Shown in pieces: positions 1 to 64,000 of a stretch of 64,000 bases of DNA; the first letter of the stretch is position 1; each line of letters starts with the position of its first letter. Source of the DNA: Dryococelus australis (Eukaryota > Arthropoda > Insecta > Phasmatodea > Phasmatidae); assembly GCA_029891345.1 (NCBI GenBank), contig CM057009.1, forward strand, positions 310,720,166-310,784,165, given 5' to 3'. The notes beneath the pieces were generated by a model. The model saw only the letters and a list, made by a program, of their open reading frames with translations, was not told the origin of the DNA and made no database searches. The position numbers were made by a program, and so were the translations under genes.

Positions 1-1366
1 GAAACCTTGCAAAGTAAACTCTTATGATCTACGTTTTTCATTATATAAATATTTTGATTAGGTCAGTATGATCTTTATTCAGCTTTAAAGGCATTAGTAA
101 AATGTCTTCATTATTATTTGAAAAATAACAGTGAAGTTTACTAACAAACTGTCTAAATATCTAAAAGACTAACAACAGACAGGACAGCCTAATTTCCTGA
201 TTACACACAATAGTTTATTCGCGATATCTTCATACTTATCAAACATTTAAAAAATCACCCCATATATGATGTGTGTGGTTATTTCCTAAATATGAAGCGT
301 TTAAAAAGCATTTTATAATTGTATTAACATAGAAGTGCCTTATATTTAGTCAAAATGAATTTTTACTTATATTTCATCTACATGTTATATCATTTTTAAA
401 TAATGTGAATGAAAACAGGGGAAAATAGGCATGTTGGTAATGCATAGTAATAAATAGTTCATATGCCAAATAATATTACACTGAGTGTGCACGATCCGGT
501 GCACTATCCCTTTGGTGTAATTTTCTAGACTCTGTTAATCTTTGTTTGCATGAGGTGGAGGAGTATCCTGGAAGCAGAACTTTAGCAGGATTTCAGAAAA
601 ATTGGAAGTAACCATGAACATCCTATAAATAGTGGCCATGAAAAATTTATCCTGTTCCTTTATTTCAAAACATTTACTTCTATCAACAAGCAGGAAACTT
701 CACACAAATGTTATGTTCAATTGTAGATGGTAATTATAGTTGTTTGCTATTACCAAAGAACTTATTATACTATACATTATAGTACCACAGACTTAAAGAC
801 ATTATATCAGAAGTACTATATCCATTCACATTGCATATTACCAAAACAAAAACTCAACTTTTTATTTGCAATGACGACAACTTAATAAAGTAATCCATGA
901 ATTAAAAAATCATTTTTTATCAGTTTTCTTATGAAGAGTTGCTGAACAGAGAAAAATTACAATTAAATAATTTAGCTAAGACAATCTAAATGAATAACTA
1001 CAGTGAAACAATCATTAAAAGGCAAAGTAAATTTAAATAAAAGCTATGACAATTTCTCTCAAGCTTTGATGACTATCTCAATTTATTTGCAACAACTACA
1101 AATTGATGCTTGAGTTTATCACACATTTCTTTTGGTGAACAGGAATGTTTAAACTGTGAATGAGAAATTCCTTAGCTTAGAAAAGAATTCTCATACTCCC
1201 AAGAGTAATAGCTCCAGAACGCTGCATGAATAAAGGCGTTATCTCGTAAACATGTTAATTTTATCACCTTTAAAACATGATTCAACATGCATTGATTATA
1301 TTACACTGTCCTGTACATTTGTAGTTTTATGTTTCCATTGTTAATAAATTATAAATGTGTTTGCAG
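1..1366. other. AT-rich intron or flank, nothing recognised
   Basis: This stretch is AT-rich with no open frame of note on either strand and no repeat that recurs in the window. If the exon at 1367 is real, it is upstream intron. A pyrimidine-containing acceptor ending in TTGCAG closes it at 1361-1366. Confidence 0.6.
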
Positions 1367-1469
1367 AACCTGATACACATAGCCATGTCAGCCTTCAGTA
1401 TTTTACTGGGACAAGCTGCTGGGATTTCCTATTATTTTGTGAAGTATTATGCAGAAGTTGAAATGAAAG
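1367..1469 (+). CDS. Host exon: membrane-protein segment
   Basis: Predicted internal exon of 103 nt: acceptor TTGCAG before it, donor G|GTATGA after it. It is open in one frame for 34 codons and ends with one base left over (phase 1). The peptide contains a hydrophobic run around IAMSAFSILLGQAAGISYYF, long enough for one membrane-spanning helix, followed by a charged YYAEVEMK stretch. The phase-1 end fits the phase-1 starts of the duplicated exons at 19526 and 48036, supporting one gene on the plus strand. I do not recognise the family. The order helix, short glycosylated loop, further helices would suit a multi-pass transporter, for example of the major facilitator type, but that is inference. 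RNA or homology evidence would be needed to name it. Confidence 0.62.
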
Positions 1470-2720
1470 GTATGAATGAATGCAATCAACATATTTTTTA
1501 AAATTATATTTTACCGAAAAATTCTAGCGATCTAGATTTAAGTTTGAATAATTCCGTTGAAATAGTATGCAAGAATGTTTGTGTAATTTTTTAGGCAGTA
1601 GATTTATGTTTGATGTCTGAAAGATAATGTTAAAAATATATGTTATTTAATTTATATGAATCTCTATTTCCTTGTAAAATTATTCCATGCCAGAGCAGCA
1701 ATTAAAGTGAAAGTTGACATAAGCACATGTAGTACCACACAGTTATAAGAGTGACCAATCAGAAGTCTGTACATAACCTAAAGGAACAAATACTCAAAAT
1801 AGACTTAATATTCATAACAGATTGTTTATTTATTATGTATGTGTACACAAGAAAATTAACATGTGTATACATGCTAACACACAAAACTAACAGAAAATTA
1901 TTGAGATACTTCTGCTCCAGATTTGCAATTAAAAAAAAATAAAAATAAAAATCAAGTGCATAATTTAAAAAATTTAAGTTGCCACTTTAATTTTATGGTA
2001 AAATTACTGTCACAAAAATGACATTTATGACATTATAACAGTATTTTCTCAATGTCACATAGAACAAGAAAGTTTGTCTTGATAGGACAACCTCAGCCAT
2101 GCCAATTGCAAAATCACACAAGAAAAATGAAGGGTAGCATTTCTCACATCTACTCCATACACAGAATGAACATGAATTTGACCAAAAAACTTAGTGGAGA
2201 TATTCCCTATGTAAAATTAGGTAGGGTATACATTTAAGAATGTGGCCAAAAGTGCTAAAGGGAGGTACACGGACATGAAAATGGCTTCTGAGAATGGATA
2301 TAATTAAAAATACCAGAAACTGCTTGAGATAAAACAAAAACATTCAGGATATGGTTTGGTCAATAGAAGACCTCATATCTCACTATGTTATGTTAGTAAT
2401 TATCTTCCCCCTTCATCAAGAAATTGGGGTTGCTAGATTTGACAATTGTTTATGAAAGAGAATGTGCAAATAAAAAAAAGTTGCCTTAGTAACACACCAT
2501 CCAGCCAACCATTCACCCCAAAACAAAGACTGAAACATAGGAGGAAGTGGAGTGCCCTTACCCAATGTATTTGCAGGTATGCAACATGTCTACCACCCCT
2601 CCCACACTCAGAATGGTGTGCTGTGGAGTACAGTGTGATGCACTTGATGTTTGAACATGTGTTGGAACAACACTGAGGAATGACCAGTTCTGTTTGTGTT
2701 TGTGAAGGTGGCAATAGTTT
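1470..2720. other. Intronic AT-rich DNA, no gene recognised
   Basis: Short open frames at 1751-1942, 2052-2237 and on both strands at 2433-2714 show no recognisable domain. The 2446-2714 part is richer in GC than its surroundings and may belong to the transposon debris that begins at 2721. Confidence 0.5.
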
Positions 2721-2855
2721 TCATCAGTGTTATGGAACGTTATTCATGGCCCTAACTCGCAGGCATGCATCTCATGTATGGTGCAGTGGCAGCAAATGCA
2801 CGAGCGGGATTTGCCTTGTTGAACAAGTAACCAAATGGGGGATGTGATATAAAGT
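2721..2855 (+). pseudogene. Fragment of DDE_3-type transposase N-terminus
   Basis: One frame reads MERYSWP, a stop, then AGMHLMYGAVAANARAG. The MERY...L(A/T)DMHL(I/V)YG...NARAA pattern is typical of the N-terminal segment of the Tc1/mariner-like DDE_3 transposases whose catalytic parts are found at 51547 and 53282 in this window. Only about 40 residues are left, with an internal stop, and no terminal repeats are visible. It sits directly upstream of the Copia A gag. It could instead be a chance resemblance, given its length. Confidence 0.35.
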
Positions 2856-2956
2856 TTATTTTAAGTATCTGTGGAAATGAGTAAAACAAGAATTTTAATT
2901 TTTTTTTTCAAGTGTTTTACTGAAGTGTGATTGCGGCCAAATTTAACCACTTCATT

Positions 2957-3669
2957 ATGGAACTGAAAAATTCCAGCTGGATCCTAAAATTAGTTAACAA
3001 AAATAACTGGAGCGTATGGAAGTTTCAGTTAGTTATAATCCTCTGTGGAGGGTGAAGAGTTGAAACCATGTAAAACATGCAGTATTTCCTTATGTGAATG
3101 TGATAAAAAGTTGTGGAACAGCCATTACAACAAAGCTCAGGAAGTAATAATCACACAGATGGAAGAAGGCCCAATGATGCACCTGCCAACATGCAAGTCT
3201 GCAAAATAAATGTGGAATAACTTCTCAATATATGAGCATCAGTCGCAGGTGAGTTAATCAATTGCTACACAAAATCTTCAATATGATACATTAGGGTGAG
3301 GGCATAGCCCTTCTTTTTTAAGCTTTAAGAATTGGCAGGTTGGTTGAAAAAATAAAGGGAAAAATTGACAGAGCAAATGCCAATGACAAAAATTATTCTT
3401 TCCTCGTCAGGATGATACAAACATTTCATTTTCACATGGGAATCTGTTCCAGTTTAGAATCAGAGGCTTACAGAACTAACCTTGATGTTGTTGATTGAGG
3501 AGGAACAAATCTTAAAAAAACTTACTGAAGAATGGGTTCCAATGTAAAAAAAAAAAAACAGGTTCAGTAAACTACCACTAAATTTTTTTTGTTTTGGCAA
3601 ACTAATGCACTTGAAAGCAAACTGCTGGAAAATAAAAAAAATGCCGTAGGAAATGAGAAAGGCAAATCG
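2957..3669 (+). pseudogene. Copia A gag remnant
   Basis: From the ATG at 2957 the frame reads a Ty1/Copia-type Gag start, with the diagnostic LVNKNNWSVWKFQLVIIL segment (compare the family pattern L-x-G-x-N-Y-x-x-W). It is followed, with frameshifts, by a stretch matching ...VIITQMEEGPMMHLPTCKSA, the usual second half of the UBN2-type domain. Around 3583-3640 a damaged CCHC zinc knuckle is readable as CFGKLMHLKANC. Many stops interrupt the frame. The element is cut at 3669 by Copia B. Its continuation on the same strand (protease, GAG-pre-integrase, integrase) resumes at 9999, so A is the older host of B. Confidence 0.75.
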
Positions 3670-3890
3670 TAATAAGATTTAAGAATAAAAATGATAATGC
3701 AATGCAAATAACAACTCCTGGATTCCAAACACACATTTGATCATTTTATTCTCCATCTTAGACTGACTCTTAGAACAAAACAGACACTCATTTATTTATA
3801 TAAACTGCTAGAATCACTATTGCCAACATGACACAGACAAAATTTGTTTTATCATTACCAACATGATTTCTGGTTCCATAATATTCTTTA
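3670..3890 (-). repeat. 3' LTR of Copia B
   Basis: Homologous in the same orientation to 9811-9998, including the shared blocks at 3740-3880 and 9861-9975. It has one extra segment of roughly 38 bases (about 3703-3741) not present in the other LTR. On the minus strand it starts TATAAAGAATATTATGG (the expected TG has become TA) and contains an AATAAA-type signal. Its inner edge abuts the polypurine tract. Confidence 0.75.
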
Positions 3891-4022
3891 TATCCCCCTT
3901 CAATTTAAAGTTATCTTATTGAAGTAAATGACTTTAAATTGCTTACACAAACAAACAACGATAAAGTACCTAATTGGTCAATTACATATAAAATAAGCAT
4001 CAACAAATAAACAAACATCAAT

Positions 4023-5906
4023 TGACGCCGTCGGGTGAGACACGAAACGAACAATGACACAAATAATTACTGGTAATTTGGGTGCCAGCGGTGCTTCCCA
4101 ATCACCACACTATTGAGACTCGGGGTTCTCAGGGATGTTGTGGGTTCTGTGTGTCCGTCTCAAACGTGCATACTTACAAACATGTTGGCAATACTAAACT
4201 TTTATAAAAATCACTGAAACAAACAATTGATAAAACATAGTGGCTAGGACACTGTCACTACTGAATAAAAGAACTGAGTTCACTGTAGACGTGTTTTTAT
4301 TGATATTATTCATACACATCACGTGCCAATGAAATGATTATCTCGGTCATGACTAGCCAATTCCGTTTGAGTGCTCCCCAGCCCGTAATTAATCTAGCGC
4401 ACGCCTAAATGGATGATATCACTGAGGTGCGTGAAAGCACAGCCTCCACAAGAGAAGAGGACTGACAGCCGCTAGGGTGGACTGACGGTTTTTCCCTGAA
4501 GACAGGACACGGTGAATTAAAAATGAAAACCCTTAATATACATTAACCAGCGTGATTATTCGGCATCACTAACGCAAACTCGTCGGGGCTCCCCCTCCAG
4601 CACTGGTTAGTGTGGTGACGGCCTATATACAGAGCCGGTTAGGACGGGAATAATTGCACCATACACTAATTACACAATTATATAGACCCTTGATTGATAC
4701 ATGAAAGAAGATGGGACACGAGATGAATATTCACAATAAACACACACATGTGTGAAAACAAGCTTAGGTGGCGCAGATGCTGTTGGATGAAGTTTGTAGC
4801 GGACCACGTGGTGCAGGTGGAATTGCAATATTTCTGCGTGGAAACTGCAAACTAAATTCAGATAAAATATTATTTGTGTTGAGCAAGTGATTCTCTTTAC
4901 GATTAGCATTGTTACAGGCTTGTAACATGCTTGATGGCGATGAAATCAAACATTACTGTGACAGCGTGGTCAAGTACAAAAAGCATCAATTTACGTGAAA
5001 AACATTGAAAGCTGAATGAAACTGACATAGAACCCTGAAATAAATTATTGCACATACAATGTTATATAAATAAGCTCTTAAAATGCAATGATGGCATATA
5101 CAAAGACTTGGCTTCAGTCGGCCACGTGGTTATACGTGATGTGTGTAGCTATTATGCAGAAGTTACACTGAAATGCAATAAACATAGGCAGATGGTGTCT
5201 AATTCAAAATGTGTGGGTCGCGTGACCTCTTTTGACATTGTTCTCCTCCTTCTCCTCAATTAAGTTAAAAATGTCATAAGGGTGTAAAAAATTAGTAAAG
5301 CGGAAGAATAATGCTGGGGAAAATGTCTGGCAAAAACGTACGCAAGCAAAGATTAACTGGTAAACTACATTGACTATGAAAACCTAAATCAGTAAACAAA
5401 AGATGTAGTCCGTACGTGACAGTGTCTTACCTTGCCAGCTCTCCTCGACAGACTGTCCAGAAACAAGCGTCGCACGTACCTACTATGACCGCCTACGGGG
5501 TTCACATAAGCGGAAATATTATGCATGCCGGGTGAAATATTTTATATTGAAAATAAAATGGCACAAATTAAATTAGATATTGTTTTACATTTATATAATT
5601 TTCTTATGAATTTTAGTATTATTTTAATGTCTCTTTGTGATGGCGTTCATGCCGGAATGTTAAGCGTTATTAATCTCTGTGCCGCGGGCACTTTGAATAT
5701 TCATAACCAAACAATTAAAATTAGTACAAACTCTTTAAAACATTTTAAGACATATTAAACACTGTAAAGACAATATAACACATTTTAGCCTGAAATTAAC
5801 ATATATAGGAAAGTTAAAAATTATCGGCCTCTTTGCGCACGTGCGGAACATGTGACACGTGAGTGTCGTCATGGGCTCTAGCGCCGCTGGCTGTTAGCCG
5901 GTGTCA
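4023..5906 (-). mobile_element. LTR-C copy 1 (1.9-kb LTR-like element)
   Basis: One of four near-full copies of a 1.84-1.95-kb family in this window. The ends read TGACGCC on the plus strand and GGTGTCA at the right (TG...CA form with a short inverted repeat). The 4-base flanks are CAAT and TAAT, a 3-of-4 match to a target duplication. It lies between the Copia B RNase H region and the Copia B 3' LTR. Neither strand has a recognisable protein domain; the small open frames at 4670-4949 and 5525-5758 recur as closely similar copies at 55519-55786 and 56463-56663, reflecting repeat identity. I read it as a solo long terminal repeat of an unidentified LTR element, though a non-coding DNA element is not excluded. 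Confidence 0.65.
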
Positions 5907-6640
5907 TAATTTACAGATAAAACAGACATCATGTCCCTGAACATTTTGAATTTTTGTACAGACAATGCCTTTGTAAAAATGTCTGCAATATTTTCCTCAG
6001 ACTTTATGTATTTAACAACAAGCTGATTCTTTGCAACAACATCTTTAAGAATATTGACTCTGGTGTCAATGTGTTTTGACTGTTTCGAGTTTTCATGATT
6101 GTTCATCATGTGTATAGCAGTTTGATTATCGCAGAACAACACTGGTACACTATCACTAGTAGATACATTCTGCAGCAAGCCATGAAGGTGCAAAACTTCA
6201 TAGGTTGTCTGAGCTGCTGCAACATACTCTACTTCAACTGTTGACAACGCAACAGTCTGCTGCTTCACAGACTGCCACAAGACGAGGTTTCCTGCGTAGA
6301 ATACTTCTGAACTGCTGGTACTCTTCTTATATTCTTTATCTCCTGCCCAATCAGCATCTGTGTAAGCAACCAACTTCTCCTGCTGATGCTGCTTGAAGAC
6401 TAGTCCATGATTTTTGGTGAGACTCAGGTACCGTAGGATCTGCTTTGCTGTATTCCACAAACAATTTGTTGGTCTATCAAGGAATCTACTTAGGTATGAA
6501 GTAGTGAACATGATGCCAGGCCTACTAACCTTACACAAATACATTAAGCACCCAACAAGCTGCCTGAAAGGTACATTCACAATCTCCCCTGAAGTGTCTG
6601 GAACTGCATCAAGTGCCATAGGAGTCTGCATCTCCTTACA
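5907..6640 (-). pseudogene. Copia B RNase H domain
   Basis: A 245-residue open frame with the classical end of Copia Pol: MQTPMALD..., FRQLVGCLMYL...RPGIMFTTSYLSRF, AYTDADWAGD (first catalytic acid), LWQSVKQQTVALSTVEVEY (second), FCDNQTAIHM (third), HIDTR and ENIADIFTKAL. These are the standard RNase H motifs of Ty1/Copia elements, and this domain is the best preserved in the element. Two deviations are visible: KSTSSSEVF in place of the usual R-S-T-S-G-(Y/F)-x-F, and VEVEY where the family normally has EAEY. The C-terminal end runs into LTR-C, which inserted here. Confidence 0.9.
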
Positions 6641-7350
6641 TTAATCATGATAAATTTCTGAAGGACATTTTCTATCAGTTTCCGTTGAGTTATTTTGATC
6701 TTGTTGTCGCCTTTCACGAAGTCCATACACCGAAATGAATTTCACTGTCCCAAATCTTTTGCTTTGAATTCTGCTTGTAGAGAAACAACAAATTTCTCTA
6801 TTTCCTCTTCTGTTCTGAAAAGAAAGATGTCATCCACAAAAAGGATAAAATGTAAGTTCTTCTTGCGATACAAAAAAGCATCCTTTGGAGAATGTTCCAA
6901 TCCTGACTCGGTAGCAAACTTATGAAACCTCTGATTCCAAAATCTTGGAGTACCTTTAAGACCATAAATGCTCTGTTGAGTTTCAATACTTCTTAACCAC
7001 GATCAACTCCTTCCGGTTTTTTTTATGTATATGTCTTGAGTCAACTCACCATTCGGGAAGGCAGTGGGAATAATCAAGTTTCCTGAGTTCAAGGTGCTTG
7101 TGTAAGGCCAATGACATCACCACTCTGATTGTTATCATTTTTACTACTGGAGAATACACATCATACTGGCAATCTTCCTGAATTCCCCGAGCCACTAGTC
7201 TTGCCTTTTTCAATACATTTTTTTTGTGAAATATCCATTTTGTATCAATAGATTTGAATCCTTCTGGTAGTTCAGCTGCTTCCCATGTGTGGCATTTGTT
7301 GAGAGCTTCAAGTTCACATCTCACTGCTTCTTGCCAGCCATCACCTGCTT
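6641..7350 (-). pseudogene. Copia B reverse transcriptase domain
   Basis: RVT_2-type reverse transcriptase in several frames. The 92-residue open frame 7046-7324 reads EAL(N)KCHTWE...GFKSIDTKWIFHKK...KARLVARG and ...DVYSPVVKMITIRVVMSLA, the canonical N-terminal half. The catalytic box appears near 6820-6833 as ILFVDDIFLF. Between them the frame is lost more than once (near 6986-7046 and before 6640). With the acidic pair present but the frame broken, this cannot make an active enzyme. Confidence 0.88.
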
Positions 7351-8290
7351 TAACAGTTACATTGAATCTGTTCAGGGGTCCCTAAACATTAAACAATAAG
7401 CACTGTACAACTCATAATCATCGTATCTAACTGGAAGAGATAGGATCCTTCTTGGTCTTCCTGGTACATTACTTACCCTACCCTACTTGAACCATTGTCA
7501 AATCCTCGAAAAACATCTCTATCATGTAGGTCACGTTCATTAAGGTATGGGTAATTTTCTTGCACACTTGATTCTTCCACTGTCACTTCGAATTTTGGTT
7601 CAACAGGGTCTTTTCCTTCACGGAAAAACCACATCTATCTCGTCAAAAGTAACATAACGTGAAACTTCTACTCGATTCGTAACTGGATCCCACAGCCTGA
7701 ATCCATTCTGACTATAACCCACCATCTTCATGGGTTTTGCTCTTGCTTCCAGTTTACCCTTCTGAGGCAGTTACACAGCCCAAGCCTTAGCTCCAAATAT
7801 TCTCAACTTGGACAGATCAACCTTACCATGATAAACAATAGCTGGGATCCCTCCATTCAGTACTGTTGTTGGAAACCGGTTAGTCTAGTAAGCAGCTGTT
7901 CTAATCACTTCACTCCACAGAGCTTTAGGTAAATTTGTGTCAACAAACAGGCTTCTGATTGTTCAGCAAAGTTTTATTCATCCTCTCACTTACCCCATTG
8001 CTCTGCGGACAATATGAGGTTGTGTACTCTACCCTGATCCCTCTACTTGCACAAAAAGGTTTCAACTCACTGGATGTAAACTCACCTCCATTGTCAGATG
8101 ACAGATAGAATTTACTCCAAACTGTGAATTCAACTCATTGATGTAATTCTTCAAATATTCTGTTGCTTCCGATTTGTTTCTAAGTAAATACACAACATAG
8201 TGTGAATAACCATCAATAATAGTTTGATAATACTTCTCACCATTGATTGTAGGGGGTTCACTGGTCCACCCACATCTGCATGTAGTTCTC
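7351..8290 (-). pseudogene. Copia B integrase core, heavily decayed
   Basis: On the minus strand, downstream of the GAG-pre-integrase part, the frame 8062-8358 gives PPTINGEKYYQTIIDGYSHYVVYLL and SEATEYLKNYINELNSQFG, the start of an rve-type integrase core (the D of IIDGYSHY is the first catalytic acid). Beyond 8062 the open frames are short; pieces such as NKTLLNNQKPVC- and CGVK-like text are too damaged to assign reliably. The interval sits where integrase and the linker to reverse transcriptase should be. Confidence 0.65.
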
Positions 8291-8861
8291 CAATTTTTCG
8301 AGACCTTGATGCACTGACTGTTGGAAATGGCTGACTCTCCGCTTTCCCTTGGCGACACGAATCACACACTTTTTCTGACGTAGGCAAACCCATCATCTTC
8401 AAACTTTTGTGATTTAGATGACTAAGCCTCCAGTGCCATAGATCTTCTACTTCTGTTAGATTGCACACTTCCACTGTACTCAGTGAGAAAACAACTATGT
8501 AAAGTTTGCCTGATAAACCACACAATATTTTCAGACAGTGATCATCAATAATTTCAGTAGCATTTTCCTGAAAAATCACTTTCTTTCCAGACTTTACAAT
8601 TTTCGTTGTAGACAGTAAGTTCAACGTTAAGTTTGGGGCAATAAAAACTTCCAGATTAATAACTAGGTCATCCTTGTACATTCTGACTGTTCCCTTCTGT
8701 TTAGCCAACAGCTTCTCTCCATTTGAAACTTTGATTTTTATTAACTGTTGAATATCTTTAACCTCAGACATATATTTCTTCAAATGCACTCCAACCAAAT
8801 GATCTGTACAGCCAGAGTCTAAAACAAACTGAACATTATCCTTTTCCTTAGTAAACAACAC
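8291..8861 (-). pseudogene. Copia B protease and GAG-pre-integrase
   Basis: The frame from 8861 reads VQFVLDSGCTDHLVG, with the D-S-G active-site triad of the Copia aspartic protease, then IKVSNGEKLLAKQKGTV and LEVFIAPNLTLNLLSTTKIV, which are family-typical. It continues into DLWHWRLSHLNHKSLKMM and KVCDSCRQGKAESQPFP, the H...C-x2-C GAG-pre-integrase signature. The frame stays open through both domains, then shifts into the integrase frame near 8290-8350. Confidence 0.88.
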
Positions 8862-9069
8862 AGTCTATTCAACTGTTGCCACTAATGAAACCTCTTTAAT
8901 TGGGCCCATACCATTATCATAGCATAAATAGTTGCCTCCATCTGCACTGCCACCTCGGTTGCCACGTTCACAACTCAACTGCCTTTCATAACCTCCTCTT
9001 CTCCGGCCACGAGTGCTGCTTGAATTTCCATCAAAATTTTTATTGCCACCTTTAGTCCGTCTGGACCAT

Positions 9070-9693
9070 TCTGCAATAAAATTTCCTGTTTCACTACACT
9101 CAAAGCATTTACGAACTTTATTATTAAACCTATCACTACGAACTTTTATTCACCTCGCTTGCATGCATATGGTTTAATTTCAATTCTGCATCAAGTAGTC
9201 GGGTTTTTACAAATTCAAAAGTCAAATCAGTGTCCATTGTTTCCAGCACCATGATAACTTTTTCATATTTATCTGGAATGGTTAATGGCAAATGGCACAG
9301 TAGCTTTGAGACCATTGCCTCCAAGTCCCTAACCAAACTATCAAACTTGTTAAAATGATCATGGAGTGAAGTTGTACCTTTTAGACTTAACTTTTTCCTT
9401 ACCAGCAGCTTTAAGAAGGTACTTTTTCTCTCAAAGACATTGCTAAGTGCCATTAGCATACCCTGGGCCATTTCACAATCCCGAACATAGTCAATATGGC
9501 GATCATTAACACAGTTAATTATAATGTTTTTTGCTCCTCTATTTGCAGCTCCCGCTTCTTCTTTTTCCATTTCATCCAGCTTGCTTGTATCTACTCCTTT
9601 TTCATCCAGGAGACACATAATCCTATATTTCCAATTTTTAAAATTGGTGTCTGTTAATTGCGGGTAAGGTGTTATTGTAACGCTGGCCACCAT
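9070..9693 (-). pseudogene. Copia B gag
   Basis: The Gag frame is set from the ATG at 9693 (a longer open frame begins at 9843 but lies in the LTR and PBS). It reads VTITPYPQLTDTNFKNWKYRIMCLL, KNIIINCVNDRHIDYVRDC and ...SLHDHFNKFDSLVRDLEAM...LPLTIPDKYEKVIMVLE, a UBN2-type Copia Gag of about 180 residues. Past 9136 in another frame (9075-9115) is a damaged zinc knuckle, CFECSETGNFIAEW, where the expected His and last Cys are Asn and Trp. The loss of zinc ligands argues for long inactivity. Confidence 0.85.
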
Positions 9694-9796
9694 GCTCTTG
9701 GATTTTTGAGATGCAAAATGAAATACTTTAACTTTCCCGGCCTCTACAATTTTATAAAATCCCACACCGTTTTTCACACTAACAACTTTACAACTC

Positions 9797-9810
9797 CTGG
9801 ACCCATAACC
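9797..9810 (-). other. Copia B primer-binding site
   Basis: On the minus strand the sequence directly after the 5' LTR is GGTTATGGGTCCAG. It resembles the GGTTATGGGCCC-type site of insect Copia elements, which pair with an internal fragment of initiator tRNA-Met. Its position immediately inside the LTR at 9811 fixes the LTR boundary. Confidence 0.7.
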
Positions 9811-9998
9811 TATTAAGATTTTAGCATAAATATGATAATGCAAGGCAAATAACCTTCTCCATCTTAGACTGACTCTCAGAACAAAACAGACACTCGTTTA
9901 TTTACATAAACTGCTAGAATCACTATTGCCAACATGACACAGATAAAATTCCTTTTATCATTACCAACATGATTTCTGGTTTCATAACATTCTTTACA
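9811..9998 (-). repeat. 5' LTR of Copia B
   Basis: On the minus strand it starts TGTAAAGAATGTTATGAAACC at 9998 and ends next to the PBS at 9811, giving a short LTR of 188 bp. It contains an AATAAA signal (around 9895-9903, within GTAAATAAACGAG). Homology with 3670-3890 spans its whole length apart from one indel. Confidence 0.8.
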
Positions 9999-10820
9999 AA
10001 TTGATGTGTTTTTACTGCAAGGATAGCAAGAGATGATAGGAAACAAATTAACAGAGGTGTTCAAAATAGTGGTAGCAACATCAAAGCCCTTATAAGTGAA
10101 GTCTTGAACTGTAGAGACTGGTAAATTGATAGTGGAGTTACAGAACATGTGTCCCAAGAGAGTTCTTTTTTTCTTAATACAGCTGTTTGCAAGAAAAAAG
10201 AGAAATTGTCATAGACAATGGATATAGATTAACAGCTGTTGGAATTGGAACAGTTAAAGTGGAAGACTTTACTGGAAGTTGTTGGCTGCAATCAGAAATA
10301 AAAGACGTACTATTTATCCACAGATCTAAAGTTTAATCTGTTTTGAGGGGTTGCAGCCTTGAGAAGGGGATAGGAGATGCCATGGATCAAATAAAAATGT
10401 GAGTTCACTAAAGAGTACGAAGTGCGAGCCATTGGACTGCAGCAGGGGAAACGGTACAAAATTAAGTTCAGGAATTTGTTGGACTCAGCAGTGACAGGCA
10501 TAAGTATTGAGGGAAATTGTCCATTTCATGTGAGGCATGGGAAGTTGGCACATCAAAATATACAACACATGAAATCTGTTCTTAAGGAACACCAAATAAC
10601 AGTCCCAACTCAAGAGACTTTTTGTGGGCCATGCATAAAAGCTAACTACCAGAGACACCATTTCCCACCCAGAAAAACCAAAACAATAAGAACATGAGAA
10701 ATTATCCACACAAAAATTTGTGGGTCAATAGGGATTACTTTAAGTTTGTGGTTGATGATTTTATTAAATACAGATATATTTACTTCTTGAAGCACAAATC
10801 AGAAGTAGTGTAAAAAAAAA
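9999..10820 (+). pseudogene. Copia A protease, GAG-pre-integrase, integrase start
   Basis: Continuation of Copia A on the plus strand. Around 10113-10150 the frame reads CRDW, a stop, then IDSGVTEHV, the aspartic protease D-S-G site. At 10200-10310 DNGYRLTAVGIGTVKVEDF and EIKDVLFIHRSKV follow. The open frame 10422-10697 holds VRHGKLAHQNIQHMKSVLK and ETFCGPCIKANYQRHHFP (GAG-pre-integrase, C-x2-C). At 10730-10810 KFVVDDFIKYRYIYFLKHKSEV is the start of the integrase core. Stops and frameshifts separate these parts. Nothing of the rest of the element is seen beyond 10820. Confidence 0.82.
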
Positions 10821-12640
10821 AGATAATGTTCTAGCAATTAGCAAATAGTGGCACAGAGAACTGTGCCCTTTTTGTGGCACCCACTATTTTTTAACCCTTG
10901 TGTTTCATAATTTTTGTAATTTGTATTCCCTCTCTGGGAATAATTTTGTTTTTGTTAATGAGCATTCTTGGTATTCTGTTTCTGCACCTATTGTAATACC
11001 AAACTAAAGTATCTTGTTTCGCTGTTAATATTCTTATAATTTATTCTTTTCTATTTTATTTGACTTGATAATTTTGTGGGTGTATTAATTTTGAATATCT
11101 GTCATAATTTGCTAACTACTGATTATCTGATATCAATAAAGTTTAATTTTGTTACTGCTGTTGGCAATGGTTATGTCAAACACTAAATTATGTATTTTTT
11201 AGATAGTTTAGTATATTTTGTGTATTTACTGCCTTTAAATATTTTGAATTTTACCAAATGGTCATTTATATTGAATTGAAATTGTGTTAAGTATGCTAAA
11301 TGTTTATTTTGTAATTTTCCTTTCCTACCAGCTGACACATCAAGTATTAAAATAAATGTTAATATAATATGTCATATTTTGCTGATTTAAATATGTAACT
11401 AAAAGTGACTTTTCTATTAGCCATTTAATATCAGGTTGAGTTAAAGAAAATAAGTTATTATAATTAGCACTTTGACAGTGTTCTTGTAAAGTGCTTTTCT
11501 GAAGATGCCGCTATTGGTGAACTTTTCGGAGCGTGCCCTCTTGCCCCTTCTCTTCACCATCTAGCATCCATGATGTAATTTTGTGCTTGTTCTCTATCTT
11601 CGGAAATTTATACTTTAATACGTAGATTCTTTCTTTTGGCTGCTTCTGGTAAGTTGTCACTTTTGTTTTTGCTACTGGCCGTCCCTTTTACGTAATCTTT
11701 TTGAGAGCATTTGTTCAATTTGATCTGTTATTGTGTGTAACAGTGGTTGGCATTTACCTATAATGATGTGTGGTTTGACTTTCACTTCTTTGCCTTTGTG
11801 GTCAAACCAGATGTTTCCCTTTGGGATTCCGGCTCATTTCAGCAATGTGATTTAATAGCTGTGTGGATTTTTCACAAGATGGATATCATGGAATCCTGAA
11901 CAACTATAACTGACCATAACTTTTAAATTATTTTTTTGCATCAGCATGTGTTCATGAATTGTGCTGTATGGCAGACATGTTAACTACTAATTCCTTTGTG
12001 TGTGTTTGAGTGACATTTGCATTTTTTGTCACGTTTCACTGCATTTTGACTCAGAATAATTTACACCCAAAATAAAAGGGAGTGTGAAAGGCAATAAATT
12101 TAGTAAGCATTAATAAAAGTTTCTTTGGTTAAAACTTTGTTCTTTTCAAGGTCATAAGCTGACCAGTTAATGTTTATGACGAGCAATTTTGTCTTGTCTT
12201 CACTATTAATTAAAAAATATAAGTTACTTGAAATTTGATTCAAGCTTTAAAAGTGTGGTAATGTTATAACATTTTGAAATGGGATCCCATATGAGATTCA
12301 GCCCAAGTAATTATAAATAAATAAAAAATTATGTTAATAATAAAAAAGACACAATTGAGCTGAAGTAATAAGTTTTACCTAATTATATTAATAATGGTAT
12401 TTTAATATGTTTATTTCAGGTATCAAACAGATAACAGAAAATATTACATAGTGTTGTTTAATGTTGTTTTTAATAGAATTCTGTGAATAAACGAGACAAG
12501 TTGAGGTTACCTGAATCAGCTTTGATTATTTCTAGTGATAACAATCTCTTAAATTCACTGTAACTTAAAAATTTTTTTTTTTACATTTTTATCATATCAA
12601 AATTATTTGTGCAATATGTTGAACTACAGTGTAGGTATTA
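10821..12640. other. AT-rich repeat-like DNA of unknown origin
   Basis: No coding signal. The start (10840-10960) has short GGCAC-type inverted repeats followed by a T-rich block and TTTGTAATTTGTATTCC, features that recur in the same order at 28955-29015. I suspect two diverged members of one repeat, perhaps LTRs, but cannot define edges. The rest (11000-12640) is AT-rich with nothing recognised. Confidence 0.35.
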
Positions 12641-13093
12641 CCGTGAATTGTGATGCATGTTTGTAATGGTGTGTTGGAACGGAAACATGGTTAGGCCATA
12701 CCTGCTAACCTTAAACTCATAAGATGCACACTCTGTACAATTAGTTCCGCAGGACTTTCGGTATGTGGCATTGGTGGGTGCTGTGTTCACTACAGTTTCT
12801 CTAGCCCTTTGAGTGATTTGGCCCCTGCATTGCTACAGAGTTAGTAGCAGAGTGTGCGGTTATGCACGGGTGTGCATTATTGTGCATGCTTTTTGTATGT
12901 TCTCTGCATTTTGGTGCTGGCCTGGGGATTTGCATGTGCAGTCCGAAACATGGACACACACACATGGTGGGTCCCTCAAGTAAATGGTATATAATGTTTA
13001 TATTTTAAGTTTTTTTGTCCTTTTTGGTGAGTTTGTATTTTGTAACTATTTTTAGTGTTCCCCTTTTGTGTCACTTGGGTAGTGTATGTCATC
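12641..13093 (+). other. Probable leader of Gyp-4
   Basis: Intermediate-GC sequence directly upstream of the Gyp-4 gag start. It probably contains 5' LTR and untranslated leader, but no matching 3' copy was found after 18175, and no clear primer-binding site was identified. Assignment is by position only. Confidence 0.3.
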
Positions 13094-14950
13094 ATGGCCA
13101 CCATTATTCCCAAGCACCTTTTAAAGGATGAAGTCATGTACGAGTATACCATTAGGGGTGTGCAACCCCCTGAAAAATGGCCATGGCATGCAGAAGTGCA
13201 CCATGTTCTCCATGAACACTGAAAATGAATATTGTGTATGTGCATCTAAAATAATCTACCTTCAGGAGATTTGGGGGAACATAGAAGATGACTGGAGTCC
13301 CATAAAATACCACAGTTTTAAACACAGGATTACACACCTAAAGTCGACCACCCATGGTGGTCAGTTGGTGTGCCACCAATCTGGGTTGCGGGAGGCTCTG
13401 GGTTCGAATCCCGGGTAAGGCATGGGTGTAAATTTAAGTTAGGTTATAAGTTAGTCTGTAAGCCGTCCCCTGCTAAGCTTTAAAGCATATAACCGGGGGA
13501 TGTTAAAAAGACCTTTACAATACAACAATACACACCTAAATGGTTGAGCCCATAACATTCTCAGAGTGTGTCCCGACCAACTTTCTTAAATGCAGACTCA
13601 GTCCTTAAAAAATGTGATTGCCCAGGCCCAAGGCTTGTTTGAGGCCTGTGTGTAATCTAGAAGTATGGGAGTGATTCTGAAAAAACTCCCCCTAATGTTC
13701 AGGTTACCACTGATGGTGAACAGTTGACTACCGTTAGCCTCAATACAGCTACCACCATTTTATTTTCCACACCTGCTCAAAATAACCTAGACAGTAACAC
13801 TTCCACTTCCCAAACTGCCTCACATGCTGTTTCCTCCTCCATTCCAGTTTATATCCCTACCACATCATCTGCCCCACTCCCTAATCTTGTTTCGCCACTA
13901 CATCACTCATGTCATCCGTAGTAGTACCAACCCCCGACATTTTGTATTACCCCCTTTTGGCGAAATCACCCACCCATTAGAACGTATGTTGCGTGATTTC
14001 CCAGCTACAGATGGGTTACAAGTACCAAAGTTTTTGGACTTTTAAAAACTAATTGTGAAATTGCACCAAAGTAACACTGTCCCCGAAGCACAACTATTAT
14101 AAATCATTTACCCTTTCACACTGGGTCCCCTAACTGAGAGAACCAGACATGCCATTTCATAGCATTCCACCTTTGACCAATATCCTGCTGACATCTCTAT
14201 TATTTCATTCCATCCAGGCTGCTCACCCAGCTACAGTTAAAGATGTTTAACAGGCTTCAGGAACCCAACGAACATGATGTCAACAGCTCTCACAATGACA
14301 GTGCAGGCTCTGAACCATGTGTGCCATGAGGACAGGGGCAATACAAACATGAATTGGTGTACCACTAGTGGGAAATTACAAAAATTATGCCTAAAGTGCA
14401 TACGGCCCTTCATACTGTCCAACACATTCCACAACACAATACGTCAATGTTGCAAACCAAAGAACCCTTTATATCTCAAGGACAACATTCACCAGGTGAA
14501 CTGTGAATGTGTCGGACACGTGCTGCACCTCTGCTGACAAGGTGATACAACTGTGCAGGGACTGCATAAGACAGTGAGCAGTCCGGGGTGTTGCCAGCTC
14601 TGTACAGAGCAGCCGCGTGTGCACATGTCTTTGCAATTACAGACATTTTTATATTTGGACTCAATATTGCAAAAACTACAGTGCAAGACTGTGAGCAAAA
14701 CTGCAAAATTGTGAAGGGATCGGTCCGGGACAATACAGTGTGTGAACTGCAACAAATTTTTCCACACTGAGTGTCCAACTGGAAATGAACAGGCAACTAT
14801 GGACAGAAATGAGAATGTATTGTGTGTTTGCTGTATACAGACACTTGTACCAGTGTATCAGGCAACCGTGGATCTCGCACGGAAAAAATGTTACCCCTTC
14901 GATGCTGTGACCAGAACTACAGCAAAGAGGTGAGTGCAGAAACATTTATA
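13094..14950 (+). pseudogene. Gyp-4 gag
   Basis: The ATG at 13094 opens MATIIPKHLLKDEVMYEYTI, a K-D-E-(L/V)-x-Y-E start typical of a group of invertebrate Gypsy Gag proteins. After a SINE insertion the capsid part is readable at 13950-14200 in shifting frames: HPLERMLRDFPATDGLQV and VPKFLDF, then EAQLL..., YPFTLGPLTERTRHAI. Near 14725-14775 CVNCNKFFHTEC is a damaged zinc knuckle with spacing C-x2-C-x4-H-x2-C instead of x4. There are many stops. The order Gag then Pol (14951 onward) on the same strand supports one element. Confidence 0.72.
13343..13528 (+). mobile_element. tRNA-derived SINE in Gyp-4 gag
   Basis: A 186-bp element with an RNA polymerase III A box near GTGGTCAGTTGGTGTGC (about 13357) and a B box GGTTCGAATCC (about 13402-13412). 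It is flanked by perfect 12-bp target duplications TACACACCTAAA at 13331-13342 and 13529-13540. The body includes an AAAAAGACC...ACAATACAACAATA tail. It interrupts the gag reading frame of Gyp-4, so it is younger than that element. Confidence 0.85.
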
Positions 14951-16235
14951 TATGAGAACTGTGTGGGCGCATCATGTACTAGCAGTGCGTAACTTCCTAG
15001 GTATCAAGTGAATATTACAGCTGGCAACTATCGCTGCACTCGGTGTATCCTAGCACTGCAGATGATGCTGCTGTGCCCACCAGCCACAGGCGAGGAACTG
15101 AATGGACACTGTGTCACACCACTGGCAAACTCTACAGGACTGCCACCTCAGACAGCAAACAGGATAATCAATGGGCGCAACTGTTATTATGTCTGCATAC
15201 GTGATGTAGAGACCACCATCACAGGCCTCGTGTTGGCTGATCGGTGCAAAGAGCCATCTGAGGTATTCCTTGGCTAACGGAACAGACTACCATAGTAGAG
15301 CCAGCTGCATGCCGTATCCACTTCGGACAGAAGGAACAGCGAACATTTTATGACCTAGAACCGTGACCTACAGATTGTGCTCCTGAAGTACCGCTGGATG
15401 AACTGGATCACTCGGTGCCACCGGAGTTTTGCAACGCTATGCAATTCATACTCCATAAGAGGCAATGTTTTTGCCACAGCAGATCCACTATGCCGCATGA
15501 CGGTAGCAGAGTATGCCATACCATTGGAACACGAGTGGCCTATATTTTCTCCTCCATGCAGTTACCAGCCACATCAGTGCATCATAATAAAGCAGCAAAT
15601 ATGGGAGATATTAGCAGAGGGCATGATTGAACCCACCCACAGGAACTACAACAGTGCCATCACACTCACACATTAGAAAGAATGCAAGTGGTGCTTTTGC
15701 ATGGATTTTTGGCCTATCAACCTAATAACTAAAAGAGAGCCACCACCATACATTATTGTCAGGGATGCACTCCACGTGCTTGGCCTAGCTAAAATAATGA
15801 CATCATTAGACCTCTGTAACAGGTACTGGTAGGTCCCGATTAAGCCAGACGACCGAGCTAAAACAGCTTTCATTACCCCAAATGGACGCAAGTTTCAGTT
15901 TTAAGCAATGCGTTTTGTGCTAAGTGCAAGCTGTCAATGTTCCAGGCCATGTTGATCTAGTTACATAGGCGACTTAGTCCTCGTGTACCTAGAAGGCACT
16001 ATAGTATGGTCGGAGACAAGGGGAGGACACACATTAAACACTTGTCATTGGTTATGGAACGCCTTGCCATCAACAAGTTGATGTGCACTAACCAGAAGTG
16101 TCATAGTGGAAAAACCCACATCCAATTACTTGCCACCTGGTAGATGATCACAGTAACTGACCCACACCCGAACAGCTTGTAACAGGTTACTGTCCTGTTC
16201 TCTTGTTATAGTCCTCAATAAACACTAACGAACAA
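14951..16235 (+). pseudogene. Gyp-4 protease region and reverse transcriptase
   Basis: The protease region (14951-15270) is not recognisable with confidence. From 15500 a Gypsy reverse transcriptase is clear across several frames: YAIPLEHEWPIF, QQIWEILAEGMIEPTHRNYN and SAITL (15540-15670), then WCF.MDFWPINLI, REPPPYI, LGLAKIMTSLDLCNRYW (15690-15830) and PDDRAKTAFITPNGRKFQF (15845-15900). The catalytic box follows near 15970-15995 as LVLVYLE, where the usual D-D is not preserved. Text like RLAINKLMCTNQKCHSGKTHIQ (16050-16130) is the thumb region. Stops at many positions mark it as dead. Confidence 0.8.
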
Positions 16236-17125
16236 GCTCAGAATGAGTTGGAGACTTTGACTACATAATAATGAAAGTTTGTTAATACCAGGATTGCCAA
16301 TAAATAAAGGAAATTAAATGTTTACTGGATATTTATTGTCGTATCGGCAAAACAAACAATTGACACTCGTAGCTGACAAAAAAACCAAGACAGAATGGCA
16401 GCCTTCATAAAACAAAACTTCTCACTTCAAGAGTTACGAAGACAAGAGAGAATCGTTACTTTTCTCTCCCGGCACCCTATTGATTCCTCGCACCGACGGA
16501 AAATAAATTTAATAGATATTTGAATCAAAATGTCCAAAATACAAAAGAAGGATAAAATCGCGGGCGCTGGTCGGTGCAAGTCATGTGATCACTCGTTGCA
16601 GGCTGTCTGACTGACAGCTGACAAACGATCATGCTGCGACGAACTGTTGTGATGTGCTCATTGACTGTTGTGATAACCGAGAAAGGTAGTGCTTCCCTAT
16701 ATATTGGTCAAAAGTTTCCTCATTGAAAACGTATTGTTTTCGAGCAGTCGGTCACATCAGCTAAGGGTGACCTCTGTTATATTCCTTGTTTCACCATATC
16801 GTATAATGCAGTGGCAATGTGTTTAGTTTACTAACCCAGTGAAAAGGAAAAGATGTTCTATCATTCTATGACGTCTGTTACTACTGATGAAATGAGAAAA
16901 GAAAAATAATAAATTTGGAAAAACGAAAATATATGAAATACAAACAAGTTGTCATTGCCACGACCTTTCAAATATTATGTGAATTACTATCCTTGACTCA
17001 AATACAGAAAATTTAAATAGTTCCCAAATAATTATAATGATATATATATTTATTTATATATATATGCTGAATACAAGTGTCAGTTCTGAGAATGTACCAC
17101 ACTTGTACGCCACAATCAGAGTATA
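16236..17125. other. Unassigned insert between Gyp-4 RT and RNase H
   Basis: About 0.9 kb separates the reverse transcriptase thumb from the RNase H segment, where a Gypsy element normally has only a short connection. The sequence has a more GC-rich centre (16480-16680) and an AT-rich end with TATATA runs near 17040-17066. It is probably a later insertion; I found no terminal repeats or target duplication. Confidence 0.4.
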
Positions 17126-18175
17126 TATATTTTACTTGCAAACAGACATGAGTGAGAAAGGTTTAGCAGACCTCTTGTTTCAATTTGGGGATAATCACTG
17201 GAGTAAGATAATTGATTTCAGAAGTGTGAAGTTTGGGCCAATGGAACGTTGGTATGACATTAATGAAGACGAATGCCTGGCCATAGTGTGGGACATCAAA
17301 AGGTACAGGGCATACGTAGCAATCTAGCACGTTGGGTCTTACTACTTCAATCACACAATTTTGAAGTATAGCACGTTCCTGAGGTGGAAAATAAATTGGC
17401 AGAGAAGCTATCACACACACCTGGCGAAAACATTGCCGTGGACGAAGATGAGTGGAATGACCTACTTTCCCCTACATCAGCTAACTGCCAAACACATGAC
17501 AAGGTCGCAGTGACATGCAACATAATTTAGATGCAGACAGAGCTCGAACTGAGGCTGGATTAACTCTGTGAACATGAAGAGAAGGCCCAACAAAAGTGCC
17601 CCAAAACTCAATCCCGGAGGACAGAAAGTGAGAACAATGAGGGAGAATGGTGGCGGGTGAAAAACACTTATTTAGAAACCCATCTGCACCAGCCGGATGT
17701 GTCATGGCAATTGTTTGTGCACAAAGATGTATGGCCGCTTGTGCTACGCCATGCACAGGCCAGCCAGTTTGCAGGACACCCAGGGGCACTGCAAATACAC
17801 CAAAATGTACAGGCTCGCTTTCATTGACCAGGGGGTGCCCGTGACATCAGACAGTACATACGTGAGTGCAACCATGCAACTGTTTCAAAAGTTGCAATAC
17901 AGATGGCACAGCAGAACAACCACCACGGGTGTCAAGTGAGCCATTTGAAACCATCTCTCTCAGGCAAGCGATTAATCGTGGTGGTGAGTGACTTGTTTTT
18001 TAGATGGACTGAGTCACACCCTGGTTCCAGTGCATTAGTGCGCAATATGGCATGTGTGTTGGCGACCAAATTCTATACCTGCTGGGGGTACCTATGGGTA
18101 TTATTGGCAGACAACAGAACACAGACCACAGGCAGACAGCAGTGTGAACTGTGCATGAAGTGGTAAAGTAAATGA
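17126..18175 (+). pseudogene. Gyp-4 RNase H and integrase
   Basis: RNase H end: WYDINEDECLAIVWDIKRYRAY (17250-17320), the family's S-x-x-E-x-E-C-L-A-I-V-W motif, then in shifted frames a VPEVENKLAEKLSHTPGE segment (17370-17430). Integrase: a zinc-binding region around 17680-17880 with HKDVWPLVLRHAQASQFAGHPG, VQARFH and DIRQYIRECNHATVSK. The core follows with SGKRLIVVVSDLFFRWTESH (first catalytic D, 17960-18020) and YLWVLLADNRTQTTGRQ (second D, about 18085-18140). The sequence stops being recognisable after 18175, before the third acid, so the 3' end of the element is missing. Confidence 0.8.
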
Positions 18176-18359
18176 TTATCATAGGTACTCTATATGACAC
18201 ACTGACTTTTACTATGGTTCTCTATATAAAAATTGAGAAGAGGGATGTACCATCAGGTTGGCAACGACAGTTGCCAAGATGGTGCCCAAGTCCTGACTTG
18301 AATAATAAAGCCTCTGTTTGTAACTTGGTATTTACCATCTATTGCAGTACAAACATCTA
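18176..18359. other. Short unassigned interval
   Basis: Joins the truncated Gyp-4 integrase to the exon-bearing segment. It has an AATAAA at 18302-18307 and no recognised gene. Confidence 0.4.
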
Positions 18360-19021
18360 GTTTGTTATGGAACTAAATTAATACATTTTTATGATAATAA
18401 TATGACTTTACAAAATGTGAATAAAATAAAACTTACAGAACGTACTGTTTTATAAAAGAAGGATAAAACTTTTTACTTGCAAGACCTATTACATATGCCA
18501 TTATTGAGAATATTACCTTATTCAGAAAATATGTCCACTCAAATAATATTATAATTTAAAGTCCTTATATCAGTCATTGCAATTCTACACTTTTCCAGGA
18601 TTACCATGGATATTTTCAAATCCCCTCATTTTTTCTGCTATTTCCAAATTTACAGGCCTGTGGCAAATCTTAAAAAACAGAGTTATCAAATGCAACAGGT
18701 TTTCAAGTGCTGATATAGTCTTAGGCCATTACAAATTATGCGTTACATCAAAATATATTTATTAACATTCCTAAATGAGTTTTGCTACATATATATTTAA
18801 ATTAGAGAAATAAGAATTTTACAGCTTTATTTTAAAAACACACTTTCAAAAAAAAAAAAACATGAATATTATATATTATACTGTCTATGAGATTCTTTTG
18901 CATGCCATCTTGAAATTATTTAGCACACTAAAAATTCTTCCACATTTACTTACTTGTTTATACAAAAAAAAAAAAAAAACAAGTGACTGAACAGCCTGAA
19001 AGTCATGACATTTAAGGAGGA

Positions 19022-19263
19022 GCTGTGGTCGCTGAGCAGTTGGCCTGCTTGCTTCCCATCAAGGCAAACTGGGTTCAATCCCTGGCCGGGTTTCGCAAGT
19101 GGGAATCGTACCGGATGATGCCGCTAGTCAGCTGGTTCTCGGAGACCTCCCGTTTTCCCTGTATTTTCATTCTGGTACTGCTCCATACATACCGCACTTC
19201 ACCTGCATCTGCTCTCAAGACCCTGATGTTAAGAGCTGCCCTAATCTCTTCATTCAATCACTC
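19022..19263 (+). mobile_element. tRNA-derived SINE (second family) in copy A
   Basis: A 242-bp element with a tRNA-like head: A box near TGGTCGCTGAGCAGTTGG and B box GGGTTCAATCCC (about 19071-19082). It is flanked by near-identical 14-bp duplications ACATTTAAGGAGGA (19008-19021) and ACATTTAAGAAGGA (19264-19277). The paralogous site in copy B (around 47538-47552) has only one copy of this target and no SINE, so the insertion followed the segment duplication. A related, longer member lies at 57296-57630. Confidence 0.88.
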
Positions 19264-19525
19264 ACATTTAAGAAGGAATGCAGGTGGGGAAGGCTGTGTA
19301 CATGAATTTTTTTAATGATTTGTTAGTATACAATATAACTTAAGTACAGCCAAATTTCTGTTGAAGATAAACTATAACTTTAATACTATTCGTATAATGT
19401 ACAAAATTAATCATTATTTTTCAATACAAATTTTTTTTCATACATTTCATTCCTACGCATTAATTTCCTTAATCATTACTTTGTTACTTTTGTGGAGATT
19501 GAAGCATAATCGTTTCTCTGTTTAG

Positions 19526-19588
19526 GGCATCAGAATCAGACATCTTCTCAGAACATCACTCTGTTTAATGATTCTTTCATCAGTGAAG
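19526..19588 (+). CDS. Host cassette exon A, glycosylation-site loop
   Basis: Predicted 63-nt exon between acceptor TCTCTGTTTAG and donor G|GTAAGTG. Read with the phase-1 base left by the exon at 1367, it encodes GHQNQTSSQNITLFNDSFISE and again leaves one base. It is therefore frame-neutral and can be skipped or included. Three N-glycosylation sequons (NQT, NIT, NDS) lie in about 20 residues, which suits an extracellular or lumenal loop between the helix coded at 1367 and the helices coded at 60410. A diverged duplicate of this exon lies at 48036-48095. Whether the two are mutually exclusive, both included or one is dead cannot be told from DNA alone. Confidence 0.68.
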
Positions 19589-20375
19589 GTAAGTGCTCAC
19601 CAGATGAAAATGAGTATTACAAATGCTTCATACATAGTCTTGTCATAATTTTGTGACTAAATTCATTTTTCATTATTTATTCATTTGACTAAAGTCATAC
19701 TACATGCTTTTAAATTGTGGTACATGTTAAATTTGCAAATTACAGTATAACATTATAAAAAATATATCCATTATTAAGTTAAATCTAGAGAATATGCTCA
19801 TGAACAATATGTCGCTAATCACTATGAAGCTTGTATAATTATCCATAGGTCCTAGTTTATGATGTAACCCAGATGTCAAGCAATTAACCTTGAACAAGTA
19901 CACACTTTCCATGCATAATACAAAAACAGAAAACAGCTTGAATAGCGACACAGGGGTCAATAGCGACAAACTTTTAAAAATGTTTAATATACTGCTATAC
20001 TATTTTATTACATACATAAAATCATAGTTTATTCTGAGCCTGAAGAGACTTACTGTTATTTGAAGTCTTTTAATCAAAATACATTGCAGTATATTTAACA
20101 GTATTGAAAAATGTTACCATTATTTACTCTGTTTAAGTTAACCATTTAACCTAGGACAGAAAACAAACTAAATGGATCAAGTGGAATATCATCCAAATAC
20201 AGTGAAATCCCCCTTACATACTCTTTCTAACTCTCAATGGAGTGGGAAAAATGTTGCCACATGTAAAAAATATACAAAGAGCAGAAAAATGATAAATATA
20301 GATAGCATAGAACACTGGTTTTAAATTAAAGTTGGCATACAATCAAAGGCTTTAAAAATGGTTTCCAATATTGAA

Positions 20376-20512
20376 ATCTGCCTTCCACTTGTTTTGGCGC
20401 ATCATTATTTTGCGCATGAATAGTGACAAGCAAAAAAAAACAAGACTGAGTGTCTACAGCCAGATTCTACCATCTCCAAATGATACTCTAACCTCACTAA
20501 ACTTATCTAACA
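20376..20512. other. Unassigned interval
   Basis: Short stretch between the duplicated segment and the Tc1 element; nothing recognised. Confidence 0.4.
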
Positions 20513-20514
20513 TA

Positions 20515-21082
20515 CACTATTGACCAAAAAGTAATTGGGCACCCGTGAAGATAGGTAATTCAGTATGTCAGTTGACTTGTGTTTCACAGCCTTCGGAGTA
20601 GGACCGCTGGTGTTTGTCCGTAGTAGCATGAACACAGAGGCCTATTATTAAATTCTGGATGATGAAATGTCTCAACATTGTGGCGTTTTTACGGAATGGA
20701 CCTGTGTTACTTCCAGGATGACAATGCCAGGTGCCATGTTTCAAGGACTAATATGCAGTGGTACGCCGAAAACCATGTTCGCCGATTGAACTGGCCCGCC
20801 CAGAGCCCCGACCTCAACCCTATAGAACATCTTTGGAACAAATTGGATCGCCGCGTGAGGCCTCGTCAGGCACGGCCAAAATCCATTGCTCAATTCATGG
20901 AATGGTTGCAAGAGGAATGGTGATGAATCCCTGTAGATGTCCTGCAAACACTCGTAGAGAGCATGCCAGACAGGGTGGCTGATGTTATAGCCGCAAGAGG
21001 TGGCCCTGCGAAATTCTAACGGGGTGACAACCACCGAGCAAACATTGTGGACAGGTGTCCAATTACTTTTTGGTAGATAGTG
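20515..21082 (+). mobile_element. Internally deleted Tc1-like element
   Basis: A 568-bp element flanked by TA at 20513-20514 and 21083-21084. The terminal inverted repeats share CACTAT..ACCAAAAAGTAATTGG over about 27 positions with few mismatches. Inside, 20678-21020 codes the C-terminal third of a Tc1 transposase: DLCYFQDDNARCHVSR (second catalytic D in QDDNA), RLNWPAQSPDLNPIEHLW (N-P-I-E-H-x-W, third acid), then in another frame PVDVLQTLVESMPDRV and AARGGPA. The DNA-binding domain and first catalytic acid are absent, so the copy is a deletion derivative that would depend on an outside transposase. Confidence 0.88.
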
Positions 21083-21084
21083 TA

Positions 21085-21452
21085 GTTAGAAGTAATATAA
21101 ACTCTCCTTCACCATGTACCACATTAGTCCTTTTTACCAGCTTTATCCTCCAATGGAAGAAATTTTACCAAGTATACAGATAATTGGTTTTATAGAGTAT
21201 CCAAAAATATATTAAGAAAATGTACTCTACCATTGTTTAGAATCATTATAAAAATAATGCTACAAAAGGAGACCACAATAAATACATTCATTAAAATATA
21301 AAGACCATAATACTTCCATGTGGATTAAACAATTTATTTCTTACAAATCTTTGTAAAAGAATTATTCTGCCACAATATGGCATAATTCAGACTTTGTAAG
21401 CTAACGCATTCAGTAGTGAGATGGCAATACGAAAAATACTATATATTTGATA
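21085..21452. other. Intronic AT-rich DNA
   Basis: About 370 bases with no open frame or repeat recognised. It may hold the flank of the Gyp-5 insertion. Confidence 0.4.
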
Positions 21453-22339
21453 TGTGTCGCAGGCCTTCATCACTCCCTTTGCTCTATCCTGCCCAAGAGA
21501 ACGGAGGAATGGAAGTCAGGTGGGAGATAATCCAAGGAGTACGTATCTTGTTTTGAAAGGCTTGCCGCTGCACATTATTCTGCATATTGCAATGATAAGC
21601 CTTTTGTGGCTCGTACGCTCCTGCCCTTCAGAACAATTTCTGTGCTTATGAGAAGGATATTCTGGTTTTGATCATCCTCGCTTTTCTCAGCATGACTCAG
21701 GATGCAGGGAATTTTCCAGACCTTGGCTGCTGAACTATAAAAGTGCAACGGGCCTCCGAGATAGCAGTTGATGAACATCTGAAGTTTGGGCAATTGCATG
21801 ATAAACTATGAACAAGAAGAGCAAGAAAAACCATGGAAGTGACCAGCAGGAGGAAAATCTGTGACTGCAAGCATTGGTGTGCAGTGAAGAGTGTGACTGG
21901 CAGGCTGGAATATTAGACTGTATGCGTGAGTAAAGGACCATTTCAAATGATGGCAACAGACTGAACATGTGTTAATGATGAATGTGAGTTAATTGTCTAT
22001 CACTAAGGATGTAACGATTCCTATTTTTCTCGATTCTCGATCTCAATGTCGATACCACTCTCAATTGTCGATTACAAAAGTTGTGATTCCTTTAGTTACT
22101 TACAATTACTTGACAGAACTAAATATGTACTGTATAGGAGTGTGTGAAATTTAATTATTTAAAATTGGCCTACATTAGAAGTATTAGTAATATAAATAAT
22201 ACAACACTTGAACAGTGGGAGTTTATTTATACGAAAATCCAAAAAGTTCAAAAGAGGCAAATGAGACAATATGAACAGGCACTGAAAACATACATTTAAC
22301 CAAATAACGAAAATCAAAAGTAACACATGCATCACACTA

Positions 22340-24840
22340 AGATCAACTTTCAAACTCATAGATTTTTTTGTAAAAAGACTAGCATTTTCACTCTGTCGGG
22401 GTCCAAACGGTTCTCTTTTTTGTCCACTATGAGCCCAACAATGCTAAAAAGTCGTTCTGAAAACACAGTTGCTGCAGGTGTTATAAGATGTTTTCTTGCT
22501 AGTCTTCTTTCTGGGCAAGTTTTGTTTGTTCTTCCAGTACGTAAGGACATCAGTATCAGGAGGCTTCTGTAGGTATGTTTCAACTTCATCAACTGCTGAT
22601 GAACATACAGCTTGTGAAGAGTTATTTTTCATAATGGCAGAATACAAGTTCCACATGAATTGTGAACCTGACCCTGCTGCTTTTTCCACAGTTTCTACAG
22701 ACTGGAATTAAATTAAAATTACATATAATAATGTTATATAACCAGAGTAGCATGAATTTTAATACATATATTTAGTTAGAACTTTTTTACCAGTTTCTCA
22801 TCTTCTGCACAATTGCTTTGAAAAACTATTTTCTCTGCTTCTTGCTGCAGATAAATAAATCTTTGCAGTGTCAAGATATCTTCTGGTAAATTCTGTTTGC
22901 AAGCTATATAAATTCAGAAAAATTCCTAGGTACTAAGCTATGTTGGTCCTGGGTACTAAACTAATTTGGTTTTGAATACTAATTTAGGTTCCTCCAGCTT
23001 ACTAAACTAAGTTGGTTTTGAGTTAAATTTTTTTTTAAGTGTGTATCAAATCTAATTTAGATTGCTTTTATAAAATAATTTTCCAGCATTGAATGGATTG
23101 GATTTTGAACCTTATGGGTGACTAAACTAGTTTTCCTTGTGTTTGCTCTCATCTAATGTGGATTTCATATTCATCTTTTGTCTTGGGGGTTGTTTTTGGG
23201 ATGTGTGAGTAGCTTAGAAACAATTCCATAAGGATTTTTCTTCGGGATGAATTTTACATAGATTTAATCTATAGTCCATTCCCCATTGGAAGCAATTTTC
23301 TCGGAGTCCTGCTTAATATCTACTTGCAGGCCCGTTTCTCATCTTCTGCACAGTAGCTTTGAAAAACTATTTTCTCTGCATCTTGGTGCAGAGAAATCTT
23401 TGCAGTGCCAAGATATATTCTGTTGGAGAAAACCTTGCCCTTAAAACTGGGATCTATCAGTGTAGCAGCTGTGTAAAACCAGATTTCGTCTACTTGCCCA
23501 TAGCGCATCTTCAAGGTTGCTAGTAAATCATTTACCATGCCTTGTAAACCAAAACCAGATGGTGGAGGGACTTGCAGCTGTTGAAGTATGCTGTTTAATA
23601 TCGGAATTACTTCCGAAATTGCACATATTACTTGAGATGACAGTGAATGTTGTTCTATCGAATAACTGAAGAATATCTGATATGTGCTTCATTAGATCCC
23701 ACTGCGAAGAAGAAAGTTGGGTTGACAATTTTACATCTGATTATGCAAGTACCACTGCCTGCTTTTGCTCAATAAGTATCTATCATGTGCAGGGTTGAAT
23801 TCCATCGCATAGGTTCGTCTTGTACAAGTCAATGGGCCTTACATCCCACTAAAGTTTGGGCTTTCTTTAAGGCTTTGCAAGCTTGCAATGAAAGTTTGAA
23901 ACTGCTTACTATGCAACAAGATTAGTCACAAGTTTGGCATTAAGGAGGCCATCTTTAACTACAAGCTGCAGTGTATGGGTTATACAAGGTAAATGGCCGA
24001 AACCTGTATTTTCTAGACTGAGTGTTAAATTTCTCGCATTGTCTCTTAACACAGCTATAACCTTGTCACTTAAGTGCCATTCACTAATAACTCTGGTCAT
24101 AAAGGTTGATATGTTATCAGCGGTATGACTGATTTCTGGAAAGGGTACAACATTAAAAACTAAGTGTTATAAACCGTAACTGCTGTCTGCAAAGTGAGCT
24201 GTTAGACTCATATTGTCATCATTACATGATGAAGTCCACATATCAGTTGTGAAACTTACATAGTCTGCATCATCTAGTAAACTTTCCACCTTGACTTTTG
24301 TTTCATTGTACATTTCTGGGATCACTTTTGTAGCAACGTAATTCCTTGATGGAATAGTGTACCATGGCTGCAAATGTTTCATCAGAGCTCTAAAACCTCT
24401 GTCCTTCACAATGGAAAAAGGCTGCAAATCCCAGCAAATCATTTTTCCAATCTGCAAAGTTATGTCCTTTGCATGGTGATCACCTGGTTTAAAAAGTGTT
24501 TGTCTCTCAAACATTGATGTGAGAGTTTGTTGAGATGAACGCACATATATATGGGTTTATTTTTTGAAGCTCCATCATCATCTGACCCTTGATTTGAGAA
24601 TGAAGTGTCCTCTTCAGGATACGAAAGAAAAGGTGCAATATTTAAATTGACATGCAAAGATGAAAGTTCAGATGTTGAAGGGCCATCTTCTGTTGGTTTC
24701 ACATCAAGTTTTCGTTTTTTCCTTAGGTACGCAGAATGCTGTGACTCTAGTTGGTTTTGCAGGTTGCTTGTAATATGACTCTTACCATCAACAGATATTT
24801 TTTTTACAGCATATGTTATATACTGCAAAATCTTCATCCT
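22340..24840 (-). pseudogene. hAT transposase (ZBED-like)
   Basis: N to C on the minus strand: 24460-24837 gives an N-terminal region with KSHITSNLQNQLESQHS and an acidic linker. 24167-24544 gives the QPFSIVKDRGFRALMKHLQP, PSRNYVATKVIPEMY and VSFTTDMWTS...MSLTAHF segments, the RNase H-fold start with the D of TTDMW as probable first catalytic acid. 23909-24100 gives DNARNLTLSL and CITHTLQLVV (the C/H insertion-domain motif). 23320-23538 gives AATLIDPSFKGKVF. The C-terminal dimerisation region, 22356-22592, reads LARKHLITPAATVFSERLFS and NRLDPDRVKMLVFLQKNL. It resembles Ac/ZBED-type hAT transposases. A duplication at 22800-23433 and several frameshifts break it. Confidence 0.9.
22800..23433. 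repeat. Internal duplication in the hAT transposase
   Basis: About 100 bases at 22800-22905 (CATCTTCTGCACAATTGCTT...) recur at 23340-23433 (CATCTTCTGCACAGTAGCTT...), including TTTGAAAAACTATTTTCTCT in both. Between them lie about 430 bases containing repeated ACTAAACTAA/GGTTTTGA-like words and no transposase coding. This looks like a tandem duplication later split, or an insertion that carried a flank along. Confidence 0.65.
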
Positions 24841-26256
24841 TACAATTTATTCTAAAATATTCCCAAACCTCACTGGCCATGATAAATGTTGACCAACACA
24901 TGAAATTATTAAAAAGTTTCTAAGAATGGCACAGTAAAAACATGTTATTGTGTTTTACAACAAAATAAATATACTTCTCGTCACATGCAAGTGATAGGCA
25001 CAATTACTGTAGAATGTAGATTGATAATACTATAACAGACTGGTGTATATCATAAACAAAACACAGCTGGGCGGGATTAGGGAATTGAGCCAGGAAAATT
25101 TTGGGCGGGACTGAAAATATATGTTTTACCGCGGGAAAAGGACGAGATTGGGAATGTATCATTTTAATGTTTTAACTTGTTTGTTTGCTTTATTGCACCC
25201 ATAAGATCTTTTCTCAATACATACCTGTACAAAGATATTGGACAAGTTAAATTACAGTATACAAAGTTTATACGCTTAATTTCTAAGGAATTAAAAAAAA
25301 TTACAAATTAATAGCTTTTCACTCGTGCAATAATTTGTTCACTCACATTCGTACACAACAAATAAGCCTCATTCCGCTCGCATAAAATATAAACATGAAG
25401 CTCTGTGATGGTTGTAGTACATAAGAAAATAATTCCGCTGCTGTACAAAAGAAAGATATTGTACATTGTTCGCACACCTGCCGCCGCCGCGCTATAAGTA
25501 AACATTGTTAATCACCATTTTGTGTAACATGTTGCCATAGTGTTGCTTTCTCAAGTCACGTTACCATCTATAGACTAGTAATAGCACAAAGTATATATCT
25601 GATAACATTGTAACATAATTCAAATTTTCTGTCTGAAATGTTTTGTAAGGGAGAAATTGTCTGAATTTATTAGGTTTGTACGGAATAGTAACTTAAAAAT
25701 ATTTACAGGAATAGAAAAATTCTGTGCTGCCTATACTACCAAATCGCAACCACCTATACACAAGTGCTTGTCGAGGGCGACTGAACTGAAGCTACTAAAT
25801 ACTAATTTACTAAATGGTGAATTCGAACACAGCCAGCACTGTTTCATTTTCAGATTATTTCTGCATCTCATAATTTCACACACAAAATAATTTTCCAAGA
25901 GTGATTCAATTACTGGTATAAATCAAGTAATTTTAAATTGTTTTGGAGAGGTGATAGAATATCTATTTGTAGGAATTGTTTTTTAATGCTTTGATTCTTG
26001 GTCTCTCAAATCGTGGAATCGAGTTTGACATCCCTGTCTATCACCAAACAGAGACATTGAGAAGGACTTAAATTAGTTTTGAGAAAGACAGTAAGTACTG
26101 TGCTCATTGAGAAATAAAGAGAGTAATAGTGGAGATAGATTAATGGTGTAAATAATAACTGTGTGAATAAATTAAAATCACATTTAGTTTTTTTACTTTT
26201 ATTAAAGCCTCCATCCCTCACAAACCCGGATACGCCCCTCAGGTGCCTTGTAACAC

Positions 26257-26274
26257 TGGTGTCAGAAGTGGGAT
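26257..26274 (+). other. Gyp-5 primer-binding site
   Basis: TGGTGTCAGAAGTGGGAT, one base after the inferred LTR end. This is a form commonly found as the primer-binding site of Gypsy elements. It anchors the LTR boundary at 26255 and the direction of the element. A similar word, TGTTGTCAGAAGTGTGA, follows the Gyp-3 5' LTR at 41750 on the opposite strand. Confidence 0.8.
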
Positions 26275-26413
26275 AGAGGCATTTAATTGTTAACCAAGTT
26301 AGGCAATAGGGTATTGATTAATGATTTTAAAACAATTATAATTATTTTTAGTAACTGTAGGTTGAAATAATAGTACTCTTTGTACAAACATTGTAGTGAA
26401 TGTTAACTGGAAA

Positions 26414-27700
26414 AATGTCTAAGGAAATGGAAGCACTGTGAGTATTAATTGTGGGGATAGGGACCCCGATGGTTAATGTGAGCAAAAGTGTAGATGGCTT
26501 GAAAGAAGATGAAAATTGCCAAATTAGTAGTGCAAATAGGCAGATAACTAATATAAGTGATTTAGTATCTAAGAAAATAGATAATGTAGACAGGAAAATA
26601 GACATTAAAAGAAAATGTAGACAGGAAAATTGACTCTATAAACAAAAATGCAAATAGGAAAATAGGAGAGATCAGCGAGTTGGTGAAAATGAGTGTTGAC
26701 TCTGTGCATAATAAAATTGACAGTATAAATGAAAAGTGGACAGTGTAAATGAAATGATGGACAATGTAAATGAAATAATAGACAGTGTAAATTAAATAAT
26801 GGACCGTGTAAATGAGACAGTGAACAGTGCAAATGAACGGATGGACAGTGTTGAGAACAAAATGAAACAGGAAATGAGTGTATTGAAGGAGTGGCAGGAA
26901 TTTATTCAGCAACAGAGTGCCACTACCAATACAGCGACCTCGGAGGATAGCCAGCACCTTTGCTGCATTGGTGTCACACAGCCAGGAGTGGGAAAGGGGG
27001 TCTCAAGCCTGCCCCTTATGATGGCCAGACTTCTTGGAGGGAGTACCAAGACAAGCTTGAAACAGTCGCCACCCTGAATGGCTTATCAGCCAAGCAGAGG
27101 GCATACTACCTCACGGCTGTAATGACAGGCCCCCACATTGAGCATACTACAATTTCTGCAAGAGCGACATGGACTGGAGTACCCCACACTGGTGTTGGCC
27201 TTGGAACTACATTTCAGCTATCGATACCTGTGACATACCCACCATGTTCAATTGCGAAGCCGTACCCAGTGACCAGGAGAGCCACTGCAGAAGCTATGGC
27301 AAGATATTGTGCGGCACCCACCTACCTCTGGAAGAGTGCCTTGAGGAGGCATGCGACATCATTGCAGCCAGCTTTTTCATTGATGCCTTCGCCGACACAG
27401 AGGTACAGCAATTGGTACGTGTGGCTACACCCCACAGCACGCAGGACACCCTGGCCCAAGCATTGAAGGTGAAGTCAGCAAAATAGGTGTCTGCACTGAC
27501 GTCGAGTATGGGCAGTGGTGCTGAATGAAGATGACGGTATCAAGAATACACTGAAAAGGATGCAGACATTTATGAGGGACATCGCTTCCAGGATCTGTGC
27601 AACAGAGCTTTGCCGCCCCCCACCTAAACAGCTTGAGTGTTGGTCATGTGGACAGCTGGGATGCCTGAGAGCCTACTGCCCACAACAGTAGCAGCAGCAG
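26414..27700 (+). pseudogene. Gyp-5 gag with coiled-coil and zinc knuckle
   Basis: A likely start is the ATG at 26414 (MSKEMEAL, then a stop). A heptad-repeat region follows (26698-26864), then EWQEFIQQQ. The Gag core is readable at 26990-27480 in two frames: LKPAPYDGQTSWREYQDKLE, TLNGLSAKQRAYYLTAVM and GP, then EECLEEACDIIAASFFIDAF, DTEVQQLVRVATP and LAQALKVKSA. At 27635-27680 LECWSCGQLGCLRAYCPQ is a CCHC zinc knuckle whose His is replaced by Cys. No protease or polymerase is identified after 27700, so the element is 3' truncated. Confidence 0.78.
26698..26864 (+). repeat. 21-bp tandem repeat encoding heptads
   Basis: Eight consecutive units of the form GACAGTGTAAATGAAATGATG, one of them 20 bp long (26719-26738), which breaks the frame. 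Each full unit encodes seven residues, DSVNEMM-like, with Val and Met/Ile spaced 4 and 3 as in a coiled coil. Unit starts: 26698, 26719, 26739, 26760, 26781, 26802, 26823 and 26844. The 26781 unit has a stop (TAA). Looser versions of the unit extend upstream to about 26578. Confidence 0.88.
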
Positions 27701-28180
27701 AGGGAAAAGAAGCAGCGAGATGCAGGTGAGAACACAGAAAATTGTAAAACTTGAGAACACCTATCTTAGGGGGCGAAGATCGGTGACTGATAGAAGGAAG
27801 GCCCCAATGATCTTATACTTATGGTTAATGAAACAGGACTGGGATGCAATGCTGGTGGAGGGGAGCCTGAATGATTTTCCTTGCCAGATGGTAGTAAGAC
27901 CAGATACTGTTGAGCCTTCCTCCCGGACACACTGTTCCGGCCAGTACTTCCAGTACCTGCTTCGTGGACATTTGAGGGTGGTAAGTATGCACTAGATTGA
28001 TTTTCTGCATGGAAAAAGTAGACAACAGTTCTTCTGATTTTTCATTTTCCAGTATAACATGGCTGTGCACCTGTAGAAACATGAACGTACCCACAAAATG
28101 GCAATCGACGGTACTGCAAATCTCCTCCCACATTATGCCGTAATGTGCAATGATGCATACTGTTAAACTCACCATTTAAG
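27701..28180. other. Unassigned end of the Gyp-5 region
   Basis: No recognised protease or polymerase motif. Open frames at 27720-27995 (+) and 27825-28175 (-) lack recognisable domains. The stretch may be remnant Gyp-5 pol. Confidence 0.35.
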
Positions 28181-28950
28181 CGGTCTCTCACACATTTCAG
28201 CCAGTCTTCTTCTACGCCATAATGCTGCAGTCAATGCGTACAGTCGTGTACGAAGGCCGAAGGATCTTCTGTTGGCAGGCCTGCAAAGCCTGGCTGGGAC
28301 TGGAAACGGGCCAACGTGGACACCGGTACCGCTGCTGAGAAACCATGTGGTGGCTGTGTTGTCGTTGTGGCCTGGGTGAGCATGGTGCCATGTGGTCATG
28401 TGGCCATGCAGAGGAGTGGCGTAGAATGCGCCACTGGAGGGGCAAGGGGGGAAGCTCGGCTGCACGTACCCTGGAATGAGCATGGCAGCGGCAGCAGGCT
28501 TGAGTTGCGATGTGCACTGTTGACAGATGAAACACTTGTTTCCAGGATGACACCACTCACTCCTGCTGATGCACTGTTGATGGGCCTGCAGCTGTCACAA
28601 CACGTGAGCTCTGAGTTCATTTCCTGGCAGTGGGCTTGTTGACATTGCTTGTGTTGGTTGTTGTTCGTAGCACTGAATGTAGCTGGTTGAGTTGTTGCAG
28701 AAAAAAACCACAGGTGGGCGTGGCAGTTCCTGGCACGCACACACTGGAAAACGTTTTCGGCATTGACAGTGGCAAGTTCCTGTTGTAATGCACTTGTCGT
28801 GGTACACTCAACGGAACCAAGTGCACGCTTGGCTAAGTCTGTCGCACCAATGCAGGTTGCTGCATTTTCGAATGGTTCTCCAGAATTTGGTTGGTGCACT
28901 ACTTTGAAGTTTCACGGTGCACTTGCAGCTTGCTGTGTTGCGTATGGGGA
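28181..28950. other. GC-richer segment with open frames on both strands
   Basis: This block is markedly more GC-rich than its neighbours and is open for long stretches on both strands, for example 28396-28899 (-, 167 codons) and 28316-28642 (+, 108 codons). None shows a domain I recognise. It may be a decayed retroelement gag on the minus strand, or a high-GC repeat in which stops are rare by composition. Function unknown. Confidence 0.3.
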
Positions 28951-30540
28951 TGACAGTGTGCCACATTTTTTTTGGCACTCAATTTGTTATTTGTGTTTCG
29001 TAATTTGTATTCCTTTTCTGGAAACATTTTAAGTATTTTTCTAAATGGCAAAACCCTTGCGTTTGTTTCCAGCATCCAACTTTTTGCTCTTCCTTTATGT
29101 GAAGTACAGCCAAATAATTTGTGGATCACTATTATATGGTTTGGTCAGTGTTATTGTAACATTATATTTATGTTTTCAGATAATTAAATAATATTTTGTA
29201 ATTTCGTTCTTTTGCATACTTTAAAATTATGGGTTACCAATCATCCTGATTTCGCTTAAACTACTACCTCAACGAAATGAAAATTATTCTTTAGTACGTC
29301 TCACAGTTAATTTGTCAAGTGGTAAGGTAAATGTTAATGTAATTATAAAATTTTGTTTACTACAGTATATTCATTTGTCACTTTTGTATTTAATTTTGTT
29401 TACCGTTTATTTAATATTCTGTAAAATAATATGTTTTTTATAAGACATTTTAAGCATAAATTTAAAATATCCCATAACGAATCTTCTGCAACTGTGATTT
29501 GTGAAGCGACCCTCTCGGGTGTTTTCTGAACACGCCCATTTCCGCCTTTTTGTTCACCTCTTACTATGGCTTGATCATTAACTTTTTTTGAGCTCCAGCT
29601 TACTTGAGTCTTCATGTAGTAATCTCACTTAGTTTACAGCACCTAGTGAGTTATTTATTTTGTATTTGCATTTAGTCACATTTTAAATGTTGTTTCATAG
29701 CCGTACCTCATTATTTTGTGGAGTAAATTTAATGTTGCAGTGGTTCAACCGTATGGGTCAAGATCATGCTGCCTTGAGGCATTTGTACGGCCTTGTGACC
29801 AAGACATGGCAATTTTAGTTAGATGTCACCTGGCAGTTGCTCCATGCCTGATACCGATCTGTTAATAACTACCCACCTGCGTTGGCAAGGGGAATATCCC
29901 AATGATGGGTCATCTTAAAGTCCAGAATTTTTACAAGTTTCTCGACATGTGCATGCACTGTCATCGTGTGGCTACCACAAAATTAACATCATGAAATTTG
30001 CAATTTAAATCAAGGACCTTCATTAAAATTCCAATCAACCTATCATGAAGCTAAATTTAATTCAGAATCGATGTTAACTTTTGCCATTTGTGAGTGGCAT
30101 GAAAGATGTGCAAAGTCATCTAAATGAATTTTGCTCTGTACAAAAAGTTAAAGTGCCCGGGGGTGTGCAGCACATATCCACTCCCTCAGCGCATGCAGAA
30201 CCAACTGAACGAGCATGGCGGGTCCACTGGGGATCCCTGCTCAAAAGCATGCCAGTTGCTTCGCAAAAATACACTGGCACTTTGATTGATAAAATAAACA
30301 CGTACAATTACATCTACAAAGGCACTAATATGAACTTATACACATAAATTTTTGTTAGCTTATTAATCACAGAAAGAAATTTGATTGGCACTAAAAAGTA
30401 TACGCAACATATTTTTATTAGGCCTCAGGGCTGTCTCTTCCAGTCTGTTACACTTGTATCAGGTTTGTTTCCACATTAACCTTTTTAATTAAATAATAGA
30501 AAAATTGCTTGTATACTTATTTGTAATCATTTTAGGGTGG
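28951..30540. other. AT-rich repeat-like DNA
   Basis: The start (28955-29030) resembles 10850-10960, with a GTGCCA...TGGCAC hairpin and TTTGTAATTTGTATTCC-like words in the same order. The remainder, including the open frame 30081-30347, has no recognised coding. Confidence 0.3.
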
Positions 30541-31185
30541 CAACAGGTTACTCGTGATGGGACAAGTCCACTCTGACCCTAAGAGGGCGGTGGGTAGTCA
30601 TGCTCGAATGTGAATTTAACAAGGCACATTTTCACTGTGACACACAAACACATGTCTTGTTAATGTCGTCTTAGAGCACATATTTTTTTTTGGATAATTT
30701 GTACATTCACACTTCATGCACAACACATGCTCGGGGATCAAAACAGGGAATGAAGGGGGCACACAAGGGGTTTTGGGAACACTGTAACTGCTGTGTACCC
30801 CTCACTGCATTCATTTCCCTGGCAGTATTCTTACTGGAGATGTCTCTTGGCAGTATTGGTTGGTCTGAATTATCACGCCCTCAAAAGATCTCTCTTGAGG
30901 GCATGAAAGCGGGATGGTTACTTGACTCCAGCAGTACCCAGGTGATAGCGAACGGGTGGTGCACTCCGTTGTATGTCGCCGGTGTAGGACTCGTGGAGGA
31001 GGTGATGACCACTTTTGAACTGACTGTCCCCAGTAGAGGGCACGTCGAAGCTGCACTATGGTAGTGGGACAAACGGGATAAGGAAGGAGAGATGCAGTAC
31101 GCGTCAAAACAAAAAAAGTTTATACTTGATCCTTTCAGAATGTAGGTTTCCTTAAGTCTTAAACAAATTGTATAATATGACAGCC
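30541..31185. other. Unassigned, upstream of Gyp-6 integrase
   Basis: A 124-codon open frame (30690-31064, +) has no recognisable domain. A GCCCTCAA...TTGAGGGC inverted repeat lies at about 30880-30903. The stretch is where Gyp-6 RNase H would be expected, but I could not identify its motifs. Confidence 0.3.
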
Positions 31186-32990
31186 AGTAAGTCAAGACTG
31201 ATATTCTACTGGCTTCATTGTCAGGAGAATGCCAAGAAGTGATGCAGAACATGCGAGATCTGCACTGCATGAAAGAGACCAAGGACCAGGGGCCTATTTC
31301 ATAAAAGTTACAATTCAACACGTGACAGGTGACAGGAAATTGTCAGACAGGTTTACAGTCCAACAAGTTAACAAATTTGTCATGACAAATTTGTAGAATT
31401 CTATGACAATTTGACAAATAGCTGTTTCAGAAAAGTTTTGAGCTGACAAGTAAAAATCCAACAAATTTGTCAAATGTTACACTGCAGACTGTTTTATGGA
31501 ACAGATAAATATAATCACGCGGTGAAATATCTACAAATTTGTAGAATTGTCATTGCGGAAGTGACAGGAAAGCTTTCCAATGTAACCAGTAATTTGTAAT
31601 GTTTATATAACATGGCAGTGCAATTGTGTTTCAATATTGTGTGAATTTAAACATTGCTTGCCAAATAGCACAACCTTTTCCTCTCGGATCAGGTTTAATA
31701 TAGTAATCTTATCCACATTCCTCAACATTCTGTTGCTAGAGTGAACAATGTTACGCGGGTGGAATTATTATTTACTGCTTATTTATTTGTGGTAGGAATA
31801 GACTCTTTATGAATTGCATATAAGGCTGCAATCAATTATCATAAGCGCACTTCAGAGCTATCTAGCGTGTAATAAATGAAACTTAAAGGTTTGAAATATT
31901 CATAATTGTCATGTTTATGAAACTGTTATTTTAAGGTTGACAATTTACACTGTTTTGTTTGTCAAATAAGGTGAACCTATATTATTTATTTAACATAAAT
32001 AACATTGTCATGACATATTGACAAATTTGTCAGGTTTGACATATTTGTCGTATGTGTCACATATGTCATGTTTTATGAAATGGGGCCCAGGGGACAAGGG
32101 TCACTTCCAGAAATAGCATGTTGGAGACCTATCAGAGAAGATGGCAGCAGATATTTTCTTGTCTGTAACGGAAACAGGTAATCAAAATATATTGGTGGCC
32201 AAAGTTTACTAAGTGGCCTAAGGTCATTCCACTCCCAAACCAAGAAACATGTATTGTGGCCATTGCACTTATATAGAGCATGAATTCTTGAGGTTTGGGG
32301 TGCCACTAGAACTCCATTGCAATCAGGGAAGAAACTTGAAGTTGCAGTGTTCCAAGAGGTATAAAATATTCTGGGGATAAAAAGACTAGGACTACAGCCT
32401 TACACCCTCAGTCAGATGGAATGGTTGAGAGGCTTAACCACACACTTGAGCTTTACCTGTCAATCTTTGTGGCAGACACCAAAAAGGACTGTGATTCAAA
32501 AGTGTCGTCGTTTCTCTTGGTTTACAGCTTGGGAGTTCACAAGTCCACAAGTGTAACACAGTCAAGGATGCTGTTTGGAAGAGAGTTACTGCTTCCTTGT
32601 AACCTGCTGTTTGCCAAATGACAGAAGAGGAAACAGAAGCCATTGATTATGCCAGCGAATTGCATAACAGAGTAGATCACATTCATTATTTTTCTCAACA
32701 GCACCTCAGAAAAAATAGTGACAAGATTATGACACAGCATAGTAGGAGAAGGTCGGGCAAGGTATTTCCAGAAGGACAACTGGTGTGGCTGTACAATTCA
32801 GAGGCAACAAGGATACTGCCTGAGGCTATAAAAATTTTGAAAAGGCCTCTACGGGGTTCTGAATAAGATCAATAATGTGGTCTTTTGAATTTTTCGTCAA
32901 GGCCCTTGGGTGAAGCAGAAGGTCATCCACATAAACACACTGGTGCTATAAATGTCCAGAAGTTGTAGAGTATGTTGGGTACATAAGATT
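31186..32990 (+). pseudogene. Gyp-6 integrase, interrupted by a MITE
   Basis: The zinc-binding end (31205-31285) reads FYWLHCQENAK, a stop, CRTCEIC, matching C-x2-C of a Gypsy integrase. After the MITE, 32195-32420 gives ...LVAKVY, FGVPLELHCNQGRN (Q-G-R-N motif next to the second acid, here N for D) and P-x-x-D-G-M-V-E-R-type text. 32421-32621 gives MVERLNHTLELYLSIFV (third acid E), then HKSTSVTQSRMLFGRELLLP. 32618-32866 gives the C-terminal SDKIMTQHSRR and PEGQLVWLYN segments. The frame is broken several times and upstream Pol is missing. Confidence 0.85.
31293..32086. mobile_element. MITE, about 0.8 kb, 7-bp target duplication
   Basis: Ends CCTATTTCATAAAA and, as complement of the right end, GCCCCATTTCATAAAA, giving an inverted repeat core ATTTCATAAAA. 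Flanked by CCAGGGG at 31286-31292 and 32087-32093. Removing it with one duplication rejoins the integrase zinc-binding region to the rest. It has no coding capacity. Palindromic ACAAATTTGT recurs at least five times (near 31370, 31384, 31460, 31532 and 32020). A 7-8-bp duplication is compatible with P-like and some other DNA transposons; I leave the superfamily open. Confidence 0.75.
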
Positions 32991-33039
32991 CTTAATTGAC
33001 AAATGAGAGCCATTCACTACAACAAGTTATGTTATGTAC

Positions 33040-33215
33040 ATATTGTAATATTCTTGCAATTACTGAAAAACTTCTTTTTACTTAACATACCTTTATTTTA
33101 CTTATAACACATATCCAGTATACTGTTACTAACATGATGTACTGTCTTCATCTACCTGTCTGCTACCAACCTTACATACTCTAATATTCCGAATTCTTCC
33201 CCCTTAATTATATTT
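33040..33215 (-). repeat. Probable 3' LTR and polypurine tract of Gyp-2
   Basis: On the minus strand AAGGGGGAAGAA (about 33204-33215) is a good polypurine tract downstream of the Pol stop. After it comes sequence with an AATAAA at about 33089-33094. No 5' counterpart is present to define the edges, so the limits are approximate. Confidence 0.45.
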
Positions 33216-33344
33216 CCTCCTTCACTCCTTTAACTCTTCACTTCAATTACAATTAAGGTATAATTACATTTACAACCAAAGAATTGCAAACATTTTACTA
33301 TGCCATGCATTTACACAAATTTTTCTGCACTATTCAATTATCCT

Positions 33345-33500
33345 TTACACAACACAGTAACACCATTGTCAAACAGAAATTCAGTATACAGTAGATTCAG
33401 CAACATGTAACCGAACTTTGTATTACACAACACAATAATACAATAGTCAAACAGAATTTTAGTATACAGTACACTTAGCAATATATGATCCAACTTATTA
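33345..33500. repeat. 77-bp tandem duplication
   Basis: Two adjacent copies of a roughly 77-bp unit starting ACACAACACAGTAACACCATT and ACACAACACAATAATACAAT, both containing GTCAAACAGAA and AGTATACAGTA. They lie in the 3' untranslated part of Gyp-2, between the Pol stop and the polypurine tract. Confidence 0.8.
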
Positions 33501-33502
33501 AC

Positions 33503-34509
33503 TTATAAATCAAGTATTTGTATAGTTTTCCAATTCCTTTGAGACCGCCTCGACTTCATTTCAGAATGTATTGTGTAAAAGTTAAAACCTAGGCATGGCT
33601 CTTCATTTTCACTAATTTCCTCCTGCTCCCTATTTGGACAGTTCACACCCTGACCCTCGTCCTCACTTTCTTCCCTACCGTCCTCATCACTGTACATGAA
33701 AGTCAGTTCCTGCCTGCTTTAAGGGTACATCTGCTTCATCTTTACGAGGAGTGTCCCTACCTAGCCAGAACCATTTGGTTTACATGCCCATTTCAACATT
33801 TTGTTGTAATTCGTGTCTTAACCCAAAACATGTAATTTCCTAATTTTGTCACAATTTATGCTGTAACCCATTTGACAGACATTGCCATAAAATATTTTAC
33901 ACATACTCTTTGGACAATATAGAATTCATTTTGTTTCTTGCTACGATAATGTTTTGCCTGCAATTCCTGCATTTTTTCCCACAATATGTCCTTATGTGAC
34001 ATTAGAAGGTCGAACCTTGTCCTTAATTTACACCCTATTTGTAACTCTGGTAGTGAATTTTCTGTCGTTATGTGTGGTGTGACGAGGCACGTGAACAAAA
34101 AGGACTGCACAGCTGCTGTTGAGCTTCCCCATTCCAGAGCTGCTTCTTAAAACTAGACTTGAAGGTCTTTACACTATTCTCTGTAGCTCCATTTGAATGT
34201 GGTCTATAAACAACAGTAGTGATGTGTCACACCTCGTTATCCTCAAGGAAAGTTTGAAATTCCTCAGATGTGAAACTTGGACAAATATCTGTAACAAGTG
34301 TATCTGGCAAACCCCAGTTACAAAAGTAATTTCTAAATGCTGTGATTGTTTTGATGCAAAGCAATACTAGACATTTGAACCACATCAACCCACTTAGAGT
34401 AAGCATCTAATATTATTAAAAACATTTTCCCCTGGATTGATCCACAAAAGTCTGCATGCAATCTCTTATTAGGTTCCGTTGGCCATGCCCATTGACTTAC
34501 TTCAGCTTT
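33503..34509 (-). pseudogene. Gyp-2 integrase C-terminal half and Pol tail
   Basis: 34333-34509 carries the core NKRLHADFCGSIQGKMFLII and DAYSKWVDVV (first catalytic D in HADF, conserved D-A-Y-S-K-W). 34150-34330 holds the second acid region in broken frames. 33856-34110 gives SFLFTCLVTPHITTENSLPE and LQIGCKLRTRFDLL, the family's Y-R-x-T-P-H-x-T-T and G-R-x-L-R-T-R-x-D-L region. 33503-33697 is an acidic tail ending RRSQRN...IQILDL before the stop, a common Gypsy Pol ending. Confidence 0.85.
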
Positions 34510-34766
34510 ACCGAGTAAGGTGGCGTAGTGGTAACTCACTAGACTTGCATTCTGGAGGAAATGGGTTCGATTCCCGTTCCGGCCATCCTGATTTCGGTTT
34601 TCCATGGTTTCCCGAAATCACTCCAGGCGAATGCTGGGGTGGGTACCAAACAAAGGCCATGGCCGATTCCTTCCCAATCCTTTCCAATCCCTCTTTCCTG
34701 TGCAACTTGCACTGTCTGTAATGACCTCACTGTCGACGAGATGTTAAGCCAAACTACCTACCTACG
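34510..34766 (+). mobile_element. tRNA-derived SINE with conserved central domain
   Basis: A 257-bp element with A box near TGGCGTAGTGGT (34521-34532), B box GGTTCGATTCC (about 34564-34574), central GGTTTTCCATGGTTTCCC and CACTCCAGGCGAATGCTGGG blocks, and a CTACCTACCTAC tail. Perfect 12-bp target duplications TACTTCAGCTTT flank it (34498-34509 and 34767-34778). It lies within the integrase of Gyp-2 in the opposite orientation. The central block is one I associate with widespread insect SINEs; that is recall, not a search. Confidence 0.92.
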
Positions 34767-35535
34767 TACTTCAGCTTTGGGAGGGTTTTGCTGTAATTGC
34801 AAACATGCTACACAATCTTTCACATTACTTCCAATGTCGTAGTCCAAGGATTGCCACCAGAAGTAGGATTATGGTGAACTTTTAGATTTAATGATTCCCA
34901 TGTGACTAGGGTGCAGTTCTGCCAACAACCCATCCCTTAAGGTTGGTGATACAACTAAGTGATGTCCCCACATGAGGCAATTTTATTCCACGTCAGTTCA
35001 TGTTGTTTACTGCAATACTGTTTCAAGACTTCCAGCAGTTTCTATTAGGCCATCCATATTTAACATACTGTATTAATTTTTTAGTACAAATTTTTTCCTA
35101 TATTCATTAACTAAATTCTGGACTGTTACAGCAGGTACATCACTCATTATAAAATAAATATATGAAGAGTTATATGCTTCAATTGGAGTGTCTATAATTT
35201 TTCAAGGGTAGTCCAGATAACAAGTCTGCCCTATTTCCTTTTGAGAACACTAACCTATTATCATAGGTGAACCCAGACAAAATGACTGCCCATCTCTGCA
35301 GTCTGATAGCTGCCATAGTTGGTAAGCTTTTCTTGGGACCAAAAATTGAAATTAATGTTTTGTTATCTGTTAGCAGAGTAAACTCTCTGCCATATAAGTA
35401 CTGATAGTATTTCTTTACCCTGAATATTATTGCTAATGCCTCCTTTTTTACTTGTGAATAGTTCATTTCTGCTTTCTCAATGATCTGGAAGCGAATATTA
35501 GGGGCCTCTCTCTACCATCCTTTCCTACCTGTCTC
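34767..35535 (-). pseudogene. Gyp-2 RNase H and integrase zinc region
   Basis: 35179-35466 reads AEMNYSQVKKEALAIIFRVK, LYGREFTLLTDNKTLISIFG and GFTYDNRLVFSKGNRADLLS, a complete second half of a Gypsy RNase H (T-D-N-K-x-L motif; family usually T-D-H-K-P-L). 34780-35170 should hold the integrase zinc region: CFQLWWQSLDYDIGSNV-like and CKHAT-type text can be made out, but frames shift. The right edge at 35535 is the Gyp-3 insertion point, marked by target sequence GTCTC. Confidence 0.85.
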
Positions 35536-35687
35536 TATTTCGTACATTGTCGATCTGACCTTTATTCCAAAACCTCGTCCTACATTCATCAACATCATGC
35601 CCAATGACCTTCACTTGTTCATGTCACCATGCTGTCATGGCCTCAATAACACAGAACAGCCATGACATCATAATACATCATGATACA
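35536..35687 (-). repeat. 3' LTR of Gyp-3
   Basis: 152 bp, about 90% identical by eye to 41751-41902, sharing TTTATTCCAAAACCTC, CAACATCATGCCCAATGACC and GACATCATAATACATCATGA. Its outer end has TA where TG (complement CA) is expected. Adjacent to target sequence GTCTC. Confidence 0.9.
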
Positions 35688-35854
35688 CCATTCCTCTTTA
35701 CAATAAAAGAGATGTTTAAATAATTCTACATATAACCAATAAAACATTATACATCCACATTCATACAACAAGCACCACTACAACAGCAATAACATATTGA
35801 CACTTACATTTTAAAATCCTTACACCATCCTGGTTTTCTAAGAACACAACCACT

Positions 35855-36434
35855 TTAACTTACACCTTTAAAATTACATTCATCAGTCACCTGCTCATGC
35901 ACTACATTCCTTTGTGTGGATAAACCATCTTCATCAATTATTTCACTACACTCCTCAGGATTACCTCCATTACAAGTCTCATACTCATTTGAACTTATCA
36001 AAGATTTATTCTTGGAGTTTCTCAAATGACTGGAATTTTGTCTAATCACATTTCCTTTGTCATTCATTACATAATAAGACCTATGCCTCCTTACAATTTT
36101 CCCTCTTTCCCAAATTTTGTCTGTTCTAATAAGAACATTATCATTTGTTTGGAGTACTTTCTCCCTTACTCCTGATTTATCAAAATGATTTTTAACTGTC
36201 TGTTGCATGCTCTGCAACTGACCCCTACCCTCATATATTCAGGGCCGATGCTGAGATGTGACAACTTGTAACTTTGTCCTCAAATTTCTGGACATCAGTA
36301 ACCGAGCTGGAGAGATCTCTTAGCCCTGATATTGGCAAATTACGATACTCCAGCAATGCTGAAGCTAAATCATAACCACTATATTGAGTCTTTCTTAATA
36401 GTGATTTTGCTATTCCTAGTGCCTTCTTAACCAT
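35855..36434 (-). pseudogene. Gyp-3 integrase C-terminal region
   Basis: 36231-36434 reads MVKKALGIAKSLLRKTQYSG, a Gypsy post-core region with A-x-x-x-Y-R-N-x-P. 35855-36217 reads TVKNHFDKSGVREKVLQTND, DKIWERGKIVRRHRSYYVMN and GNVIRQNSSHLRNSK, the C-terminal domain and end of Pol. A stop and frame change separate the two around 36220-36230. Confidence 0.85.
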
Positions 36435-36483
36435 GCCATTGGTTTGCGGGTATCTAGGACTTGAAGAAACTTATATCAAAATT

Positions 36484-36969
36484 CTAACTATTAGCAAATG
36501 CCTGAAATTCATAACCTGCAAATGGCACATTATCAGCTAGTATAAATTTAGGTATTCCACAAGTAGAAAATATTAATTTAAGTTTTGCAATACATTCAAA
36601 AGCACTCTTATTTACTACTGGCACAATTTCAACCCATTTAGTCAAATAATCTACAAGTACTAAAAAACTGCTATTCCCAAAATCAAACAAATCAACCCTC
36701 ACTTTTTCAAACAGGAGATGTGGCACCTCATGAGGCATAAGTGTTTGTTTTACATTTGCCCCCCTGTAAATCTCACATGCCTTACACCTCGCTAAAGTAG
36801 CCTCTACTATCTTAGACAAACCTGGCCAGTAAAAAATTTGTTTTAATCTTTTCGTTGTTTTTTCATAACCAAAGTGTGGTGCACGTGCAAAATTTACCAT
36901 TTCCTTCGTAAGACAACTGGGTGGAACAACGTTTCCTTTGCGTATGTTATTTAATTCCTTAAATTCCAA
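36484..36969 (-). pseudogene. Gyp-3 integrase zinc domain and core
   Basis: A 161-residue open frame: ...VNFARAPHFGYEKTTKRLKQ, FYWPGLSKIVEATLARCKAC (the H-x3-H...C-x2-C zinc region, C-K-A-C pair present), KVRVDLFDFGNSSFLVLVDY (first acid), LTKWVEIVPV and FILADNVPFAGYEFQAFA (second acid in A-D-N, family usually S-D-N-G-P-Q-F). The usual G after N is V and the third acid lies in the next, shifted frame. Confidence 0.9.
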
Positions 36970-36980
36970 AAGTATTTAAC

Positions 36981-37565
36981 TTACTCATTAAAAATATTGT
37001 TTTTGCTGCTAGGCCACCCTTGCAAAACATACTGACTTACTATTTTCAACACGTCATCCTTTTTTATTTCGTTCTGAAACTGTGTTATCCTAGTCTCACT
37101 CATAGATACTTCTGTGTTTAAACTATGAACAACCTCGTTGACAGAGTCGTCATGTTCTACCTTATCATCAGCATTATTGCATGCTCTTGACAGCAGATTA
37201 GCCACCCACTTGTTAATTCCTGGCACATACACAATGTTCAAATTATACCTTAACAACTTTAATTTTAACCATTGTAATCTAGGAGTTACTTTATGTACAT
37301 CTTTACTCACTATATTTACAATAGGCTTATGATCAGTCTGCACCGTAAGTTCTAATCCATATACAAACTGATGAAATTTATCTAAATCAAAGCGTATGGC
37401 CAAAAATTTCTTTTCTATTTGTGGATACTTTTCTTCTGATTCAGTAAGCGATCTCGAAGCAAAGGCGACAGGTCGGCTATTCTGTAATAAACATGCACCT
37501 AAAGAAAATTGTGAGGCATCAGCCTGTACTACCACAGGCACTGTATTATCAAACAATTTTAACAC
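36981..37565 (-). pseudogene. Gyp-3 RNase H domain
   Basis: A 194-residue open frame: VPVVVQADASQFSLGACLLQ (first acid), RPVAFASRSLTESEEKYPQI EKKFLAI split by the usual motif spacing, KFHQFVYGLELTVQTDHKPI (T-D-H-K-P), and YNLNIVYVPGINKWVANLLS (family usually N-x-x-A-D-x-L-S-R, here V-A-N). Well preserved apart from the last motif. It continues from RT to the right and runs to a stop just before the integrase frame. Confidence 0.92.
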
Positions 37566-38189
37566 AGGTGCCTCACTAATTTTCTGCTTAATCCTTTGAA
37601 ACGCCGCCGTATGTTCTGGACCTCACTGCAACTACACTTTTTTTTTGTTAAGTCCCGTAAGGGCTTTGTCAACTTAGATATGTTTGGAATAAATTTTGCC
37701 AAGAAATTGACCATCCCCAATGGACGTAAAAGCGCTCTTTTATTTACAGGACCTTTCAACCTGAAATAGGTCTCACCTTTTCCAGATCAGGCCGAACCCC
37801 ATCTGCATCAAAAATTCTACCCAGATACTTCACTTGTGTTACTTTATATTGTAACTAACTAGGATTAAATTTAACACTATACTGCTTTGCTCTCTCCAAA
37901 ACTTCCTTTAAAATATTTCCATGTTCTTCTTCACTAACTGCAGCTGCTATCATATCATCAAAGTAAATACCAACTCCCTAAATTGCACAAAATATTTTGG
38001 TATTATACCTTTGGAAAACCTCTGTTGCAGATGAGACCCCCATGGGAAACCTTTCATATCTATATTTCCCAAATGGAGTAATAAAACAACACAAGTTTTT
38101 ACTATCCTCATCATGCTCAATTTGATGAAAACCATCTTTCATATCTGTTCCAGTATACCATTGTTTACTCGTTAATTTATAACTAAGTT
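37566..38189 (-). pseudogene. Gyp-3 reverse transcriptase, C-terminal half
   Basis: Readable in several frames: GTDMKDGFHQIEHDEDS (first motif after the LTR-C insertion), CCFITPFGKYRYERFPMGVS, then GIYFDDMIAAAVSEEEHGN, the catalytic box with F for V at the second position, followed by VKYLGRIFDADGVRPD and the connection LLRPLGMVNFLAKFIPNISK (37559-37759). Stops in the box and frameshifts inactivate it. Confidence 0.88.
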
Positions 38190-40130
38190 TGATGCCAGCT
38201 AACAGCCAGTGGTGCTAGAGCCCATAATGGTGCTCACCACGCACGTGTCACGTGTCCCACACGTGCGCAAAGAGGCCGATAATTTTGAACTTTCATATAA
38301 ATGTTATTTCCAGTGCCAAATGTGTTCTATTGTACTTGCAGTGATAAATATGCCTTTAAAATGTTTTAAAGTGTATGTACTAACTTTTATTTGTTTGGTT
38401 ATAAAATTCAAAATGTCAGCGGTACCGAGATTTGGAACACTTAATATTCCGGCATGAACGCCGTCATAAAGAGACACTAAGATAATATACAAATTCATAA
38501 GAAAATTATAGAAATGTAAAACAATACTTAATTTAATTAGTGCCATTTTATTTTCAATATAAAATATTTTACACTGCGTGCATAGCACTTCCACTTATGT
38601 GAACCCCGTAGGCAGACATGGTAGGTTCGTGCGACGCTTGTATCTGGAAAGTCTGTCGAGGGGAGCTGGTGATGTAAGACACTGCCTGTATGCACTACAA
38701 CTTTTGTTCACTGATTTAGCTTTCCATAGTTATTTAGTTTACCGATTAACCTTTGCTTGTGTATGTTTCTGCCAGACATTTTCCCCAGCATTATTCTTCC
38801 ACTTTATTAATTTTTTGCACCCTTGTGGCATTTTTAACTTAATTGAGGAGAAGGAGGAGAAATATGTTAGAGAGGTCACGCGACCCACGCAATTTGAATC
38901 AGGCGCCATCGGCCTATGTTTATGGCATTTCATTGTAACTTCTGCATTATTGCTACAGAAAATTTTAACGGCTTAATTTTTATGTATATATTTGAGGGTA
39001 TTTTTCATGTTTGAATATTTTACGGCAACATCATGTATAACCACATGGCCGACCAATGCCAAGTCTTTGTATGTGCCATCATTGCTTTTTAAGAGCTTAT
39101 TTATCTACCATTGCATGTGCAATAATTTATTTCAGGGTTCAATGTATTTTTCATGTAAATTGATGCTTTTTGTACTTGACCACGCGGTCACGTTAATATC
39201 TGATTTTACCGCCATCAGGCATGTTACAAGCCTGCAACCACTTTAATCGTAAAGAGAATAATTTTCTCAGCAAGAATATTATTTTGTCTAACTTTAATTT
39301 GCCATTTTCACGCAGAAATATTGCAATTTCCCCTGCACCACGTGGTCTGCTGTGAACTCATGCAGCGGCATCCGCGCCATCTAAGCTTGTTTTCACACAT
39401 ATGTGTGTTTATTGTGAATATTCATCTCATGTGCCATCTTATTTCATGTATCATTCAAGGGTTTATGTAAGTTCGTAATTAGTGTACACAGCAATTATTC
39501 CCGTCTTAGCCGGCTCTGTGTATAGGCCGTCACCACACTACCCACGTGCTGGAGGGCGAGCCCCGACGAGTTTGTGTTAGTGATGCCGAGTAATCATACC
39601 TGTTAATTTGTATTAAGGGTTTCATTTGTAATTCACCATGTCCTGTCTTCAGGGAAAAAACCATCAGTCCACCCTAGCAGCTGTCGGCCCTCTTCCCTTG
39701 TGAAGGCTGTGCTTTCACGCACTTCGGTGAGGTCATCCATCTAGGCATGCGCTAGAGTAGTTGCGGACTGGGGAGCACACATGTGAAATTGGCTAGTCAT
39801 GACCGAGATAATCATTTCATTGGCACGTTGATGTGTATGAATAATATCAATAAAAACAAGTCTACAGTGAACTTAATTCTTTCATTAAATAGTGACAGTG
39901 TCCTAGTCACATATATTTTATTCAGTGTTTATTGCAGTGTTGTTTAGTAATTAGTTTAGTATTGCCAACGTGTTTGTAAGTACGCACGGGTGAGACGGAT
40001 ACACAAAACCCACAGCATCCCTGAGAACCCTGAGTCTCAATAGTGCAGTGATTGGGAAGCACCGCTGGCGCCCAAATTACCAGTAAGTATTTGTGTCATC
40101 GTTTGTCTCGTGTCTCACTCAATGGCGTCA
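38190..40130 (+). mobile_element. LTR-C copy 3, inside Gyp-3 reverse transcriptase
   Basis: 1941 bp, plus orientation: starts TGATGCCAGCTAACAGCC, ends AATGGCGTCA. Perfect 4-bp target duplication AGTT at 38186-38189 and 40131-40134; taking out the element and one AGTT restores the Gyp-3 RT frame across the join. Features: three CACGTG sites at 38242, 38249 and 38260; AATAAA at about 39847-39852; GTAAGT at 39976 and 40083. The 132-codon open frame 38578-38976 has no recognised domain. TG...CA ends, a 4-bp duplication and a late AATAAA suit a long solo LTR. Confidence 0.8.
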
Positions 40131-40134
40131 AGTT

Positions 40135-40933
40135 CATCAACCTTAGGTAAAGGGAAAATTTTCTGTCTTAACACAATTATTAGGGAAATAGGGATCGAAA
40201 CAAATCTTAAAAGACATCAGATTTTTCAACTACCACAATATTATGCACCCAATCAGTTACTTTATCCACCGTACTTATAATACCTTTGCTTTACAATGTA
40301 TCTGATGTTTCTTTGGCTTTGCTTTTATTATTTCAGCACTCTCCTATTGGGATTCGCTACAGCAATAATATTTTCCTTTAATTCAATATAATATCTCCCT
40401 CGATATGTCCCTATCCCTTCAAAGTGAGATTTGTTTTCCAATAAGAATGCTTGTTTTGTACTACAACACATTGTATCAATGACCCCATTGTTAATAGTTT
40501 CCTCATGCCTCGGTTTCACTACTTTACTGATTAAGTTTAATTTAACACATGCGTTCAAACCCAATATTGGCATTGCATTTATATTTACAATTACAAATTT
40601 TATTTTGTACTCATTGCCCCTAGCTACACAGTTGCTAATAATGCATCCCAATGCTTTAGTTTTCTCATTATTGTAACCGACCACATTAATATTACACTTT
40701 ATTATATTTGCCCTTGAAAATCCTAATTCTTGGAAACTCTTCAGTGGAAACACATTACACTCAACTCCTAAATCAAGTTTACATACAACAGCGTGTCTAT
40801 TAATACTTACAGATTCAATCCACTGCAGTTCCTTTTCCTTACATAAAGCACTTATAAAATATTCTTCTCCTAAACCATCAGCTTTTAAATTACCAGTATC
40901 ACTGTTCCTTGCAACCCTTGTTTTGCAACACAC
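40135..40933 (-). pseudogene. Gyp-3 protease and start of reverse transcriptase
   Basis: 40328-40933 is a 201-residue open frame: ...VVCKLDLGVECNVFPLKSFQ is the aspartic protease site with L-G-V in place of T-G-A, then NINAMPILGLNACVKLNLI (the I-L-G-x-x-x-C end of the protease). 40135-40327 gives, in shifted frames, DWVHNIVVVEK and FPLPKVDEL, the start of RT. The active-site substitution makes the protease doubtful. Confidence 0.85.
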
Positions 40934-41187
40934 AGCAAAGTGATTTTTCCCTTTACATTTATTACAAATTTTGCTGTATGCAAAACATTTTCTCCAAACA
41001 TGAGATCTGTTGCACTTTTTACACTTGAACGATCACCACTGTAGAAACTCGTTGAATCACTTGTGTTTAATTCTCTTCTATCTTCTATTCCCACTCTACT
41101 TGAAGACGTTACCTCGTTAGGCCTACTTGCACGAACAGCCATTACGGCAGGCACTTTAGGTTCCATCTTCAAAATGTTCTGCTGCAA
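40885..41187 (-). pseudogene. Gyp-3 nucleocapsid region
   Basis: The 100-residue open frame includes the linker between Gag and protease. In a neighbouring frame around 40900-41030 Cys-rich text occurs (CKKCNRSHVWRKCFAYSK and CNKCKGKNHFAVCCKT), consistent with one or two CCHC-type knuckles. It overlaps the end of the capsid frame at 41169. Confidence 0.7.
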
Positions 41188-41696
41188 CTTGCTAAGCTCA
41201 GTCTACACATCTCGACAGCTTTGTCTAAACAGATATTGTTTTCATGCAATAACCGCTGCTGCACTGTCGTGTCTTGAATTGCAATGATGATTCTGTCCCT
41301 AATTAACGAGTTTTCTTGCTCTCCAAATTCACAGTTTTTCGCTAATTTCTTTAAACAGTTCAGAAAATTATCAAAAGATTCACCCTCTTTTTTTTCTGTC
41401 ATAAAAAATTGATGTTCGACAACTACATTCATAGGTGGTTTAATATAATCTTCAAATGCTTGTAGTACGCCTTTTAAGGTTACTTTCGACGTGTCCAATT
41501 TAAAACTATTGTAAATATCCAGAGATTCATTCCCTATACAGTTCAAGAACATCACCACTTTCTTCTCTTCTGTTGCCGTGTAATTTCCCGATGCTGCCAT
41601 AAAAATCTGAAATTTTTGCTCAAAATTTGTAAAGTTGTTTAGAGCATGTTCATTTAGCACCAGTCCATTAGGTGGTTTCCAGTTGTCCATCTTCAA
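41169..41696 (-). pseudogene. Gyp-3 gag (capsid)
   Basis: A 175-residue frame from the ATG at 41696: MDNWKPPNGLVLNEHALNNF, NFEQKFQIFMAASGNY, KVVMFLNCIGNESLDIYNSF, VVEHQFFMTEKKEGESFDNF and LIRDRIIIAIQDTTVQQRLL, a well-preserved retrotransposon Gag (the W-x2-F-x4-Y and E-S-x-x-x-F spacing is standard). It ends where the zinc-knuckle frame starts. It begins about 55 bases inside the 5' LTR at 41751. Confidence 0.9.
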
Positions 41697-41750
41697 CTTA
41701 TTTCTACACCTAGACTAAACTTATAAATGTTTATCACACTTCTGACAACA

Positions 41751-41902
41751 TGTTTCGTACATCAATCTGACTTTTATTCCAAAACCTCATCCTTCTAAAT
41801 TCATCAACATCATGCCCAATGACCTTCACTTGTTCATGTCACCTTGCTGTCATGACCTCAATAACACAGAACAGTCATGACATCATAATACATCATGATA
41901 CA
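41751..41902 (-). repeat. 5' LTR of Gyp-3
   Basis: 152 bp with TG...CA ends, containing an AATAAA (minus strand, near 41772-41778) and short CATGA-rich inverted words. Its inner edge abuts the primer-binding site TGTTGTCAGAAGTGTGA; its outer edge abuts target sequence GTCTC at 41903. Confidence 0.92.
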
Positions 41903-41907
41903 GTCTC

Positions 41908-42760
41908 AGTTCGGCACCTAACCCATAGCTACTGGCACCACAGGTTAGCACTACTGGAAATTCTGGCCCGTAATGTGCTAACACTGTTTTGGAGGTTAAT
42001 ATGTTTTTTTTATTTTCTGGAAAGCATCCTCACATGAACTAGATAAGAATCATTTGGCCTCCTTCTTTAACTAGTCATATTTTGGCCTTAATATCAATGA
42101 CATGTTTGGCACAAATTTTGAGTAGTAGTTGATTGAGCCTAAAATAGCCTGCAACTGGTCAATATTTTGAGGGTTTAGTCCCCGAACAATTGCTTCTACC
42201 TTTTTATTGCCCATGTGAAACCCATCCTGGTCAATTACATAACCCAAAAATTTAATCTCAGTTTCCAGAAATTCACACTTATGCAACTGTTAAGTAAACC
42301 CACAATCCTGAGGTCGTTCTAACACCTGATCTTGCGTTCCAATACCTCTTCAGTTGTTTGCCCACTGATTAGTATGTCGTCAATAAAAACAATGGTACTT
42401 GGAATACCTTGAAGTACCTTTTCCATCTCCCTCTGGAACCAACTAGGTTCTAATGCTACCTCATATACAAGCCTTTGGTACTCGTATATACCCTTATGCA
42501 TTTAAGTATTTAATAATGGTCTACTCTCCTTACTTAGTTGCACTTGATAAATAAAGTCTCACAATTTTTTTTGCACTATTCAGTGTGTTCAGTTAAGTCA
42601 TCTACTTGAGGCACAAGGTAATGATCAATTACCAAGGACTTGTTAAGTGTAACTTTATAGTTTCCCTCCAGTCTGACAGTCTTTACCCTTTCACAATTGG
42701 GATTATTGGTGTCCCCCAGTCTTAGTTGTCTACTTTCCTTAGAACTCCCATTGCTACTAA
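41908..42760 (-). pseudogene. Gyp-2 reverse transcriptase
   Basis: VEKEIARLVAMGVLRKV and DWGTPIIPIVK (about 42660-42770), then 42319-42501: ...YEYQRLVYEVALEPSWFQRE, MEKVLQGIPSTIVFIDDILI (catalytic F-I-D-D). 42071-42286: HKCEFLETEIKFLGYVIDQDGFH and LQAILGSINYYSKFVPNMS, the thumb and connection. The end at 41920-42000 shows VLAHYGPEFPVVLTCGASSY, the RNase H start that resumes at 35535. Frames shift at least three times. Confidence 0.88.
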
Positions 42761-42805
42761 CCTAGCAATTTCTTTTTCAACTTTTTTTTTCAAGACATAT
42801 AGTGT

Positions 42806-43463
42806 TTAGTATGGCTGACAAAATAAAGGTTTAGGGTTTTCCCTCAATTGTAGCTTAAGTTCACTTTTTTTCAACAACCCTAACTTCTCTGTGTAAACGT
42901 TTGGATATTTTGCAGTTAAATTTTCAAGTACGCTAGCCTTTGATACAATGTTATGCATGCTTATTGTGAGCCCAAATGCCTTCATCTGAATTCTACCAAA
43001 CAATGGTTTGGTTCCCCTATTTTTAATAACATGTAGTGTCAACATTTTTTTGGGTCCATTTTAAACATTACTGACACTTCAAAAGTGTCTACAAATTCAA
43101 TTGTTTCACCAGAAAAGCTTTTAAAATTATATTCTGGTTTGGTTAATTTTCTATGCCCAAAAAGCTTTTAAAATTATAATCTGGTTCAGTTAATTTTCTA
43201 TGGCCAAATTTTTTCATGTATAATGTATCACTTATAGCTGAGACACTTGACCCACTACCAATTTCAAACACACACAGCTCATCCTTAATTTTTACTTCCA
43301 CCTCAAAATTATCAGTACCTTTACCTGCAGTGCACCTTGCTGTTTCTGTGGAACTGTTCACATTTAGCAGATAATAAAAGCAATCTTCTTCCTTGCTCAC
43401 CTCCTGCACTGTTGACTGGTTTTGTTGAACACACCTTGGCCAGTGTTCCATTTGTGACGGCAC
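42806..43463 (-). pseudogene. Gyp-2 protease and Pol N-terminus
   Basis: 43143-43463 includes FEVEVKIKDELCVFEIGSGS and SVSAISDTLYMKKFG, the aspartic protease with E-I-G-S in place of D-T-G-A/S. 42806-43045 follows with LLTLHVIKNRGTKPLFGR-like text and KYPNVYTEKLGLLKKSELKL and PKPLFCQPY, the region before RT. A 46-bp duplication (43113-43158 and 43160-43205) disrupts the protease end. Confidence 0.82.
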
Positions 43464-44262
43464 TATTTTGCCCCTGTCGTGTATTGTTTGAACATTTTAT
43501 GTTATTTATTTCCGCACTTGAACTGCCCTTCGAAGCACTTCTACGCACATTTTGCAAGTGTCCTTTTTTTCCACAATTTCGGCAACTGTAGTTTTTGTAC
43601 TTACATTGATAAGCTAGATGGTTCACCTTACCACACATGAAACATACCTTAGACTGAGTTTTAGGTAGAGGTTCCAGTTTCTTTTTCTGTTTCGGTTCCA
43701 CCCCGGTTTGTTATTCTTGTGTATAATTAATATCCACTTCTTCATGCTTATTGCTTGTATTCATTTCCGATACTTCCCTAATGGACATCTCAAAAGCTCT
43801 TGCTATCACAATGGCCTTTTCATATGACAGCTTTGGCTCCCTTAGTCACATTTTTTTATTCCTATATCACTAATTCTACAAACTAGTTGGTCTCTGAAGG
43901 TTTCTTCAAGGTTTGTAAATTTACAAGTTAAGGATAAACATTTTAAATTTTCAATGTATTTCGCAATACATTCCCCTGGCTTTTGTTTTCTTTCCTTGAA
44001 CTTGTATCTTTCCATCACCTCTGAGGTTTTTGGGTGTAGGTGGTCTTTCAAAATTTTCCACAATCTCTTGAAGTGATAATTCTGGTGGTTTCTTCTGAAG
44101 GCATAGGTCACGTAGCAGCATATATGCATCGTTGTCTAAGAGTGTTAGCAATATTGGTACCTTTTTACAATCACTCATTTCATTTGCCATGAAATATTGT
44201 TCCAGTCTCTTGCACCATATTTCCCAATCTTTATCTTTTATTCTAAACAGCCCAAAACTAGA
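43464..44262 (-). pseudogene. Gyp-2 gag with zinc knuckles
   Basis: 43842-44262 carries the capsid in two frames: DKDWEIWCKRLEQYFMANEM, VPILLTLLDNDAYMLLRDLC, then KERKQKPGECIAKYIENLK and CKFTNLEETFRDQLVCRISD. 43560-43660 reads CFMCGKVNHLAYQC and CRNCGKKGHLQNV: two zinc knuckles, the second having lost its last Cys. The upstream end is lost where a hAT-like terminus begins at about 44255. Confidence 0.87.
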
Positions 44263-45241
44263 GTTGTTCCGATACCATGTTTTCCGATACCGATACCCCG
44301 ATACCACTGCCAATACCTCGATATCAAAAACAGATACAAATGTCCTTCACAATGAATTTTAGAAAAAGTATTACTGTTAATAATATATTAAAAACATTTT
44401 TCCTAGACTCATTAAAATAAATAAATGATGTCTTAAAATACTGTATATAATTTATTGTAATCCAACACAAAATGCAAGCTGACCTAAAACTTTCAAACGC
44501 TCTGAAAATGCAAATAATATGGCAACAAACGCAAGTCAAATTTTAAATGTCCCGCATGCACTTTCAGCTAACAACGCACGGAGAAGTTATCGATCAGGCA
44601 GTGTCATGTCTGTTGGTTTATGTGGATTGGGGAGGAGGGGGGGATGACAGCTCCATGCCGCTACCTGTTGGCGACACCTTGCACATGTGGCAAATGTCTG
44701 TCTTTTAAAGGTAATTAATCATATTTTACTTCAAAGAAAACATGTAAATTTGAAACACAAATGAGGCTATTATGAGTGAGATCTTCACTATCTTTAATAA
44801 TTAATAATTCAAAACCCCGTCCTCTGATTTTCCCTGTCATGAGTTACACTGCACTCGGCTCGATGCTTACCTATCCATTATTAGACGGCAAAAGGTGTCA
44901 AATAGGCAATTGATATAAATCCTGCAATTTCCCCGCAAGAAGTTACTGAAAATGAACACTTATAATACAAGTTACTCGATGTTCAAACAATTTTTTGCTG
45001 ACAGGTGGTAGTTTATATACTTTCAGGCATATAGTTTTATTCGCGAAGATGGTGCCCTTTGAGTTAAATAAATATTAAGTTTTAAATTCATGTTAATTTT
45101 AGGCCAGATACAATGAAACACCAACCTTACCGGATAAAACAACCTCTTAACACAAACGAAAACATCTTTACAAATAATAATTCCTCGTCAAAATGTTTTG
45201 CATAACATTTTCAGGGGAACCATTTGCTTTGAAATACAAGT
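44255..45241. other. Probable hAT-type fragment and unassigned DNA
   Basis: Starts with a TAGAGTTGTTCCGATACC terminus followed by repeats of CCGATACC, a pattern like the hAT ends at 22004 and 48310. No matching opposite end was found before 45241; the element may have been truncated by the LTR-C piece. The remainder holds no recognised gene. A G-rich run lies at 44630-44645. Confidence 0.45.
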
Positions 45242-45489
45242 TGACGCCGGCTAACAGCCAGTGGCGCTCACCACGCACATGTCATGTGTCCCGCACGTGC
45301 TCAAAGAGGCCAATAATTATTCTGAAGTCCCACATAAATATTATTTTTTCAGTGTAAAATGTGTTATATTGTATTTGCAGGGTTTAATATGTCTTAAAAT
45401 GTGTTCAAGTGTTTGTTACTATTTTTAAATTGTTTGGTTATAAGATTCAAAGTGCCCGCGGCATCGAGATTATGAACACTCATATTCCG
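45242..45489 (+). mobile_element. LTR-C, truncated 5' fragment
   Basis: Begins TGACGCCGGCTAACAGCC and follows copy 3 (38190 onward) for about 250 bases, up to the AACACT(T/C)A(A/T)TATTCCG word, then changes abruptly into a mariner relic. One CACGTG-type site remains (near 45293). Confidence 0.85.
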
Positions 45490-45960
45490 CTTTGTCACTT
45501 TGAAAATGCTGACCGGGCAGGGATTTCTCGTTATGTAAGAAAAGTTGGCAATTATTGGGAGATATGTGTTTGGGTGTCAGGTGCCAGGTTCTTCAGCACC
45601 AACCGGGCACACAACTTCCGGACAAACGGTTGATGTGCGACAATTTTGTGTAACAATGATTGGAATATCTGTGGGAAATGGCTGCTGAGTTCCGTAATCA
45701 TGAAGCTTCAGTTCTTCACAAAGAGCTGCCACACAAGCTCCACAAGGTCTTCGTTAATGAGGGTGAACTTCCCACTATGCTACTCATTGTGGACATTTTG
45801 ACAACCTTCAGAAAATTTTCTGAACCGACGATGCACCACTTGCATGCTCATGAAGTCCAGCCCATACATGTAATTCAGATGACAATGATTTTGACCAGCC
45901 TCACATTCTGCACATTCAAAAACTTATCACAAAACTAATCTTACAGTTAGAGGGAGACAA
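45490..45960 (-). pseudogene. Mariner transposase N-terminal relic
   Basis: On the minus strand, VVHRRFRKFSEGCQNVH, then LINEDLVELVWQLFVKN, a stop, SFMITELSSHFPQIFQSLLH and KIVAHQPFVRKLCARLVLKN. This matches the paired helix-turn-helix region of mariner transposases (family: S-x-x-F-P-x-x-S-R-S-x-L-Y...K-L-C-A-R-W-V-P-K). The catalytic domain is not present. It joins the LTR-C fragment at 45489. Confidence 0.75.
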
Positions 45961-46894
45961 TCAGTGAGCGAGTGAGTGAAGAGATTTGGGTAGCTTTTAA
46001 CATTGCAGATGGAGACAAAATGAGTGCTGACATTTTCAGACTCTACTAAGGCGATACTGCGAGCGATTGGGGAGTGCCAACTGTCAAATATGATCACCAC
46101 TTCCTCACTCCCTCTGGTATGCGCACTCACATTTTTTTCTTCAATGTATGGCCTGCATGTGTTGGCGATGCAGGAAACTTACTTTCTGGATGAGTTACTA
46201 TTTTGATACAATACATGTAGTGACTATATAGTATTTGTGTTAAGCATTTGCACATAGGTAAGAAATTGAATTTATTATCATACAAATTTAGTTATTTTAG
46301 TAAACAAAATCCCACTGTTTTTCTTTCACAGCATCATAGGACACACTTCAATGTTGGATGTAAATAAAAGACGTACGTGATAACTTCACTGCCTTAGGGT
46401 GATAATGTTAATATTAGTGGGCATTGTTATTGTGGTTAAAAAATTTTCAACAAATATATATATTTTTGGCTTCTAAAGCAAAGCAATGTCAATCTAATAT
46501 TTTTTACTGAAGTCTACACAGTCTGACATAAATGTGGTAAAATTTTGACACATACTTGCATTAGTCACAGAGTTGCACATTTTTTGCTTACACTTTCTAG
46601 TCATCAAGATAGATTGTTGATATGACACATGTGTACTTTTCATAATTTAAAAATAAATTTTTTCAGAAACTATTTGGCCTAGAGAGAAAAATTTGTGGCA
46701 TAGCTTCACAACTTGGTGATAGTAGCAAATACAAAGAGTTTCATTACAATATGAGATAGTGGGTGTCATTTCTAAACTTTTCTGGTTGATCTGATGTTGA
46801 ATGACTGTGTTGCTAGTAAAAGTATTTCCACAGAAAGGTGGTGGTTTTTTTTTTTTTTTTTTTTTTTTTTTCAAATAAAACAGAAATATATATT
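45961..46894. other. Intron-like DNA with simple runs
   Basis: No recognised gene. 45961-46200 has open frames without domains. A run of 27 T lies at 46845-46871, directly before duplicated segment B, and may be a poly(A)-type tail on the minus strand. Confidence 0.4.
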
Positions 46895-47649
46895 TTGTTA
46901 TGGAACAAAATAAATAATTTTTAGAGATAGTAATACAACTTTCTAAAATGTGATTACAACAAAACCTACAAAACTTACTGTTTGGGGGGGGGGGGGATAT
47001 AATTTTTTTTTTTACTTGCATGACTATATATGGCTTTGTTGAGAATATTAAACTATTCAGAAAGCTGTCCAGTCAAATAATATTACAGATTAAATACCTG
47101 CTATCAGCCATAGTTATTCTAAACTTTAGGATTTCCTTTAATATTTTCAAATCCTCTGACTTTTTTTTTCTTTTTCTAATATTACATGCCTGTGGCAAAC
47201 CACTGAAAAAGGTATCAAAATTCCCCGGGTTTTCAAAAGTACTGATAGTCTTTGGGCATTACAAAGTATGCATTACCACAAAACCTATTTCTTTACAATC
47301 CTTAATGACATTTGCTGCAACCATATTTAAATTAGATAAATAATAATTTTACAGCTATATTGTAAAAATGTTCTTTTTAAAAAAAGGCATGAATTCGAAG
47401 TATAATATTGTCTGTATGATTTTTTGGAATGCAATGTTGAAATTAATTGGAACACTAGAAATTCTTCACACGTTTCATTAAATAGTTTTAGTACAAAAAA
47501 TTAAGGTCACTGAACAGCCTAAAAGTGATGTCAGTTAAGAAGGAATTAAGGTGGAGAAACCTGTGCATATATATTTTTAAAATACTTGGTCAATACACAA
47601 TATAAATATGTACAGACCAATTTCTATTTAAGTTAAACACTAACCTTTA

Positions 47650-47887
47650 TAGGCTGTTCATGGTAAAGTGAGCACTTTTTAAGGCCCTTATAAATTTTTC
47701 CTTTCATCCCATTTTCATCTTCCTGCTGCTTTTTAATATAAACATTGCAATGTAACCAATAAACACAGTGTACACATTTCACCACCACTGAAATTTAATG
47801 CCTGAGGCTGCAATAAAATATATTTATTAGCAGCTAATGCCTGTTGGGAGAGTCGTAAAAAGTGCCCACTTTATCGTGAACAGCCTA
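47650..47887. mobile_element. TA-flanked MITE in copy B
   Basis: 238 bp, terminal inverted repeats TAGGCTGTTCATGGTAAAGT and (complement of right) TAGGCTGTTCACGATAAAGT, continuing as GRGCACTTTTTA for about 32 bases. TA duplications lie at 47648-47649 and 47888-47889. Copy A has the empty site (CTTTAATACTATT near 19380). Non-coding. Termini and TA target fit a Tc1/mariner-type MITE. Confidence 0.92.
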
Positions 47888-48035
47888 TAATACTATCTGT
47901 ATGATGTACAAAGTGATTCACTATTTGTGAAGGCAAAATTATAATCATACACTTTATTCCCACCTATTTATTTCCTTAATCATTAGTTTGTTTATTACAT
48001 TGTGGAGATTAAAACATGCTCATTTATCTGTGTAG

Positions 48036-48095
48036 GACTCCAGAATCAGACGTCTGCGAACATCACTCTGATTACTGATCCTTCCATCAATGAAG
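48036..48095 (+). CDS. Host cassette exon B, glycosylation-site loop
   Basis: Predicted 60-nt duplicate of exon A, between acceptor TCTGTGTAG and donor G|GTAAGTG. In the same phase it encodes GLQNQTSANITLITDPSINE and leaves one base; it can replace, accompany or be skipped with exon A without frame change. Sequons NQT and NIT are kept; the third (NDS in exon A) is lost and a Pro introduced. It is three bases shorter than exon A. Aligned over 60 bases there are 11 differences, only two of them synonymous. Splice sites remain intact even though introns around it have taken several insertions. Confidence 0.68.
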
Positions 48096-48309
48096 GTAAG
48101 TGTGTACCAGATGAAGATGAGTATTATAAACGCTTCCTTCAGAGCCTTGTCATAATTTTCTGACTAAATTAATTTTTAATTACATTTTTATTTTACCAAA
48201 GTCATACTAACTTATATGCTTTTCAATTCTGGTACATTAAAAATTTAATTTAATTGCAGTTTAACATTACACAAAGTATATCAATTATTGAGTTAAGTGC
48301 AGAGCATAT

Positions 48310-49176
48310 TAGGGATGGCACCCTCGATACCGCGATACCCTTGATACTTTATAGTATCGAGTATCACATGAGAATATCCAAAAGTATCAAATTTTAACAC
48401 CTTATGTTCTTGTGCCATAATTATGGTACACTCATACCATAACGTTTGAAATGAGTACGATAATTTGGAAAATAGTACTATAACTTTTGGAATATGTACT
48501 ATAAGTTTGAAAAGCATACCATTATTTAAGTACTAGTGTATCATAATAATACATACCACAATTATTATTTTTGAAAACATTTACTTTTATGGTAAATAAT
48601 TGAGGTACAATAAAAACGGGTAAAGAGTTGCAAGCGAACGCCTATAGGCACAAGCATTAGTAGTTATTGTACGTCCCACACATACCAAAAAAATTATCTG
48701 ATGCAACTACATTATTAACTATTCACAAATATAAATACCATAATTATCTGATACCTGTCATGGCCTAGCCTGCGTATTCTGCAGGCTAGGGCATGACAGG
48801 TATCAGATAATAACAATATTTATTTCAGTAATTTCCTTGAAGTCGCAAAATAAAATAAAAAAACTGTGAAATCGCTTTTACTGTGGAAAAGTGATTCTAT
48901 AAAATGAAAGGACACTGTGTTGTTTTATCGTTGGTTAAAGACATTTGGGTTACAGGCTGTTCACCATTTGTTTCCAATGTACTGTGGGTTTTTATACAGT
49001 TTAAGTGTGTGTCAATGACACTACTAAAATGAGCAATTTTCTTTGCCAAGTGGTTTTGTATTCGTGACAATTTTAATTTGATATTGAGAAAAGTATCGGT
49101 ATTGAGTATGATGAGAATGTTTTGGTATCAAAACTGGTATCGAGTATCGATAAAATGTAGTATCGACCCATCCCTA
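48310..49176. mobile_element. Non-autonomous hAT element (MITE) in copy B
   Basis: 867 bp flanked by a perfect 8-bp duplication GAGCATAT (48302-48309 and 49177-49184). Termini TAGGGATGGCACCCTCGATA and, complement of the right, TAGGGATGGGTCGATACTAC; internal GATACT/CGATACC words extend the terminal repeats. No transposase. The empty site is seen in copy A (TAGAGAATATGCTCATG near 19787). It contains a strong hairpin at 48744-48810. Confidence 0.93.
48744..48810. repeat. Near-perfect 30-bp inverted repeat
   Basis: Left arm 48744-48773 (TTATCTGATACCTGTCATGG...CCTGC) and right arm 48781-48810 are complementary at 29 of 30 positions with a 7-base loop GTATTCT. It lies in the middle of the hAT MITE and is much stronger than the element's own terminal pairing. 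Confidence 0.93.
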
Positions 49177-49237
49177 GAGCATATGGCCATGAAATGAACA
49201 ATATGTGGCAAATCACTATGAAGCAAGTGTAGTTATG

Positions 49238-49757
49238 TAAGTTACTATCATCACAGCTATAATCATTATTCCATAACTACATCCTTCATTCCTTCCATCA
49301 CTACTTAGCAAAAGTCTAGAACTTCTAGAGATCTGAAAGAATTTACATATTCAGAAATAGGAGATTATAGGCAGGTTAAGAATTAAAGCACAAGCAAAGG
49401 AAATTTTGCAAACTATGGGGATGGCAATAAGTGGTACAGAGGATCTAATAATAATTTCAGTCAATTCATAGATTTTAACCATGAAAATGCAATGCTGCAC
49501 AGAATTGTAGAGATAATGGAAGTTGTAACGGTGAAGTGAAATGTTGTGAACTAATATGTACAGAAAATCTCAACAATTCAGACATGAAACAATGCTTACT
49601 GGGTTTCAGTCAAGGCTGCTTTCTCTCCAATAGATAAAAATAACAGGAAATCACATCAACCATCACAAGGACATCACAGGATAATGTCTAAACATGAATG
49701 TCCCAGCTGGACATCTTTATAATTCCTAGAGTGTGCAGAATGAGGAAATAGCCACAT
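49238..49757. other. Copy-B-specific insert, unclassified
   Basis: About 520 bases present in segment B and absent from segment A at the matching site. No terminal inverted repeats, tRNA-like head or coding region seen. It could be an insertion or sequence lost from copy A. Confidence 0.5.
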
Positions 49758-50275
49758 GTCCTGGTATATGATATAACCCAGATGTCAAGCAATAACCCTG
49801 AACTAGTACACTTTCCAGGCATAATAAAAAAAACAGCAAACACTGTGAATACGGACACGGGGTCAATAGGACTAACTTTTAAAAATATTTTTATAGAGCT
49901 ATATTTTGACTTAAAATATATAAAATCAGAATTTTTACTGAGTCTGATGAGATTTACTGTTATTTGAAGTCTTTCAATCAAAATCATTGCAGTACATTAA
50001 ACAGTTCTGTAAAATATTGCCTTTATTCACTCTGTTTTATGGTAATCATTTAATCTACGACAGACAATAAACAAAATGGATCAAGTGGACTATCATCCAA
50101 AATTAGTGAAATATCCCTTACAGACTATTTGTAACTCTCAACAGAGTGGAGTAAAATGTTGCCAAATGGAAGAATGTTTACAAAGAGCAGATAAATTATT
50201 ATGGGATCATAGAACACTGATTTGAAATAAAATAAATTGTAGAATGAAAGTGTGTACAAATTGTTTCTAATGTAA

Positions 50276-50849
50276 TCATAAAGTTAAGTGATTTCTGTGT
50301 GTTCATTTTATGCTAATCTATGTAACCAAAATGTTAAAAGGTTTTACATTAAGCCATCACTGTTAAGAAGGTACAGTAATTTGAGCAAATGTTGTATAAT
50401 TTATTTGACCAAAAAATGGTTGGTTCACAACAATATAAAAACACATAGTTTTCCCATCACTGTTTTGGAGATACAGAGAAAGTATTTTTAAAATACCTAT
50501 TTTGGTGGCAAGGTTGTAACATTAATATTATCAAAAATATTCCAAGCACTATACAAAAATATGAATTTTATGTTAATAAAATAGAAACTTTCTAGGATGA
50601 AATAATCACTAAGTGCTGTAAACATCCCTAGCCCCTAGTAATATTTACATATAAGTACAGCACTGTATTATATTTTTAAAAATTACAGCAAATTAGAATA
50701 TAAATTAATAATGCTACATTTAAATATTGTAATACACATAGGTAATTTTAATATACATGATATTAAGTAAGGAAGCATGCTGTATTACAATGCTATAAAC
50801 TATACACTAAATGTTTGGAAATTTTTTGGTATAATTTTAAAGGATGTTA
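50276..50849. other. AT-rich intron
   Basis: No gene or repeat recognised; only short open frames. Confidence 0.5.
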
Positions 50850-51830
50850 GCGTGCAAAGACAAACAAATTGGTGTAAGGAACATGTGACCGGAAATGGGC
50901 TCCTATCAAGCTACAGCCCCAAAAAACCACACACTGTTTGATTTTGGCGCACTGCATGGCCCATGCACGTGCGGGCCTAGTGGAGTACACAGGTGTGGTG
51001 TAGAGTGGGGTGCAGCCAAGCCAGCCTGCAAGTGGACGGTACATGACAGTCCTCAATTGTTGTCAGTGATAAATTGAGAAATGTCTGTACAAGATAGGTT
51101 ATGGTGCCATACACATGTGCTGAATTAGCAGAAATTGTGTATGATTTGGGGAGGTGCAGTGGAGACGTCATATATTTACATGGAGCGATATCCCAACAAG
51201 CAGCAGCCAAATAGAAAAATGTTCATACATGTTTTTTCATGCCTACGTGACAGAATATATTCAATAAAACATCATAATGCTGAAGTGAGGAGACATGTTA
51301 GAATATCCAGTTTTGATGAAGTTCTCAATCAGGTGACTGCACAACACAACACAAGAACCTGTTAATTGTGCACAACAAAGGTGTCAGTAATTCAACAGTT
51401 TGTGAGATGTTACATGAGAAACAGTTGCATCAATATTGTGTACAGGAAAATAAAATTCTAGGCCGAGCAGTGTTTCCACTTTGCATGCAGTTTTTTAAGT
51501 GGTCTTTAACGCAAATTAATGACAATCCACACTTTGGCAAGAACCATTGTGGTTTGCTGAGGTTATATTCACAAGAGACAAAATGTTTAATACCGAAAAC
51601 TGCTATGTGTGGAGTGACCACAACCCACACAAAACACGTATTGTGTCATATCAACACAATTTGGCGATGAAAGTTTTGGCTTGTTTCATCAATAATGATC
51701 TAATTGGACCATACATTTTCTCACCTCACCTGAATGTTAATATTTACCTGTGATTTCTGAAGGACGTGCTGACTGTTTTGGTGGAAGATGTACTAACTGC
51801 CATGCTGCAACAAAATAGGGATGAGAAAAT
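50850..51830 (+). pseudogene. DDE_3-type Tc1/mariner transposase relic
   Basis: N-terminal text in one frame (51115-51230): AELAEIVYDLGRCSGDVIY and related. The best part, 51547-51753, reads MWFAEVIFTRDKMFNTENCY, VWSDHNPHKTRIVSYQHNLA and LIGPYIFSPHLNVNIYL, the segment after the first catalytic acid (family T-D-E-A-x-F-T-R; here A-E-V-I-F-T-R, acid lost) through I-G-P-Y. The catalytic second half is missing after 51830. It is the same family as the element at 52254 but on the opposite strand; its own ends are not found. Confidence 0.78.
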
Positions 51831-52251
51831 ATGAAAATAACCAGTTTTCACCAAGCAGTTTTGATAGTAACTATAACCATCCATAAAATGATTTTTTTTA
51901 TAGAAACTTTAAAAATAAAACAAATAGCTGAGAATGACGACATAGTTAACCTACCAATAAAAGGTTGTGTCTCAACTGGTGCTTGTGCTCATGATATGTC
52001 AGTTTAAAAATAGGAATATTTTCACATTCCCAAGAAAAATAGCTGTAGCCATTAACATTGCTAATAATGGCAATAAGCATCTTATCCTAACTACAAGGCA
52101 ATATTATTATTAATTTAAAAAATAATTTCAGTGTGAAAATTGTATGTCATATGTCTATGTGTAAGGCTACAAAAGTGTCTGAATCACCAATGCTGTAAAA
52201 ATCTGGTAGTAGAAATATAAAAATCCGTTTTCTAATTTTTTTTTCGCTGTA
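51831..52251. other. AT-rich interval between two transposon copies
   Basis: No gene recognised. Confidence 0.4.
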
Positions 52252-52253
52252 TA

Positions 52254-54549
52254 CAGAATGCTCAGAAATTTCCCTTACAAACTCCTAGGACTTGTAGAGG
52301 AAATTGAGTTGATGATCTTTGAATAGGAAACCATGTTCAGAAATGTACCATTTCCGTGCTACAACCATTTAAAATCAGGTGTTTTGCACATCCAATTCTG
52401 TGTACATAATTTAATTAGGTAACACTCAGTACATTACATTTCTAACAATCAAATTCATTAGGTAACAATGCCAAGGGAACAATAAAGAAATATATTCATT
52501 TATCACAATAACACTTTTGTCTAGAGTTAAACACAACAATTTGTTTCTATCTTTTGCAGAGGATGTGAAGCATACTGTTATGAAGAAACATTTTGTATAA
52601 CTCCATACATGAAAGGGTTTTGGGGTGTAGCTAAATGACAAGAGATGATATGGTAGAACATTACTATGAATGATTGGGTTTATTAGATATGTTGAAAACA
52701 CAATAACATATTATGATACTATTTCTTAATTGGAGGACCTTATTTTGAATTTATTAAATATTTAACCTTATATGAAATAGTTACCGCAGTCACTACTATG
52801 ATAGAGTAATTGGAATGTCCTCACCTTAAACATGGTTTCCGAGGCTGTTCTGGTAGGTGGCTATCTGCAATCGGACACACCCATTTTTGTGTGATCTTCT
52901 CTCGCTGCTGGCCGGATGAGAAAATACGATGCACCCAGCCTTGTGCTGGTCTATATCAGCACATTGTTTAGGCATACTCATCCCTGATTGCTGGCCAGTA
53001 AGAGGAATTTCTGCTGCTGGCTTTTTCGCAATAAGTTGTTGCAATTCCACTCATGTCCTGGTTTAATTCTTAAAGGTGTAATGCCGTGTTCAGGCGGGAC
53101 ATCGAGATAAGGCTTGCCCAACACCATCATAGCAATACGGTACTGACCCACTACAACAGCGGCTCAATGTGGCAACCACCACCACACTGAACCTAGGAAT
53201 CATGTTCTGGTACACTCGCTCTATCACACCTGGTGTCCCGTCAATTTATTGTGCAACGGAAATAACTCGTTCCAGCAGATCTTACTCTGTCTCTACAAGA
53301 GTCTTGTACACCGTACTCTTCATACAACCCCACAAGAAATAGTCAAACTTAGTTAAAACCGGCGATTGTGGAAGCCACATGGTTGGACCACTTCGGCCTA
53401 TCAATATTTGCCCGAATCTGCGGTTAAGATGCTTCCACACATCACGTGTAAAGTGAGGCAGTGCGCCATCATGCTGAAACCAAATTACTTGACGGACGTT
53501 CAATGGTACAGCATCCAAGAACATAGTCAATACTTCTTGTAGGAAGATCAAGTATGCGGCACCTGTTAGCCTGGCTGAAAGAAAGTATGGCCCAATCACA
53601 TGCTGAAATCCCTGGATATGTGTAGCATTGGTGTTTTTGTCTGCCCAGACATGGATGTTTCGATAATTGAGAACACTGTCCCTAGTGAATTTACATTAAT
53701 ATGTGAACAGAATGTGATATGGAAACAAGGGCTCGTCGGTGCAGCAACCACGTGCAGAAGTCAACACATGCTGCAAAATCGGCTGGACCCAAAGACTGTA
53801 CCCTTCGGAGGTGGTAAGGATGTAGTTGTTGCTCACGCAGAACTTCCCAGACGATACTGGGAGCAACACCCATTGCACACACAATTGTTTGGGCATGCAA
53901 TTATTTGCACATGCAATTGTTTGCACATGCAATTGTTTGCACATGCAATTGTTTTCACATGCAAACAATTGTTTGCACATATGTTGACAGGCTCTGTTCA
54001 ACATGATGCAGTACAGCCTCTTCCAATTCAGGAGTGCAGCATCTCTTTGGAGCACCACAATTGATCCTGTAAAAGGTGAAGGTTCCTCATTCTCGGAGCC
54101 ATTGCGTAATTGTGTCAAAAAGGGTATGCGATAGCATCACACGTTGTGGATAACGCTCTTGATACAGCAGACGAGCTACTTTTCCATTACATTCAGCTGT
54201 GCCATACACAAGACTCATGTATGTGTTTTCCACAAACGTGTATTCAACCATGTTAATCAGAGACGCAAAGGCACAGGAATGGGGCAGGATACGAAGGCAG
54301 GGAAGACATCACATGCCATCAGCTAATCGTCTGACATAATGTACTACCTAGCCAGTTGCATACCAACACACACAAATCTGAGACACTGCTCTTTCTCTCA
54401 GCAGAAGTGGATGAGTGATACACCTGATTTGAAATGGTTGTAGCAAGGTAACTGTATGTTTCTGGACATGGGTGCCTATTAAAAAGATTGTCTACTCAGT
54501 CCCTTCTACAAGTCCTAGGAGTTTGTAAGGGGAATTTCCGAGTAGCCTG
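52254..54549 (-). mobile_element. DDE_3-type Tc1/mariner element with TIRs
   Basis: 2296 bp, TA at 52252-52253 and 54550-54551. Terminal inverted repeats CAGAATGCTCAGAAATTTCC and (complement of right) CAGGCTACTCGGAAATTCCC, continuing through TTACAAACTCCTAGG and ACTTGTAG for about 45 bases. Transposase on the minus strand: 53696-54118 includes the helix-turn-helix end (HPYHLRRVQSLGPADFAACV in another frame); 53600-53690 KFTRDSVLNYRNIHVWAD; 53282-53599 IGPYFLSARLTGAAYLIFLQ, WFQHDGALPHFTRDVWKHLN (second acid) and KFDYFLWGCMKSTVY (third acid). Several frame changes and a 16-bp minisatellite make it inactive. Confidence 0.88.
53882..53981. repeat. 16-bp minisatellite inside the transposase
   Basis: Six units of CAATTGTTTGCACATG (starts 53882, 53898, 53914, 53930, 53946, 53966), with a CAAA spacer before the last. 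The unit contains the palindrome CAATTG. It expanded within the transposase coding region on the minus strand; 16 is not a multiple of 3, so units cycle through frames, yet the frame 53696-54118 stays open across it. Confidence 0.92.
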
Positions 54550-54865
54550 TATGTGTGGTGGGATGAGAGATTATGATAACTTTTAGTATGTTCACCTTTT
54601 TGTGGATGTCATTATAACAATTTCAATAACTAAAATTTTTGTATACAGGCAACCAGAAAACATACCAAATAGTTCATGCTATATATGAAAGGATTCCTGT
54701 ATGGTAATGAAGAAGTTGTGTGTGAATGAAAATGTGCATAACTATCACACAAAAATTTACAATATTCCAAATTCCACTTTCATAATGTAAACTGCATAAA
54801 TACCACTTTGAGAACTATTAGCTTAATCATATAGATCATTAATTCATTCAGCTTCTAATTTTACG

Positions 54866-56810
54866 TGACGCTGTCAGGTGAGACACGAGACGAATGATGA
54901 CACAAATACTTACTGGTAATTTGGGCAATAGCGGTGCTTCCCAATCACCGGACTATTGAGACTCAGGGTTCTCAGGGATGTTGTGGGTTCTGTGTGTCCA
55001 TCTCATCCGTGCGTACTTACAAACACGTTGGCAATACTAAACTTTTATAAAAATCACTGAAATAAACAATTTATAAAACATATGTGGCTAGGACAGTCAC
55101 TACTGAATTAAAAATTGAGTTCACTGTAGACTTGTTTTTATTGATATTGCTTATACACATCAGCGTGCCAATGAAATGGTAATCTCGGTCATGACTAGTC
55201 AATTCCGCTTGGGTGCTCCCCAACCCGTAATTAATCTAGCGTGTGCCTAAATGGATGATCTCACCGAGGTGCGTGAAAGCACAGCCTTCACAAGGGAAGA
55301 GGGCCGACAGCTGCTATGGTGAACTGACGGTTTTTCCCTGAAGACAGGACACGGTGAATTACAAATGAATACCCTTAATACACATTAACACGAGTAATTA
55401 CTCGGCATCACTAATGCAAACTCATCGGCGCTCGCCCTCCAGCACGTGGTTAGTGTGGTGACGGCCTATACAGAGCCGGCTACGGCGGGAGTAATTGCAC
55501 CGTACACTAATTACACAATTACATAGACCGTTGAATGATACATGAAATTAGATGGGACACGAGATATTCACAATAAACACACACATGTGTGAAAACAAGC
55601 TTAGGTGGCACGGATGCTGCTGGATGAAGTTTGTAGCAGACCACATGGTGCAGGTGAAATTGCAATATTTCTGCGTGGAAACGGCAAACTAAATTCAGAT
55701 AAAATATTATTCGTGTTGAGCAAGTGATTCTCTTTACGATTAGCATTGTTACAGGCTTGTAACATGCTTGATGGCGATGAAATCAAACATTACTGTGACA
55801 GCGTGGTCAAGTACAAAAAGCATCAATTTACGTGAAAAACATTGAAAGCTGAATGAAACTGACATAGAACCCTGAAATAAATTATTGCACATACAATGTT
55901 ATATAAATAAGCTCTTAAAATGCAATGATGGCATATACAAAGACTTGGCTTCAGTCGGCCACGTGGTTATACATGATGTTGCCATAAAATATTCAAACAC
56001 TAAAATTACCTTTAAATACATACATAAAATTAAAGCTCTTAAAATTGTGAGTAGCAATTATGCAGAAGTTACAATGAAATGCCATAAACATAGGCAGATG
56101 GTGTCTGATTCAAATGCGCGGGTTGCGTGACCTCTCCAAAATCTTTCTCCTCCTTCTTCTCGACTAAGTTAAAAATGCCACAAGGGCGTATGAAACTAGT
56201 AAACCGGGAGCATAGTGCTGGGGAAAATGTCTGGCAAAAACATACGCAAGCAAAGATTAATCGGTAAACTACATGGACTATGGAAACCTACATCAGTGAA
56301 CAAAAGTTGTAGTGTGCACATGACAGTGTTTTACCTCGCCAGCTCTCCTTGACAGACTATCCAGATACAAAGCGTCGCACGGACCTATCATGGCCGCCTA
56401 CGGGGTTCACATAAGCGGAAGTGCTATGCACGCCGAGTGAAATATTTTAAAGTGAAAATAAAATGGCACAAATTAAATTCGACATTGTTTTACATTTCTA
56501 TAATTTTGTTACGAATTTCAATATTATTTTAATGTCTCTTTGTGATGGCATTCATGCCAGAATATTAAGTGTTCTTAATCTCGGCGCCACAGGCACTTTG
56601 AATATTCATAACCAAACAATTAAAATTAGTACAAGAACTTTAAAATATTTTAAGATACATTAAACACTGTAAAGACAATATATCACACTTTACCCTGAAA
56701 TTATCATTTATAGGAATGTTCAAAATTGTCGGCCTCTTTGCGCACGTGCAGTACACGTGACACATGTGTGCCGTCATGGGCTCTAGCGCGCTGGCTGTCA
56801 GCCAGCATCA
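54866..56810 (-). mobile_element. LTR-C copy 2
   Basis: 1945 bp, minus orientation, starting TGACGCTGTCAGGTGAGACA and ending GCCAGCATCA. Flanks TACG (54862-54865) and TATG (56811-56814), a 3-of-4 match. It is very similar to copy 1 over its whole length (for example 4764-4960 against 55601-55797), the closest pair in the window. Extra about 70 bases near 55980-56050 are lacking in copy 1. Two CACGTG sites at 56743 and 56754. Confidence 0.72.
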
Positions 56811-56814
56811 TATG

Positions 56815-57295
56815 ATTTGTTTTTGTGTACAAGATCAAAACTCTTTTGCTATTCCACCTGGAGCACTATCACATAAAGAGAATCCAAAATTGTAAGTGTG
56901 TGAGGATTTGGTTCAGGGTATCTACTGATATCCAAAAATTTGTTTTTGTTATTTTATAGTGACCTTTAGTATGACTTTTTTCCATAACTTTTAATGAACT
57001 TTTTTGTGACCAGTCTCAGTACGCATATGATGTTCAAACTGTGTCCATCGAATCTTGTTATACATAATACAAATAATTCAAAACTGTAACTAATACATTA
57101 AAACAAAGGAGGAAAAATCATGATTCATACTTTTAGGTACCAAATAAAATTTAAATAAGCTTATCTTTAAACATTGTTAATCTTGATTTTTCCACAAGTT
57201 TATGGAGCAGGCTTATGTATTACACAATGCACAATAATTAAAAACTAAACAGTTTTGATTCTTTCGAAAACACTAATAATCAGTATTCAAATTAC
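56815..57295. other. AT-rich intron
   Basis: Nothing recognised. Confidence 0.45.
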
Positions 57296-57630
57296 GTTGG
57301 GGCCACAGTGATTGAGCAATTAGCCTGCTCGCCTCCCACCAAGGAACCGGGTTCAATCCCCAGTCGGGTCACTTCCAGATTTTTGCATGTGGGAATCGTG
57401 CCGGACGATGCATCTAGTTGGCGGGGTTTCTCAGGGATCTCCTGTTTCTCCCGCCCTCTAATTCTGGCACTACTTCATACCCACCTCACGCACCTTCATC
57501 AGCTCTCAAGACCTCACTGTTAATAACTGCCCAAAATCTCTCTACTCACTAACTTCACTCACTAATTTCTGTATGACACACCGAGCAAAAGGCACGATGC
57601 TTGTCTTTCATGGGGTGTAACTACAACTTC
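57296..57630 (+). mobile_element. tRNA-derived SINE, second family, longer copy
   Basis: Same family as 19022-19263: head with TGATTGAGCAATTAGCCTGC (A box region) and GGGTTCAATCCC (B box), then GTGGGAATCGTGCCGGACGA and a shared TCATCAGCTCTCAAGACC block. It extends about 90 bases further, to TGTCTTTCATGGGGTGTAAC, suggesting that the 19022 copy is truncated or a shorter subtype. Target duplications were not found. Confidence 0.8.
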
Positions 57631-58282
57631 TACTGCTCTGTACATGGTAAAATATACCAATTTTCTTGGAACCTACACTTTCCTGATATTATCTGCAGCT
57701 ACTGTATGTGACACGCTCCAGCATATTTACTAGCAAACATCTGACTTATTGCACACCACATAAACTGAAGAAAATGTAACATAACAAATATTTACATGAG
57801 CATATTATAATGTATAAAACTTACTGCCAAAATAATGCATTACTTCAACGTTCAGTACTTTTTATAAACTCTGCGTGCAAAACTTAAACACTTCCAACTT
57901 GATCCTGGATCGACCGCTCAAATCAATATCTCTAAAGACTTTTTACTAGTGCCACCTGCTGGGTAAATTCACAACTATTTCATATGTATTTAGCAGTGCT
58001 ACCTGCCTTACACTCAAAAGAGTATTGCTGCATGTGTAATTTACAATTTCATAAGATTTTTTCCTTTAAAAATAAATGCCACTCTTTACAATTGAATGGC
58101 TATTGCTTTATATTTAAAATTTCACAATTCTAGTTTGTATTTTGTAATAAATGCACAAATGTTGTAAGTAACTATGTGCCGCACGTTTTTTAACCCATTT
58201 GCGCGCACAATCACATCTCTTTTAACACAGATATTATTTCACATATATAATTTTAAAAAACATGTACATTTTGAATATATTA
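57631..58282. other. AT-rich intron
   Basis: No gene recognised. Confidence 0.45.
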
Positions 58283-60122
58283 TGATGCCTGCTAACAGCC
58301 AGCCGTGTTAAGACCACTCACGTGACACATGGGCATGCACGTGTGCAAAGTGGCCATAACCTGAACTTTCCCGTAACGGGATATTTATTTGAAGTGTATA
58401 CCATGTCTCTTGTTTTATTTCAGGTTCCCAAATGTTTTAGGTGTTCAAAATGTATGTTTCAAAATGTTACCCAAGGTTTGGTTATAAATTTAAAATGTGT
58501 GCTGCGCGAAGAATAAGAACGTTATTATTCCTGTGTGACCGCCATCATAAAAGACATTTAATGAATACAGAAAATTCACAATTTAAATGTTTCATGTAAA
58601 CCTTTATTTGAATTATTTATGTGTCATTTCTTTTAAAAGATAAAAGTTTCACTCAGTATGCATAGCACTTCCGCTTGTGTGACCCCATAGGCAGCCTCTG
58701 GGCAGTCCGTCGGCGAGAGCTGGCGAGGTAAGACGGTGTCACATATGCACTTCAAACTTTTTGCACTAATGTAGATTACAATAGCTCACTTTTAGTATGC
58801 AGGTTCACCTTTGCCTTGCGTACATTTTGCCAGACATTTCCCCAGCATTATGATTCTTTTGCACCTTTGTGGCTTTTTAAACTTAAACGAGGAGAAAGGA
58901 CGAAAGCTGTCGGAGAAGCCACGCGGCCCGTGCAACTTTGAATCAGGCCCCATCCGCCTGTGCTAAAGGCGTTTCAGTGTAATTCTGTTTAATTGCTGTG
59001 TGCAATATGAAGGGCTTTATTTCTATGTATGTATACAAGGATTTTGTCATGTTAAATAGTTTTACGCCCACATCATTTGCGACCACGTGGTTAACAGCCG
59101 CCAAGTCAATATTTGTGCCATCCATGTGCTTTGTGTAATATCATGTGCGTCATAGTAAATTTCTGGGTTCTATGTAATACTTCATTCAGGGTTCAGTGTA
59201 TTTTCATGTGATTGTTGCTTTGTATTTATGACCATGTGGTCTTTTCCTGTTTGATTTCCCCGCCATCAGGCATGCTATGAATTCCTATCTGCTTAAATCG
59301 TCATGAGAATATTTTTCCCCAACATCACTATGTCTGACAGTAATTGGCCGTTTCAACTGAAAAATACTGCAATTTCACCTGCACCACGTGATCTGCTACA
59401 AATCTTATCCAGCGGCATCCGCGCCATATAAGTTTACTTTCACGCATCTGCGTCTTTATTGTGACTATTCATCTCATGTCCCATGTCGTAACATATGTAT
59501 TTGTGTAATTTGTATGGTGATATTATTTCCGTCCTAGCTGGCTATGTGTCACCACACACACCACACACACCACGTGCTGGGAGACGCGCCCCGACGAGTC
59601 TGCGTTAGCGATGCCAAATAATCACACGTGTCCACTTTTTGTTTCGTAATTTTCCATGCCCTGTCTTCAGGAAAAATCTACAGTCCATCCTAGTGACTGT
59701 AGACCCCTTTCCTTGTTAAGACTGTGTTCTCTAACACCACAGAGAAGTCATCCATCTAGGAGTGCGCTAGGTTAATTACGGGCTGGGGGAGCACCCGAAA
59801 GAGTTAGCTAGACATGTCCGAGTTTTCAACCATGAAGTTTTTTTTCTGGGACGATTTTGAATGAGTGGCAAAATAAAAGCAAGTCTAACAGTGCATAAAT
59901 TATTTCCTCATAGTGACAGCAACCCCTCGCCTTTTTCAGTGTTAAAATGTTTAGTAATGCAAAGTGTTTTGTAAGTACGCTCGGGTGAGGCAGACACAGA
60001 ACCCACAACATCCCTGAGAACCCTGAGTCTCACAGTACGGTGACTGGAAAACACCGCTGGTGCCCAACCTATCGTAAGTTTATTGTGTCACAGTTCGTCT
60101 CATGTCTCACCTGACTGCGTCA
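58283..60122 (+). mobile_element. LTR-C copy 4, most diverged
   Basis: 1840 bp, plus orientation: starts TGATGCCTGCTAACAGCC, ends ACTGCGTCA. Perfect 4-bp target duplication ATTA (58279-58282 and 60123-60126). It follows copy 3 from end to end but with many more substitutions and small gaps, so it is probably the oldest of the four. CACGTG sites at 58319 and 58338 are kept. No coding capacity. Confidence 0.8.
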
Positions 60123-60126
60123 ATTA

Positions 60127-60409
60127 TTATTACATTCTGCATGAAAACTAGCACATTTATTAAGCAGTGATACTGAAATTAGTGTCTTTGTAAACTACTT
60201 TGATTTGTTTTAGTTACGTTATGTGACATTCATGACTACCACCTCAAAATCGTGACTTTTCGTGATTTTCGTGACCATTATACATTCTGTAGTTTAAAAA
60301 GGTTTTTTTTTAAACAGTAGGTATGTTTTGTTATTAATAAGTTACTTTAATAAAGTTTACCAAGCAATCACTGCAGGTTAATAATGCAAATTATATTTTA
60401 TTTCCACAG
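60127..60409. other. Intron end before the exon at 60410
   Basis: AT-rich, ending in a pyrimidine-rich acceptor TTATTTCCACAG (60398-60409). Nothing else recognised. Confidence 0.5.
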
Positions 60410-60607
60410 ATCCTCTTGTGATGATCTACCTTCTGCTGGGGGCCTCTATTGGGGCAATATTCTCTTCAATGGTCATGCGCATGCATGGTCTTCTCCGCTC
60501 CATGAAATGGGCTTCCATTGCCATGGTTATTTGCAGAATATTGCTGACAATTGCCAAGAATGTTCAGTTTCAGACGTTCTCTCAAATATCTTGTGGCATA
60601 GTGATAG
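60410..60607 (+). CDS. Host exon: two to three membrane helices
   Basis: Predicted 198-nt exon, acceptor TTTCCACAG, donor G|GTAAGTT. It starts and ends in phase 1, matching exons A and B. The peptide opens with D-P then VMIYLLLGASIGAIFSSMVM, a membrane helix, a basic turn RMHGLLRSMK, a second helix around WASIAMVICRILLTIAK, and the beginning of a third (SQISCGIVIG). A short basic loop between two helices is usual on the cytoplasmic side, which would place the exon A/B loop outside or in a lumen. A transporter of the major facilitator type is one possibility; I do not recognise the gene. It is the strongest of the four exons. Confidence 0.75.
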
Positions 60608-61489
60608 GTAAGTTCTAGTTGGCCATCATGTAAATTGAATTACAGTACCTTTATGAACAACTGAGTAAATAGAGTGATTTCAAGAAACTGATCCATGTCT
60701 TAAGCAATGTCAGGAGAGGCATAGGCCTACTGAGATAGGAGGCTTAAGGAGAGTAATATTCCAGTAAACTGTAAGTTACATTACCTCAGATTGAAAATTT
60801 CTGGTCCTTTTAGTTCTTGCCCCAATATCTGTACATGCTTTTTTGAAAGAGACAACATTAATAGACTTAATAATGATACTAATTTATGTTTATATTTACA
60901 GTTCAAACATAATATAGGCGGACACAATAAATATCTTGTTTCATTTTTTATTTTAATTTCTTAACTGTAATAGCTCTATATCTTAAAAACCTGTTAACTA
61001 GTTGACATTTTAGAATATTTATTCTCTAGCTTGTCACAAATGTTTTGACTTTTCTACTATTGATATATTAATGGTTACATCAAAATTACCTAAAATTTCA
61101 TGCAATAACTTCATAATTACATACATTTTGGGTAAAATTAATTAAATTCATTCACATTCTGTTAACAGAAAACATAGCAGCTCTGATATGGCCAAAGTTT
61201 AAACCAAATCCCCTCCTTCCCCCCAGAATATTGTTCATATTGTTAAATATAACTTTGTGTGTATTTTAGACATAGAATCAGTTTTTATTCCTGTGATGTA
61301 AACTTCTCCATATATTTGCAAATCTTCCTCAAATCATACCAAAATAATGCAACAAATTCAGAATTTGAAAGTTAGTGAACTGTCATCATCTAGATAAAAA
61401 CCTTTCACATTGAGCTGTCAAGAATATACACGTTCCTCAAGCTTCCATACTCTGCAGGCACTTGTTATATCAAACCTTCAATTCTTTAA

Positions 61490-61494
<5 letters not shown>
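60608..61494. other. AT-rich intron
   Basis: No gene or repeat recognised after the donor at 60608. Confidence 0.5.

Positions 61495-61566
<72 letters not shown>
61495..61566. repeat. (TA)36 microsatellite
   Basis: 72 bases of uninterrupted TA. Typical of slippage in intronic DNA; length is likely to vary between individuals. Confidence 0.97.
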
Positions 61567-61569
<3 letters not shown>

Positions 61570-61748
61570 ATATATTCCATATGTTTTGCAAGAATGTTCA
61601 TAACCTACACATTGTATACAGTTTTGGGGCAAATAATGTGAGACTGAAACCGATCTAATCTGATGTATTTATGAGCATGAGTACTCATTAAAGGGGCTTG
61701 GCTCCCACTCCCACCACCAGCAAAAGTTTTATTCTGTATTTTGTACTA

Positions 61749-61830
61749 GGTTTCAAATATATTTCTATAAAATATTTGGTAATTTGGTCGGTTTCAAATA
61801 TATTTCTATAAAATATTTGGTAATTTGGTC
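61749..61830. repeat. Perfect 41-bp tandem duplication
   Basis: Two identical adjacent 41-bp units starting GGTTTCAAATATATTTCTAT. Perfect identity suggests a very recent event or an assembly artefact. Confidence 0.95.
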
Positions 61831-62800
61831 TTCCTTTGTCACAAAATTAATACTCCCAAATGTTGAGTAATTAAAATTTGAATTTAAAACACTTTAATAT
61901 TTATCAGAGTTCTCTAAGATCAACACCCTTGGCCTGCTCTACCCCCGCCCTTCCTCACCCTTACAATTACAATCTAGGTTAGCCAAGTTTTCAAAAATAA
62001 AATGAGAGAGATTTTGAAAACTAATGCTAAAATTGTCCCATCATGGCATTATAAATGTTTTACCTTCATGAGGATGATATATATAATTCCACAATAAACA
62101 ATTTATAACAAATCTTATATTACTTAAGTACATGTACAACTTGCTCATTAATTTTCTTCTGGTCCTACCCAAAAATAAGCTTTTTGCCCAATAGGAAACT
62201 TACACGCACCTATAGCGAAACTTTAACTCTGAATGTTTAATATCATTTTCCCTACCCACAGTTCAAATAATTGTAGTAAATACTACAGAAGCCACATACT
62301 AAACTGAGCTAAATATCTGCATGCTAGTGAAGCATAGACAAAGAATAGAAAAGCTAGAACAGCAGAAAAATATTTTTGAATTCAGCCACCTCTATTTGAA
62401 ATCTAAAGTTTTGTCACAGAAGCATAAAAATTTAACACCAACAAAAATAGGTAGAATTCAAAGATAATAAAATAGAAATACCTGTCATGATCTGGGAACT
62501 TGAGGCTTAGAATGATAGTGAAAATTTATTAATAAAATGTCAATTAATGAATAATATAACTCAAATGGTAATTAACTACAAATTTTTTTAATATTGTAAA
62601 AAAAATAATTATAAATTATACGTTATCAAAAGTGAAAGACAGAAGGGAGAACTGATAAAATATAGAACTGGCAACCTTAACTACACACACAGGGACATCA
62701 GAATGATTGTCAGTTCGGGACAATTTGATGGCCTTTGTTTTAGAAAAGTCAAACCTTTAAAACATTTCACTATAGAATGACTTTTTTTGTGTTCATTTAC
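61831..62800. other. AT-rich intron
   Basis: Nothing recognised. Confidence 0.45.
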
Positions 62801-62804
62801 ATAC

Positions 62805-63010
62805 ATTTAAGCATCTGCGTGTTTATTTTGCCTGTTCATGTTGTGCCCCATGTTCATCCAGTGATATTTATGTATTTTTGTACTGTGTTATTATTTTCTG
62901 TCCTAACCTGCTATGTGTATTAACCGTAGCCATATAAAACGTGGTCCGGGGACAAGTCCCGATGAGTAGGCGTTAGAGACAAAGATAAGCGCATGTGGTA
63001 GTGTATAATT
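62805..63010 (+). mobile_element. LTR-C, diverged internal fragment
   Basis: Resembles 59447-59630 of copy 4: GCATCTGCGTGTTTATT against GCATCTGCGTCTTTATT, CTGTCCTAACCTGCTATGTG against CCGTCCTAGCTGGCTATGTG, and CCCGATGAGTAGGCGTTAG against CCCGACGAGTCTGCGTTAG. Both ends of the element are missing. Confidence 0.7.
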
Positions 63011-63871
63011 TTATTTGCTATGTACAATTCAGTAACATCAATACATGCAAGCATGGTCACTGGCAGAATGCAAAACTACTTCCAACCAAGCCATTTAAAT
63101 CTGAAACTTTCTTTCCAGTCAACTCTATTTCAGGATGAATTATGTATACTCTTGATTTTCTCTTCCTATCTTTGACATATTTCGTAAATATGTTTTTCTA
63201 ATCACCTATGTTGCACTCTTAGAACAAGTAAAATTGTTTTGTGGTGTTTAATATTGCTTGTGCACTGATTAAAATCTATTTGTACTGCAGCGGTTGAGTA
63301 AAAACTGTATCCTCAGAAAAGAGGAGGTTCGTTACAAGTTTTAAAAATAAAATCCCCATATCAAATAATATATTTTTACTTTTGGATTTTCTAGCTTCTC
63401 TGAGGAATAATAAATCAAATGGGAAGCTTTACAATATCCTATCAATAGTCATAAGTATTACAGTCCACCTTATTGGACATACAGATATTGAGATAATATC
63501 TGCTCCCTAATATTCAGCTATTTGTCAAAAAAAGTTACCTTGCAGTACCCCATTTGGCTTTAGACATATACTTTTTGTTTCATCTTTGACTGCCAAGCTC
63601 AGTAAATGAGAAATACACTGAAAATACAGCGTGAATGGCTGAAGTTTCATTATTATTGTCTCTTCAAATTCTTGAGATATGAATTGCTGTTTCATGAAAA
63701 TACTCACCTCTTAGATCATCAAGAACATGCTATACTTTGAAGGCACATTCAGTATGACTGACTTTAAAGCCACTAGGTTAAAAATATAAACACTTGTATA
63801 AAAACTTTGATGCTGCAAGTGCTCCGGGAGTATATTTCAAAGTCAGATTAACATCTTAAAGAGCTTACATA
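63011..63871. other. Intron; one unassigned minus-strand open frame
   Basis: The minus-strand open frame 63525-63707 (60 codons) has a leucine-rich sequence, FEETIIMKLQPFTLYFQCIS, that could derive from a transposon protein, but I cannot assign a family. The rest shows nothing recognised. Confidence 0.3.
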
Positions 63872-63873
63872 TA

Positions 63874-64000
63874 CAGTCTACTCCCGATTTACTGGGGTAA
63901 TGGTGGGGAGGAGAGGCCTGGTTAATCGAAACCACAGTTAACCCAAAAATTTTCCTAAAAGCCTCTATAGGCCTTGTAGGTGTCATACAAAATATGAAAA
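63874..64000 (+). mobile_element. Start of a pogo/Tigger-like element
   Basis: TA at 63872-63873 is followed by CAGTCTACTCCCGATTTACT and then GGTTAATCGAAACCACAGTTAA, a CAGT-start terminus with the CCCG-x-TTA pattern seen in pogo-type elements. The element runs out of the window, so its other end and coding content cannot be checked. Confidence 0.55.

Follow-up and report, generated by a model that had tools for sequence, protein, structure and literature searches.

In Dryococelus australis, we found two homologous exons, A and B, lying between the same two exons of a gene that probably encodes an MFS protein. The window, that is, the whole stretch of DNA that was analyzed, comprises 64,000 nucleotides (C17:310720166-310784165 in a 3.415-Gb assembly). 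The exon duplication is old and real, and tandem exon duplication is a kind of event already known. With a probability of roughly 55%, we favor the reading that A is a working loop exon and B a little-used or decaying old duplicate.

Anatomy of the duplicated exons

The two exons and their neighbors could be read directly from the window as follows.

1367..1469, plus strand: TM1-like exon (NLIHIAMSAFSILLGQAAGISYYFVKYYAEVEMK), ending in phase 1; from sequence, translation and splice-site scores
19526..19588, plus strand: exon A, 63 nt, phase 1-1, three sequons
48036..48095, plus strand: exon B, 60 nt, phase 1-1, with two sequons and, relative to A, an in-frame gap of 3 nt
60410..60607, plus strand: exon coding TM2 to the start of a TM4-like segment, 198 nt, phase 1-1

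A first-pass annotation had described A and B as homologous, frame-neutral, phase 1-1 exons with AG and GTAAGT sites, each fitting between the exons at 1367 and 60410. Our reanalysis agrees on every one of these points; both exons are open, and each joins 1469 to 60410 in frame. Its sequon counts were also right: exon A translates as G-HQNQTSSQNITLFNDSFISE with three sequons (NQT, NIT and NDS), and exon B as G-LQNQTSANITLITDPSINE with two (NQT and NIT). Both exons have an AG acceptor and the donor AAG/GTAAGT. In splice-site scoring, the donor of exon B is identical to that of exon A, and the acceptors score 5.56 for exon B versus 5.84 for exon A. The join from 1469 to 60410 is also in frame with both exons skipped or both included.

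Homology between the exons is far beyond chance, the block holding both of them having 334 identities in 428 columns (blastn, E = 1e-96). Between the exons themselves, 50 of 60 aligned bases are identical, with one 3-nt gap. This similarity does not exceed that of the adjoining downstream intron (52 of 62) and is little above that found upstream, with 98 identities in 123 columns.

The host gene and the position of the loop

We regard the host gene as probably coding for an MFS protein, judging from a weak match to Pfam Sugar_tr. Because this match lies below the curated cut-off of 22.3 bits, the gene is classed as MFS-like only and not as a member of Sugar_tr. Joined to the TM1 exon and exon 60410, exon A gave 19.1 bits (E = 6.6e-4) and exon B 19.2 bits (E = 6e-4). 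The score was 17.4 bits without a cassette, 17.6 bits with both cassettes and 16.4 bits for exon 60410 alone, the comparison using a 120-residue piece of a 12-span family. The NCBIfam sugar-porter model gave 14.7 bits for the spliced product (cut-off 237.8), and a PDB search returned 0 matches at E up to 10. Since the B join aligns to positions 16-115 of the Sugar_tr profile as a single stretch, the cassette exon would most likely occupy extracellular loop 1, which links TM1 to TM2. The earlier picture of frame-neutral, sequon-bearing homologous exons in a multi-span membrane protein thus holds, with extracellular loop 1 as the most likely place according to this weak Sugar_tr match.

An upstream exon ends 87 bases before the first base of the window and joins exon 1367 in phase 0. 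About 100-700 bases before window base 1, this exon carries a long glutamate/glycine-rich repeat (units like GEASGIGEAS), and such an N-terminal tail before TM1 is odd for a transporter. Two candidate exons lie downstream of the window.

C17:310844620-310844808: TM8-9-like exon, assigned solely by its reading, its phase and a weak match to GLUT1
C17:310894714-310895034: terminal exon with stop, assigned on the same three grounds

Together with exons 1367 and 60410, these two span about 174 kb, and all four have an open frame and usable splice sites. The two downstream exons alone had no MFS match in Pfam, and exons for about TM4-7 were not found, the coding sequence in hand being partial. When 264 kb were searched by tblastn with a human GLUT1 query, no exon stood out clearly apart from the terminal one, itself at just 23 bits (E = 4.6), and exons 1367 and 60410 were not picked out among the best 40 matches.

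The terminal exon also has copies near C17:230.0-230.3 Mb, about 80 Mb away, which form a partly decayed family on the same chromosome.

C17:230010513-230010833: terminal-exon copy (the four listed are 65-76% identical)
C17:230311156-230311467: terminal-exon copy
C17:230235701-230235955: terminal-exon copy
C17:230085184-230085470: terminal-exon copy

A threshold of E = 1 gave 11 matches; besides the exon itself, five of them reach E = 1.4e-10 or better at 65-76% identity, and three of these five contain stops. Compared with two of its copies, the terminal exon has dN/dS values of 0.55 and 0.69, which suggests that at least one lineage was constrained; the ratios do not tell which one.

The gene resembles the SLC2/GLUT sugar porters (Sugar_tr) in having TM1, a sequon in what would be extracellular loop 1, and then TM2-4; an excerpt of PMC4592010 places the N-glycan of GLUT4 in the first extracellular loop. 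It is unlike them in that the Sugar_tr match reaches 19 bits versus the cut-off of 22.3, the later exons have no Pfam MFS match, and exons 1367 and 60410 escaped the best 40 tblastn matches of the GLUT1 query. Another difference is the loop 2-3 motif, here MRMHGLLR, which is degenerate. Our literature search found no insect sugar-transporter paper on mutually exclusive exons, the one paper that came up dealing, by its listing, with walnut flower buds.

Extent and spacing of the duplicated unit

The copies extend well into the intron.

18351..20369, plus strand: copy A of the duplicated unit, exon A plus its flanking intron; matches 46884-50271 in blastn blocks of 74-79% identity
46884..50271, plus strand: copy B, interrupted by insertions; blastn blocks versus copy A

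The alignment directly delimits a copied unit of about 2 kb, consisting of the exon plus surrounding intron, in blocks of 683, 121, 428 and 540 columns at 74, 75, 78 and 79% identity. The interval at about 48310-49745 in copy B is without homology to copy A save for one 43-column piece. Copying of the exon only was rejected because the intron flanks were copied too. DNA queries around exon A found at least four genomic places (A, B, a third copy A' and a short fragment next to B), and those around exon B at least three.

The first-pass annotation had ascribed the distance between the copies to transposons, and this was supported in part.

36484..37622, minus strand: retroelement pol fragments between the copies (Pfam: integrase zinc-binding, RT RNase H)

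At 36.5-37.6 kb, we found an RT RNase H match (36981-37622, minus strand, E = 2e-27) and an integrase zinc-binding match (36484-36975, minus strand, E = 4e-11), and repeated families are also present in the sequence separating copies A and B. The retroelement remnants agree with insertions having pushed the copies apart.

At least four copies of a dispersed repeat of about 1.9 kb, in both orientations, and a shorter piece occur within the window.

4022-5908: dispersed repeat, about 1.9 kb
38176-40131: dispersed repeat
54866-56812: dispersed repeat
58276-60125: dispersed repeat
45242-45489: shorter piece of the repeat

A partial copy of the gene elsewhere

The third copy of the cassette lies on the same assembly sequence, outside the window.

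C17:286575773-286576372, minus strand: A', third copy of the cassette, matching exon A with its surroundings at 88% identity over 601 bases

A' belongs to a partial copy of the 5' part of the gene, 24 Mb away and in inverse orientation, which holds the upstream exon end, the TM1 exon and exon A'. This copy includes C17:286574273-286577872 among other loci. Its colinear pieces match window positions 9770-24077 at 85-92%, and the neighborhood of exon 1367 is present at 91%; the 91% identical copy of exon 1367 itself has kept its frame and splice sites. This partial copy looks broken, because A' has an in-frame TAA stop, the end of the upstream exon measures 44 instead of 54 nt ahead of the donor (by eye), a 10-nt shortening that shifts the frame, exon 1367 and its copy differ by 7 replacement and 0 silent changes, and no second significant match to exon 60410 was found. 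Over 53.6 kb of the partial-copy region, we saw nothing colinear with exon B's own position.

Of four genomic matches to exon 60410 at E up to 10, one is significant and the rest have E = 2.46 or more; for the neighborhood of exon 1367, the partial copy is the sole additional place (2 of 2 matches). The idea that the entire gene was duplicated in tandem, so that A and B would belong to different genes, is therefore not supported.

Substitution rates and simulated intactness

Changes were counted in a three-way alignment of A, A' and B over blocks 18690-19021, 19378-19795 and 19837-20369, with 18351-18689, 19265-19385 and gapped columns excluded. In the 60 exon columns, 1 change is private to A (synonymous), 5 are private to A', and 9 fall on the B branch plus stem. 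The 1186 flank columns gave 47, 85 and 181 changes, respectively, with 22 three-state columns. One A/A' difference in the exon sits in the 3-nt gap of B and was left unpolarised. The neutral-like rate on the B-plus-stem branch is a direct observation: the exon changed in 9 of 60 columns and the flanks in 181 of 1186 (Fisher p = 1.0). Exon B shows no detectable constraint and its branch changed at the flank rate, the numbers being small. Eight of the nine exon changes on this branch replace an amino acid. Between A and B, 7-8 replacement differences in about 46.7 sites and 3-4 silent differences in about 13.3 sites are about neutral at this size. Constraint on exon A is not proven, the 1:5 contrast with A' being too small for significance and not different from 47:85 in the flanks (p = 0.66).

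In the flanks (window 18690-20369), copy A has fewer private changes than A' (47 vs 85, p = 0.001). The A:A' counts are level upstream (21:21) and stand at 10:29 in the core that surrounds the exon and at 16:35 downstream. Intron constraint, conversion between A and B, or a faster rate in A' are possible causes of this difference.

How often neutral drift would leave an exon like B intact was simulated with an indel rate of 47 per about 1717 flank columns. The single indel of exon B is 3 nt long, whereas only 7 of the 47 flank indels are multiples of three, a proportion that the simulation adopted. At the measured rates, the open frame and GT-AG survived in 9-27% of runs, and together with two sequons in 5-18%; under wider settings, the ranges were 7-56% and 2-40%. 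Because neutral drift leaves such an exon intact at these frequencies, the intactness of exon B is weak evidence of use. Should exon B be unused, it would be a warning that an open frame with GT-AG says little for short exons.

Search for competing RNA pairing

If mutual exclusion were mediated by RNA pairing, the arms would be expected to be conserved. Our search covered exact pairing in one species. Within the unit, complementary arms conserved in both copies numbered 5, 1 and 0 pairs at k = 7, 8 and 9, and the shuffled means were 5.1, 0.98 and 0.23. No complementary match of at least 12 bases was found between the duplicated unit and the left, middle or right intron; matches of 10-11 bases to the left and right introns were above the shuffle mean and within the shuffle maximum. 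Docking/selector-like pairing did not exceed chance.

Alternative readings

In the reading that we prefer, an old event would have duplicated one phase 1-1 exon with about 2 kb of introns in a large-intron, MFS-like transporter gene, the copied exon presumably coding for a sequon-bearing first extracellular loop. Copy A would most likely be the working loop exon. Copy B, with splice sites and open frame retained under drift at the intron rate, would most likely be little used or decaying. It may be spliced in occasionally, which would be harmless since inclusion is in frame. We infer that the gene is expressed and uses exon A, with B playing a minor part. This reading is supported by the duplication of the introns, by a B-branch exon rate equal to that of the flanks, by the about neutral differences between A and B, by simulated intactness without selection, and by the single polarised, synonymous change of exon A versus five in the broken, stop-bearing A'. 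Several observations count against it. Exon B keeps its splice sites, an open frame and two sequons with only a 3-nt indel, all of which survived together in 5-18% of simulations; its donor equals that of exon A and its acceptor scores almost as well; and the 1:5 contrast of exon A is no different from that of the flanks.

It is possible, though clearly less probable, that A and B are genuine alternative loop exons, probably mutually exclusive, whose isoforms differ in sequons and loop chemistry. The pair shows similar length, the same phase and splice-site type, and homology, which an excerpt of PMC3228551 gives as criteria predicting mutually exclusive exons. The intron flanks are duplicated, as excerpts of PMC6071210 propose for the creation of competing structures in such clusters, and exon duplications within genes are common according to an excerpt of PMC9013439; with the tandem duplications and mutually exclusive exons in these three excerpts, A and B share homologous neighbors, similar length, the same phase and duplicated flanks. 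The open frame and two sequons kept by exon B (5-18% under neutrality) also fit. By contrast, the pair differs from the mutually exclusive exons surveyed in lying 28 kb apart with transposon insertions, in being known from genomic sequence alone, in the drift of exon B at the intron rate and in the competing RNA structure, which was not found. The B branch is without constraint, conserved complementary arms are not in excess of shuffles, no intron match reaches 12 bases, and steric exclusion between exons is unlikely at a spacing of 28 kb. The use of A and B as alternatives, as first annotated, is so far unsupported, exon B having no detectable constraint and the exons being conserved no better than the flanking intron. 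We find it rather doubtful that a pair as widely spaced as 28 kb swaps the glycosylated loop 1 between three- and two-sequon forms, with B diversifying and not decaying.

That A and B are both included or both optional, the loop varying among 0, 20-21 or 41 residues without exclusion, seems unlikely. Every join is in frame and the Pfam scores are 19.1 (A), 19.2 (B), 17.4 (none) and 17.6 bits (both), but scores this low do not discriminate, and positive evidence is none. Very improbable is the idea that the host gene itself is dying and that neither exon matters. Its family match is below the cut-off, no PDB entry matched at E up to 10, partial copies elsewhere are broken and the introns are transposon-laden; nevertheless, four exons are open with usable splice sites across about 174 kb, and the dN/dS of the terminal exon versus its copies (0.55 and 0.69) suggests constraint in at least one lineage.

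Significance

Were A and B both in use, a single transporter gene would produce two outer-loop glycoforms by splice choice, and the pair, separated by over 28 kb of transposon-rich intron, would test the working distance of such exons. Should B prove unused, the locus would offer a small, datable record of an exon that was duplicated and then drifted, the dead third copy serving as the yardstick.
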